A stretch of 64,000 nt of DNA. Source: Owenia fusiformis (taxonomy: Eukaryota; Annelida; Polychaeta; Sabellida; Oweniidae). The notes below the pieces were generated by a model that saw nothing but the letters and a program-made list of their open reading frames with translations, ran no database searches and was not told where the DNA came from. Shown here in pieces: positions 1 to 64,000 of this stretch. Positions within the stretch are counted from its first letter, which is position 1. Every line of letters begins with the position of its first letter. Both the position numbers and the translations under genes were made by a program. The stretch is taken from contig CAIIXF020000009.1 in NCBI GenBank assembly GCA_903813345.2, positions 3,472,001 to 3,536,000 of the forward strand. The letters are read 5' to 3'.

Positions 1-656
1 CGTTCTTACAGTCCTGCAAAAAGTCGTAATACGCGCTAAATCTGGCTGTGGTCGGGAAATATGTCAAAAATAATTAGCTACTTCGTTCATAAACAGTCTC
101 CAATAATTGAATCATTTCAAAATTCTAAAATCACCTTCCTTCCCGTCTGAGAACGTTCTTGAAGTTCGTAAATAGACCTTAGAAAGTTGCAGCTACGTTC
201 ATTCCGTTCGCACACAATTTAAAACAAATTTTGAAGAACGCAGTGGCAACTTGTTTGGTGCGAAAGCTATATTTTTGCTAACTCGTACATACGCAGTCTT
301 TAATCATACGCTCTTAATCAGTTTAAACCCGTTTACAATTAGTTATACCTCGTTCTCAATACGTCCTCAGACAGTTCAACTCGTTGTAAAAACGTCCCTA
401 TTAGGATTAAAGTACGACGGTTCCGTTCGCAGTACGTCCAGCTCGTCGTTAGTGCGTTGTCAATTGTTCTAATTGTAGAACGTGGCGACCGCGAGAACAT
501 TTTGAGCATGTTTTAAGTTCTAGAGGACCTACCCGTTCGAGTGCGTTCGATGGAGTTTGCAATCGAGACCCCAAACGGGTCTAAGTACGAATCCGTTCGT
601 ACACAGTTGAAGCGTTTTCGAAAACGTAGTGAGAACTATAGTTTGGTGTGATAGTA
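1..656 (+). mobile_element. CCCCTATCACACC-type DNA element, left end cut by window
   Basis: Matches 29974-30619. The right end reads AACTATAGTTTGGTGTGATAG at 630-650. The arms are full of ACGTTC and GTTCGT words. The short frame at 251-472 is part of the repeat and not a gene. Confidence 0.7.
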
Positions 657-981
657 GGGTAACAAGTTCATAAGCAATCTTCGATACATTGTCCTGAATC
701 AATTTAAACCCTATTTGCCAGACAGTTCAACTCATTCTAAAAACGTTCCTAGAAACCCTACTATCACCCCAAACTAGTTCTCACTACGTTCTCGAAAACG
801 GGTTTCAACTGTGTACGAACGGACTGGACGTACTTAGAACCGCTTGGGGTCTATTTACAAACTTCATCGAACGTACTCGAACGAGTAGGTCCTCTAGAAC
901 TTAGAACATGCTCAAAATGTTCTCGTGGTCGTCACGTTCTACAATTATAACGAGTGACAACGTACTAACGACGAGCTGCAC

Positions 982-3900
982 CACTGTGCAAAATGTGCGG
1001 TATCTCTCGTTTTATTTCAAGAGATTTGGACAAATAGTTTGTATATATCTCTAGAATCCCCCAAAATATAGTTAGATATCATGTATCTGATACGGACAAA
1101 TTTGCGTATCGAACCAGTTCTACTTAACTATTTGATGGTATGCCACAGAATAGGTCCCACATTATACCCGTGGTAATCAGGAGATTTGCTAACTATATTA
1201 TACATCTTCTATCTATACTCTTAAAACACTGACTATACTTTACTATTCATACAACTATCGGACATGAAGAACAAGAGATACGCTGCCTATTCTGTGCTAA
1301 AAACAGCAGATATCAGCTTATATCAGGAGATACTCTCATATCAGACTTCCCAAAACAGGAGATACGGTAACTATACGAAATGACGTCATCAAGTCTCATT
1401 ATTTGCAACGCTAATTAGGTAACATCACTTATCTGGCTTATTAACAATTACTCCGGTAGTTAAGTCATTAAATAAACAAATAGGGAGAATCTGAATCATA
1501 TTCTTTATCTCTTGTTTATCAATAAAGTTTAATGTTAATAAAATAAACAACTGTAATGTTAGCACCTAGGTTTTAAGTAACGTACAGCATTCTTCGGTAC
1601 ATACTGTGCTGTTAATAATAATTTATTATTCAATAATTAATCCGTATGTTAGGGTTAATAGATAATCTCTACAGCTGATGACTCTTAGTTCCACAAAAAT
1701 AATTTGCAAAATAAGTTTTTTCATATATATTTGATTGTATGATGTCCCTCATGTTATGTTTAACATTGTGTTAAATTTTTGATTCAATCAATTAAATAAT
1801 TGTAAAGTTAATTTTGAATTTTTAATCAATTGGTTTTCCTCACATTTTTATTCCATTGTTTCTCTGTCACATTAAGTTTATAACAAACATCATTTAAATC
1901 CCCCTCTAACACAGGTACAAACAACCATTCATTTTGCCAACCAAAACATCAGTCATGACACAGAACTGCTAAATATTCAATAAACACATTGTGCATTTTA
2001 TACAGACCCGTTCCTAAGGACCCCCCTCCCCGTGGCCAACAATTCTTTCAAAATCATGTAGTTTTCACCATTCACATACATGTATTGACATTCCAGAGCA
2101 ATACAATAAGTCAAACTTTAATCCCTAATTATTCAATTTCTATGATTTGAGTTTTGTTCACACTGATAGATAATCTGTTTGTTAGAGTTAATGGATTAAT
2201 TTCTACAGCCGATGGTTCTAATTTCAACCGAAAAATAATTTGCAAATTAAGTTTTTTATAATTTTTTGATTGTATAATGTCCCTTATGTTATGATTAACA
2301 TTGTGTTAAAATTTGGATTTAATTGATTGACTCAACAGAAAGTTAATTTTTAATGTCAATGGGTTTCGTCACATTTTACTCCATTGGGTTTCCTGATTTC
2401 CTCACAATTTAACTCAATTGTTTCTCTGTCAAAATCCTACATAGTTTTACCAATCTGGGCACAGTGATTTTGGGCCAAAATTATCGATTGTGAGCCATTG
2501 GTATGTTTTGAAAATTGCTCCTCTGGGCTAAAACTTATTATGAGCCTGTAATATATTGGATGTATTGCTCCGATTTCTTCTGACAAATCTCTGATAATAA
2601 ATGAGAAACATGCATTAAGTTTGCATGATACAAGTGGTGTTAAGCCATGCTTAAACAAAATTAAAACTTGAATTCTCTCACATTTTACAATTTATTCTTT
2701 CTGTTATCAATGTAATATCTGAGATATAAACCAGGGATATAAACAACAGATTAGTCCATGATATAATACATTTGTTTCTACTACAATTGGACCATTTCTT
2801 TTTATTACAGCTAGTTTTATTAACCTTTCTTTGTTTTCCATTTCCAAATATAGTATATATTCAAAAGGTGCGAGATTCGGTATGTTAAGATGTTTGATAA
2901 TGAAAATAAAGAAGCGGGTACATTTTACATTAATTCCTAATGTTTCATCTGACAAAGCGATGATTACACTTTGAGCAAATTGGAGCATGGTAGAACAAAC
3001 TGATTTAAATAACATATTAACATACAGTACATGTATGTCAGAGCAATATGATAAGTAAAACTTTAATCCCCAATTATTCAATTTCTTTAATATGAGTTTC
3101 GTTAACACTGATCACTAATCCATTTGTTAGTGGTAATGGATTAATTTCCTACAGCCAACAGTTCTAAGTTCCACAAAAATAATTTGAAAACTAAGTTTTT
3201 CATAATTATTTGATTGCATAATGTCCCTAATGTTATGATTAAAATTGTGTTAAAATTTGGATTTAATTGATTGACTCAACGGAAAGCTAATTTTTAGACA
3301 TTTTTACTCCATTGTTTCTCTGCCACATTAAGTTTACAACAAACAACATTTAAGGCCCCCCTCTTACACAGGCACAAACAACCACCTGTATTCACTTTGC
3401 AAACCACAAAAATAGTCTTGACACAGAACTGCTCAAATTTTAGCTATATACATTACGCATTTTAAACAGGCCCGTACCTAACAAGTAACGATTCCCTCCC
3501 CTTGGCAAACAATTCTTTCAAAATCATGCAGACTTTCACCATTCACATACATGTATTGATGTCAGAGCAATAGAAGTAATACTTTAATCCCTAAGTTATT
3601 TTCAATTTCTATGAAATGAGTTTTGTTCACTGATAACTAATCCGTTTGTTAGAGTTAATGGATTAATATCTAGAGCCGTTTGTTCTAATTTCAACAAAAA
3701 GTAATAATTTGCAAATTAAGTTTTTCATATTTATTTGCTTGTATATTGTTCCTCATTCTATGATTAACAATGTGTTAACATTTGGATTGAATCGATTAAC
3801 TCATTGGAAAGTTAATTTTTTGATTTTTAATTGATGACTTTTCTTAACTTTCTTTAACTTTAACTTTAAATATAACTAAATAATGTATATAAAGTGAATC

Positions 3901-4359
3901 TATCAGTTTTATTTTATTTGTTTAATTACTTAACGCTGACAGTGCATTGCCAATCATTAATAAGCCAGATAAGTTAAAGAAATAAGAAACGATGACGTCA
4001 TTTCGTATAGTTAGCGTATCTCCTGTTTTTAGAGCTCTGATTTAATAGTATATCCTGAAATAGGCCAGAAGAAGCTGTTTTCCATAGAATCGGCGGGTAT
4101 GTCTGGTTCTATTGGTCCAATAGAGTGGTAGGCAAACTACATGTATTTGTTAGCCTAGATATATAACACAGCCTATATTAGCTCATATTTCGTAGAGTTG
4201 AAAATAGTACTAACTATAGTAGTTGTCCGCCAAATCTCTTGGTATAGGTTGTGTCTCTACAACACGGGAGATACGGGAGATATTTCACACTATGACAGTT
4301 GATATTAGAGCATAGTTAACAGGAGATGCTATTACTATATAGCCTTTTTGGCACAGTGC
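982..4359. mobile_element. 3.4-kb element with CACTGTGC ends and 22-bp flanking direct repeat
   Basis: Ends are CACTGTGCAAAA (982) and the inverted CACTGTGCCAAAA (4359). It is flanked by 22-bp direct repeats at 960-981 and 4360-4381 that match at 21 positions, while other copies of the host repeat carry that motif once. A 39-bp inverted repeat with one mismatch sits at 1352-1390 and 3991-4029. Inside are about four imperfect direct repeats starting near 1640, 2175, 3110 and 3625. No coding capacity is visible, so it is non-autonomous. Confidence 0.6.
1640..3850. repeat. Imperfect ~520-bp tandem repeats inside the 3.4-kb element
   Basis: Phrases such as GTTAGRGTTAATGGATTAAT, AATAATTTGCAAA and CATTCACATACATGTATTGA recur with starts near 1640, 2175, 3110 and 3625. 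The second unit carries about 400 extra bases (2437-3108), whose minus-strand frames look non-coding. Confidence 0.65.
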
Positions 4360-5514
4360 ACGTACCAACGACGAGCTGCACGTACTACGAACGGAACCGT
4401 CGTACTTAAATCCTACTAGGGACGTTTTTACAGCGAGTTGAATTGTCTGAGGACGTGTTGAGAACGCGGTAGAGCTAATTGCAAACGGGTTTAAACTGAC
4501 CAAGAACGTATTTAAGACTGCTCATGAAAAAATATGCAAAAATATAGCTATTACACCAAACAAGTTGCCACTGCGTTCTTCAAAACTGGTGTTAAACTGT
4601 GTGCGAGCGGAATGAAGGTAGCTGCAACTTTCTAAGGTCTATTTACGAACTTCATGAACTTTCTCAGACGGGAAAGTGATTTCAGAATTTTGAAATGATT
4701 CAAAATTCGATGGTGACCATACCGTTCTGTAATCAGGTTATAGTGACCTTCTAGACTAAGAGACGCGTTATACGACGTTGCACACCGACGTGGTGCGACC
4801 TGAACGAACTGCGAATGAGATGGACGTATTGAAGACTGTTTATGAACGAAGTAGCTAATTATTTTAGACATATTTCCCGACCACAGCCAGATTGAGCCCG
4901 TTTTACAACGTTTTTGTAGGACTGGGAAGAACGGGTAAGAACTAGTTTGGTGTGATAAGGGGGTAAGATTAGATTAATGTACGAATTAAATTTCGAAGAT
5001 ATTCATCACGCAGTTTTGAAAAAACGTTAAGAGAACGCGATTCGCAAATACTTGGCAATTCATTGTGTACCTTTATAAATTCTTAACATAGTCAACAGTG
5101 GCTCGATTTTCATGAAATAAAGCATATTGGAAAGATAAATCAATATGATAAATTTGTATCTATCAAACAGATAAACAATTACCTTTTCGTATTTTCTAGA
5201 GATTTAGAAACAAGGTAACAATCATTATTTTATGAATTTCAATTTTATTGGAATCAAGTTCCAACTATCATAACTTTGCCTCTCTTCCCCAATCAATCTA
5301 ATTTTGTTTACGCCAAATAGTGACCCCCACCATCCCTGAAGAAATTATGGTTCAAAATATTTTCCCCATTCCTTTATTTCAATTAACAATGATTTTCCAA
5401 TGAGTCAAAAATCAAACTTATTGTTGTTTTACCAGCTTTAACCATTGGCTTTTGCCACAACTCTTCTAGTTTTTGTCATATGATGATTACAAATAAAACC
5501 AAACTAAAGCTAAC

Positions 5515-5634
5515 CGTGTCGTCCAGGTTAGTGTCTGCAATATCTTTCATTGCCTTCCACATGTTGCTAAAAACGTCATTTAATCTCACCCACATTGGAC
5601 TGCCCTCTGTCCACTTGGTCATGGTGAGAATATT
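5515..5634 (-). CDS. Gene A exon 8 (lobe 2 linker helix, start of EF loop 2)
   Basis: 120 nt, phase 0 at both ends, acceptor TTTCTGCAG, donor GTTAGC. It encodes NILTMTKWTEGSPMW to DTNLDDT, the counterpart of exon 3. It is separated from exon 7 by about 7.4 kb of intron holding nested transposons. The following exon 9 is not in the window for this gene. Confidence 0.72.
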
Positions 5635-8600
5635 CTGCAGAAATGAAATCTTACATCATTTATTTTGACTCATTGATAGTCACGTAATTAACCGCGTATG
5701 TCTCTTGTATTAGGGATCTTGAAGCTTTTCGGATTCTGAAAGTGAGCTTTACCGGGAAAGTGAGAGTCAAATTGCAGGGGTCATATCAATAGTTCAGTAG
5801 GTGTAATTGATAAATCAATAGTGTCAAATCTAAAACACAAATCGTCCCATTATTTCCACATTGTTATAACTCACTTTTTAAGGTTTTGAGTTAAGTATAC
5901 TATCTTTCTCAATTTTTCGCGAGGAATTCATTTCTGAGGTCCATTTCAATGGATCTTATCTCCTTTTGGAGATAACCAGTGCCACATTGTTATAAGTGCA
6001 AAATGAGGACAACGAAATTAGGCCCAACTTGTCATATCCGTTTGGGTAGGCATCAGAGCCAATCAGATACATAATTTTGATCATGCGACTAATAATAATG
6101 TGGACGAAATGTGGACGATCTGTTATGCCTGGGTCACATAGCCGCCGGGCGCCGGCCGATGAGTAGTCATCGGCCGATTTCTAAATCGACCGGGCGCCGG
6201 TGACTTTTCACCGATGTCTTGATCTAATCGTGAGTATGGTCACATTAGTACAGGCATCGTACGGCGCCCGCAATCAATTGAATCTGAAAGACATCGCACG
6301 GGTATCGCAAGGCTATCGGCCGATGACCGTACGGGACCCGCTAGGACATCGGTCGATTTACAGGCCTCTAGATTTATACTTAATCCCTGTATGACCCAGT
6401 ATGACTGTTCCACATGGCGTGAATGCAACATTTGAAAACGAAATACTTTGATAAACAGGACTTCCAGGATAATAATGTTTTCATGCAATAAAAATCAGAA
6501 AAAGAAGATCCTCTTTTGAGTAAATAGGTTCAATATTTAGAAAAAATGTTGACATGGGGTCCCTATTCATCATTTTTCGAATTGTTCGATTGATATTTTT
6601 ATCATCATGGGTACTTCAATTGAAAGAAAACATATTGTTTTAATAAAAACACTCTATTTGTGCCCAGAAGGTACTCATGGTGAAAGATATGACCGTCTAA
6701 AATCACTTGCCATACTGGACGTGGTCTTTTCATCAAAGTGCACCCTGATCTTAATTCACTTTTAGATCTTTCATATAAAAAAATACTATGTCTACCTGTC
6801 CATCCGATGCTATTAGCAAAATTCCCTATTTCTCCATCTTTCTTTCGTCTGTCCTTGTAAAGAGAATTAGTTTGGTCATAAAAATATGGCTTCAAAGAAA
6901 TTGGCATATTTCTTCTGTTTCAAGTGGAGTACCCGCTTCCCTATAGACACATCTAAATCTTCATTATCCACCAGCTCAGTAGCATTGTTATTGTCTTTTT
7001 GCACCTGTCTTCCCAAGGCCTTCCTCATATATGGCCCATTGGCCTTATCCCCTCTATCCTTAGCCTTTGACATATTACGTTGTAATTGAGACGTAATTAA
7101 TCGTAGTAAAATTGTGACCCTTGAAATTACTGTACTCACAAAAACATTCCGAAGGTTTTTAAAATAAATGATTTGTAATGGTATATGCATGAGTGAATAT
7201 ACGCATAAAAATGTAACACTCTATTCAATGTGTATGACAGACATACACGATTAATGTCAATATAAGAACGACTAGATCAACCCACCCACCCAGCCATTCA
7301 AATGTGTGCCATTGTTTTATATACAGTAAGCTTAATCGTTCCATTTATGTTTTATAAAAACCTCTGACAGTGTGTAGTAATTATAATTCCTTTCATTATT
7401 TTTAAAACCTTTATATCACTTTATAAGTAATCATTATTAAGATTTATCCAACATCAGCACGCAAAATCCAAAGATGACCGTGCGATGCCACCGGGCGCCG
7501 TAAGATAATCGTACGATGATCGGGCGGGACACGGCCGGGTAGGTACCGATGAGTTTGGTTGAGAAAAAATCGCCAAGACATCGGCAACTTTTATCTCCGC
7601 GATAAAACTCTGCCAGCGCCCGTACGATGTCTAAAAATCGGCCGATGAGTGGCGATCATCGCCCGGCGCCCGTACGATGCCCGGGCTCGCCGGCCGATTT
7701 TGAACAAAATACTCATCGGCCGGGCGCCGCAGTGAAAATCGGAGCCTATGTGACCAAGGCATTACTAGTATACTTTGCAGGTAATTAACAAAGGAGATCA
7801 TAAATCATGACACCATACATGGAGTAGAAACAAAAGAAAGCAGATTTGACAATTATTTGTCACAAAAAATGTTCATTCAGTGAACATAGTCAATTACTGA
7901 CCCTGTTATAGCCTTTTTACCTTTGTCATGTAAAGATCTGGTGGATTTATCCAAAATATTTACAATTTTCGCACCTAAGTTGTGTTGTTATGGCGACCAC
8001 TTGACCAATCATGATCAAACTTGTCATAGCAACTAATCAAATATAGATACATAATCCCTAGAAATATAATGTGACTGAAGGTATATAACAGAAATTATTG
8101 ATGATTATCATAGTACCGACACATAAAAGTAGCAAGGGAGGTATAAATGGCAACAATTCGCAGATGCTGAAAAACTAGACCCTATTATTTTCAAAATCAA
8201 TGAGAAATGATATATTTCTCATTATCAACATAATTAGAAAGATGCAATCCTGTTAGCAAAAACATAGACCGAGCTCATCCAGTACCTGTCAGTCAAAATG
8301 GAACACAGGTCATATTCTTTATAATTAGATGGGTAGAATAATGGTACCATGACCAGAATATGAGACCATAACAAAATGGAAGTGAATAAAAATTCAGTTT
8401 TCAGGGTTATTTTGATATTTCAAAAACAAGAAACAATAAAAAATATGTGTTTTATTTAAGAAATATCGACCGAAGAGCAGGGCTACTAGTTTCGAATACA
8501 CCCCGTAGGTCTCGGCACAAACGTTTTCTGTACCCCGAACGACCGAAAGGATGACCTACTCTGAGGTCTATAATACGATTCGAACATGAAAACTCACCAG

Positions 8601-11600
8601 AATATTGCAAAATCGTCAATTTCGATGTTCATTCCCACTTTTTCATTTCTACATCCGGTTGAGCGTTTGGCTGTTCCAATTTGTTTACTTACCTCCTGAC
8701 CCCAACTTAAGTTTCTATTGACATTTCGGCCTATTTTATTGCTTTCACGCATCTCTACTACATTGATAATTATTGAAATTACTAAGATTACAGTTTACAA
8801 ATGCTCCGACAGAAAATTTTGGCTCCGGACAATTCTCCTTGCCATTTTGAATTTTGCAGACGAGGGGGGATGCGAAAAGAACGGAATGGCCTAAACTGAC
8901 CAATGAGTGCACTGAACGAAACACTTAGTACAGAGCCGGGATTTGATCTCGAATATAACCCAGCTGAAGCATTGACTTTGTTTACAGTTTATAGAAGCCG
9001 TAAATACAGTCATGTTCGAATTATTGTTAATCAGTGATTTTTGTTCTGCAAGGCCTACATATACACATGATTACCTATACTAAAAATTAAGTTTTTAAAA
9101 AGTACAACTCAAAAGTTATGAAGACCCAAACTTCAACCTCTGATTTCTCAATATCAGCAAAAATGCAATTGTAACAATGTGGATATAATGGGACGAAATG
9201 TAAAATCTTTAGAGAATAACAACATTCAAGCATAGCATATCAACACAACGGTACAGAATTCCGTGAACTTTGCCAGATGTTGTCTTGGGTTGCGATATTG
9301 TGTACCTAATCCTATAACCATTAAAACCTTGATGTGACCACGCTCTACATAACTCCGCCTTCTCCCAATTTTCTATTTACATTTTAACGTAAGTTTTGGG
9401 GTTTTCTCCGTATTTCAGAACTTTTATAGTACCCAAGGAGTGGTTATCGTCATGGATAATACTGTATCCGCTAAAAGTCGACAGTCTCCAGGGAATACTA
9501 AAGGTCCTATTACCACTATTACTTGGACACGCATACAATAGTTATTTATAGAGTAAAAAAGTGCTTGGGGTACATTTTCTGGCCTGTTAATTTCATGGGA
9601 TGTTCCATATTTTTGAGCCGATGGGAAATGGGAGATCATTCCTCATATTTTTCCACTCTTCAAGAGATGGCCAGCGTACACTGGTTCCCATACTATCGGC
9701 CAAACATCATTTATGAAACAGTTGCAATGTCAACATCGAGCATCAAGTATAGAGGCTGACAAGGATAAGAACTCAGTCAGATGTGAGAAGTCCATTGTGA
9801 GGTGACAGCTAGGCTATAGGGAGATATGAAAACTTTATTGACAAAATAATGCCTGAATATTACAACAATTATGAACTGAATTATCTTCCTCTGAGAGTGA
9901 CTAATATCCAGGACTGGAAGATAGTATGTGAAAATTCAGCAATGCATAGTTCTCAATATACCGTGCACGCAGATAAATTCTGAAAGAATATTGTGAAATA
10001 AATGGGTTTGTTTCTAAACCCTTATGACACGACCCCTGAAATGTAACTTACACGTTCCTAGTAAGTCTCACTTTCAGATTCCAAATAGCTTCAAGATCCT
10101 TACACTACATTGAAGGAAGTTGTGTTAGGACCATTTGAAGGGTACATATTGTATGGTATGATAATTCACATTGCACATCGCATCGTGTGCCTATCGTGTA
10201 TATATGAATGCCGCGATTAGAAAAAATGGTGTCTGTAAATTACCAATATTTTCCTAACGTAATATTACATCGTGGCTAAATAGTGGCTTTACCCGCGCTT
10301 TGTGATTTGTTCATAACTTTGACATTGGCTATCGCGGCGTTGTTGAAATCACTGCAGTCTGCAAATTAACTCTGTATTTTTTGCAACTGCGCCATATTTC
10401 ATACTCACTGATATCAAATAACTTCATTATCTATCTGTTCAACACCTGTTTACCATTTCTTCTGGGAGAATGAAAGTTACTATATGTATTCCAGGCCCGT
10501 AGCAAGGGGGATGCACCCTCTCCCCCGGCCAGACATTCGTTATTTATTAGCTTATTGAGCTTATTTTTATTTTTGCCGTATGGCCCATTCAGTTATATAG
10601 AAACTCCCTTATTGCTTTAAATATTAATCACTGTTCAGTTGGATGAGAATGTCACATGAACATTCAAGACATGTCATATATTCTTATTCAGATCATCAAA
10701 GGACTGAAGATTCAAGTGAAAAATCCAGTAATATCTGTCTAATCTTAACAATTCTGAGACCAGCATGAAGTGTTCTGATTTTTGCATTCATATTTTAAGG
10801 TTTTATGAACAATTTATAAGTCAATGGAAAATAACAAATTCGTGACAGAGAAAAATTGTTCACATTGAGCAGTGTTTGGAGTAGAGGTGTCCAGATATAC
10901 AGGTTTCGCTGTATATTACAAATTGATTTTGATATTCAGTCAGCTGTGCGGTTCCAGTGGCATTCATATTGGACAGGTATTATAACTGTATCTTTTGTTC
11001 ATTGCATATATTATTATACATTATTTTTGTTAATAAAGTTATTACATTTCATGTCATGTTGTTTTATTTAATATAAAAGTGTTTTTAGGTAGTTTTTGGC
11101 CATAACGAACAGACTTACTCATTTTGAATAGCTTATATATATAAACATGATAAAGGCAAAATAGTAGGAAATATTATGATCAAGCAAATAATCGTCTACT
11201 CCTTACAAACATATTCCAATAATAAACACAGATAAAATTAATTTTAAATTGTAATAGTATGTTAGTGTATGGAGTTTGAAGTGGGAGGGGGATACAATTA
11301 CCAGTCTGCTGATTGATGACTTAATAACTTAATATAAAATATATCATAGCTTTTATCAGGTGGTACTTATGTCTGACTAACGTTCTTTAAATCATCTCGT
11401 CTCGCGGTTTTAAAAAGGGGGGGGGTTGCCAAGAAGGTGGGGGCTGTTTGACGGTTTTGGCAATAACATCATGCGAAAAGTGCTAAGAATGGTGAAAAAT
11501 TGCATGATTTTAACGAATATTTGGCAAGGGGGAGGGGGGTGAGGCCCTCTGGCTACGGCCCTGGAATGCATTTAGGAATTTCCTTCTCCCAGAAGAAATG

Positions 11601-14600
11601 GTATACAGGTATTACATCAATCATTCTGGTATTTTGTAGACACGTTATTGAAAGATGACAGTGTACACCGTGTACTACCATTTTGAGGTCAGTTTGACTT
11701 TATAATTCCCAGCACTCAAAAATCTGTATTTCTCAAAGATATCCTCTCTAGAGGCATCACTGTAATCCAAAATTACAATTCCGCGGGTCAAGTCCGAAGT
11801 CTTTCGAAAAAAGTTGAATTTGTTGTGCCACGAATTTTCATTCGTTATTTATTCACAGTTAAATCCCACTTGGGTAGCAACACAATAGAATTTGCTGTGG
11901 GTTTTGTTTAAGAATGTATGGTTTTATCAAAAGGAAAATGCATTATTTTTCTATTGTTTTTAAAGAATGTACACTTGGCAAGCTATCAAAAACAAGTGAG
12001 ACATAAATGACCATTGACAGTTTTTGATAGTTTTCATTCCCTAAAAAACAATATATATATGTAAAAATACATGTACCCTTCTCTTGTTACTGTGTATTCT
12101 TTAGAATAAAACAATTTATCAATTTTTGTTGCTATCTACATCATTGATCTTATCTTACTTACAAATATTCTGCTGTATTCAAATTCAATGTTCTGGACTG
12201 GACAGTCACCTGTAGTGCACTGAAGCTAGACTAATTATAGCCCACTCAGTCACTTACATCAACTCACACTCATGAGGTCAATGCAACCAACTCTTTTTGT
12301 TGTTACAATTAATTGGCTATATAACAACAAATTTTAACCAATAAGAGCCAGGGTCATTGTTAGCCTGGTTGAAGTTTGCAAAATTCACAGTTTGAATAGT
12401 CAATACAAAAGAAATCACATTTTCCCGGATTAAAGACCTTTTAACTGTAATATAATAGACCATTTACCTGTAATAAGAATGTGTGTGATTTAAGTAAGAT
12501 AAAGCATTCGAATTCGATTTGATAAGAAATAATAACCTCAGGCCTTCGGCCTTCGGTGTATTATTTCTTATAAAATCTCATTCTTATGCTTTATCCAGTA
12601 CATAATCATATTTTCATCCCGCACTGAATGAATAACAAGGGCCGCGTTGTGCAAAGTGAATTAAATAAATAAAGTGCGCAGAAATCGATCTGACTTGGCC
12701 GCAGTGTGCATCACGCAGTGTGCAACACTCCCATGTTAAAACTCCATTGAATTTTAAATTCTGCGGTACATCCCCTTTCGCTTTCCGTACATTTTCACAA
12801 ATAATCATTTTACCATTATCTGAATTTTTGTGGATTGAACTGCAAAAATAGAGACAATTGAATAAATAGAAAAATGTTCCAATTTCTATTGGCCCATCCT
12901 GTACATTACTCGGAAACCGAACTGCAAAATAATACAGGGTGGTCAAAAAAGTGGGACAATTATTAAAATGTAAAACGTATGCAAATATATTACAAGAATA
13001 TTTGTGAAATCTGTGGAACTAACCTTCACATGTATTTCGAAATCGTTCTTACTAACCACTCCATTTTTGTCTTGATCTGAAAATAACCTAAACTGAAATC
13101 AAAATTACACAAAAAAACATAAAACGTCCAATAATTGTATATCCATTTGACTTAAGATTTACAAGAATAAGAATAAAATTATCAATGGCTTACCAAACCA
13201 GGTATAAAACTGATACTTGTTTTTCTTCTCCCAGATATCGGTGCGTTTAAATTCGGCTCTGGAAACTAATTGTTTGACTATCATTTCTCCAAAAGTATTC
13301 CCAATAGTTTCCATATCCCTAGATACAGTGAATCCAAGTATCATCTCCCTGAAAAGAGCTATGTCCAAAACCCGCTGTCCATTCTAAAAAGACAAATCAT
13401 GTCTGTATACGGTTGTCACATCTGGTAGCAATACATTGAAATTGTGAATGTTGAAATTGCAATATTAAGTGACAGGGTGGCACAAAAATGCAACGCGCAT
13501 AATAACGTATTTGCCTGTATGATAACTGATTGTTCTTTAGCACAGTGGAACTGATAAATTTAGACTCCATTGACCAACTCCACAATACGTTTTAGATGAC
13601 TTGCTCAACTAGATGCATTTCATTAGGGTTACAATATGTGCGCACACTCTTTTAAGTCAATGGTATGACTTCCGGATATGAAGGATCCGTAGCACACTAT
13701 AGCGCAGCAACATTTAAATCAATATTTATGAAGGTGTATATGTCTTGATTCTTTCAAAATACAATTTGCTGAGAAAACGTCAGGCTTTCTGGTCGAAAAC
13801 TGTCTTTCATCACAAGGGGCAAAACACGTAAATATTTTGATTCGAACCTTTATACATTTTATAATCACAGACCGTTATTCTAAGCATACGTACACAAATA
13901 TATTATCATAATGTAAAAAATATACTATTTTTTTACTGTAGATTTCGGTGTTTAACTAGTGTAATTACACAAGTGTGTTTTGTAGATTTTGTTTGATTTT
14001 TTCAAATATGAGCCAAGCCTATTCAACATAATTGTGTGGAATATTCAGGTTATTTATGATTGGGAACATATTCGATTTATTACCATTTAAAAAATTTAAA
14101 TACCAGAATTTTTCCATATAATCAAAATGAGGTCTAACAACAAATTATTGTTCATGTTTTATAAAACAAAATACAATAACAAATAGATAAGATCCATGTC
14201 TAATTAAATATTACAGAGGTATTGGAATGTTCATATATTCCAAGGCGCGTCTAATAATTAAATAGAATCATATGCAATCGAACGCCTTACAATGTTTCCT
14301 CGACATTACTTGCGGCTATCATCAAGTTTTCTGATTGTTGTATCTTCTTTGACGACCTTACCGCTGGATACAATCAAATTTAGGAAGATAATGATAACGA
14401 TTTTTCTCAATTATTCATGAATTCGACCAAGTCTTGATGGTTGTTTTATAAGCAACTGAGCTATATCTAACTACGAGAAATAGAAATTTAACCGTAGTAC
14501 CAATTAGTCAAGGAAGAGCAACATGCCCTCCTTTATTGATAATGTTTACCGCTGAATAAAAGTCCATACTTCAAAACGTATTGGGACCCATTTTATGAAA

Positions 14601-16539
14601 AACTAGCATAATTTAATCATTTGCCATTCTAATATAAATTAAAGTGATTCATTTGTAGCATTTATCTTATTAATACTTATTAATACGATTCGCGAATACT
14701 TGGCGATTATCTGTTTTCTACATTATTTTTGAGTTTTCTAGAGTAATAGTAACAAGGTAACGATCAATATTTTATGAAGTTCAATTTTATTGACATCAAG
14801 TTCCAATTATCATAACTTTGCCCCCCCCCCCCCCATACAATCAACTTGTTTTTACGCAAAAAGTGTTATATATGTGGCTGGAGCTAAAAATATAACGAGA
14901 CGCGAAAAAAATTGCAAAAAGGACTCTTGAGAAAACCCAAGGGGGAGGCGGATTGACCACCCCCGCAGACATTAGGGTTCATTTTATGTGCAAAATAATT
15001 AGTCAAGGGTCAGAAGGACAAATGTTTTGTATAACATTATGTGAGTGGGTTGCTTATAAGTGTCACGCTATATTTCAAGAGTATACTTTAATCATGACAT
15101 GATGTTACCATAATGATTTTCCTATATGCAGACTCTACGAAGCATAGAAAAGTGTTGGAGATGTGTCTTGATTCGTAGTAAAATCCAACAAATTCAACTT
15201 CGTCAATCAAACCATCTCCTAGAATATCAATTCATTAAACGTAATTTAATGTAATGCGAATCGATGCAATTAATGCTAGTTACTTTATGATAAAATATAT
15301 TTTAATGTATGCGTAAATTATCATACCATTTTTGTCAATTATGTGAAAAGTTATGTCAATATACTCGCGGAACCACAACGGTATGTCATTTTTCTTCTCG
15401 TAATTTGCAGCAAAGTCCGCCCAGAAGTTGCACCATTCAACTAAGCTGATCTGTGAAGTAAAAGTTTAGTGTGACACGTTTCCCACGTCAACAGTGACTG
15501 ACACATGTAACATAATATGGAGTGTCGAAAATATATATGGACCGTTATTACGTTGTCATTATTTGTTTATCTATTTCTACTTTCTTGCCAATGCAGGGAA
15601 TCGATTGCATCGCTTTATCAACACAATCTATTATCCATGAGTACACTAATGCTTTTATTGATCTCTTAACTCTACATGATCATAGCATGCTTGAAATATT
15701 GACAATATTGTTGAGTTTGTGTTATGATTAGCGTGGATTTCAATTACTCGCCTGGTTGTTTTTATCCGCATCACTCGTTAGATTTTCCCATAAGTTACTT
15801 TTCATGACGTTGGCTCTCTTCCACATTGGGCTGCCATCTTTCCAGTCTCTTCTTAGTACCAGGTCCTAGGATGACTGATCGTGTCAATATCATGGCATGT
15901 CAATATCATGTCTTCTTATCTGACAAGCTGCCTTGTGTTCGGTTGGTTCTTTACTAGTAAAGTCTTTATTGAAACATTCACTCAATGGTTCAGAAGTTGA
16001 AAACAGTCTCATCTTATTTAACGGAAACAAAACATGTAATAATATAATGGTTTTGCAAAAGATTGTAAAAAGTAAGCAAGTATACCTGGAAAGCCAAATC
16101 AAAATCCTTTTTTCCAACGACTTCATTTAGATTCCTATCTAAAAATCAATAAAAATCATGTAAACGCATTAAAGGTTCCGGTTGATGATTTTGAAAAAGA
16201 ATTTGGTCAAGTTGAAGCAAGTTGAAAAAATACCTTGTTGAGCTTTTTTACCTTGAGAAAGCCATTAAAGGTCAAATCTCAAATCTGAATTCAGATTTGA
16301 ACTTCCGAGAACTTGCAGAACTTGTCAGTGAAAACAGTATTTGTTAATTTATTGGAGTTTTTTCGAATTTGGTACAGTAGTCGGACCCAAACGACCAACA
16401 ACCACCCGCCGTCACAAAAAACGAGACCATAATATGTCACCACTTTTGGTCGTGAAATAATATACTCACCAAACAACATGTAAAATTGATTCTTTATTTT
16501 TGCCATCCAAAAGGAATCAAGTTTGAAGTTCTTCGCCAT
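5515..16539 (-). CDS. Gene A: two-lobed calexcitin/SCP-like EF-hand protein, 3' part outside window
   Basis: A spliced minus-strand gene. Exons 1-8 lie at 16470-16539, 16086-16138, 15752-15865, 15327-15450, 15109-15218, 13194-13383, 13024-13076 and 5515-5634. All junctions keep frame (70, 53, 114, 124, 110, 190, 53 and 120 nt). Lobe 1 has EF loops DRNLNEVVGKKD, DADKNNQISLVE and DKNGDGLIDEVE plus a degenerate fourth site in exon 6. Lobe 2 starts within exon 6 and has loop DQDKNGVVSKND. The order of EF1, EF2 with a following W, EF3, then an NG..F..SRD..GNTFG tail resembles calexcitin and sarcoplasmic calcium-binding proteins, which bind Ca2+ in the cytosol. The family call rests on motif resemblance only. 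Exons 9-11 would lie left of base 1. Intron 7 holds nested transposons. Confidence 0.72.
5843..9195. mobile_element. 3.35-kb DNA element with CGTCCCATTAT ends and AAAT duplication
   Basis: Terminal inverted repeat CGTCCCATTATTTCCACATT at 5843, with one difference at the inverted end (9195). It is flanked by AAAT at 5839-5842 and 9196-9199. Unit 2 has the uninterrupted site near 31,883 and again in the second 4.44-kb copy. The interior includes a nested element (6126-7761) and further copies of the terminal motif near 5980 and 6090. No transposase frame was found. Confidence 0.75.
6126..7761. mobile_element. 1.64-kb Harbinger-like element, GC-rich ends, TTA duplication
   Basis: Ends TGCCTGGGTCACATAG (6126) and the inverted TGCCTTGGTCACATAG (7761), flanked by TTA at 6123-6125 and 7762-7764. 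A 3-bp TWA duplication is typical of the PIF/Harbinger superfamily. About 270-300 bp at each end is dense in CGGGCGCC and ATCGGCCGAT words, much richer in GC than the surroundings. Minus-strand frames at 6605-6907 and 6876-7190 fill the middle. They show no transposase motif I recognise and may be remnants. Confidence 0.65.
10491..11564. mobile_element. hAT-like non-autonomous element
   Basis: Ends CCAGGCCCGTAGC (10491) and inverted CCAGGGCCGTAGCC (11564), with poly-G next to the termini. The flanking 8-mers TATGTATT and AATGCATT match at six positions. CAGG(G)CCGTAGC ends with G tracts are common in hAT MITEs. It sits inside a larger inverted repeat (CCATTTCTTCTGGGAGAA at about 10452 and inverted near 11600). 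Confidence 0.55.
12498..12596. mobile_element. ~100-bp hairpin MITE-like element
   Basis: Arms of about 40 bp (GATAAAGCATTCGAATTCG and inverted GGATAAAGCATAAGAATGAG) around a CAGGCCTTCGGCCTTCGG centre. Present only in unit 1. Confidence 0.5.
13024..13076 (-). CDS. Gene A exon 7 (EF loop 1 of lobe 2)
   Basis: 53 nt after acceptor TTTTCAG. With the last base of exon 6 it gives loop DQDKNGVVSKND (D, D, N, G, V, D at 1, 3, 5, 6, 8, 12), then FEIHVK and donor GTTAGT. Length and phases equal exon 2. Confidence 0.75.
13194..13383 (-). CDS. Gene A exon 6 (end of lobe 1, start of lobe 2)
   Basis: 190 nt between acceptor TTTTTAG and donor GTAAGC. The first half, NGQRVLDIALF to GNTFG, resembles the C-terminal part of calexcitin (GG..., GNHLFG). 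The second half, FKRTDIWEKKNKYQFYTWF, resembles exon 1 (LDSFWMAKIKNQFYMLF). One exon therefore closes one SCP-like lobe and opens the next, which is the main evidence for a fused two-lobe protein. Confidence 0.78.
13657..14690. mobile_element. Truncated copy of the TAGTCCATGGTATGA element
   Basis: Matches the inverted strand of 24,970-25,937. One end (ATGGTATGACTTCCGGATATG) is at about 13,665 and the other is missing. The counterpart at about 50,972 in unit 2 has lost the part equal to 14,414-14,930. Confidence 0.6.
14821..14833 (+). repeat. Poly-C tract
   Basis: About 13-14 C in a row in intron sequence. Similar G or C tracts recur at 11,418, 33,604, 38,045, 39,550, 40,690, 42,150, 42,738, 42,764 and 49,326, mostly next to transposon ends. 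Confidence 0.8.
15109..15218 (-). CDS. Gene A exon 5 (EF loop 3)
   Basis: 110 nt after acceptor TATTCTAG. It joins exon 4 to give DKNGDGLIDEVE, the most canonical EF-hand of the protein (D, N, D, G, I, E at 1, 3, 5, 6, 8, 12). It then runs FVGFYYESRH to KIIM and donor GTAACA, ending in phase 0. Confidence 0.75.
15327..15450 (-). CDS. Gene A exon 4 (end of EF loop 2, start of loop 3)
   Basis: 124 nt after acceptor TTCACAG. It gives ISLVEWCNFWADFAANYEKK, which completes the DADKNNQISLVE loop, then PLWFREYIDITFHIIDKN plus one base before donor GTATGA. The W-x6-W spacing after loop 2 and the PxW before the next helix are seen in calexcitin. Confidence 0.78.
15752..15865 (-). CDS. Gene A exon 3 (linker helix and start of EF loop 2)
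   Basis: 114 nt, phase 0 at both ends. It encodes DLVLRRDWKDGSPMW and onward to DADKNNQ. The acceptor is ATCCTAG. The donor reads CAG|GCGAGT, a GC-AG type, and is identical in gene B. SPMW and the following NLW match the equivalent exon 8 of lobe 2 (SPMW, NMW). Confidence 0.75.
16086..16138 (-). CDS. Gene A exon 2 (EF loop 1 of lobe 1)
   Basis: 53 nt between acceptor TTTTTAG and donor GTATAC. It completes loop DRNLNEVVGKKD followed by FDLAFQ. Ligand positions 1, 3, 5 and 12 are D, N, N and D, and the position 6 glycine is replaced by E. Same length as exon 7, which encodes the equivalent part of lobe 2. Confidence 0.75.
16470..16539 (-). CDS. Gene A exon 1 (start codon)
   Basis: ATG at 16539 begins MAKNFKLDSFWMAKIKNQF and runs 23 codons plus one base to donor GTGAGT at 16469. 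The helix with W, F and Y spacing matches the first EF helix of SCP/calexcitin proteins, and no upstream in-phase methionine is needed. The loop begins across the splice: G joins AT of exon 2 to give the first Asp. An AT-rich ATATAT tract lies about 30 bp upstream of the ATG. A transposon end sits about 235 bp upstream. Confidence 0.75.
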
Positions 16540-16772
16540 GTTGAAAAGTATGTGCAGCTAAGAGGAATATATGGGCGTAATGCTCTCATGATTATTTTGA
16601 ATCGGTAATGATAATGTCTAGAGTAAAATTTGCGTTTAGTTTCATATATGCAGGAAGGTCAAAATAACATTCCTATATTCTATATTTCATTCACTATATT
16701 TTTAATGATTTAAAAATAGGTTAGTTTGGCATATTTCAATTAAAAGATGACGACATACAATAATTGTATAGG

Positions 16773-17005
16773 CCCCCTATCACACCAAACTAGTTCTTAC
16801 CCGTTCTTTCCTACGAAAACGTCGTAAAACGGGCTCAATCTGGCTGTGGTCGGGAAATATGTCTAAAATAATTAGCTACTTCGTTCATAAACAGTCTTCA
16901 ATACGTCAATCTCATTCGCAGTTCGTTCAGGTCGCACCACGTTGGTGTGCAACGTCGTATAACGCTTCCCTTAGTCTAGAAGGTCATCATGACCTGATTT
17001 TTTAA
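16773..17005 (+). mobile_element. Truncated CCCCTATCACACC element upstream of gene A
   Basis: Left terminus CCCCCTATCACACCAAACTA, then the family body up to the GACCTGATT word, where it stops. It lies about 235 bp upstream of the gene A start codon and is repeated at 53,590 ahead of gene B. Confidence 0.7.
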
Positions 17006-17144
17006 GGTTAGGTTTTATTTATTTGCAATGAGATTTACACTAGTTAAAATACTAGGAAGGCCTAGGTAAAACATTACATTATTGGCCTCCCTTATAAAAA
17101 ATTGCAAATCAACATATATTTACATCGGTTCTCAAAGTTTTCTA

Positions 17145-17246
17145 GACATTTCACCCCCTGGACGTTTCACCCCTTAGACGTTTCACCCCCTGGACATTTC
17201 ACCCCTTAGACATTTCACCCCCTGGGCATTTCTACCCCTGGACGTT
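17145..17246 (+). repeat. Minisatellite, unit about 16-17 bp
   Basis: Repeats of GACATTTCACCCCCTG and GACGTTTCACCCCTTA. It ends abruptly at the broken 5' end of the LINE. The array in unit 2 (53,955-54,236) is longer. Confidence 0.85.
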
Positions 17247-19655
17247 TCATCAACACACACATCCCCCACAAATGGCTTAACAGTAAGAACAAGTTGCCTT
17301 GGGTCTCCGACAACATCAGAAGACTCATGAAGAGACGTGACAGATACTTTCACAAGCGGTTTAAGTCCACGTCAAACTTAAGTCACTATAAGTCCCTTAA
17401 AGCCGCTGTCCAGAAGCAAACAAGAGCAGCCTACTGAACCTACATCGAGAATGTCATCTCTGAGCCATCACCTGAATCAACATCTCCAGGTGCTCGAATG
17501 ACTAAACCTAAAGCCCGGTATACACCAATGGGGCAAGTTGGGACCTCCATAGACTTAACATTGCGTGGGACCTCGTGGGACCTTTTGGGATTTTGCCCCA
17601 TGAAGTCCGTGGAACTCCATGGGACTCCGTGGGATTTTGCCCCATCTTGCCCCATCGAGTCCCACGAGGTCCCATGAGGTCCCATGAAGTCCCACGTGGG
17701 ACTCGGTGGGACTCGATGGGGCAAGATCGGGCAAAATCCCACGAAGTCCCATGGAGTCCCATCGAGAATGAACATGTTCATTCTTACCATGGGGCATCGT
17801 GGGATTTTCGATCATATGACGTGTTGTGTGAAGCCCGACATACACCAATGGGGCACGGTGGATTTGATGGGACTCCATGGGGCTTGATGGGACTCCATGG
17901 GGCACGATGGGGCAAAGTCATCATGGTCCCATGGGACTTCGTGGGATTCGATGGGGCAAATTGGGATTCGATGGGGCAAGATGGGACTCGATGGGGCAAG
18001 TCGGATTTTGCCCCATTGGTGTATACCGGGCTTAAGAGGCTATTCTCGTACATCAAAAGTCTGAGGAAAACAGCTGACTCTGTGGCTCCTTTAAAAAAGG
18101 ATGGAGTATGACCTGCGATAACATCGGCAAGGCCAATATACTCAATGAGCAGTTTCAGTCTGTTTTCTCAAAGGACCCTAACACCCCCTTGCCAGACAAA
18201 GGACATAGCCCTCACCCAACCATGCCGGACATCAAAATATCCCAAGAAGGTGTCGGAGGATGCTTGAAGGCCTGAACCCCAACAAGGCTAGTGGCCCAGA
18301 CTCAATACCATCTCGAGTCTTGAAGGAGCTGGCAACTGACATCGCCATGCCGCTTACACTAATCTTCCAGCGGTCTTTAGATCAAGGCAAAATACCAGCT
18401 GACTGGAAGAAAGCCACAATATGCCCCGTGTACAAGAAGGGTGAACGATACAAGGCCTCCAACTACAGACCAGTGTCCCTTACCTGCATATGTTGCAAGC
18501 TTGCTGAACATCTTCTAGTTAGCAACATGATGCAGTTTCTTGAGACCAATGGGATCCTGTATGACTTGCAACATGGTTTCAGGAGTATGAGGTCATGTGA
18601 AACACAACTTGTCATCTTTTTCCACGACCTTGTACTGGCGAATGACACAAATCACCAGATAGACGTCATAGTGATGGATTTTGCAAAGGCATTCGACAAG
18701 GTATCACATCGCCACCTGCTTTACAAACTCCAATACTACGGTATCAGAGGCAGTAGTAGCCTGGGAAAATCAATGGCTGATGCAATTCCACCCAGACAAG
18801 TGTACTGTGCTGTCGGCAACTGGAAGACGGACACCCGCTGTCTCCATCTACAATATGCAGGGACATGCCCTTAAACAGGTACCGTCGGCAGAATATCTAG
18901 GTGTTACAGTGCAGGCAGATCTCAAGTGGAACCAGCATATTGCTAAATCCATAACCAAGAGTAATCAGCTCCTTGGCATGCTGCGACGTCATCTATGGAA
19001 AGCTCCTCAACATACTAAAAGACTGCATATTTTACCCTGATTAGACCAAGGCTTGAGTATGCAGGCTGTGTTTGGGACCCTTACACATCAACCCAAAAAC
19101 AAGCTCTTGAGATGACCCAGCGAAGAGCAGAACGGTATGTCATGAATGACTTCAACCGTGTAAGCTCTGTCGGTGCTATGCTGTCCAAGCTACAATGGGA
19201 GTCTCTGGAGCAGAGAAGACAACAACAACGGCTCACCATGCTCTTTAAAATCAACAATAGCCTAGTTGGAATTCCCAAGGACCAATATCTTGAACCCCCT
19301 CCCACAATAGACCCAGACGATTACAAGTAACTAACAGCCAGGCCTTTGTCCGCCGCAGATACAACAAAGATGTCACTTTGCAGTCTTTCTTCCCAAATAC
19401 AATCAGGGAATGGAACTCACTTCCAGAATCAATAGTGACAGCGGGAACATTCGAAGGCTTTAAAACCACGCTTGGTTCTTACTACCAAAACCCCATTCCT
19501 TAACTCTTACTGTTGTGTAACTGTTTTTAAACCGTTTTTAACTTTACCTTTTACTCTAACACTGTTTTTATCTTTTACTATGCATACTTACCCGCGATGT
19601 AGTAATCAGTAAATGATTGAATCGTGTATTATTATGATGATGATGATGATGAAAC
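17247..19655 (+). pseudogene. 5'-truncated, broken CR1/L2/Jockey-type LINE ORF2
   Basis: The reading frame shows the endonuclease-RT linker (LPWVSDNIRRLMKRRDRY, 17290 onward) with a stop replacing a tryptophan in AAY*TYIENV. A 521-bp MITE interrupts it, then SYIKSLRK, RT block GLNPNKASGPDSIP, SNYRPVSLTCICCKLAEHLL, HGFRSMRSCETQL and motif A DFAKAFDKVSH. It then jumps directly to WLMQFHPDKC and AEYLGVTVQADLKWN, so motifs B and C (PQGS, xADD) are missing. The C-terminus FFPNTIREWNSLPE ends near 19,503. The 3' tail is a TGATGA repeat (19,633-19,651). Frameshifts are present, so it is dead. Confidence 0.9.
17512..18032. mobile_element. 521-bp MITE inside the LINE, TAA duplication
   Basis: Perfect 25-bp terminal inverted repeats beginning AGCCCGGTATACACCAATGG, flanked by TAA at 17509-17511 and 18033-18035. 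Removing the element and one TAA restores the LINE frame (KPK-RLFSYIK). A 3-bp TWA duplication suggests PIF/Harbinger-type mobilisation. The body is made of short G-rich words (GTGGGACTC, CATGGGGCAAGATGGG) on one strand or the other. A second, imperfect terminus-like motif lies at about 17,833. The open frames on both strands are by-products of this low-complexity make-up. Confidence 0.85.
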
Positions 19656-19659
19656 GGTC

Positions 19660-21979
19660 CTCATAATGAAATAATAATTTGTTCCATGTTGAGATTTTCC
19701 TAATCTGTCAATCATCGCGCACTTTGATGCTCCATTTTATCGAGGGGTAGTGTTTCACATTTTCTGTGATTTTTCAGAGTGGTCAAAAATAATATTGAAA
19801 GTGGGGCAAAACGGCCCGTGTGTGATGCAAAACAGCCCACCATTAAAGCTTGGGTTTTAAAACAAAGTTTAATTAAATACATTTATCTTAAACGTTTAGA
19901 GATTAGACAGATAAATTATTCTTAGCCGTAACCATAATAGTCATATATGTCATAATTTGGGCCTGCTTTTGCATTATTTTGCAGTTTGTTCAGGTTATTT
20001 AAGAAACAATAATTGTCACTGCAATCGAACAGCTTGTGTTATTCATATTGTATTATTGTATTTTGGAGTGAATCCAACATGCTGGACAGCTCATGTTACA
20101 ATTGTAATTTGTAATTTTGATTTCACTGTACATATTATCTGATTGGTCAAGTATTGAACGTAATGCTCAACTCAGGTATTTCCATTCAAGTATAAATGTT
20201 ATTGAAAGCTCTTGTTCCACATCATTTCAACAACTGGTGATCGTAGTTTGAAAAGGGTCTAAACAAACCCGAACACAGCAGCCCTGTGGGGTACTTATGT
20301 GTTGAATACTAGATGCTAGTTCCTAGTTCCTAGTGTGCTTATACAGAGACTGAATGAGTGGCGTTCATGCTTTTGATATCTAGTGACGTTCTTAGTGTGA
20401 CCTAGAAGATATTTATCTGAGACAATGCCGTTATTCAGCAATGTATATTATTCAGCAAAATGGGACAACGCCGTTATTCAGCAATGTGTATTATTCAGCG
20501 AAGTGGGACTCTCACAGTACATGCAGTGACAACATGCCATCAACATAGAGTGGTGATGTTATAGTGGCACTCAGTATTCTATATGACACTGGTATTTCGA
20601 TAGAGTAAAATATGTACAATTAAGGTTTTAAACCTAAAATAGAGACTCTTATCCATGAGTGGATTAAACTCATATCACGAGTAAATCATAGGATGTTCTT
20701 TTTATTCCATAGTTAAAGTCATCATCAGAATCATCGGAAATTAAGTGATTTAATTGGAATTTTCTAAACGATCCGGCGATGTTGAAGCCTCGTTTTGAGT
20801 CTGAAGTAGCAAAAATCCATAAACCATCGCATACGGAGCCGTATGTCATGGCTAAAAAACCGTATGCTATGGTTAAATGAAAATTTGTCAAAAATATCAT
20901 ATTTTACCACTGATTGCAAAAATACCGTTTTTATTTTCACATGTTATCCTATGAATATCATGCTTACTATGGAATAAATAGTGGTATTCACTGAAAATGA
21001 CATCACATCACTTAATTCCCGGGAATTTATGAAAGACGGTGAAGTTGTATCACAAAGTCCCCCAAGAAAAGGTTCAATATTGTATAACAAACGCGGGATA
21101 AAGATTTTACAAAGGTATTCAAAATGTCAACTAGTGAAAGCACGACGAGTTTGACTTTAACATTGAAGATCCGAATCTAATTTTTATATATTATGGTGTG
21201 ACAAAGATCGTGATTTATAATACAATATTGGCAAACGTTTGGAAATACGTTGAAACTAAACGTCATATCATAACAATATTGTGTGCTTCTAAGTTTAATA
21301 TTTTTTGCTACTTTAATGAGGAAATAAAGCCCTTCGTGCTGCGATGAATACACCTTCTGAAATATATACAGATATTCAACTCCACAGAATTCAATATTTG
21401 TATAGTATTATTTGAATTAGGTTATTGTACGGTAGAGAAATGAAAATGTTGGTGATCAAACCTAGGCTGAAAACAATCGATGTTATATTTTATTGTATTA
21501 TATGAATTCTTGTACGGTAGAGAAATGAAAATGTTGGTGACCAAACTTAGGCTGAAAATGATGAGTGAAAAATAACAAGAGTTGTGTTATTTTCCACATT
21601 ATTGCGTCTCGATTCCCTTACCACTTCAGAGGTTACTGACATATTACATAATGTAGAAAAGTGTGTCAGATGGGGTACTAAACAATGGATTTTGAGTGCT
21701 GGATTGGATTAGTATTTTTATTATCCTGATTACAACTCCAAAGAAATATATCTTATATTTAACGAAAATACTGTATTTATAATGTGAATAAAGTCTTGCT
21801 CAAAGATATGTCGTCAACTATTTGCATACCTTACTACATTTGGTATTTTTATTTCAAATGTGTAAATGCGTCTAGTCCCCTTACAATGAGCTTAAAATAT
21901 CACAAAACCCTATAATTTGTTCAAGATTTTCAATATTACACTTTCTAATGAAGGGAAGGCATTTTCTATTTATCCATAA
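19660..21979. other. Non-coding region shared by both units
   Basis: Matches about 55,670-57,590. Unit 1 has an extra 390 bp (about 20,978-21,370). Contains short repeats such as TTATTCAGCAATGTRTATTATTCAG (near 20,430) and duplicated TGTACGGTAGAGAAATGAAA words (near 21,427 and 21,515). No exon was recognised. Confidence 0.6.
21848..21853 (-). terminator. Candidate poly(A) signal of gene B
   Basis: AATAAA on the minus strand, about 130 bp after the probable stop codon. The same hexamer is kept at 57,459-57,464 after gene C. Confidence 0.35.
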
Positions 21980-22181
21980 TTATCCGTTGTACATAACGGA
22001 AGCTATTCTATTTTCAATCAGACCTTCTACACGATCGAAGAGACTTGGGCCGGTTGGTGGACCTCTGGTATAATCGTAGTTGATCTGTGTTGGATCATTA
22101 GGCCCATTGGCATCCCGAGCCATAACAAACAGATCAAAGAGGAAGTGAAGGAGGTTTTGCCAGATATATAGAAGGAAAAAG
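21980..22181 (-). CDS. Probable terminal exon 11 of gene B
   Basis: Open frame after acceptor CCTTTCAG: FFLLYIWQNLLHFLFDLFVM and onward, ARDANGPND, then GPPTGPSLFD and ending NRIASVMYNG stop. The F.LFVMARD...G-PSLFD pattern parallels GFTVSRD...GNTFG of exon 6 and GNHLFG of calexcitin. It is conserved in the second unit with few changes. Entry needs two bases from the previous exon, and neither exon 10 donor supplies this, so a small exon may be missing. A candidate lies at 22227-22288 (DGITLIADVHASKDELF), but its phase also does not fit. An AATAAA on the minus strand at 21848-21853 could be the poly(A) signal. Confidence 0.5.
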
Positions 22182-25100
22182 CTGAAAGGGTAACGCATTA
22201 CTGGTTGATTTGGTTGTTCCTATAACATATAATATAAATAGTTCATCTTTGGATGCATGAACATCGGCGATCAGTGTAATACCATCAACTGATGTGAACT
22301 TTAGCCAACAAAGATGAGAGTTTGGTATTTTCCTATTTATATATGAAGTTAATGTGAATATGTAGGCATAACCACATAAACGGCAGTGTTTTCCCCGGGG
22401 AATTTTTTCACGACAATTATTGTTTTCGAATTTGACAAGCAAAAACGATATAGTAATTTTTAATTCATGGATTCTACAACTATAATGTATTTCAACATTT
22501 CACCCGGGGCCTATTCGCGAGCAATACCCCTGGTAATACGAGTAATGGGTGGCGTCTTAACGTATAACTGTCACTAAATTAGTAATTTATATTTCAGGTG
22601 AAATCGAGGTTCGATCAAAGTATGAACACGCTAGACAGATCTCTCCACATCACTCCCAAAATGAAAAGAAACTCAATCAAAACGGATAAGCCTGTTAAGA
22701 TGGCGAATATACAGAAACAGAAAAGCCAGAAAAGTATAACTGATGAATCTAATCATATTGCCAAAAATCATAGTAACTCCACTGCCTAATGAGATTAATG
22801 ATAATTCTCAACCGAATATTCCCAGAGGGACGGATAGTTCACCATCAAAGGAAGATATTTCAAACAAGAAAAATACGGAATTAAAATAACAAAACTAAAC
22901 AAGTGGTATTAGAATATATATTTTTTGTCTGGATGTCAACTTGTACATAAAACAAGAAGCATTAGCGTAATTATATGATTTTGGATATAATGTTTATTAC
23001 TTGTATATCAGTACTTCATATACAGTACTCTTTGATAGTTGATACTGGTACCAATTAGCAAATTATTAAACAAATACTGGATGATCAGGAGCTGGATATG
23101 GCAGAATACCTATTCGAGAAAAAATATTGGGCGAGGCGGCAGCCGGTCATGTTTTATTATGCACCTCCCAATCAAAGTTAAGTGGAGTACTTACTGGAGT
23201 ACAGGCTTAAACTGTCGTTTAGTTGACATTATTTTGACATTTATTTATTTTTTCTTTCAAAACTCAGACAACTTCCGGCCAGTTTATTCACTACACCGGA
23301 CGAAAGTATTTCCCCCAGGAATTTAATTTTTATTTATTCGAGACGTTCTTGCAGAATTATATGTAACTTTTGAATGATAAGGGTAATTGTGATTGATTAA
23401 GTGCATTTTTTTCTTCTTTTTTTCCGCCAGTTTAAGATGTAAGCTTTACGTAGTACTCCAGTTATTAAAAAAAACTCTGAAGTGGGAATGTTGCAAAAAC
23501 ATTGAAAAAAATATCTGACCCTTTTTCTCGAAAGGGTCGGATATTAAAAAAATATCCGGCAGTTTTCAGAAAAGAGCAGAGTATTGCCAAATTACAAGCA
23601 ACTAAGAACCAATCAGATTTGAGTATTTTAATGAGGTGCATAATAATGTTAAATATCCCAGATGCGAGTAGAAATAATCTTGATTTACGTCATTAAAAAT
23701 CCACAATTCAGTCAAACTGATGTCATATTTGGAATCTACATGTAAAATTACACTTAGAAATGTGGTTTTAAAAATAGTTTATCAACTTTGAAAATCTAAT
23801 TTTCTTTGAAAATATGACTTCTAGGTCGGGGAGATTCCCCATAGACCCCATGTTTTAAACCACAAAAAGTGAAATATCTTTTCTTGTTTTGGGCAGATAA
23901 AATTTTCTTTCACTGGATATATTTTAATTTGTATAACTATCAGATACATAAGGGTAATATAAAAAGTGAACCACTAAAACTGATGCATATTCAAGTTTAA
24001 GGGAATTTTGTAATACCCTGCCATGTTAATTCCCCGAATCAGCCAACTGGTTGCCAAACTTGTAACTACCTACTCGCATCTGAGTAATTACAATGTGCAA
24101 TGTACATACATGTATGCTAACAAGGCAGCTGAAAAGTTATGCATTTAAAAGCACAGTCGTCTAGACGACTGGACGTGTACATATATTATATTATGCAGTT
24201 TTATCATAAAATATATATTTGCTTTTTATATGTATACTTGAATAAACAATAATATTGCTCTAATATTAATAACGTTTGACTCATGACTTATGTAAACTAT
24301 GTCTGTATCAACTCACACACTTGTTTAAATACGATACAATGTTTGATTTGCTTTAATATTAAACCAAGAAAAAATAACTCATAATAAGCATTTCAAGTTG
24401 GAGATCATTAGACAGGATTTAAAAGATGGCGACACTTCTATAAAAATGAATGTATTATGTATTAATACAAACAATTTTGCCATCTTTCAATGACATTGAT
24501 AAAAGCTTAAAATATGAAGCTTGACAGATCAAAAATATTTTTGATAATTCATTGTAAGCGTTGATGTGGTCCATTTGGTGTCAAATGAAAAATAATAGTC
24601 CATGGTATGAAATCTCTAGGACGTCTAATAAAGGAGCTGGTAGCACACTATAGTGCAGCGATATTTGACCTAACATTAGCATACCTACATATGTCCCCTA
24701 ATAATTTTTATTATAACCGTTTAATATACTTCCGGCTTTAAGGCTGAATTATGCCTGCCATTAACAGAGGTCAAAAAATTTCCAAAAAATAAACTTCCAA
24801 ACTTTCACAATTAGGAGTACACAATGCAATAGAAAATAATAAAATATGATTTTAAGTATATGATTTAGGTTTCTAAGCTAAACGTTTGAGGTTATTTTTC
24901 TTATCAATACCAAAAGATTATGTCATCAGTGTATCTACATTTTGTATTGTTTCTCGGGTATTAATAAGATAAATGCTACAAATGAATCACTTTTATATTA
25001 GAATGACTTATGCTTAAATTATGCTAGGTTTTCACAAAAAGGGTCTCAATACGTTTTAAGATATGAACTTTTATTCAGCGGTGAACATTATCAATAAAGG

Positions 25101-28100
25101 TGGGCCTATTGCTCTTCCTTGACTAATTGCGACTACAGCTAAAATTCTATTTCTCGTAGTCAGTTGCTTATGAAACAACCATCACGACTTGGTCGAATTC
25201 ATGAATAATTGCGAAAAATCGTTATCATTATCTTCCTAAAATTTGATGATATCCTTCGGTAAGGTCAAAGAAGAAACAACCATCAGAAAACTTGATGATA
25301 GCCACAACTAACGTCGAGGAAGAATTTTAAGGCGTTCGACTGCATATAACTCTAATTGATTATTAGACATGCCCTTGGAATATATGAACATGCAAATACC
25401 TCTGTAACATCGAATTAGATATGAATCTTACCTATTTGTTATTGTATTATGTTTTATAAAACATCGACAATAATTTGTTGTCAGACCCTTTACGATTATA
25501 TGGAAAAATTCTGGTAATAAAATGTTTTAACTGGTAAGAAAACTAATACGTTCCCAATCAAAAAAATTACCTAAATATTCCATACAATTTTGTTGAATCG
25601 GCTTAGCTCATATTTGAAAAATCAAACAAAATCTGAAAAACACACTTGTGTAATTACACTAATTAAACACCGACATCTACAGTAAAATCATAGTAATTTT
25701 GACATTATGATATTCAAATTTTTTGTTCGTATGCTTAGAATAACAGTCTGTGTCTTATAAAATGTATAAAAGTTCGAATCAAAATATTTACGTTTCGACC
25801 CGAAAGCCGGACGTTTTTTCAGCAAATGGTATTTTAAAAGAATCAAGACATATACACCTTCATAAATATTGCTTCGAATGTTGCTGTGCTATAGTGTGCT
25901 ACGGATCCTTCATATTCGGAAGTCATACCATGGACTATAAGGTTCTTATCAATACATTGGATATACACTCCCCTCCATAAGTTTGACAACCTTAGCTCCA
26001 TCATTGAACTATGTGTTAAAGCCTCTTTACGTTTGAATTTGTATTTACTTAATCGGCGACAAAATAACGTTTAATATTGATGGAAAAGTAATCTGACTTT
26101 ATTTCCAATACCTCCAAATTTCTTTTAAAACGGGTATACTTTTTGCCGATTTTCTTGTAACAAAAATTATTTCATACAACTACTCTTTACAAAATCATTG
26201 ACATGGCTTTTTACAATGCAACCCACCTGAAATTCTTTGTAAAGCTAGGAAATGGGCCAAAAGTGAATTTCGCGAGACAAAAATGGCGATCATTTTGAAA
26301 ATAGGCAATATTTTGAACTAGGAGTCAAAAGGGAGTGTTTTGTATTGATGATTATCAAAAATAACTTAAAACGGGAATCCTATCGACAGCGATTTGAACG
26401 CAAATGGTCCAAAAGTTGACTTCACAAGACAGATGGACAAATCAATGTTAAAATGGCTGAAAATAAAAAAAGGTTAATTTTTTGCCGATTTTTTATAACA
26501 AATTTATTTCATATAACTACTCTTCACATTAAAATGGCTTTTTACAATGCAGGACACCTGAATTTATTTTCTAAAGCTAGGAAATGGGTCAAAAGTGAAT
26601 TTCGCGAGACAAAAATGGCGGCCATCTTGAAAATAGGCGAGCTTTTGAACCTGGGGTCATAATAGGGGAGTTTTCTGTTTTGATATTGAACAAAGATTAC
26701 TTAATACGGGAATCCAGAGGCTTTAAAACGTGCCACTATTGTTGGTCCAAACGTGGATTTCGCAAGACAGATGGAGAAATCAATGTTAACTAAAATGGCT
26801 GAAAACAGAAAAAAACGTAAATAATTATTGCTGATTTTTTTGTAATAAAATTATTTCATACAAAACTACTCTTTACATTGACATGGATTTTGACAATGCA
26901 GGACACCTGAAATTATTTGTAAAGCTAGGAAATGAGTCAGAAATGAATTTCACGAGACAAAAATAGCGGCAATCTTGAAAATAAGAGAGCCAGGAGTCAT
27001 AGGAGAGTTTTCTGTATTGATGTTGAACAAAAATAACTTAACTGTCGGAAATCCTAGCGCACGCACGCACGCACGCACTGACAGACGGACAGACGGGCAA
27101 GTGAGTGAGTGCAAGAGCTCACCATGTGAGCTAAAAACGTGAACAGGTGATTAATTATTACGAAGATAGAAAGCAATGATCTAAACTAGCAAATAAAATG
27201 AAGTTATACAAAGTCATGTGTTAATACTTGTGATATAGGTATCGATTGGGAAGGATTAACTAGAAATCGACAACTCCACGGAGTAGCAAATCCCAACGAA
27301 CACTATGTAAATCACGAAACTGCACAGTCACAATGTAATATTTACCACCATACTCTTCCCTTCACTAAATAATTGAGATCATTGTATTATCTTATAACCA
27401 TACTTAGCAATATCTCAAGTAATGGTCAATTCCTGCTCCAGGCAGCCATATTGAATTTGAATTGAGGCATAAATCAGAAAAACGATACCATATTTGTGAT
27501 CTACTCTAAGATTCCTTCAACTTGAGTATAATATAGCCATACTTCTAAGAGATCAGTAAATCATTGCGAAATCCCACAAAGCTATACTTCAAAAGCATCT
27601 CAAAATTAGTGCAAATTTCTGTTTTCCCAAATTTCCGTTTTCATGGCCCCTGGAGGCCAAGGTGAAAAAACGGAATATATGTGAATTATTTATATTGTTT
27701 GAATATACAAATTTCCACCAAATATTGCGCAAATCTGTTGACTAGTATTCGAGTTATCTTCCGGACGGACGGACGGATGAACGGACTGACGGAGGGTCGA
27801 ACTGACGGACGGAGGGCTTCACTATATCCCTACCGAACTTCGTTCGTTGGGATAATTACGAATACATAGATCTTTACAGAATGCTGGATTGCAATTGTTT
27901 TCAGTTCGTAAATCGGCAGATACATTATTTCGTAATTCCTTCAAATTGTATTCTTTTAATTTAGACGCCGTTTAAGTACGAATTTTTGATAACACATTCA
28001 ATTTAGATTGTAATATTGGTTATGCAATAACAATGTCAAATGTGGACAATGGACATATCCTCTAAATGTATCTCTATTTCTCTATTAATAACTTCTTAAA

Positions 28101-31100
28101 TCACAACGTTTACATCGATTCTTTAACTGTCTCACTAGTGATCCACTCGATTACGCTTGTTACTGGAACGGCTCGATTTGGTGACAAAATGTCGGAACGT
28201 CGAAGGTACGATTTTTCTTTTTTCCTTATTTTAAGCGTTGTTGGCAGATTTCCCACGACATTTTTATCACAAACGTGTAACAGTATCATATTTTTAAAAA
28301 AATGTACATATTTGCGAACAAATAGTTCATAATTCCCCACTTAAGTTACATAAACGGTATTTCGAAAAACAGTTAAGATCCGCACTTTTTATCCAAACCG
28401 TTTATGTTTCTAAAGTGAGGAATTAAATCGACGATTTTGTTGTCTTCTGAGCTATTTTTTCGCAAACATATACATTTTGTAAAACATATAATACTGATAT
28501 ACGTTTGTGGGAAAAAACGTCATGGGAATTTTGCCTACAACGCGTGAAATAAGGAAAAAGGAAAAATCGTACCTTCGACGTTCCGACATTTTGTTACCAA
28601 ATCGAACCGTTTGGGTAAGCAGCGCAATCGAGCGGATCACCTGTGTGTCTGCTGTCGATTCGTCTATTAGTCTTGCTTCTCGGTACACATTCGTATAAAC
28701 ATATCTCCGGGGGAGTTCACATCATCAGACATATTCATCTGTATGAACCATAAATGCCAAACACCCCGATCAATAGTAATCCGTCCATCCTTAAAATATA
28801 TTTTATGATATCGTGTTAAGATTGTAAATTATTTGCCTTTGGGTCGGCTACATTTTACCCACTCTTTACTATTTAAAAACATGGCTGAAATACTCACTCA
28901 TCGAGAGTACATTGATAACCAGTACAGTTCTACTTGAATAATTTATCGTACAGCTATATAATGGCATGTAATACAATACTTGAAATTGAAATTACGACTG
29001 ACTTAATGAATGAACTTTTATTTTATGAACGTACGTATGTTATCTTCTTGAAATATTTCTCAGATCTTTCTTGTGGCGATTTTAAACATTTTCCATAATA
29101 TGTTACCCATTCCTCTTTCTCCACCCATCCATCAGCTGTAACAAAAGGAAATACGTACAAATAACAATATAACAACGAGTAAAATGATACACAGACTATC
29201 ATAGAAACCGATTATTTATGTGATAGTAAAAGCACATTATCAAAGCAGTGAACGCAAAATTCCGTTGCTGGAGAACTTACAATTTCCAAGTCTATCAAAT
29301 ACATCAAAGTAAACGTCCATGTAACGTAAGTACCATTGTGGGATTTGAAGGGTCTTAGTTTGAATCTGCCGGCACATTTTTTCCAAGGCATTTAGCCATT
29401 CGTCGATGGTAACCTTTTAAAAAGGAATGCAGACTAACACCCCAGTCACATTTGTCGCACGGAGGCCGTGCGTCGACCGCAGATCAATTAAATCAGTGTA
29501 TTTCTGCGGCGAGCGTAGGAAAACTACGCTCGCCTTGCGGCCTCAGTACGGCGTATCCAGTTTTTTACAGGCCGCAAGGTCGCCGTAGAAATTATAACTC
29601 GGAGTTATAATATTTGTTCATTTCTGAGGTCCCCGTAGAAATCATCTGGCTCAACAAGATATAATCATTATTTGTCAATGTTTCCCGATCACTTTTCATT
29701 TGATATTACATCCTAGCACTATGAATAACATTTATAAATTGTCCATATGTTAATAAAATGAAAAAAGTATTATTTATCAACAGAAATTTAAAATTCACCG
29801 TGCGGCTGCCGTGGGAAATGTGACTGCAAAAGTATGAGAGCGCAGAAATTCCACGGCGAGCGTAGAAATATTACTGGCCGCAGAAATGATAGACCGCAAG
29901 GACGCCGTAGAAAATGTAACTGGGGTGTTACAAAAACATTTTTAACTACATCTAGCAATTTATGTATCTTACGCCCCTATCACAACAAACTGGTTCTCAA
30001 CCGTTCTTTCCAGTCCTGCAAAAAGTCGTAAAACGCGCTAAATCTGGCTGTGGTCGGGAAATATGTCAAAAATAATTAGCTACTTCGTTCATAAACAGTC
30101 TCCAAAAAATGAATCATTTCAAAATTCTAAGATCACCTTCCTTCCCGTCTGGGAACGTTCTTGAAGTTCGTAAATAGACCTTAGAAAGTTGCAGCTACGT
30201 TCATTCCGTTTGCACACAATTTAAAACCAATTTTGAAGAACGCAGTGGCAACTTGTTTGGTGCGAAAGCTATATTTTCGTATAACTCGTGCATACGCAGT
30301 CTTTAATCATACGCTCTTAATCAGTTTAAACCCGTTTACAATTAGTTCTACCTCGTTCTCAATACGTCCTCAGACAGTTCAACTCGTTGTAAAAACGTCC
30401 CTATTAGGATTGACGTACGACGGTACCGTTCGCAATACGTCCAGGTCGTCGTCAGTGCGTTGTCAATTGTTCTAATTGTAGAACGTGGCGACCGTGAGAA
30501 CATTTTGGGCATGTTTTGAGTTCTAGAGGACCTACCCGGGTCTAAGTACGAATCCGTTAGTACACAGTTGAAGCGTTTTCGAGAACGTAGTGAGAACTAG
30601 TTTGGTGTGATAGTAGGGCAACAAGTTCATAAGCAATCTTCGATACATCCTGAATCAGTTTAAACCCTATTTGCCAGACATTTCAACTCATTCTAAAAAC
30701 GTTCCAATTAACCTTACCCCCCTATCACACCAAACTCGTTCTTACCCGTTCTTGCCAGTCCTACGAAAACGTCTGGCTGTGGTCGGGAAATATGTCTGAA
30801 ATAATTAGCTTCTTCGTTCTTAAACAGTCTTCAATACGTCCTTCTCGTTCTCAGTTCGTTCAGGTCGCACCACGTCGGTGTGCAGCGTCGTATAACGCTT
30901 CCCTTAGTCTAGAAGGTCACTATGACCTGATTACAGAACGGTATGGTCGCCATCGAATTTTGAATCGTTTCAAAATGCTAAAATCACCTTCCCGTCTGAG
31001 AAAGTTCATGAAGTTCGTAAATAGACCTTAGAAAGTTGCAAATATGTTCATTCCGCTCGCACACAGTTTAACACCAGTTTTGAAGAACGAAGTGGCAACT

Positions 31101-34100
31101 TGTTTGGTGTGTACCTTTATAAATTCGTAGCATAGTCAACAGTGGCTCGATTTTCATGAAATAAAGCATATTGGAAAGATAAATCAATATGATAAATTTG
31201 TATCTATCAAACAGAGAAAAAATCACCTTCTTTGTATTATCTAGAGATTTAGAAACAAGGTAACAATCAATTTTTTATGAATTTCAATTTTATTGGAATC
31301 AAGTTTTAACTATCATAACTTTGCCTCTCTTCCCCAATCAATCTAGTTTTGTTTACTCCAAATAGTGACCCCCACCATCCCTGAAGACATTGTGGTTCAA
31401 AATCTTTTCCCCATTCCTTTATTTCAATTAACAATGATTTTCCAATGAGTCAAAAATCAAACTTATTGTTGTTTTACCAGCTTTAACCATTGGCTTTTGG
31501 CACAACTCTTCTAGTTTTTGTCATATGATGATTACAAATAAAACCAAACTAAAGCTAACCGTGTCGTCCAAGTTAGTGTCTGCAATATCTTTCACTGCCT
31601 TCCACATGTTGCTAAAAACGTCATTTAATCTCACCCACATTGGACTGCCCTCTGTCCAGTTGGTCAGGGTGAGAATATTCTGCATAAATGAAATCTTACA
31701 TCATTTATTTTGACTCATTGATAGTCACGTAATTAACCGTGTATGTCTCTTGTATTAGGGATCTTGAAGCTTTTTGGAATCTGAAAGTGAGCTTTACAGG
31801 GAAAGTAAAAGTCAGATTCCAGGGGTCATATCAATAGTTCAGTAAGTGTAATTGATAAATCAATAGTGTCAAATCTAGGCACAAATGTGAACTCTTTAGA
31901 CAATAGTATACCCAAGGAGTGGGTATCGACATGGATATACTTTATCCGCTAAAAGTCGACAGTCTCCGGGAATACTATACATCTCTACATACATTTCTGG
32001 CCTGTTAATTTCATGGAATGTTCCATATGTTTGAGCCGATGGGAAATGGGAGATCATTCCTCATATTTTTCCACTCTTCAAGAGAAGGCCAGCGTACATT
32101 GGTTATATTACAACAATTGTGAACTGTATTATCTTCCTTCGAGAGTGACTAATATCCAGGACCGGAAGATGATATATTGTGATGAAAATTGATTTTTGTG
32201 TTTTCGTTTCACCATTACCGATTTTGAAAAGAAATTCCGGAAATAAGGAAGTCAATGTAATTATTCTTTCCAAATCGGAAAACGAAGCCATTTTACAGGA
32301 ATTTCAGTGGAACTGGTGAGTTTAGGCGAGTGGCGGATCAATTATTGGCGTATAATCTTTCATAGGAACTTTGATTTTAAATCATTTTCGAGTTAATTGA
32401 TCACGTTTTTAGTATTTTAGTGACATGATCATCCACGGAAATTTTATATTATCGCCCATTAGGGTACCTCACCGGCATACTAACCTAGTTTTTTGGCGGT
32501 ATTAAGCAATCAGATTTATGCAGTCCAAAACGTCCGCGCGGGGCATATAAAAGGAATTTGACCAGTTCAATTGTGTCAAGTTGTTGTGCGACAAAGAATT
32601 AACGACGGATTTACAGACTGGAACAACCACGGGGTCGTAAGTAAGAATATTTTGATGAGTAATTGACGAATGATTTTTGATCAAATATCATCACAGTTTG
32701 TCTATTTTTTAGCCTGGACATTTTGAACACTGTTATAGAGATTCATATCGGATTGTATCTATTACTATATTTGCCGAGATTGTGTGTTTATTTTTATGCA
32801 TTATTTTTACTCAACATTATATTGTTATTTGGGAGAATTGCAACCAACTTGCAACCCCATTTTGGTGCAAGGGATATTTGCACCCACAATAATCAATTGA
32901 AGGATATCTGGGAGAGTTGCAACCAACTTTGCAACCCCATATCGGTGCAAGGAATATTTGCACCCATTATAACCACCTCACTGCGTGAAAAATGGAATTT
33001 CTAGACTAAGCACGTCTAGAAACTAAGTCTAAGCACGCCGGGTGCTTAGGCGTGACTAGTTTTGACACGTCTAGGTACGCGATGAAACCAACTCTAGACA
33101 TCTCTAGGCACGTCTAAGCACACGCAGTGCAAAGACGTGCTTAGGGTGTGACAAAAAGTCTTGGCACGCCTTGAGACTAATGATTGAAATCTAGAATAAA
33201 GTAATTATCGAATCAGGTTAATGTATATTGTTATAAGCAATTATGATCAACATTCGTAATTTAGACATATTTTCACTGAAATATACTAATTTCTTTTATC
33301 TATTTTATTTATTATTTTGTATAACGAACTGTTCACGTATACCATGACGTTTTACATATATGATTGAATAATAAATCACGTACTGTTTAAAGCTTGTACA
33401 ATACCAAACAAGCTGTACTGATAACTAGTAAACATATGTTTTCCCGGGCATCTATCAAGTTGTCAATCAAAGCAAGATACTAGAATAGTATTATTATTGT
33501 GCGTCTGACCAAATGGATGAAAAAACTACGTGTTCATATTGTGTATGCAATGTATCATTACTAATTGATATAGGGCAGGGGCGAAGCCAGCTTTCATTCA
33601 AGATGGGGGGGGGGTGCGATCGCCAAAAACTTTTCGGTTTTCAGTCACGGGGTTGCGATTGTTGCATAAACAAGCCAAAAAAAAAAGATTTATTTTGAAC
33701 TTTACAAAAATTTCTTCAAAATTGAGCTTTTTCTTTTTCTTTCTCATGGTTTTATCTTTATTGCACCCCCCCCCTTGCTTCGCCTATGGACGCAACTAGC
33801 ATATTCATTTAGTTGCCTCTCCCGGTAGATACGTGGAGTTTCTAGACCATCCTACGTCTAGAAATTGCAAGAATTCCACATCGATACTTGCGAATCATAT
33901 TGAAATTAATCTTTTTAAGCAAACAAGAATTGTGTACGTTACGCTAAAAACAAAAACTCCTTTGCACAATTACAGAACGTTGATTCAAAATAGTTTTTTG
34001 AAACCCTTTTTTAAAGAGTACTTTCTCCTATAGTGCAGGAAATAATATTTTGGACGGTGGTCGATATTACATACACCCCCCCCTCCATAAAATTAGTAAC

Positions 34101-37100
34101 AGGATCCCTTTTTCGGCCACCTATCTAATCAAAGCCTGATTATGATTGGCGATTTAGATAAATTCGTCAAATATCACAAATAACTGAACCACTAGATCTA
34201 GCATTGCAATTGAGGAAATAATTAGATTTAAATATTGATATGCTTCGAAATGAAAACACACGATTGCCAATCTAATGAGAGCGCAGAAATTCCACGGCGA
34301 GCGTAGAAATATTACTGGCCGCAGAAATGATAGACCGCAAGGTCGCCGTAGAAAATGTAACTGGGGTGTTACAAAAACATTTTTAACTACATCTAGCAAT
34401 TTATGTATCTTACGCCCCTATCACAACAAACTGGTTTTCAACCGTTCTTTCCAGTCCTGCAAAAAGTCGTAAAACGCGCTAAATCTGGCTGTGGTCGGGA
34501 AATATGTCAAAAATAATTAGCTACTGCGTTCATAAACAGTCTCCAAAAAATGAATCATTTCAAAATTCTAAGATCACCTTCCTTCCCGTCTGGGAACGTT
34601 CTTGAAGTTCGTAAATAGACCTTAGAAAGTTGCAGCTACGTTCATTCCGTTTGCACACAATTTAAAACCAATTTTGAAGAACGCAGTGGCAACTTGTTTG
34701 GTGCGAAAGCTATATTTTCGTATAACTCGTGCATACGCAGTCTTTAATCATACGCTCTTAATCAGTTTAAACCCGTTTACAATTAGTTCTACCTCGTTCT
34801 CAATACGTCCTCAGACAGTTCAACTCGTTGTAAAAACGTCCCTATTAGGATTGACGTACGACGGTACCGTTCGCAATACGTCCAGGTCGTCGTCAGTGCG
34901 TTGTCAATTGTTCTAATTGTAGAACGTGGCGACCGTGAGAACATTTTGGGCATGTTTTGAGTTCTAGAGGACCTACCCGGGTCTAAGTACGAATCCGTTA
35001 GTACACAGTTGAAGCGTTTTCGAGAACGTAGTGAGAACTAGTTTGGTGTGATAGTAGGGCAACAAGTTCATAAGCAATCTTCGATACATCCTGAATCAGT
35101 TTAAACCCTATTTGCCAGACATTTCAACTCATTCTAAAAACGTTCCAATTAACCTTACCCCCCTACCACACCAAACTCGTTCTTACCCGTTCTTGCCAGT
35201 CCTACGAAAACGTCTGGCTGTGGTCGGGAAATATGTCTGAAATAATTAGCTTCTTCGTTCTTAAACAGTCTTCAATACGTCCTTCTCGTTCTCAGTTCGT
35301 TCAGGTCGCACCACGTCGGTGTGCAGCGTCGTATAACGCTTCCCTTAGTCTAGAAGGTCACTATGACCTGATTACAGAACGGTATGGTCGCCATCGAATT
35401 TTGAATCGTTTCAAAATGCTAAAATCACCTTCCCGTCTGAGAAAGTTCATGAAGTTCGTAAATAGACCTTAGAAAGTTGCAAATATGTTCATTCCGCTCG
35501 CACACAGTTTAACACCAGTTTTGAAGAACAAAGTGGCAACTTGTTTGGTGTGTACCTTTATAAATTCGTAGCATAGTCAACAGTGGCTCGATTTTCATGA
35601 AATAAAGCATATTGGAAAGATAAATCAATATGATAAATTTGTATCTATCAAACAGAGAAAAAATCACCTTCTTTGTATTATCTAGAGATTTAGAAACAAG
35701 GTAACAATCAATTTTTTATGAATTTTAATTTTATTGGAATCAAGTTTTAACTATCATAACTTTGCCTCTCTTCCCCAATCAATCTAGTTTTGTTTACTCC
35801 AAATAGTGACCCCCACCATCCCTGAAGACATTGTGGTTCAAAATCTTTTCCCCATTCCTTTATTTCAATTAACAATGATTTTCCAATGAGTCAAAAATCA
35901 AACTTATTGTTGTTTTACCAGCTTTAACCATTGGCTTTTGGCACAACTCTTCTAGTTTTTGTCATATGATGATTACAAATAAAACTAAACTAAAGCTAAC
36001 CGTGTCGTCCAAGTTAGTGTCTGCAATATCTTTCACTGCCTTCCACATGTTGCTAAAAACGTCATTTAATCTCACCCACATTGGACTGCCCTCTGTCCAG
36101 TTGGTCAGGGTGAGAATATTCTGCATAAATGAAATCTTACATCATTTATTTTGACTCATTGATAGTCACGTAATTAACCGTGTATGTCTCTTGTATTAGG
36201 GATCTTGAAGCTTTTTGGAATCTGAAAGTGAGCTTTACAGGGAAAGTAAAAGTCAGATTCCAGGGGTCATATCAATAGTTCAGTAAGTGTAATTGATAAA
36301 TCAATAGTGTCAAATCTAGGCACAAATGTGAACTCTTTAGACAATAGTATACCCAAGGAGTGGGTATCGACATGGATATACTTTATCCGCTAAAAGTCGA
36401 CAGTCTCCGGGAATACTATACATCTCTACATACATTTCTGGCCTGTTAATTTCATGGAATGTTCCATATGTTTGAGCCGATGGGAAATGGGAGATCATTC
36501 CTCATATTTTTCCACTCTTCAAGAGAAGGCCAGCGTACATTGGTTATATTACAACAATTGTGAACTGAATTATCTTCCTTCGAGAGTGACTAATATCCAG
36601 GACCGGAAGATGATATATTGTGATGAAAATTGATTTTTGTGTTTTCGTTTCACCATTACCGATTTTGAAAAGAAATTCCGGAAATAAGGAAGTCAATGTA
36701 ATTATTCTTTCCAAATCGGAAAACGAAGCCATTTTACAGGAATTTCAGTGGAACTGGTGAGTTTAGGCGAGTGGCGGATCAATTATTGGCGTATAATCTT
36801 TCATAGGAACTTTGATTTTAAATCATTTTCGAGTTACTTGATCACGTTTTTAGTATTTTAGTGACATGATCATCCACGGAAATTTTATATTATCGCCCAT
36901 TAGGGTACCTCACCGGCATACTAACCTAGTTTTTTGGCGGTATTAAGCAATCAGATTTATGCAGTCCAAAACGTCCGCGCGGGGCATATAAAAGGAATTT
37001 GACCAGTTCAATTGTGTCAAGTTGTTGTGCGACAAAGAATTAACGACGGATTTACAGACTGGAACAACCACGGGGTCGTAAGTAAGAATATTTTGATGAG

Positions 37101-40100
37101 TAATTGACGAATGATTTTTGATCAAATATCATCACAGTTTGTCTATTTTTTAGCCTTGACATTTTGAACACTGTTATAGAGATTCATATCGGATTGTATC
37201 TATTACTATATTTGCCGAGATTGTGTGTTTATTTTTATGCATTATTTTTACTCAACATTATATTGTTATTTGGGAGAATTGCAACCAACTTGCAACCCCA
37301 TTTTGGTGCAAGGGATATTTGCACCCACAATAATCAATTGAAGGATATCTGGGAGAGTTGCAACCAACTTTGCAACCCCATATCGGTGCAAGGAATATTT
37401 GCACCCATTATAACCACCTCACTGCGTGAAAAATGGAATTTCTAGACTAAGCACGTCTAGAAACTAAGTCTAAGCACGCCGGGTGCTTAGGCGTGACTAG
37501 TTTTGACACGTCTAGGTACGCGATGAAACCAACTCTAGACATCTCTAGGCACGTCTAAGCACACGCAGTGCAAAGACGTGCTTAGGGTGTGACAAAAAGT
37601 CTTGGCACGCCTTGAGACTAATGATTGAAATCTAGAATAAAGTAATTATCGAATCAGGTTAATGTATATTGTTATAAGCAATTATGATCAACATTCGTAA
37701 TTTAGACATATTTTCACTGAAATATACTAATTTCTTTTATCTATTTTATTTATTATTTTGTATAACGAACTGTTCACGTATACCATGACGTTTTACATAT
37801 ATGATTGAATAATAAATCACGTACTGTTTAAAGCTTGTACAATACCAAACAAGCTGTACTGATAACTAGTAAACATATGTTTTCCCGGGCATCTATCAAG
37901 TTGTCAATCAAAGCAAGATACTAGAATAGTATTATTATTGTGCGTCTGACCAAATGGATGAAAAAACTACGTGTTCATATTGTGTATGCAATGTATCATT
38001 ACTAATTGATATAGGGCAGGGGCGAAGCCAGCTTTCATTCAAGATGGGGGGGGGGTGCGATCGCCAAAAACTTTTCGGTTTTCAGTCACGGGGTTGCGAT
38101 TGTTGCATAAACAAGCCAAAAAAAAAAGATTTATTTTGAACTTTACAAAAATTTCTTCAAAATTGAGCTTTTTCTTTTTCTTTCTCATGGTTTTATCTTT
38201 ATTGCACCCCCCCCCTTGCTTCGCCTATGGACGCAACTAGCATATTCATTTAGTTGCCTCTCCCGGTAGATACGTGGAGTTTCTAGACCATCCTACGTCT
38301 AGAAATTGCAAGAATTCCACATCGATGCAGTGATCATACTTGCGAATCATATTGAAATTAATCTTTTTAAGCAAACAAGAATTGTGTACGTTACGCTAAA
38401 AACAAAAACTCCTTTGCACAATTACAGAACGATGATTCAAAATAGTTTTTTGAAACCCTTTTTTAAAGAGTACTTTCTCCTATAGTGCAGGAAATAATTT
38501 TTTGGACGGTGGTCGATATTACATACACCCCCCCCCCTCCATAAAATTAGTAACAGGATCCCTTTTTCGGCCACCTATCTAATCAAAGCCTGATTATGAT
38601 TGGCGATTTAGATAAATTCGTCAAATATCACAAATAACTGAACCACTAGATCTAGCATTGCAATTGAGGAAATAATTAGATTTAAATATTGATATGCTTC
38701 GAAATGAAAACACACGATTGCCAATCTAATGGAAGGGGTACGTAATGAAGACGCGATATTGTGTTTACCGCCCATCGTCCATCGCCCGAAAAGAAAATCG
38801 CATTGTCCTGACCAATCCCTCTCACAAAAATCGCAGTCACCTCAAAATTCGCTAACAAAATTGAATTCGTCTCCCATTTGAAAGTTAAGAGATTTTGAAA
38901 CGAAAGGAGTATGAAGCTCTGTTTGAGCCTATTAAACACAGGCGAATGGTAATTTCATCATCATGCTCTGACACAGTTAAAGTCATAGACATCTGAGCAA
39001 AAAGCGATTTTGTTTGGTCGCTGTTATATTGTTTCGTTGATTTTTTTGATGCTGGTGTGTTTATATTATTTTATAAATTTTTTTATTTCAAAATGTCATT
39101 TTAAGTCATCGGATATTTTGTAGACTTATGATATAAGACTTCTGGTTTTGTTTCATCATGCAAAGTTTAGATATGGACCTCTAACTTCAGATTTCATTGA
39201 AGAGAGTGATGAATATCATGATCGGAATTGAATATGGCCTATGGTTTTATACCCTGTGGCAACATGATATTAACCTCTGGCCCTCTGAGCCCTCGAGAAA
39301 TGTATCGTGTCCCTTTGGAAGGGTTGATGAAAGCCCCCCCCGGCCAAAAAGTCTAGATCATTCAAAAGCGTGCAGCTTTTCACCATTGTGAGCACTTTTC
39401 AAATACACCATTAACCATTCCAATGATCGGGATACCATCTTGTATTTCACCAGTCCATGTTATGTCGATGCACCATTGAAGACTCCTCATTTTCCCATAA
39501 GAACTAAGTTGATCGAATCTCAAAAGGTACAATCATGCCAGCTTTCAGTCGGGGGGGGGGGGTCTCATGTATACATCATGTGTCTGGTATGTACATGTAT
39601 GATTACAATTGTAGAGTTAGAAATTGAAATGTTTCCCTTTGTCACTTTTATGCATCTTATGTAAACCTGTTTGAACTAATAAAAGACTAAAAATATGATA
39701 ACTTCATTCGAAATGCATGCAATTCACTCCAATTATATTTATTTTCATTATAGGATAGGGGAAGAGTTTTAATTAAAAAATAGACTGTGGTTGTGATTTG
39801 GGAGGGGGTATACTCTACTAAGGTGTTAGACCCAGCAATCTTCACAAATGATGGCTACAACTTAAGTTCCAATTTATGAATCTCTCATTAAAATAAACAA
39901 CTATTACGTTTTATTTATATTCGTTTGACCTCTAGCCAAAGCTATTTTTAATATCTAATGAGTGTCATGTTATTTTAAAAGCGCAACGCTTTGTAATGTA
40001 TAGAATAAAGGTTCTTTCTGATTGCATTTTACCAATGAAATTATAATCTCTGACTAAACTCGACTTAAGATTTTAAGATATGAATTTTAGATCTCGCTGT

Positions 40101-43100
40101 TATTTAACATTAAATGTCTAGTGTGGGATTGAGCGATAAATCTCCCGTCGAGAAAATGGAATGGCATCTCTTATTCGGGGTCTTACTATGCTATTTGGAC
40201 ATTCAATCTCACTTCTGACATTGCGTGTGAGGTACAATTTGATCAAAGAAATTCCAAAATCAGAATCTAGCAAATCGCAATCTTTGCCACAATCATTTAT
40301 TCGGACATTGCACATACATCTATCGTTCCCAGGAAATTGTACATGTTATTAAAACTTCCAGTAATTCCGGAGACAAATGTATTATTTTGTTCTGTAGCGT
40401 CATTAGATGATAGCAAAAAGTAATTGATTGATTGAACAATTTATTTCCTTATTTTGTAAGTGTACCAATGTATAAGATGACATGATTTAGCATAATTACA
40501 TAATAGTCTATGGCTACCCTTGCATTCGTTCGACTTCTAATGCTGCTAATCACCCATCCCCTATTCACAAAACGACGACCTTTTAGCTGCTTTCCAAATT
40601 CAGGCCCGTAGCCAAGGGGAGCGGAGGGAGCGGCCGCTCCCCCTCCTGGCCAAATGATGTTTTGCCAAAACTGTCAAAAAGCCCCCCCCACAGTCCCTTG
40701 GCAACCCCCCCCCCTCCATGGTAAAACCGCTCCCCCGGTAAATCCTGGCTACGGGCCTGAAAATATTATATGCTTGATCTATAATTTATAAACATGATTT
40801 TCTAGGTTCTAGGTTTCATGGGTCGTCATTCCCCCCCCCCGAGGCCTCCTTGAAACATACCGATTGCAATGTTTACCCATTTCAAACATGTCTCTGTGTC
40901 AAATAAACCAGGAAAACAGATAACTAGAAATGCATTGTTAGGCCCAGGTCTTGTTGCCCCATTTTCGTTGCCACATTCTTACAGGAAATGTATAGATATC
41001 GGAGATATATATCTACATAAAAGTACTTTTTATTTTTATTATAAAGAAGATGTTATCTGGATTGAGCATAAACTTGAACTTGAAAAACATCCGAACTCAC
41101 CAACGACTTAATTATAGTGAATGTATGGGGGGGGGGTAATGATTTCATCTTTTATTTTCTATATTGGGCTCTATTTCTCTGAACCAGTAATCGGAGTTTG
41201 CCCAGTAGCCGGAGGGCAAAAATATGATCAATATAAAATGTAAAAAGTAAAAGATGTACCCCACCCGAATATGGTAACTGAGTTATTAAGGTCTAATGTT
41301 CCATAAAGAGAATTAAACGTTCATTTATTCAAATTACGTTTTGATAGGTTTTTGAGGCGTAAACTAAAAGTAGACCTCTAATACGCCTTACTTTCAGGTC
41401 TAGACCAATAGTATGCCTCTTTTTAAAGGTTTTGTTATGGCGTAGACCTACCCTGCGTGCAGAGTCTAGTTAAACTACGAAGACGAAGCTCTCTTTTAAG
41501 AAGTTAAGTCAAACGAATGCAAAGGGTAGCGTAGACCAAATCATCTCCTTAAATTTTCTATTATAGGCATATAGACCAAAACTGCGCTTAAAACTTAACA
41601 ATTAAAAATAGTCAAAATGACCAAATCTAAACCTGATAAACTGAGACAATTTTAGAATGTACCTCAATGACAGGCCTATGGACCACAAGTGCGCATTAAA
41701 AACTCTAATGATTACACAAGTGGCCATAAGTACGCCTCAAAAACTCAAAAAATTGCAAGCAACATCTGAGACTAACATACAAGGTAAAAACATATTGTCC
41801 CTTATTTAAGTTTCAATAAATAATGTAGCTTGATCATTTGATTTCACTTGCTGTTGGATAGGATATGAAATGATTCAAAATACTAGTCCATGTCCGTGCG
41901 ATTAGTATCAATTCATATAGTTTTGATTACAATCAGAATTCTCAATTTTGAGAATTCACTTTCAAGTCACTTTTCCTTTAATCTATCTGTAATCACTAAT
42001 TAACTAGATCAATACATACTCGATTTCCTCTGCCCACCAATAACACTGTTATGGAAGGGCGGAAATAAATCACTGTAATCTTGTAATCAGGCATTTGAAA
42101 ATGACTCCTAAATTTCCTCCATGTCCATGGTAAGAGCCAATGGTAGATGGGGGGGGGGGCTGGAACTCTTACTGGCCAAAATTTCAATTACATGCAGTTT
42201 TCATCATTTTTTGGACACTTTCAAAGAGCTCTTTGAATCTCAGGGCCGTTAGATAGGGGAGAGGGTGTCCAGATAAATATCTAGGATGTTGATCTGACAT
42301 TATTTATGCCGGGATACCTTCTTGCACCCCCATCCTTAGCCTTTTCCAAGTCGGTATTTTTTACTTATCTGATCTTGAATAATAGAAATCAAGATAGGAA
42401 AAAGATACGACTTGGGCAAGGCTACACCATCCACCCTATTCTAATCTTTCTGGAAACTACTCCCCACGTGGTGCGATCCCATTCTGATACTCATAGCATC
42501 TTTCTGTTTCACCTGAAACATCATCTCAGGACTGAGAAGAAATGAGATGTCATGATGTGCGATCGTGGCATAACTTATTAAGCGAGCCCCAAAAATGTTA
42601 AGATTAATTTTGAGTTTCACAAAAATTGATGCATCTTTCAAAATTCTTCAAAAATGAGATTGAAACTTCAAATAAAAAATTGAAAGCTCATTTCTTCTAT
42701 CTAATGGTTATATTTTTATAAGCTTTTTTTTCGGGGGGGGGGTGCCTTCGCACTCATCGCACCCCCCCCCCCCCCCCTCTGCCGTCCAGAGAGAGAGAGA
42801 GCCCAGAGAGAGTTTGCAAAGCGTGCTCACGGCTTTCCATGGAAAACATCACCAGTTGCAACTAGTGTCTTTTTTTCTTTTTAATTTTTATTCTTTTTAA
42901 AGTTGCAACTAGTCTCTACAACTGTCACTGACTGAAGATCACCAAGACACCATTCTGATACTCATAGCATCTTTCTGTTTCACCTGGGCTGAGAAAAAAT
43001 GAGATGTCATGGTATATCATGATGCCTAGACACAGTTACATGTACATTAGGATTTGCGATGGTCAGAACAAGATTGTATTTTTGATAATACAAATGTATT

Positions 43101-46100
43101 ACCTGTAAGCAGGTTTCAACGGATTTTGATACACATTTTTTGCCGTGTGTCCTATTATGATTACAACCAACAGTTTCCTAGATAAACATGGCAACCGGGA
43201 GATAGTCTTCGGGCTGACATCTCGAAGCTGTTGTTTATGACTTCAATACGGTACGTCAATATTGATTTCCTCGCAAAGTATTCAAAAAACAATTCGTCTT
43301 TTGATAGGCTTTTTTCAAAAATTTTACACTTAGCTTACGTCATTTTAATTCATTCAAACCTAAGACTCGTGCAAATTATGTATTGAATTGTAAATTGTTT
43401 ATTTACATTTTCCTCAATTAAAATTATTTGAATGATCATATTTACGATTCAAATGATTTGATATGGTGATCAGAAGTGTGCATTAAACAAAATAGAAGTT
43501 CAAACAATACAAATCTGAAATTGCTAGAAGGCATCAAGGCCCCAAGGCCAGAAACATATCTATGCAAATAGATAAACAGTGTCGATCCACATGATAAATG
43601 GCTATAGGTCCTAAGCTTGAAAAACTATTTCTAGACTACTCCACGTAGCCTTGCCCAAGTCGGTATTTTTTACTAATCTGATCTTGAATTATTACCGCCG
43701 GTCATAATAGAAATCAAGATAAGTAAAAGAGACCGACTTGGTCAAGGCTATACTCCACGGTATATCTTCTGTAATCAAGGTGGTTCAGCAGTTATAAAAA
43801 CAAGGAAGTATTTGGATTATAAGGAATTAATATTTTGTTTTCATTTGATAATATTCATTATTGGTTCATGGGCATTCCATGCTTTGTTTAACAAATTTGA
43901 GACCTTTGTCTCTGATTGTCAAAAGTGAGACCCCCCCAAATTGTTTTTTTAAAAGTGAACCCACTCACACCCCAGACCGCATATATAATGTACATTTTGT
44001 ATATTTTACAGATATCACATCCACCAGGATTCATTATAGCAAAATAATAGTTCACAAATGAATTTAGCTGTGGGGAACAGCAAAAGTACGGCTCGAGAGG
44101 GAGGGGGGTATGTATGTACCCGGCAAATATAAGGGCTTTAACATGGGATTAGGGGTAGGTACCCTGTACACGTAGGGTTTTGAAGGGAGGTTGAAGGGGT
44201 ATGTTACCTTCAAAAGTAGGATTTTAACGAGGGTCATGGACCTATATCCTCGAGGATATAGGTCCATGCGAGGGTCAAGGGGGTAGGCCCCGGTGTAGAC
44301 ACCCTGTAAAATGGGTCTTTAACAGGGGTTGAGGATTGATTGAAGATATCCTGGAAAAGCTTGGCTTTAACATGGGTTAGGATGTTAGTTAAAGTAGGAA
44401 CTTAATGTGGTCTTAAAAAGCTCCAACGTTCCTCTTAGGGTGGTTAGTCACAATTTTTTCTCTAAAACTCAATTGTATTGTTGTAGCCAGAATGTTTCGG
44501 GTCAAGAGACCAACTACGAAAGAAAGTTATCAAAAGGATTAATGCAAATGCCTTTCATATGAACAAAATGTCATCTACGGGGGAGTTTCCTGCCCCTGCG
44601 ATCTTATTTGTCCATTTAGAATAAGATAAACCATGTAACCAGGTCCATGTATTCCATTCTGACAGAATTTATTATGTTCGAAATCCCGAATGTCCCCGGG
44701 AGAATCTCTCTTCGAAATTATAATGTCAGATAGATACAAAATAATATTGATATAACTGAAGATACTTAATTTTGCTCCCGTTTTATTTAGACGGATTGAC
44801 GGAGTCAGAAAATCCGCCAAATTAAAATCCGTCAAATTTCAGCTTGGAATTTTCAAGATTCCAAGATCATTATTACTATGTATTTAGTTCGTTGTATTTT
44901 TGAAAAGGGGTACAAGAAAACTATGTATTAATATATCAAGGGCAGGGTGCTACTGAATCTGATAGTTAAAGCGTATGCTAGTATGAGGGGCGACATTTAA
45001 AGTAAAGCATTGTCTTTGTCTCCCTCATTTTTACCCAATATTCAGTTTCTTTTTAAACCAAATTTACAAATATCCGTTCACATATATAAATCAGTAGTTG
45101 TTTATGACAAGATTATTATGTTTATAGATCATCAAAAATTAAGGTAGCGTATTCTGTAATTTCAACTATATGTTAGCCACCTCCCCTTCGCCGACAGTAA
45201 TGTATTGTTTAAAATAATACTGCATCCACCGGCCAATAATTCTATCACCATTTTGAGCAGTTTTCGTGTAATTTTTGAGCAAATATCAAATGTGACCTCA
45301 CCCCTGGAATAATTCAAAAGTCATCCCCTTAGCAAATGCTGGATTCGGCCCTGGTACTTGTTGATTAGTGGAAATACCCATTTAAACAGACCCTCTTAAT
45401 TTATAACAAGTTAACAATTATGAAGACATGTTGCGATGTACTTTTCGTGACTCAAGTCGGATATAAAGTGAAAACATACTCTTTTTGATTTGATATCCCG
45501 TATTTAGCTAAAGCAAAACACGAAATATTAACAAAATTATAATTTAAATGTTTCCATATATAGCGCAAAATCTCACATGGCAATTTAATAACGACTAATT
45601 TTGTCTTGTGTCTAACCACGGCGTGCTTAGAGATTTCTAGACTCTAGTCACGCTCTGTCCACGCCAGCTCTAAGCACGTCTAAGCACGCCTAGAAATCTC
45701 TAGATACACGGAGTTCCTAGACCGACTAAGCACGTCTAGAAATTACTAGAAATTCCACATTTGATGCAGTGGGCCTGAAATAGGTTTTTGGGAGACTTGC
45801 ACTCAATTTTGCAACCCCAGGACATTTGGGAAAGTTGCACTCAATCTTGCAACCCCAGGACATTTGGGAGAGTTGCATCCAATTTGCAACCCCATACACA
45901 ACGGAAGGACATTTGGGAGAGTTGACCCCAACTTTGCAACCCCATACCGGTGCAAGGAACATCTGCACCCATAATAACCAATAGAAGGACGTTTGGGAGA
46001 GTTGCACCCTATTTGCAACCTCATATTGGTGCAAGAGATATTTGTACCTAAAATAATCAACGGAGGGATATTTGGGAGAGTTGCAACCAACTTTGCAACC

Positions 46101-49100
46101 CCATATCGATCGGTCCAAGGAATATTTGCACCCATTGTAACCACCTGGAATAGGTGTGAATTACTTTTGGGAGAGTTGCACTCAACCTTGCAACCCCAGG
46201 ACATTTTGGAGAGTTGCACGCAATTTGCAACCCCATATTGGTGCAAGGAATATTTGCACCCATAATAACAATCTGAAATAGGTGTGAAGGACTTTTGGGA
46301 AAGTTGCACTCAACCTTGCAACTCTGGGGCATTTGGGAGAGTTGCACCCAACTTGCAACCCCATATTGGTGCAAGGAATATTTGCATCCATAATAACCAT
46401 CTGGTATAGGTGTGAAGGACATTTGGGAGAGTTGCACCCAACTTGCAACCCCATTTTGGTGCAAGGGGCATTTGTACCCATGATTGTAACCTGGACATAG
46501 GTGCAAAGGATAATAAGGGCATATAAAGGACTTGCACCCTGGTTAAGGAACAGGGGCAAGATGCACATTGGTTAGGAACAAGGGTATATAAAGGACTTGC
46601 ACCCTGGTTAAGGGACAGGGCAAGGTGCACCTTGGTTAGGAACAAGGGCACATAAAGGACTCGCACCCTGGTTAAGGAACAGGGGCAAGATGCACCTTGG
46701 TTAAGGAACAAGGGCATATAGAGGAGTTGCACCCTGGTTAGGAACAGGGGCACACAGAGACATTGCACCTATGATCAAGGATATTTGCACCAGGTTGCAC
46801 CCATAGCGGACATTTGTTCCCGATTGCACCCATAGCGGACATTTGCACCCGGTTGCACCTCGGATAAAGGATTTTAAGGATACTTGCACCAGGTTGCTTC
46901 CATAAAGACATTTGCACCTGATTGCAACTTAGATACAGGAATTTAAGGATAGTTGCACCAGGTTGCAACCATAAAGGACATTTGCACCTGGTTGTAACTC
47001 GGATAATGGAATTTAAGGATACTTGCACGAGGTTGCAAACATAAAAGACATTTGCACCCGGTTGCACCCATAGCGTACATTTGCACCCGGTTGCACCTCG
47101 GATAAAGGATTTAAGGATACTTGCACCAGGTTGCACCCATAAAGGACATTTGCACCTGGTTGTAACTCGGATAAAGGAATTTAAGGATACTTGCACCAGG
47201 ATGCAACCATAAAGGACATTTGCACCCGGTTGCACCCATAGCGTACATTTGCACCCGGTTGCACCTCGGATAAAGGATTTAAGGATACTTGCACCATGTT
47301 GCACCCATAAAGGGTATTTGCACCTGGTTGCAACTTGAATAAAGGAATTTAAGGACATTTGCACCAGGTTGCACCTCGGATTAAGGATTTAAGGAAACTT
47401 GCTCCAGGTTGTAACCCTAAAGGACATTTGCACCTGATTGCAACTTGGATAAAGGATTTAAGGACGTTTGCACCTGATTGCAACTTGGATAATGGAATAT
47501 AGAGAACTTGCACCCTGGTTAAGGAACAGGGGCAAGATGCACCTTGGTTAAGGAACAAGGGCATACAACGGAGTTGCACCTTGGTTTAGAACAAGGACAT
47601 ATAAAGGACTTGCACCCTGGTTAAGGAATAGGGGCCAGATGCACCTTGGTTAAGGAACAAGGGCATATAACGGAGTTGCACCTTGGTTTAGAACAAGGAC
47701 ACATAAAAGACTTGCACCCTGGATAAGAAACAGGGGCAAGATGCACCTTGGTTAAGGAACAAGGGCATATAGAGGAGTTGCACCCTGGTTAAGAACAGGG
47801 GAACACAGATACATTGCATCTATGATCAAGGAATATAAGGGCTTTTGCACCCATTGAGTAGGATCGTTGCACCCGATTGCAACTTGGATAAAGGAATTTA
47901 AGTATATTTGCACCAGGTTGCACATTAATAAACTTGATTAGTAGTTAGTTGGGTCCCGTGGCCAGGAGCGCCATTTTATTTCAGGACAGACAACAGAATA
48001 CAAAGAGCAGCATCCCACAATTGCTGAGGAAGACACAAACAGAGACTTTTAGTGTTATAGTGATTGTTTAATATGAGTTTATGATTACTTTATATAGTGA
48101 CTTTAGAGACATTCAAGTGATATCAACCTTTATCTTTTGCTGAACTTATTAAAGTGATATCATCTTTTGATCTTACTTTCTTATAGTAACTTTAGAGACA
48201 TTCAAGTGTTATCACATGTTTTTCTGCCTTAAAGATTCTCGCAATCTTTATCCAATCAGCGTTTGCGAGTGTGTCGGCTCACGTATAAAAGGCGAATCCA
48301 ACTCAAATCCATGCAGGGGTGTATGAGGTACCGAATAGGAAAGAGCTCGTGAAATCTGAATTTATATGCACATGGTCAATGTTTACACATGTTTGGAGTT
48401 ATTGAAGAAAATGTGATATGGGTGTGGTTCCGAATTTGAAGTCATTGCTGGAAAATATGATTTTAATACGTGAAATTATATCTATAAATACAGCACTAGA
48501 AATAACAGTACAAATAAAGTACATGTAGGATTGTGTTCAGAAATGTTTGAAACCCTTACAGAAAATTCTGTCTGCATTTTGTCACCATTGCTCTTTCTTC
48601 CCGCATTCTAGTGCTGTTTGAATGAATATATTAATTAATGTATTTCTAACTAAAATATATCACATTTTTTTATAAACCACAAACATTTAGATCATAAAAA
48701 AATTATTCAATACTTGAGTGAGCACGATATGCAAGGGTTACTAAGTTGGCACAGTAAATGACCACTGATATTGTGATAGGGCCATAAGAAGTAGATTCTT
48801 TGTTTTGCGTCCTGGCAAAATCCAAATCATGCAAGGGAACAAGGAAAACAAACACAAACTTGTTGCTGAGAAATGTATGCAGTTTAGGGGCATAAAAAGG
48901 GATGACATACCAATTTGCGGTGATTACAAACACATATCTATACATTTTATGCAATATGTTTAAACATAGCTATTATTCAATAGTAAAAAATAAGAAAATA
49001 CACAATATATGCCAAAGTAATCAATAACACTGTTAATTTTGACGCACATCAAATTATCCGCCATTTTGTCTGATTCCGATTGAACGAAATGCGGTGGTAC

Positions 49101-52100
49101 TTTTAGACCCTTGTGATTGCTATTTGGGTGTGTTTGTTTTTTCTGATTTACTCAAAATCGTGCAAGCAAGGGGACGGAAAACAAAGAATCTACTTCTTAT
49201 GGCCTAGTTCATGCACACAGCGTATTCTGCTAATATACATTTGCTAACACCCCCACTTTCATAGTGAAGTGACTAATTGGTTTATGTTTACGTTTTAATG
49301 TGTTTTGGTTTCCTTGTTACAGCAAGGGGGGGGGGCAGTAAAGTAGACTAACATGTTTGCATGGCAAATTTTGATCGAATATGTGAGACACTTTAAGGCA
49401 TTAGTGATAATATAGTTTAGTTTAGATTGAGTTCGACTTTGTACATAATTTTCTATTGTTTCTTAAGCATTATTTGTAATTGTTTGGCTCATAAAGAGCA
49501 AATATATCACTTTATTTTTATTCTGTACTTGAATGTTCATTGTTGTTTTGTAGTGAGTTCCAGAGGGAACTTGTTTCGTGCAAACCCAGATTGCGTAATA
49601 CTTTCTTTCCCCTTACATTCCCTTGGAGTGACATCTCAGGCGATTGTAGCGAGCGGAGTCAACGCCGCTCCGTATAATCCCGCAATTAAGTAACACGCGG
49701 GAGAGTCCACCTTCCCCGCATTTTCCCCGCATTCCTGACCAGAGCCGCGCCCTTGGGAAAAACGTTACAATATGAAAATACAGCAATGTATAGTTCTCAA
49801 TATACTGTACACGCATATAAATTCTGAAAAAAAATTGTGAAATAAATTGAATTTTTCCAAACCCTTATGACATGACCACTGAAATGTGACTTCCACGTTC
49901 CCAGTAAGGCCCACTTTTAGATTCCAAATAGCTTCAAGATCCTTACACTACATTGATGGAAATTGTGTTGAGACCATTTGAAGGATACCTTTTGTATGGT
50001 ATGAAAGATTTTCAGCAGTGATGTCTCAAGCAGAGACAATTTGGAAATTGTTCATGACACATGCAGAATACAGATCATGACCATGGCAATCCAAAAATAA
50101 TCATACACACATTTTCACAAATAATAATTTTACCATTATCTGAATTTTTGTGGATTGAACTGCAAAAATAGAGACAATTGAATAAATAGAAAAATGTTCC
50201 AATTTCTATTGGCCCACCCTGTACATTACTCGGAAACCGAACTGCGAAATAATACAGGGTGGTTAAAAAAGTGGGACAATTCTTAAAATGTAAAATGTGT
50301 GCAAATATATTACAAAAATATCTGTGAAATCTGTGGAACTAACCTTCACATGTATTTCGAAATCGTTCTTACTAACCACTCCATTTTTGTCTTGATCTGA
50401 AAATAACCTAAACTGAAATCAAAATTACACAAAAAAACATAAAAAGTCCAATAATTGTATATCCATATGACTTAAGATTTACAAGAATAAGAATAAAATT
50501 AACAATGGCTTACCAAACCAGGTATAAAACTGATACTTGTTTATCTTTTCCCAGATATCGGTGCGTTTAAATTCGGCTCTGGAAACTAATTGTTTGACTA
50601 TCATTTCTCCAAAAGTATTCCCAATAGTTTCCACATCCCTAGATACAGTGAATCCAATTATCATCTCTCTGAAAAGAGCTATGTCCAAAACCCGCTGCCC
50701 ATTCTAAAAAGACAAATCATGTCTGTATACGGTTGTCACATCTGGTAGCAATAAATTGAAATTGTGAATGTTGAAATTGCAATATTAAGTGACAGTGTGA
50801 CACAAAAATGCAACCCGCATAATAACATATTTGCCTGTATGATAACTGATTGTTCTTTAGCACAGTGAAACTGATTTTAGACTCCATCGACCAACTCCAC
50901 AAGACGTTTTAGATGACTTGCTTAACTACGTAGATGCATTTCACTAGGGTTACAAGATGTGCGCACACTCTTTTAAGTCAATGGTATGACTTCCTAATAT
51001 GAAGGATCCGTGCGCAGCAACATTTAAAGCAATATTTATGAAGGTGTATATGTCTTGATTCTTTTAAAATACCATTTGCTGAAAAAACGTCCGGCTTTCG
51101 GGTCGAAAATTGTATTTTATCACAAGGGGTCAAAAAACGTAAATATTTTGATTCGAACTTTTATACATTTTATAATTCACAGACCGTTACTCTAAGCATA
51201 CGTACACAAATAGATTATCATAATGTAAAAATATACTATAATTTTACTGTAGATGTCGGTGTTTAATTAGTGTAATTACTCAAGTGTGTTTTGCAGATTT
51301 TGTTTGATTTTTTCAAATATGAGCCAAGCCTATTCAACATAATTGTGTGGAATATTAAGGTAATTTATGATTGGGGACGTATTCGATTCCTTACCATTTA
51401 AAACATTTTATTACCAGCATTTTTCCATATAATCGCAAGGGGTCTAACAACAAATTATTGTTCATGTTTTATAAAACATAATACAATAACAAATAGGTAA
51501 GATTCATGTCTAATTAAATATTACAGAGGTATTGGAATGTTCATTTATTCCAAGGGCATGTTTAATAATTAATAAGAGTCATATGCAATCGAACGCCTTA
51601 CAATTCTTCCTCGACATTACTTGCGGCTATCATCACGTTTTCTGATTGTTGTATCTTCTTTGACGACCTTACCGCTGGATACAATCAAATTTAGGAAGAT
51701 AATGATAACGATTTTTCTCAATTATTCATGAATGAACTCAAGAAAACCCAAGGGGGAGGCGGATTGACCACCCCTGCAGACATTAGGGTTCATTTTATGT
51801 GCAAAATAATTAGTCAAGGGTCAGAAGGACACATTTTTTGTACAACATTATGTGAGTGGCATGCATTTTTGTGTCACGCTATATATTTCAAGAGTATACT
51901 TTAATCATGACATGATGTTACCATAATGATTTTCCTGTATGCAGACTCTACGAAGCATAGAAAAGTGTTGGGGATGTGTCTTGATTCGTAGTAAAATCCA
52001 ACAAATTCAACTTCTTTAATCAAACCATCTCCTAGAATATCAATTCATTTAACGTAATATAATGTAATGCGAATCGATGCAATTAATGCTAGTTACTTTA

Positions 52101-53355
52101 TGATAAAATATCTTTTTATGTATGCGTAAATTATCATACCATTTTTGTCAATTATGTGAAAAGTTATGTCAATATACTCGCGGAACCACAACGGTATGTC
52201 ATTTTTCTTCTCGTAATTTGCAGCAAAGTCCGCCCAGAAGTTGCACCATTCAACTAAGCTGATCTGTGAAGTAAAAGTTTAGTGTGACACGTTTCCCACG
52301 TCAACAGTTACTGACACATGTAACATAATATGGAGTGTCGAAAATATATATGGACCGTTATTACGTTGTCATTATTTGTTTATCTATTTTCTACTTTCTT
52401 GCCAATGCAGGGAATCGATTGCATCGCTTTATCAACACAATCTATTATCCATGAGTACACTAATGCTTTTATTGATCTCTTAACTCTACATGATCATAGC
52501 ATGCTTGAAATATTGACAATATTGTTGAGTTTGTGTTATGATTAGCGTGGATTTCAATTACTCGCCTGGTTGTTTTTATCCGCATCACTCGTTAGATTTT
52601 CCCATAAGTTACTTTTCATGACGTTGGCTCTCTTCCACATTGGGCTGCCATCTGTCCAGTCTCTTCTTAGTACCAGGTCCTAGGATGACTGATCGTGTCA
52701 ATATCATGGTATGTCAATATCATGTCATCTTATCTGACAAGCTGCCTTGTGTTCGGTTGGTTCTTTACTAGTAAAGTTTTTATTGAAACATTCACTCAGT
52801 GGTTCAGAAGTTGAAAACAGTCTCATCTTATTTAACGGAAACAAAACATGTAATAATATAATGGTTTTGCAAAAAAATTGTAAAAAGTAAGCAAGTATAC
52901 CTGGAAAGCCATATCAAAATCCTTTTTTCCAACAACTTCATTTAGATTCCTATCTAAAAATCAATGAAAATCATGTATACGCATTAAAGGTTCCGGTTGA
53001 TGATTTTTAAAAAGAATTTGGTCAATTTGAAACAAGTTGAAAAAATACCTTGTTGAGCTTTTTTTAGCTTGAGAAAGCCATTAAAGGTCAAATCTCAAAT
53101 CTGAATTCAGATTTGAACTTCCGAGAACTTGCAGAACTTGTCAGTGAAAACAGTATTTGTTAATTTATTGGAGTTTTTTCGAATTTGGTACAGGAGCCGG
53201 ACCCAAACGACCAACCACCACCCGCCGTCACAAAAAACGAGACCATAATATGTCACCACTTTTGATCGTGAAATAATATACTCACCAAACAACATGTAAA
53301 ATTGATTCTTTATTTTTGCCATCCAAAAGGAATCAAGTTTGAAGTTCTTCGCCAT
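21980..53355 (-). CDS. Gene B: complete tandem copy of the two-lobed EF-hand gene
   Basis: Same exon series as gene A, about 37 kb to the right: exon 1 53286-53355, exon 2 52901-52953, exon 3 52566-52679, exon 4 52140-52263, exon 5 51922-52031, exon 6 50514-50703, exon 7 50344-50396, exon 8 twice (36001-36120 and 31560-31679), exon 9 29281-29413, exon 10 29035-29135, and probable terminal exon 11 21980-22181. With one exon 8, exons 1-10 encode 356 residues. Differences from gene A are few, for example three in exon 6. Intron 7 is about 14 kb because of a satellite array and insertions. The exon 10-11 junction is not resolved in phase. The gene appears intact otherwise, but no transcript evidence is available here. 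Confidence 0.68.
22598..22789 (+). other. Conserved plus-strand open frame of unknown status
   Basis: After a good acceptor (TATATTTCAG at 22597) a 63-codon lysine- and serine-rich frame follows (KSRFDQSMNTLDRSLHITPK and so on). The protein is identical in the second unit (58206-58397), where one synonymous change is visible. It could be a last exon of a plus-strand gene or plain conserved repeat. I see no partner exon and no domain. Confidence 0.25.
24596..25937. mobile_element. 1.34-kb DNA element with TAA duplication, absent from unit 2
   Basis: Ends are identical inverted repeats TAGTCCATGGTATGA, flanked by TAA at 24593-24595 and 25938-25940. In unit 2 the corresponding site at 60,269-60,271 has a single TAA and no insert. 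A second inverted motif GTAGCACACTATAG lies about 45 bp inside each end. TWA duplication suggests PIF/Harbinger mobilisation. No transposase frame. Confidence 0.88.
26120..27055 (+). repeat. Three-copy tandem repeat, unit about 350 bp
   Basis: Units share TTATTTCATACAACTACTCT, GACATGGCTTTTTACAATGC, TTTCGCGAGACAAAAATGGC and AAAATGGCTGAAAA. Starts lie near 26,120, 26,470 and 26,830. The counterpart in unit 2 is about 60,450-61,390. Followed by (GCAC)n and (GACA)n at 27,058-27,095. Confidence 0.75.
27763..27850 (+). repeat. GGAC microsatellite plus conserved TACCGAACTTCG tail
   Basis: CCGGACGGACGGACGGATG repeats then CTATATCCCTACCGAACTTC and GTTCGTTGGGATAATTACGA. Repeated at 62,245-62,340. It behaves like one end of a dispersed repeat, because sequence just upstream differs between units (unit 2 has an extra ~110 bp at 62,055-62,165). 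Confidence 0.6.
28136..28652. mobile_element. Foldback MITE with ~200-bp arms
   Basis: Left arm GTGATCCACTCGATTACGC and onward to GCGAACAAATAGTTCAT. The right arm is the same in reverse (to ATCGAGCGGATCACCTG). The arms look about 80-85% alike with a short centre at about 28,330-28,440. Present also at 62,615-63,115. The open frames on both strands here are mirror images of each other. Intronic in genes B and C. Confidence 0.75.
29035..29135 (-). CDS. Gene B exon 10 (altered EF loop 3 of lobe 2)
   Basis: 101 nt after acceptor TGTTACAG. It encodes DGWVEKEEWVTYYGKCLKSP and onward to KKITY, then possible donors GTACGT (phase 0) or GTTCAT (phase 1). If neither is used, translation stops after TYVRS. 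Joined to exon 9 the loop reads DRLGNSDGWVEKEE, two residues longer than a canonical 12-residue loop, so calcium binding here is doubtful. Confidence 0.7.
29281..29413 (-). CDS. Gene B exon 9 (EF loop 2 end, loop 3 start of lobe 2)
   Basis: 133 nt after acceptor TTTTTAAAAG. It encodes VTIDEWLNALEKMCRQ, then LQIPQWYLRYMDVYFDVFDRLGN plus one base before donor GTAAGT. The PQW-x3-YMDV-x-FDV pattern is strongly calexcitin-like (PEW, YM, FMFDV). A MITE terminus lies only 22 bp upstream of the exon, so the branch-point region is at or inside transposon sequence. Confidence 0.76.
29435..29930. mobile_element. MITE with TAACACCCCAGT ends next to exon 9
   Basis: Ends TAACACCCCAGTCACATTT (29435) and inverted TAACACCCCAGTTACATTTT (29930). 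The interior is rich in GCGAGCGTAG and CCGCAAGG words. It begins 22 bp from exon 9 in both units (29435, 63907). Its right 97 bp begin both 4.44-kb copies. Confidence 0.7.
29974..30619 (+). mobile_element. CCCCTATCACAAC element, 4.44-kb copy 1
   Basis: Complete 646-bp member with ends CCCCTATCACAACAAACTGG and inverted CCCTACTATCACACCAAACT. Non-coding. Confidence 0.7.
30716..31110 (+). mobile_element. Second, partial CCCCTATCACACC element, copy 1
   Basis: Left terminus intact, right end at AACTTGTTTGGTGTG. The frame 30792-31031 recurs in all members, including the inverted one at 4632-4871, so it is repeat sequence and has no independent support as a gene. Confidence 0.65.
31560..31679 (-). 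CDS. Gene B exon 8, proximal copy
   Basis: Second copy of the 120-nt exon, 4441 bp from the first, with identical splice sites (acceptor TTTATGCAG, donor GTTAGC). It reads directly into exon 9, completing loop DTNLDDTVTIDE. Whether one or both copies are spliced cannot be told from sequence. Confidence 0.68.
32546..32642 (+). promoter_or_regulatory. TATA-box and exon-like segment, copy 1
   Basis: TATAAAAGG at 32546-32554 in a locally GC-rich setting (TCCGCGCGGGGCA), followed 82 bp later by a strong donor-like GTAAGTAAG (32637). This could be an old plus-strand promoter with a first exon, perhaps from a retroelement. No reading frame follows. Confidence 0.35.
32834..32982 (+). repeat. TTGCAACC satellite fragment, copy 1
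   Basis: Two units of GGGAGARTTGCAACCAACTT plus GGTGCAAGGRATATTTGCAC. Same family as the large array at 45,780-46,510. Ends exactly where a CACTGCGTG terminus begins. Confidence 0.8.
32983..33890. mobile_element. CTAGA/AAGCACG element, 4.44-kb copy 1
   Basis: Ends CACTGCGTGAAAAATGGAAT and inverted GAATTCTTGCAATTTCTAG at the right. Contains a G-tract, hAT-like insert at about 33,572-33,798 (GGGGCGAAGCCAG ... CTTCGCCTATGG). Confidence 0.5.
34415..35552 (+). mobile_element. CCCCTATCACA element pair, 4.44-kb copy 2
   Basis: The pair at 29974-31110 repeated at +4441 with a handful of substitutions. Confidence 0.75.
36001..36120 (-). CDS. Gene B exon 8, distal copy
   Basis: 120 nt, phase 0-0, encodes NILTLTNWTEGSPMW to DTNLDDT. 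It lies in copy 2 of the 4.44-kb tandem duplication and is identical to the exon at 31560-31679. In transcription order it is the first of the two copies. Because the exon is symmetric in phase, use of both copies would add 40 residues without a frameshift. Confidence 0.68.
36987..37083 (+). promoter_or_regulatory. TATA-box and exon-like segment, copy 2
   Basis: Identical to the segment at 32546 by tandem duplication, including the GTAAGTAAG at 37078. Confidence 0.35.
37275..37419 (+). repeat. TTGCAACC satellite fragment, copy 2
   Basis: Same as at 32,834. It ends ATAACCACCT, directly before CACTGCGTG. The sequence expected next in the satellite (CCTGAAATAGG) is found at 45,774. Confidence 0.8.
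38729..40600. other. Intron 7 of gene B, no gene seen
   Basis: Unique sequence with a G13 tract near 39,550. Open frames are short and have no conserved counterpart. Confidence 0.5.
40601..40759. mobile_element. 159-bp hAT-type MITE
   Basis: Ends CAGGCCCGTAGCCA and inverted CAGGCCCGTAGCCA (TGGCTACGGGCCTG at 40746-40759), perfect over 14 bp, with C-rich runs inside. Flanks CCAAATT and AAAATATT do not give a clean 8-bp duplication. Confidence 0.7.
42337..42424. mobile_element. 88-bp hairpin MITE, copy 1
   Basis: Arms TAGCCTTTTCCAAGTCGGTA and inverted TAGCCTTGCCCAAGTCGTAT around a short centre. Flanking 9-mers CCCCATCCT and CACCATCCA match at seven positions. Confidence 0.7.
43646..43750. mobile_element. 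105-bp hairpin MITE, copy 2, 9-bp duplication
   Basis: Arms of about 40 bp starting TAGCCTTGCCCAAGTCGGTA and inverted TAGCCTTGACCAAGTCGGTC. Perfect 9-bp direct repeats TACTCCACG at 43637-43645 and 43751-43759. A 9-bp duplication fits Mutator-like transposition. Confidence 0.85.
44235..44268. repeat. 34-bp perfect palindrome
   Basis: CATGGACCTATATCCTC followed at once by its exact reverse complement, with no spacer. The surrounding 200 bp has repeated AGGG and GGTAGGTACC words. Confidence 0.9.
45774..47950 (+). repeat. Large TTGCACC-type satellite array in intron 7 of gene B
   Basis: Three related blocks. 45,774-46,510: units of about 60-130 bp with GGGAGAGTTGCACCCAACTT and GGTGCAAGGAATATTTGCAC. 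46,510-46,770 and 47,500-47,830: units of about 50-60 bp with GGTTAAGGAACAGGGGCAAG. 46,770-47,500: units with GGATAAAGGATTTAAGGATA and CTTGCACCAGGTTGCACCC. Overlapping minus-strand frames of up to 208 codons arise from the repeats and are not treated as genes. Confidence 0.92.
48252..48292 (+). promoter_or_regulatory. CCAAT plus TATA-box promoter-like segment
   Basis: CCAAT at 48252-48256 and TATAAAAGG at 48284-48292, 28 bp apart, with GCGTTTGCGAG between. No frame follows. The same TATAAAAGG context occurs at 32,546 and 36,987. Confidence 0.3.
48300..49760. other. Intron 7 of gene B, no gene seen
   Basis: Mostly unique. A GC-rich stretch at 49,640-49,750 (GCGAGCGGAGTCAACG, CCCCGCATTTTCCCCGCATT) stands out but folds into no tRNA that I can support. 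Confidence 0.4.
50344..50396 (-). CDS. Gene B exon 7
   Basis: 53 nt with the DQDKNGVVSKND loop, identical in protein to gene A. The next exon downstream (exon 8) is more than 14 kb away at 36001-36120. Confidence 0.73.
50514..50703 (-). CDS. Gene B exon 6 (lobe junction)
   Basis: 190 nt, same junction of lobe 1 end and lobe 2 start as gene A. Three residues differ: L to I after REMI, M to V after SRD, and K to I in WEKINKYQF. Confidence 0.76.
51922..52031 (-). CDS. Gene B exon 5
   Basis: 110 nt with EF loop 3 (DKNGDGLIDEVE across the splice). The coding change relative to gene A is small: GTTGAATTT becomes AAAGAAGTTGAATTT in context of the same loop, with the acceptor and donor kept. Confidence 0.7.
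52140..52263 (-). CDS. Gene B exon 4
   Basis: 124 nt. It encodes the same EF loop 2 end and the IIDKN start of loop 3 as gene A, with the same acceptor and donor. Confidence 0.75.
52566..52679 (-). CDS. Gene B exon 3
   Basis: 114 nt, phase 0-0. It reads DWTDGSPMW where gene A reads DWKDGSPMW. The GC-AG donor is kept. The T is shared with exon 8 (WTEGSPMW), so K in gene A is probably the derived state. Confidence 0.73.
52901..52953 (-). CDS. Gene B exon 2
   Basis: 53 nt with EF loop 1 of lobe 1. One residue differs from gene A (L to M in the DFDMAFQ tail). Splice sites are conserved. Confidence 0.73.
53286..53355 (-). CDS. Gene B exon 1 (start codon)
   Basis: Same 23 codons plus one base as gene A exon 1, with donor GTGAGT. 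The first 23 residues are identical to gene A. Confidence 0.73.
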
Positions 53356-53589
53356 GTTGAAAAGTATGTGCAGCTAAGAGGAATGTATGGGCGTAATGCT
53401 CTTATGATTATTTTGAATCGGTAATGATATTGTCTAGAGAAAAATTTGCGTTTAGTTTCATATATGCAGGAAGGTCAAAATAACATTCCTATATTCTATA
53501 TTTCATTCACTATATTTTTTAATGATTTAAAAATAGGTTAGTTTGGCATATTTCAATTAAAAGGTGACGACATACAATAATTGTATAGG

Positions 53590-53822
53590 CCCCCTATCAC
53601 ACCAAACTAGTTCTTACCCGTTCTTTCCTACGAAAACGTCGTAAAACGGGCTCAATCTGGCTGTGGTCGGGAAATATGTCTAAAATAATTAGCTACCTCG
53701 TTCATAAACAGTCTTCAATACGTCCATCTCATTCGCAGTTCGTTCAGGTCGCACCACGTTGGTGTGCAACGTCGTATAACGCGCCCCTTAGTCTAGAAGG
53801 TCATCATGACCTGATTTTTTAA
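53590..53822 (+). mobile_element. Truncated CCCCTATCACACC element upstream of gene B
   Basis: Counterpart of 16,773-17,005, same truncation point, so the insertion predates the unit duplication. Confidence 0.7.
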
Positions 53823-53954
53823 GGTTAGGTTTTATTTATTTGCAATAAGATGTTACACTAGTTAAAATACTAGGAAGGCCTAGGTAAAACATTACATTAT
53901 TGCCCTGCCTTATAAAGAATTGCAAATCAACATATATTTACATCAGTTCTCAAA

Positions 53955-54236
53955 GTTTTCTAGACATTTCACCCCCTGGACGTTTCACCCCTAGACTGTT
54001 CACCCCTTAAACGTTTCACCCCCTGGACATTTCACCCCTTAGACATTTCACCCCCTGGTCATTTCTACCCCTGGACGTTTCACCCCTAGACATTTCATCC
54101 CTTAGACATTTCACCCCCTGGACACCTCACCCCCTAGACGTTTCACCCCTTAGCCATTTCACCCCTTGACATTTCATCCCTTAGACGTTTCACCCCTTAG
54201 ACATTTCACCCCTTAGACGTTTCACCCCCGGCCCTA
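53955..54236 (+). repeat. Minisatellite, unit about 16-17 bp, longer copy
   Basis: About 17 units of GACATTTCACCCCTTA type, against about six in unit 1. It runs into 54,237-55,183, which has no match in unit 1's equivalent place. Confidence 0.85.
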
Positions 54237-54439
54237 GACATTTTAGCTTCAATGTTTTACTCCTACATATTTCATTCAAGTATTCCTCTTTGTTAGAACT
54301 GAATACCTAAGTGTAAATGGCATATATTATAGTACATATTTCCTATCGACACATTTTGCTCAGTAACTTAAGTGAATTTAAGTTGGATGACTTCATGTAA
54401 TATGGTTTAGCGTATAATATGGTTTTTTCAAAAAAATAA

Positions 54440-54590
54440 ATTTTCAAAGTTGATTAGCAATTTTCAATCCAACTAAATGTACTTTTACATGTAGATTTAA
54501 AGTATGACATCACTTTGACTGAATTGTGAATATTTAATGGCGTAAAACAAGATCATTTCTACTCGCATCTAGTCAGTATTCACTTGTTTT
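54440..54590 (-). repeat. Inverted, diverged copy of 23,640-23,800 / 59,330-59,480
   Basis: GATGCGAGTAGAAATGATCT, TTCAGTCAAAGTGATGTCAT and TACATGTAAAAGTACA (read on the minus strand) match those places, so they belong to one dispersed family. Confidence 0.55.
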
Positions 54591-54847
54591 TTCATATTCA
54601 GTTTCCAGGGTTTTGAAGTGAGGTCCAGTCAGAAAATCTGCAACCCAAAATCTTACACAATGCTAATTAATTTCACATCTAATTAATTCCATATCTAATT
54701 GTTTTCCATAAAACTAATGCTTTTATATCAGTATAGATACATTTGTGCACACATCAAAAACATGTTACCTCATATACATACAAGAAGAAAAAACGATTGG
54801 ATTAATTTTCTAAATCTAAAAATAACTGGACTTTGGAAATTGAACAA

Positions 54848-55080
54848 GTTCAATTTCAGACTGATGGAAGGACGGACTGGTTGGACTTGGACTGGACCTT
54901 GACTGGATTTGAACCTTGACTGGATTGAACCTGGGCTGGTCTTGGACTGGACTTAGACTATACTTGGACCTGTACTGGCCTTGGAACTGGACTGGAATTG
55001 ACCTGAACCTGGACTTTGACTGGACTGGAACCTGATTTGGACTAAGACCTGGACTTGGACCTGTAAATGGACTGGACAGG
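54848..55080 (+). repeat. Minisatellite of GGACTGGACTTGGAC words
   Basis: Imperfect 6-, 11- and 17-bp units of TGGACT, TTGGACTGGACC type. Found only in unit 2. Confidence 0.8.
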
Positions 55081-55183
55081 TATTTTTCGATTTTTTCTTC
55101 ACTTCTCTTGACTTTCTATAAGGCTATCATCAGATCGATTTTTCTCGAAATTTCAAAATGCCATAACTTTAGATAGATAGCGA

Positions 55184-55660
55184 TGGGAGTCTCTGGAGCA
55201 GAGAAGACAACAACAACGGCTCACCATGCTCTTTAAAATCAACAATAGCCTAGTTGGAATTCCCAAGGACCAATATCTTGAACCCCCCTCCCACAATAGA
55301 CCCAGACGATTACAAGTAACTAACAGCCAGGCCTTTGTCCGCCGCAGATACAACAAATATGTCACTTTGCAGTCTTTCTTCCCAAATACAATCAGGGAAT
55401 GGAACTCACTTCCAGAATCAATAGTGACAGCGGGAACATTCGAAGGCTTTAAAACCACGCTTGGTTCTTACTACCAAAACCCCATTCCTTAACTCTTACT
55501 GTTGTGTAACTGTTTTTAAACCGTTTTTAACTTTACCTTTTACTCTAACACTGTTTTTATCTTTTACTATGCATACTTACCCGCGATGTAGTAATCAGTA
55601 AATGATTGAATCGTGTATTATTATTATGATGATGATGATGATGATGAAACGGCCCTCATA
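55184..55660 (+). pseudogene. LINE 3' fragment, unit 2
   Basis: Begins at ATGGGAGTCTCTGGAGCAGA, equal to 19,195 in unit 1. It encodes QRRQQQRLTMLFKINNSLVG and, after a frameshift by one extra C, FFPNTIREWNSLPESIV to the stop at 55,490. Ends in the same TGATGA tail. About 1.95 kb of LINE 5' sequence present in unit 1 is absent here. Confidence 0.85.
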
Positions 55661-57590
55661 ATGAAATAATAATTTGTTCCATGTTGAGATTTTCCTAATC
55701 TGTCAATCATCGCGCACTTTGATGCTCCATTTTATCGAGGGGTAGTGTTTCACATTTTCTGTGATTTTTCAGAGTGGTCAAAAATAATATTGAAAGTGGG
55801 GCAAAACGGCCCGTGGGTGATGCAAAACAGCCCACCATTAAAGCTTGGGTTTTAACACAAAGTTTAATTAAATACATTTATCTTAAACGTTTAGTGATTA
55901 GACAGATAAATTATTCTAAGCCGTAACCATAATAGTCATATATGTCATAATTTGGGCCTGCTTTTGCATTATTTTGCAGTTTGTTCAGGTTATTTAAGAA
56001 ACAATAATTGTCACTGCAATCGAACAGCTTGTGTTATTCATATTGTATTATTGTATTTTCGAGTGAATCCAACATGCTGGACAGCTCATGTTACAATTGT
56101 AATTTGTAATTTTGATTTCACTGTACATATTATCTGATTGGTCAAGTATTGAACGTAATGCTCAACTCAGGTATTTCCACTCAAGTATAAATGTTATTGA
56201 AATCTCTTGTTCCACATCATTTCAACAACTGGTGATCGTAGTTTGAAAAGGGTCTAAACAAACCCGAACACAGCAGCCCTGTGAGGTACTTTTGTGTTGA
56301 ATACTAGATGCTAGTTCCTAGTTCCTAGTGTGCTTATACAGAGACTGAATGAGTGGCGTTCATGCTTTTGATATCTAGTGACGTTCTTAGTGTGACCTAG
56401 AAGATATATATCTGAGACAATGCTGTTATTCAGCAATGTATATTATTCAGCAAAATGGGACAACGCCGTTATTCAGCAATGTGTATTATTCAGCGAAGTG
56501 GGACTCTCACAGTACATGCAGTGACAACATGCCATCAACATAGAGTGGTGATGTTATAGTGGCACTCAGTATTCTATATGACACTGGTATTTCGATAGAG
56601 TAAAATATGTACAATTAAGGTTTTAAACCTAAAATAGAGACTCTTATCCATGAGTGGATTAAAATCATATCACGAGTAAATCATAGGATGTTCTTTTTAT
56701 TCCATAGTTAAAGTCATCATCAGAATCATCGGAAATTAAGTGATTTAATTGGAATTTTCCAAACGATCCGGCGATGTTGACACTTAGCCTCGTTTTGAGT
56801 CTGAAGTAGCAAAAATCCATAAACCATCGCATACGGAGCCGTATGTCATGGCTAAAAAACCGTATGCTATGGTTTAGTGAAAATTTGTCAAAAATATCAT
56901 ATTTTACCACTGATTACAAAAATACCGTTTTTATTTTCACATGTTGTCCTATGAATATCATGCTAACTATGGAATAAATACAGATATTCAACTCCACAGA
57001 ATTCAATATTTGTATAGTATTATTTGAATTAGGTTATTGTACGGTAGAGAAATGAAAATGTTGGTGATCAAACCTAGGCTGAAAACAATCGATGTTATAT
57101 TTTATTGTATTATATGAATTCTTGTACGGTAGAGAAATGAAAATGTTGGTGACCAAACTTAGGTTGAAAATGATGAGTGAAAAATAACAAGAGTTGTGTT
57201 ATTTTCCACATTATTGCGTCTCGAATCCCTTACCACTTCAGAGGTTACTGGCAAATTACATAATGTAGAAAAATGTGTCAGATGGGGTACTAAACAATGG
57301 ATTTTGAGTGCTGGATTGGATTAATATTTTTATTATCCTGATTACAACTCCAAAGAAATATATCTTATATTTAACGAAAATACTGTATTTATAATGTGAA
57401 TAAAGTCTTGCTCAAAGATATGTCGTCAACTATTTGCATACCTACTACATTTGGTATTTTTATTTCAAATGTGTAAATGCGTCTAGTCCCCTTACAATGA
57501 GCTTAAAATATCACAAAACCCTATAATTTGTTCAAGATTTTCAATATTACACTTTCTAATGAAGGGAAGGCATTTTCTATTTATCCATAA

Positions 57591-57792
57591 TTATCCGTTG
57601 TACATAACGGAAGCTATTCTATTTTCAATCAGACCTTCTTCACGATCGAAGAGACTTGGGCCGGTTGGTGGACCTCTGGTATAATCGTAGTTGATCTGTG
57701 TTGGATCATTAGGCCCATTGGCATCCCGAGCCATAACAAACAGATCAAAGAGGAAGTGAAGGAGGTTTTGCCAGATATATGGAAGGAGAAAG
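57591..57792 (-). CDS. Probable terminal exon 11 of gene C
   Basis: Counterpart of 21980-22181 with the same acceptor and stop codon. It has LLPYIW for LLYIW and REEGLI for RVEGLI. An AATAAA on the minus strand lies at 57459-57464. The upstream candidate microexon has a 2-bp deletion relative to unit 1, which is the reason to doubt that piece. Confidence 0.48.
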
Positions 57793-60700
57793 CTGAAAGG
57801 GTAACGCATTACTGGTTGATTTGGTTGTTCCTATAACATAATATAAATAGTTCATCTTTGGATGCATGAACATCGGCGATCAGTGTAATACCATCAACTG
57901 CTGTGACCTTTAGCCAACAAAGATGAGAGTTTGGTATTTTCCTATTTATATATGAAGTTAATGTGAATATGTAGGCATAACCACATAAACGGCAGTGTTT
58001 TCCCCGGGGAATTTTTTCACGACAATTATTGTTTTCGAATTTGACAAGCAAAACGATATAGTAATTTTTAATTCATGGATTCTACAACTATAATGTATTT
58101 CAACATTTCACCCGGGGCCTATTCGCGAGCAATACCCCTGGTAATACGAGTAATGGGTGGCATCATAACATATAACTGTCACTAAATTAGTAATTTATAT
58201 TTCAGGTGAAATCGAGGTTCGATCAAAGTATGAACACGCTAGACAGATCTCTCCACATCACTCCCAAAATGAAAAGAAACTCAATCAAAACGGATAAGCC
58301 TGTTAAGATGGCGAATATACAGAAACAGAAAAGCCAGAAAAGTATAACTGATGAGTCTAATCATATTGCCAAAAATCATAGTAACTCCACTGCCTAATGA
58401 GATTAATGATAATTCTCAACCGAATATTCCTGGAGGGACGGATAGTTCACCATCAAAGGAAGATATTTCAAACAAGTAAAATACGGAATTAAAATAACAA
58501 AACTAAACAAGTGGGGTATTAGAATATGTATTTTTTGTCTGGATGTCAACTTGTACATAAAACAAGAAGCATTAGCGTAATTATATGATTTTGGATATAA
58601 TGTTTATTACTTGTATATCAGTACTTCATATACAGTACTCCTTGATAGTTGATACTGGTACCAATTAGCAAATTATTAAACAAATACTGGATGATCAGGA
58701 GCTGGATATGGCAGAATGCCTATTCGAGAAAAAATAATGGGCGAGGCGGCAGCCGAGCCCAAAATTTTTTCGAGGATAAGTAGGTATTCTGGCCATATCC
58801 AGCTCCTGATCATCCAGTATTTGTTTTATTATGCACCTCCCAATCAAAGTTAAGTGGAGTACTTACTGGAGTACAGGCTTAAACTGTCGTTTAGTTGACA
58901 TTATTTTGACATTTATTTATTTTATCTTTCAAAACTCAGACGACTTCCGGCCAGTTTATTCGCTACACTGGGAGAAAATATTTCCCCCGGGAATTTAATT
59001 TTTATTTATTCGAGACATTCTTGCAGAATTATATGTAACTTTTGAATGATAAGGGTAACTGTGATTGATTAAGTGCATTTTTTTCTTCTTTTTTCCGCCA
59101 GTTTCAGATGTAAGCTTTAAGTAGTACTCCGGTTATTAAAAAAAAAACTCTGAAGTGGGAATGTTGCAAAAACATTGAAAAAAATATCCGACCCTTTTTC
59201 TCGAAAGAGTCAGATATTAAAAAAATATCCGGCAGTTTTCAGAAAAGAGCAGAGTATTGCCAAATTACAAGCAACTAAGAACCAATCAGATTTGAGTATT
59301 TTAATGAGGTGCATAATAATGTTAAATATCCCAGATGCGAGTAGAAATAATCTTGATTTACGTCATTTAAAATCCACAATTCAGTCAAACTGATGTCATA
59401 TTTGGAATCTACATGTAAAATTACACTTAGAAATGTGGTTTTGAAAATAGTTTATCAACTTCGAAAATCTAATTTTCTTAGAAAATATGACTTCTAGGTC
59501 GGGGAGATTCCCCATAGACCCCATGTTGTAAAACCACAAAAAGTGAAATATCTTCTCTTGTTTTGGGCAGATAATATTTTCTTTCACTGGATATATTTTA
59601 ATTTGTATAACTATCAGATACATAAGGGTAATATAAAAAGTGAACCACTAAAACTGATGCATATTCAAGTTTAAGGGAATTTTGTAATACCCTCCCATGT
59701 TAATTCCCCGAATCAGCCACCCGGTGGCGAAATTTGTAACTACCTACTCGCATCTGAGTAATTACAATGTGCAATGTACATACATGTATGCTAACAAGGC
59801 AGCTGAAAAGTTATGCATTTAAAAGCACAGTCCTCTAGACGACTGGACGTGTACATAAATTATATTATGTAGTTTTATAATAAAATATATATTTGCTTTT
59901 TATATGTATACTTGAATAAACAATAATATTGCTCTAATATTTATAACGTTTGACTCATGACTTATGTAAACTATGTCTGTATCAACTCACACACTTGTTT
60001 AAATACGGTACAATGTTTGATTTGCTTTAATATTAAACCAAGAAAAAATAACTCATAATAGAAAAAGCATTTCAAGTTGGAGATCATTAGACAGGATTTA
60101 AAAGATGGCGACACTTCTATAAAAATGAATGTATCATGTAATACAAACAATTTTGCCATCTTCCAATGACATTGATAAAAGCTTAAAATATGAAGCTTGA
60201 CAGATCAAAAATATTTTTGATAGTTTATTGTAAGCGTTGATGTGGTCCATTTGGTGTCAAATGAAAAATAAGGTTCTTATCAATACATTGGATATACACT
60301 CCCCTCCATAAGTTTGACAACCTAAGCTCCATCATTGAACTATGTGTTAAAGCCTCTTTACGTTTGAATTTGTATTTACTTAATCGGCGACAAAATAACG
60401 TTTAATATTGATGGAAAAGTAATCTGACTTTATTTCCAATACCTCCAATTTTTTTTTAAAACGGGTATACTTTTTGCCGATTTTTTTGTAACAAAAATTA
60501 TTTCATACAACTACTCTTTACAAAATCATTGACATGGCTTTTTACAATGCAACCCACCTGAAATTCTTTGTAAAGCTAGGAAATGGCCCAAAAGTGAATT
60601 TCGCGAGACAAAAATGGCGATCATTTTGAAAATAGGCAATATTTTGAACTAGGAGTCAAAAGGGAGTTTTTTGTATTGATGATTATCAAAAATAACTTAA

Positions 60701-63700
60701 AACGGGAATCCTATCGACAGCGGTTTGAACGCAAATGGTCCAAAAGTTGACTTCACAAGACAGATGGGCAAATCAATGTTAACTAAAATGGCTGAAAATA
60801 AAAAAAGGATAATTTTTTTGCTGATTTTTTGTAACAAATTTATTTCATATAACTACTCTTCACATTAATGTGGCTTTTACAATGCAGGACACCTGAATTT
60901 ATTTTTTAAAGCTAGGAATTAAATGGGTCAAAAGTGAATTTCGCGAGACAAAAATGGCGGCCATCTTGAAAATAGGCGAGCTTTTGAACCTGGGGTCACA
61001 ATAGGGGAGTTTTCTGTTTTGATGTTGAACAAAGATTACTTATAACGGGAATCCAGAGGCTTTAAACGTGCCACTATTGTTGGTCCAAAAGTGGATTTCG
61101 CAAGACAGATGGAGAAATCAATGTTAACTAAAATGGCTGAAAACAGAAAAAAAACGTAAATAATTATTGCTGATTTTTTTGTAATAAAATTATTTCATAC
61201 AAAACTACTCTTAACATTGACATGGATTTTGACAATGCAGGACACCTGAAATTATTTGTAAAGCTAGGAAATGGGTCAGAAATGAATATCACGAGACAAA
61301 AATAGCGGCAATCTTGAAAATAAGAGAGCCAGGAGTCATAGGAGAGTTTTCTGTATTGATGTTGAACAAAAATAACTAAACAAGGGAATCCTGTCGGAAA
61401 TCCTAGCGCACGCACGCACGCACGCACTGACAGACGGACAGACGGACAAGTGAGTGAGTGCAAGAGCTCACCATGTGAGCTAAAAACGTGAACAGGTGAT
61501 TAATTATTACGAAGATAGAAAGCAATGATCTAAACTAGCAAATAAAATGAAGTTATACAAAGTCATGTGTTAATACTTGTGATATAGGTATCGATTGGGA
61601 AGGATTAACTAGAAATCGACAACTCCACGGAGTAGCAAATCCCAACGAACACTATGTAAATCACGAATCTGCACAGTCACAATGTAATATTTACCATCTA
61701 CTCTTCCCTTCACTAAATAATTGAGATCATTGTAATATCTTATAACCATACTTAGCAATATCTCAATGAATGGTCAATTCCTGCTCCAGGCAGCCATATT
61801 GAATTTGAATTGAGGCATAAATCAGAAAAACGATACCATATTTGTTATCTACTCTAAGATTCCTTCAACTTGAGTATAATATAGCCATACTTCTAAGAGA
61901 TCAGTAAATCATTGCGAAATCCCACAAAGCTATACTTCAAAAGCATCTCAAAATTAGTGCAAATTTCTGTTTTCCCAAATTTCCGTTTTCATGGCCCCTG
62001 GAGGCCAAGGTGAAAAAAACGGAATACATGTGAATTATTTATATTTTGTGAATATACCACAAACATTTCAAATGATAATATTTATTACTTTGGTTTAAAA
62101 TGAAAAACATGAGATTTTTGCAAAATTTCCGCTAATTCTAGAGCGATGGGCATCTTAAAAAATGGTTGCGTAAAACTATTCACCAATAAACAAATTTCCA
62201 CCAAATATTGCGCAAATCTTTTGACTAGTATTCGAGTCATCTTCCGGACGGACGGACGGATGAACGGACTGACTGAGGGTCGAACTGACGGACGGAGGGC
62301 TTCACTATATCCATACCGAACTTCGTTCGTTGGGATAATTACGAATACATAGATCTTTACTGAATGCTGGATTGCAATTGTTTTCACTTCGTCAATCGGC
62401 AATCGTAAATCCTTCAAATTGTATTTTTTTAATTTAGACGCCGTTTAAGTACGAATTTTTGATAACACATTCAATTTAGATTGTAATATTGGTTACGCAA
62501 TAACAACGTCAAATGTGGACAATGGACATAACCTCTAAATGTATCTCTCTATTTCCCTATTAATAACTTCTTAAATCACAACGTTTACATCGATTCTTTA
62601 ACTGTCTCACTGGTGATCCACTCGATTACGCTGGTTACCGAAACGGCTCGTTTTGGTAACAAAATGTCGGAACGCGAAGGTACGATTTTTCTTTTTTCCT
62701 TATTTTACGCGTTGTTGGCAGAATTCCGACGACATTTTTATCACAAACGTGTATCAGTATCATATGTTTAAGAAAATGTACATATTTGCGAACAAATAGT
62801 TCATAATTCCTCACTTAAGTTACATAAAAGGTATTTCGAAAAACAGTTAAGATCTGCACTTTTTACCCAACCCGTTTATGTAACTAAAGTGAAGAATTAA
62901 ATCGACGATTCTGATGTCTTCTGAGCTATTTTTTCGCAAACATATACATTTTGTAAAACATATGATACTGATATACGTTTGTGGGAAAAAACGTCCTGGC
63001 AGAATACTACAACGCGTGAAATAAGGAAAAAAGAAAAATCGTACCTTCGACGTTCCGACATTTTGTTACCAAAACGAACCGTTTCGGTAACCGGCGTAAT
63101 CGAGCGGATCACCTGTGTGTCTGCTGTCGATTCGTAAATTAGTCTTGCTTCTCAGTACACATTCGTATAAACATATCTCCGAGGGAGTTCACATCATCAG
63201 ACATATTCATCTGTATGAACCATAAATGCCAAAGTTCCCGATCAAAAGTAATCCGTCCATCCTTAAAATATATTTTATGATATCGTAGTAAGATTGTTAA
63301 TTATTTGCCTTTGGGTCGGCTACTTTTACCCACTCTTTAGTATTTAAAAACATGGCTGAAATATTCACTCATCGAGTACATTGATAATAACCAGTACAGT
63401 TCTACTTGAATACTTTATCGTACAGCTATTTAATGGTATGTAATACAATACTTGAAATTGAAATTACGACTGACTTAATGAATGAACTTTTATCTTATGA
63501 ACGTACGTATGTTATATTCTTGAAATATTTCTCAGATCTTTCTTGTGGCAATTTTAAACATTTTCCGTAATATGTTACCCATTCCTCTTTCTCCACCCAT
63601 CCATCAGCTGTAATATAAGGATATACGTACAAATAACAATATAACAACAAGTAAAATGATACACAGACTATCATCGAAACCGAATATTTATGTGATAGTA

Positions 63701-63885
63701 AAAGCACATTATCAAAGCAGTGAACGCAAAATTCCGTTGCTGGAGAACTTACAATTTCCAAGTCTATCAAATACATCAAAGTAAACGTCCATGTAACGTA
63801 AGTACCATTGTGGGATTTGAAGGGTCTTAGTTTGAATCTGCCGGCACATTTTTTCCAAGGCATTTAGCCATTCGTCGATGGTAAC
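57591..63885 (-). CDS. Gene C: 3' end of a further upstream copy of the EF-hand gene
   Basis: Exons 9 (63753-63885), 10 (63507-63607) and probable 11 (57591-57792) of a third tandem copy whose exons 1-8 would lie right of the window. Exon 9 has the same length, phase and splice sites as in gene B. Exon 10 differs from gene B by S to L and K to N. The copy implies that the array continues beyond base 64,000. The gap to the start of gene B is about 4.2 kb and is filled with repeats. Confidence 0.65.
58682..58821. repeat. Hairpin with 28-bp perfect arms in unit 2
   Basis: ATACTGGATGATCAGGAGCT and onward (58682-58709) repeats inverted at 58794-58821. In unit 1 (about 23,075-23,150) only the left arm is present. 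Confidence 0.8.
60450..61390 (+). repeat. Three-copy ~350-bp tandem repeat, unit 2
   Basis: Counterpart of 26,120-27,055, followed by the same (GCAC)n run at about 61,407. Confidence 0.75.
62615..63115. mobile_element. Foldback MITE, unit 2 copy
   Basis: Counterpart of 28,136-28,652 with the same inverted arms and small changes. Intronic in gene C. Confidence 0.7.
63507..63607 (-). CDS. Gene C exon 10
   Basis: 101 nt, same altered loop as in gene B (DGWVEKEEW). It carries KCLKLPQ and YFKNITY where gene B has KCLKSPQ and YFKKITY. Confidence 0.68.
63753..63885 (-). CDS. Gene C exon 9
   Basis: 133 nt, matches gene B exon 9 base for base over nearly its whole length, with acceptor and GTAAGT donor conserved. 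The same MITE begins 22 bp upstream (63907). Confidence 0.74.
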
Positions 63886-63906
63886 CTTTTAAAAAGGAAT
63901 GCAGAC

Positions 63907-64000
63907 TAACACCCCAGTCACATTTGTCGCACGGAGGCCGTGCGTCGACCGCAGATCAATTAAATCATTGTATTTTTGCGGCGAGCGTAGGAAAACTACG
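63907..64000. mobile_element. TAACACCCCAGT MITE, start only
   Basis: Left 94 bp of the element seen at 29,435. The window ends inside it, at the place where unit 2 would give way to the next unit. Confidence 0.7.

Follow-up and report, generated by a model that had tools for sequence, protein, structure and literature searches.

We found that the window, by which we mean the whole 64,000-nucleotide stretch of DNA that was analysed (C9:3,472,001-3,536,000), lies at one end of an array of 11 genes that spans 276 kb, all of them on the minus strand of C9. This is a tandem array of calexcitin-type genes in which two (in the window) or three (at the far end) domains are fused. We consider it probable that one of the genes, G2, is a hybrid produced by crossing-over, that insertions and an exon duplication followed, and that the proteins have a calexcitin-like function.

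Gene array and gene structures

The window takes in all or part of three consecutive copies of one gene, as the first-pass annotation had proposed. Because the exons are short, a plain listing of open reading frames was uninformative; the complete gene was recognized by an exon scan, its splice sites and its open frame.

5515..16539, minus strand: G1, with exons 1-8 of its 11 inside the window and exons 9-11 outside, to the left, at -93 to -841
28670..53355, minus strand: G2, complete, with 11 exons and an additional copy of exon 8
63142..63885, minus strand: G3, with exons 9-11 of its 11 inside the window and exons 1-8 outside, to the right, up to 72,180

The paralogues are adjacent and on one strand, as in a tandem gene array. 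The genome assembly searched was 498.3 Mb, and 25 of the 30 matches of one protein search fall within the C9 array. The source species is probably Owenia fusiformis. Forkhead matches fell on nine of the contigs C1-C12, whose match positions suggest that they are the chromosomes (none listed on C2, C7 and C12), and included two tandem clusters, on C8 and C10, and a 30-kb pair on C3. For Owenia, forkhead genes are reported from nine of 12 chromosomes, with foxQ2 in tandem on two of them and foxC near foxL1 (PMC9539403). Against this identification, our contig numbering departs from the chromosome numbering of that paper, and the published assembly has 505.8 Mb (PMC9977687). The 11 same-strand genes support the earlier proposal that the family grew by tandem duplication.

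G1 through G6 each encode two calexcitin-type domains in 396-400 amino acids (396 in G2, counting exon 8 once), with reading frames open over 1,188-1,200 nt and constant exon phases. A third domain is present in G8 through G11. G11 has 17 exons and encodes, in frame, a protein of 591 amino acids with three domains; in a tree, the third domain sits inside the N-domain group. The ratio dN/dS was below 0.36 for all pairs between older groups. For G1 and G2 it was 0.60, and constraint on these two genes is therefore weak, or recent change has been fast.

Two fused domains in each protein

The two domains are joined by a single exon.

50514..50703, minus strand: G2 exon 6, 190 nt; holds the last part of the N domain together with the first C-domain helix
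13194..13383, minus strand: G1 exon 6, the same fused exon type

This 190-nt exon is open in 11 of 11 genes, and its donor is in phase with the next exon. We had considered the EF1-like exons near 16.1 and 13.1 kb as belonging to different genes or as alternative exons, and rejected both possibilities because the shared exon makes them parts of one fused gene. That each unit instead holds two separate single-domain genes would agree with the matched solved chains (calexcitin, juvenile hormone diol kinase and sarcoplasmic calcium-binding proteins), which have a single domain in 166-212 residues. However, the open, in-phase exon spans both domains in every gene of the array, and we regard two separate genes per unit as very improbable.

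Each domain matches the calexcitin / sarcoplasmic calcium-binding protein family over its whole length. Against calexcitin, the G2 N domain gave an E-value of 2.5e-15 over residues 6-187, the G2 C domain 2.4e-16 over 20-190, and the third domain of G11 1.8e-12. Pfam matches were weak with loose exon pieces and above the cut-off with assembled proteins; an NCBIfam search gave no match. Counting regular EF loops with one pattern in seven chains, we found three in the N domain (two in G4), two in the C domain and three in the third domain of G11; calexcitin has three. By the same pattern, the fourth loop of the N domain appears degenerate. The solved chains have a single domain of about 180-210 residues, whereas G1-G6 have two domains and G11 has three. 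The array proteins are thus built of calexcitin domains and are not calexcitin in the strict sense. The first-pass annotation had called this an EF-hand gene family; we amend the description to a two-domain calexcitin-type protein. The same annotation placed an array of EF-hand genes inside each unit; there is one gene per unit.

Based on kinship, the array proteins may act like calexcitin and sarcoplasmic calcium-binding proteins, that is, as intracellular calcium buffers or sensors. Extra copies of genes and domains could raise calcium-binding capacity or permit specialisation. Judged from its loops, a G2 chain would be predicted to take up about five calcium ions.

Repeat layout and unit borders

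Self-alignment of the window gave long direct repeats, including the following pairs, each with an E-value of 0 and therefore not due to chance.

12,789-17,249 and 50,109-54,082: 94-97% identical
19,195-29,528 and 55,183-64,000: 95-98% identical
1-792 and 30,002-30,752: 89% identical
5,064-5,842 and 31,108-31,886: 96% identical

The repeats are head-to-tail, with order and orientation kept across the window, as first described. The pattern also continues past both edges, as predicted: the last three exons of G1 lie beyond the left edge, and -71..981 matches 64,385-65,393. The repeat is thus real, but the two copies of a ~34-kb unit proposed earlier have no fixed length. Offsets between repeat pieces range from 26.0 to 39.8 kb (34.3-37.3 kb for the long pieces, 30.0 kb at the left edge). 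With unit limits that we chose, about 40% of each unit can be aligned (11.8/29.6, 14.5/35.5 and 12.5/29.6 kb), in pieces that are 86-98% identical.

A unit boundary had been placed at 29.93 kb, inside what we now recognize as G2. The natural borders are intergenic, near 17.2/19.2 and 54.1/55.2 kb, and each contains a spacer.

17250..19194, no strand: spacer between units 1 and 2, with a LINE-type reverse transcriptase fragment at 18,260-18,871 (plus strand)
54230..55182, no strand: spacer that separates units 2 and 3, with flanks that match the flanks of the units 1/2 spacer

The flanks of the two spacers are alike (89% and 100% adjoining the gap), and their middles do not match each other. 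No tRNA was found in the window, and no Rfam match there reached the gathering score.

G2 is a mosaic of its neighbours

We compared the three units at sites informative three ways. Below 30.8 kb, units 2 and 3 agreed at 232 sites, units 1 and 2 at 76, and units 1 and 3 at 79. At 52-53.6 kb the corresponding counts were 12, 91 and 12. Between these regions, there was a weak lean to unit 3 at 31.0-36.6 kb (30 versus 16 and 14), and the bins at 50.5-52 kb were mixed (34, 50 and 26). Identities had suggested a switch at 30.75-31.1 kb; we rejected this position, since the site counts place the switch between 36.6 and 50.0 kb.

The coding sequences gave a similar picture. In the tree, the C domain of G2 groups with that of G3 (93/84) and its N domain with that of G1 (82/69). 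Exons N1-N4 favor G1+G2 by 14 to 2 and exons C4-C6 favor G2+G3 by 15 to 4; exons N5, N6, C2 and C3 do not clearly fit the split. Parts of G2 are thus nearest to different neighbours, as in a hybrid gene. Judged from these comparisons, G2 is a mosaic whose 3' part resembles G3 and whose 5' end resembles G1. Such a gene is what an unequal crossing-over between adjacent genes would produce. The change along G2 is not one clean switch.

Two neighbours, one G1-like and one G3-like, could have given rise to the trio G1-G2-G3 by unequal crossing-over in their long introns. Such an event would, in a single step, add a gene and make that gene a hybrid, G1 supplying the 5' end and G3 the 3' part. It is also possible, though unlikely, that G2 is an old third copy that gene conversion later made G1-like at one end and G3-like at the other. 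The patchy sites at 50.5-52 kb and the varying identity along the unit would fit conversion. In contrast, a single crossing-over accounts for the extra gene and the side-switch together, and conversion tracts are expected to be shorter than the one-sided stretch from 21.5 to 30.8 kb. The earlier proposal of growth by large tandem duplication holds for tandem growth itself; to whole-unit copying we add exchange between neighbours, seen in G2, and a small duplication within the gene.

Joined haplotypes or a real third gene

The same mosaic is predicted if two haplotypes of a G1-G3 pair had been joined end to end during assembly, in which case the hybrid would not be real. At least one haplotig was kept in the assembly. 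We queried three unplaced contigs. C124 is a clear haplotig, colinear with C2 18.05-18.38 Mb; for one of its stretches the best-scoring matches were repeat copies on C12 at 95%, and the colinear C2 match was 99-100%. C40, which is repetitive, gave one match at 98%, and C250 is a dispersed repeat and uninformative. In addition, stretches adjoining the spacer are 98.1-98.3% identical, near the allelic level. No second copy of the locus was found on other contigs; this would be expected if both haplotypes had been placed in tandem, and equally if the other haplotype had been purged.

The divergence between units argues against such a join. Haplotig identity was 98, 99-100 and 98% at three points, a difference of 0-2% from the chromosome, whereas non-exon divergence among units is 3.2-5.7%, with substitutions at 4.6% between units 1 and 2 and 3.2% between units 2 and 3. 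G1 and G2 also have 27 nonsynonymous differences, and the 124 kb around the window contain no N. We therefore consider G2 unlikely to be an assembly product, and if it were, G2 alone would be lost and the array would stay.

Insertions and a nested exon duplication

The first-pass annotation proposed transposon gain between copies, and we found it for three insertions.

36612..49769, no strand: insertion of ~13.2 kb only in unit 2, whereas units 1 and 3 have the empty site; dispersed repeat at 38.8-45.6 kb, tandem repeats at 45.8-47.8 kb
20991..21357, no strand: insertion of 0.37 kb in unit 2; unit 3 has the empty site
6123..7766, no strand: mobile element of 1.64 kb only in unit 1; many copies elsewhere

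Mobile elements would have entered individual unit copies after the trio had formed.

Self-alignment of the window also revealed a nested tandem duplication, which was missing from the first description of the window.

29834..34277, no strand: first copy, 4.44 kb; 12 substitutions and two indels relative to the second
34275..38731, no strand: second copy
36001..36120, minus strand: the copy of G2 exon 8 that our gene model includes; this 120-nt exon is the third of the C domain and has phase 0 on either side
31560..31679, minus strand: second copy of G2 exon 8; identical 40 residues and splice sites

The breakpoints share ATG. As assembled, the duplication doubles one frame-neutral exon of G2; a microhomology-type event may have done so after the trio arose. 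G8 carries part of another copy of this exon type, a hint that it was duplicated more than once.

Implications and comparison with known systems

There is perhaps an even chance that a calcium-binding family is growing at this one locus on three levels: the number of genes, of domains (from one to two to three) and of exons. If so, the duplicate of the symmetric third exon of the G2 C domain could either replace the original or be spliced in beside it. In an array that also contains a mosaic gene and an exon duplication of very recent date, one could read from a single locus in which order domains and genes were gained. The locus also shows clearly how the same pattern is expected from unequal crossing-over and from an artefact of assembly.

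Among the papers listed by our literature searches there was no multi-domain calexcitin or calexcitin array. Each array domain aligns along nearly the full length of calexcitin (2ccm, 4ndb-4ndd), and by the pattern used the N domain has three regular EF loops with an apparently degenerate fourth. Unlike calexcitin, which is one domain, the array places two- and three-domain forms side by side. In the seven chains that we tested, the pattern recognized just two regular loops in the C domain. Juvenile hormone diol kinase and sarcoplasmic calcium-binding proteins (6kth, 7pjd, 2sas, 7wbo) belong to the same single-chain EF-hand family (E-values of 1e-16 to 9e-5, depending on the domain), but these too are single-domain.

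Lepore-type globin genes are hybrids from unequal crossing-over in tandem families. Like them, G2 would have taken its 5' part from one neighbour and its 3' part from the second, and the number of copies would have changed as well. In contrast to them, G2 is an extra copy between its presumed parents, and the exchange would have occurred in an intron that now carries a 13-kb insertion.

Three homologous units and their genes

We compared the window with itself and found long direct repeats, all in one order and orientation. The first-pass annotation had described two head-to-tail copies of about 34 kb, split at 29,930. The head-to-tail repetition stands, and the split at 29.93 kb is a mere effect of where the window was cut. 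Once 30 kb of flanking DNA was added per side, there were three homologous units (negative coordinates and those above 64,000 lie in the flanks):

Unit 1, about -7.0 to 17.2 kb
Unit 2, 19.2 to 54.1 kb
Unit 3, 55.2 to 72.4 kb

Aligned sequence made up 11.8 of 29.6 kb between units 1 and 2, 14.5 of 35.5 kb between units 2 and 3, and 12.5 of 29.6 kb between units 1 and 3, with 86-98% identity per aligned piece.

Each unit holds one gene (G1-G3). Minus-strand exons emerged when the units were compared in translation with more distant copies to the right, and splice sites set their limits:

G1 exons 1-8, in the window, minus strand
G2, all exons, in the window, minus strand
G3 exons 9-11, in the window, minus strand
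15,752 and 52,566, GC donors of N-domain exon 3

The gene has 11 exons of constant phase. Exons 1-6 encode one calexcitin-type domain (N), and exons 7-11 complete a second (C). Exon 6, which is 190 nt long in all 11 genes of the array, stays open from the N domain into the first helix of the second domain. The coding sequences of G1-G6 (1,188-1,200 nt) are a multiple of three and stop-free in all six. The donor of N-domain exon 3 is GC in G1, G2, G3, G5 and G6 and GT in G4 and G8-G11; thus GC-AG introns must be allowed there.

Both domains of G2 matched calexcitin (N, 2.5e-15; C, 2.4e-16) and juvenile hormone diol kinase (3.6e-15; 1.2e-16) in phmmer searches of solved structures, with sarcoplasmic calcium-binding proteins ranking next. 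G4 matched calexcitin at 6.3e-18. For the third domain of G11 the E-values were 1.3e-15 with the kinase and 1.8e-12 with calexcitin. Secretagogin and calbindin, longer chains with six EF-hands, gave weak matches (8e-4 or above). Pfam EF-hand models scored above cut-off. By one loop pattern there were five regular loops in G1, G2, G3, G5 and G6, four in G4 and eight in G11, compared to means of 0.06 (G2) and 0.14 (G11) in shuffled controls; the calexcitin piece 2ccm has three. By the same pattern, the C domain is without a regular third loop in the seven chains scored (G1-G6 and G11).

An array of two- and three-domain genes

The genome assembly comprises 498,259,871 bases in 525 contigs, and the window occupies C9:3,472,001-3,536,000 on the plus strand. 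In one protein search, 25 of 30 genome matches fell on the minus strand of contig C9 in the region of these genes. An exon scan of 304 kb, with an extension, gave an array of 11 genes (C9:3,471.2-3,747.3 kb). G1-G6 have two domains, and G8-G11 have an extra third domain in front. The last exon of the third domain ends in phase 2 and the following exon starts one base before the N-domain ATG, so the third domain splices in frame. G11 was fully assembled (591 aa, stop-free); for G8-G10 the in-frame assembly covers the N and C domains only, and third-domain exons were located individually. G7 (180,374-171,074, right of the window) retains the first two third-domain exons, N exon 6 and its C domain. 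We looked for the exons between third-domain exon 2 and N exon 6 and did not find them; the phases of these two exons are nevertheless compatible. G7 is either a shortened gene or a pseudogene.

To the left of G1, the exon scan covered 29 kb and found no array exons. The 16.7 kb read right of G11 contained a single weak match (E 0.007) to a domain-end exon at C9:3,763,200-3,763,265. A more distant member may follow 16 kb right of G11, and thus the right end of the array is not firmly fixed. Outside the array, C9:873.6-876.4 kb carries a partial copy in plus-strand orientation. A dispersed two-domain gene with introns lies at C4:23,537,576-23,545,020. Ten of its exons were found in the stretch read, and at the amino-acid level each is 87-100% identical to its best counterpart in the array. 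The gene is closest to G5/G6 and is a copy moved as DNA, not RNA. Exons at C7:6,521,424-6,522,602 are nearer ordinary calexcitin, and this locus is possibly a single-domain relative.

A tree of 27 domains placed the C domains together (91/94) and the N and third domains in a separate group (97/98). Within the latter, the third domain sits among the N domains, with the branching order partly open, and the root is unsure because the sole outgroup, calexcitin, has a long branch. The simplest reading is that one domain became two and then three, the last by copying of an N-type domain.

We compared dN and dS among the genes other than G7. dS was 0.047 for G1-G2, 0.077 for G1-G3 and 0.080 for G2-G3, with dN/dS of 0.60, 0.45 and 0.28, respectively. 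Between the groups G1-3, G4, G5-6 and G8-11, dS was 1.24-2.26 and dN/dS 0.12-0.31.

G9-G11 (216,817-275,306, right of the window) are a second recent trio. The G10 and G11 proteins are 99% identical (dS 0.068) and G9 is 91-92% identical. dN/dS was 0.33-0.35 for G8 against G9-G11, and 0.40, 0.31 and 0.08 among G9-G11.

Insertions and a nested exon duplication

The first-pass annotation had proposed that introns diverged mainly by transposon gain and deletion, and the gain was borne out in the cases examined. A 13.2-kb insertion (36,612-49,769) lies in unit 2; the corresponding site is empty in both other units. ATAT flanks the insertion on both sides, and its edges are inexact. Its 38.8-45.6-kb part is dispersed on many contigs (79-99% among the matches listed). 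Unit 2 also contains a 0.37-kb insertion (20,991-21,357), empty in unit 3, from a family spread genome-wide. A 1.64-kb element sits in unit 1; copies of it occur on each of C1-C12, mostly 91-99% among the matches listed, and at least one copy is inside the array.

Within the 13-kb insertion, 45,787-47,818 consists of dense nested tandem repeats whose unit lengths range from about 29 to about 238 bases.

Unit 2 also has two adjacent copies of one segment (29,834-34,277 and 34,275-38,731). The copies are separated by 12 substitutions and by two indels, of 11 and 2 bases, and three bases, ATG, are common to the breakpoints. This duplication doubles G2 exon 8, the third C-domain exon. The exon copies encode an identical 40 residues and have both splice sites intact. 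Since the exon is 120 nt and phase 0 on both sides, use of one or both copies would keep the frame.

At 209,383-209,068, right of the window, G8 has the extra domain's third exon followed by a partial second copy of it (209,115-209,068), 150 bases past the first copy. The exon type is the same as that duplicated in G2.

The mosaic pattern of G2

We compared three-way aligned sites of the units after removing 47 inconsistent positions. Below 30.8 kb, 232 sites unite units 2 and 3, 76 unite units 1 and 2, and 79 unite units 1 and 3. At 52-53.6 kb the corresponding counts are 12, 91 and 12. For the two main site classes, a Fisher test gave 3e-31, with bins at 52 kb that were chosen post hoc and adjacent sites that are non-independent. 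The exons gave the same two pairings: N1-N4 favored G1 with G2 (14 to 2) and C4-C6 favored G2 with G3 (15 to 4). N5, N6, C2 and C3 together were undecided, with 6 sites for units 1 and 2, 6 for units 2 and 3, and 8 for units 1 and 3. The domain tree agrees with the site counts, pairing the C domain of G2 with that of G3 (93/84) and its N domain with that of G1 (82/69). The switch falls within 36.6-50.0 kb, where the 13-kb insertion lies, and no finer placement is possible. Bins at 50.5-52 kb are mixed (34 sites for units 1 and 2, 50 for units 2 and 3, 26 for units 1 and 3) and 31.0-36.6 kb leans weakly to unit 3 (30 sites versus 16 and 14), which is evidence against a single switch.

Unequal crossing-over between G1-like and G3-like neighbors would leave the pattern of G2, and conversion may have contributed patches. 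The sequences flanking the two spacers are alike (89% and 100%); the spacer middles are unlike.

Joining of two haplotypes during assembly predicts an identical mosaic and is thus a serious rival; G2 would then be an artefact and the array would remain without it as a gene. The assembly kept at least one haplotig: C124 (589 kb, unplaced) and C2 18.05-18.38 Mb are colinear and 98-100% identical, with positions 150, 300 and 450 kb of C124 matching C2 at 18.377, 18.220 and 18.055 Mb (98, 99-100 and 98%). Stretches adjoining the spacer are also 98.1-98.3% identical between units. However, non-exon substitutions (4.6% for units 1-2, 3.2% for 2-3 and 5.7% for 1-3) exceed the C124-C2 divergence, itself a small sample of three points. 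In addition, 27 nonsynonymous positions distinguish G1 from G2. We consider joined haplotypes unlikely and favor a G2 formed by recombination.

Predicted function and relation to known systems

Calexcitin-type proteins are intracellular calcium buffers or sensors. By kinship, the array proteins should likewise bind calcium in the cell in one of these roles. Gain of copies and domains would raise capacity or permit division of labor, and both fit equally. In another annelid, Platynereis, a calexcitin-like Scp2 is reported to be specific to foregut muscle (PMC9934868).

Our searches of one open-access literature library did not find calexcitin-type domains in twos or threes. Double or triple proteins of this type may well be annotated elsewhere, such as in animal protein databases. 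The changes described here belong to known kinds: tandem arrays, hybrid genes and exon duplication.
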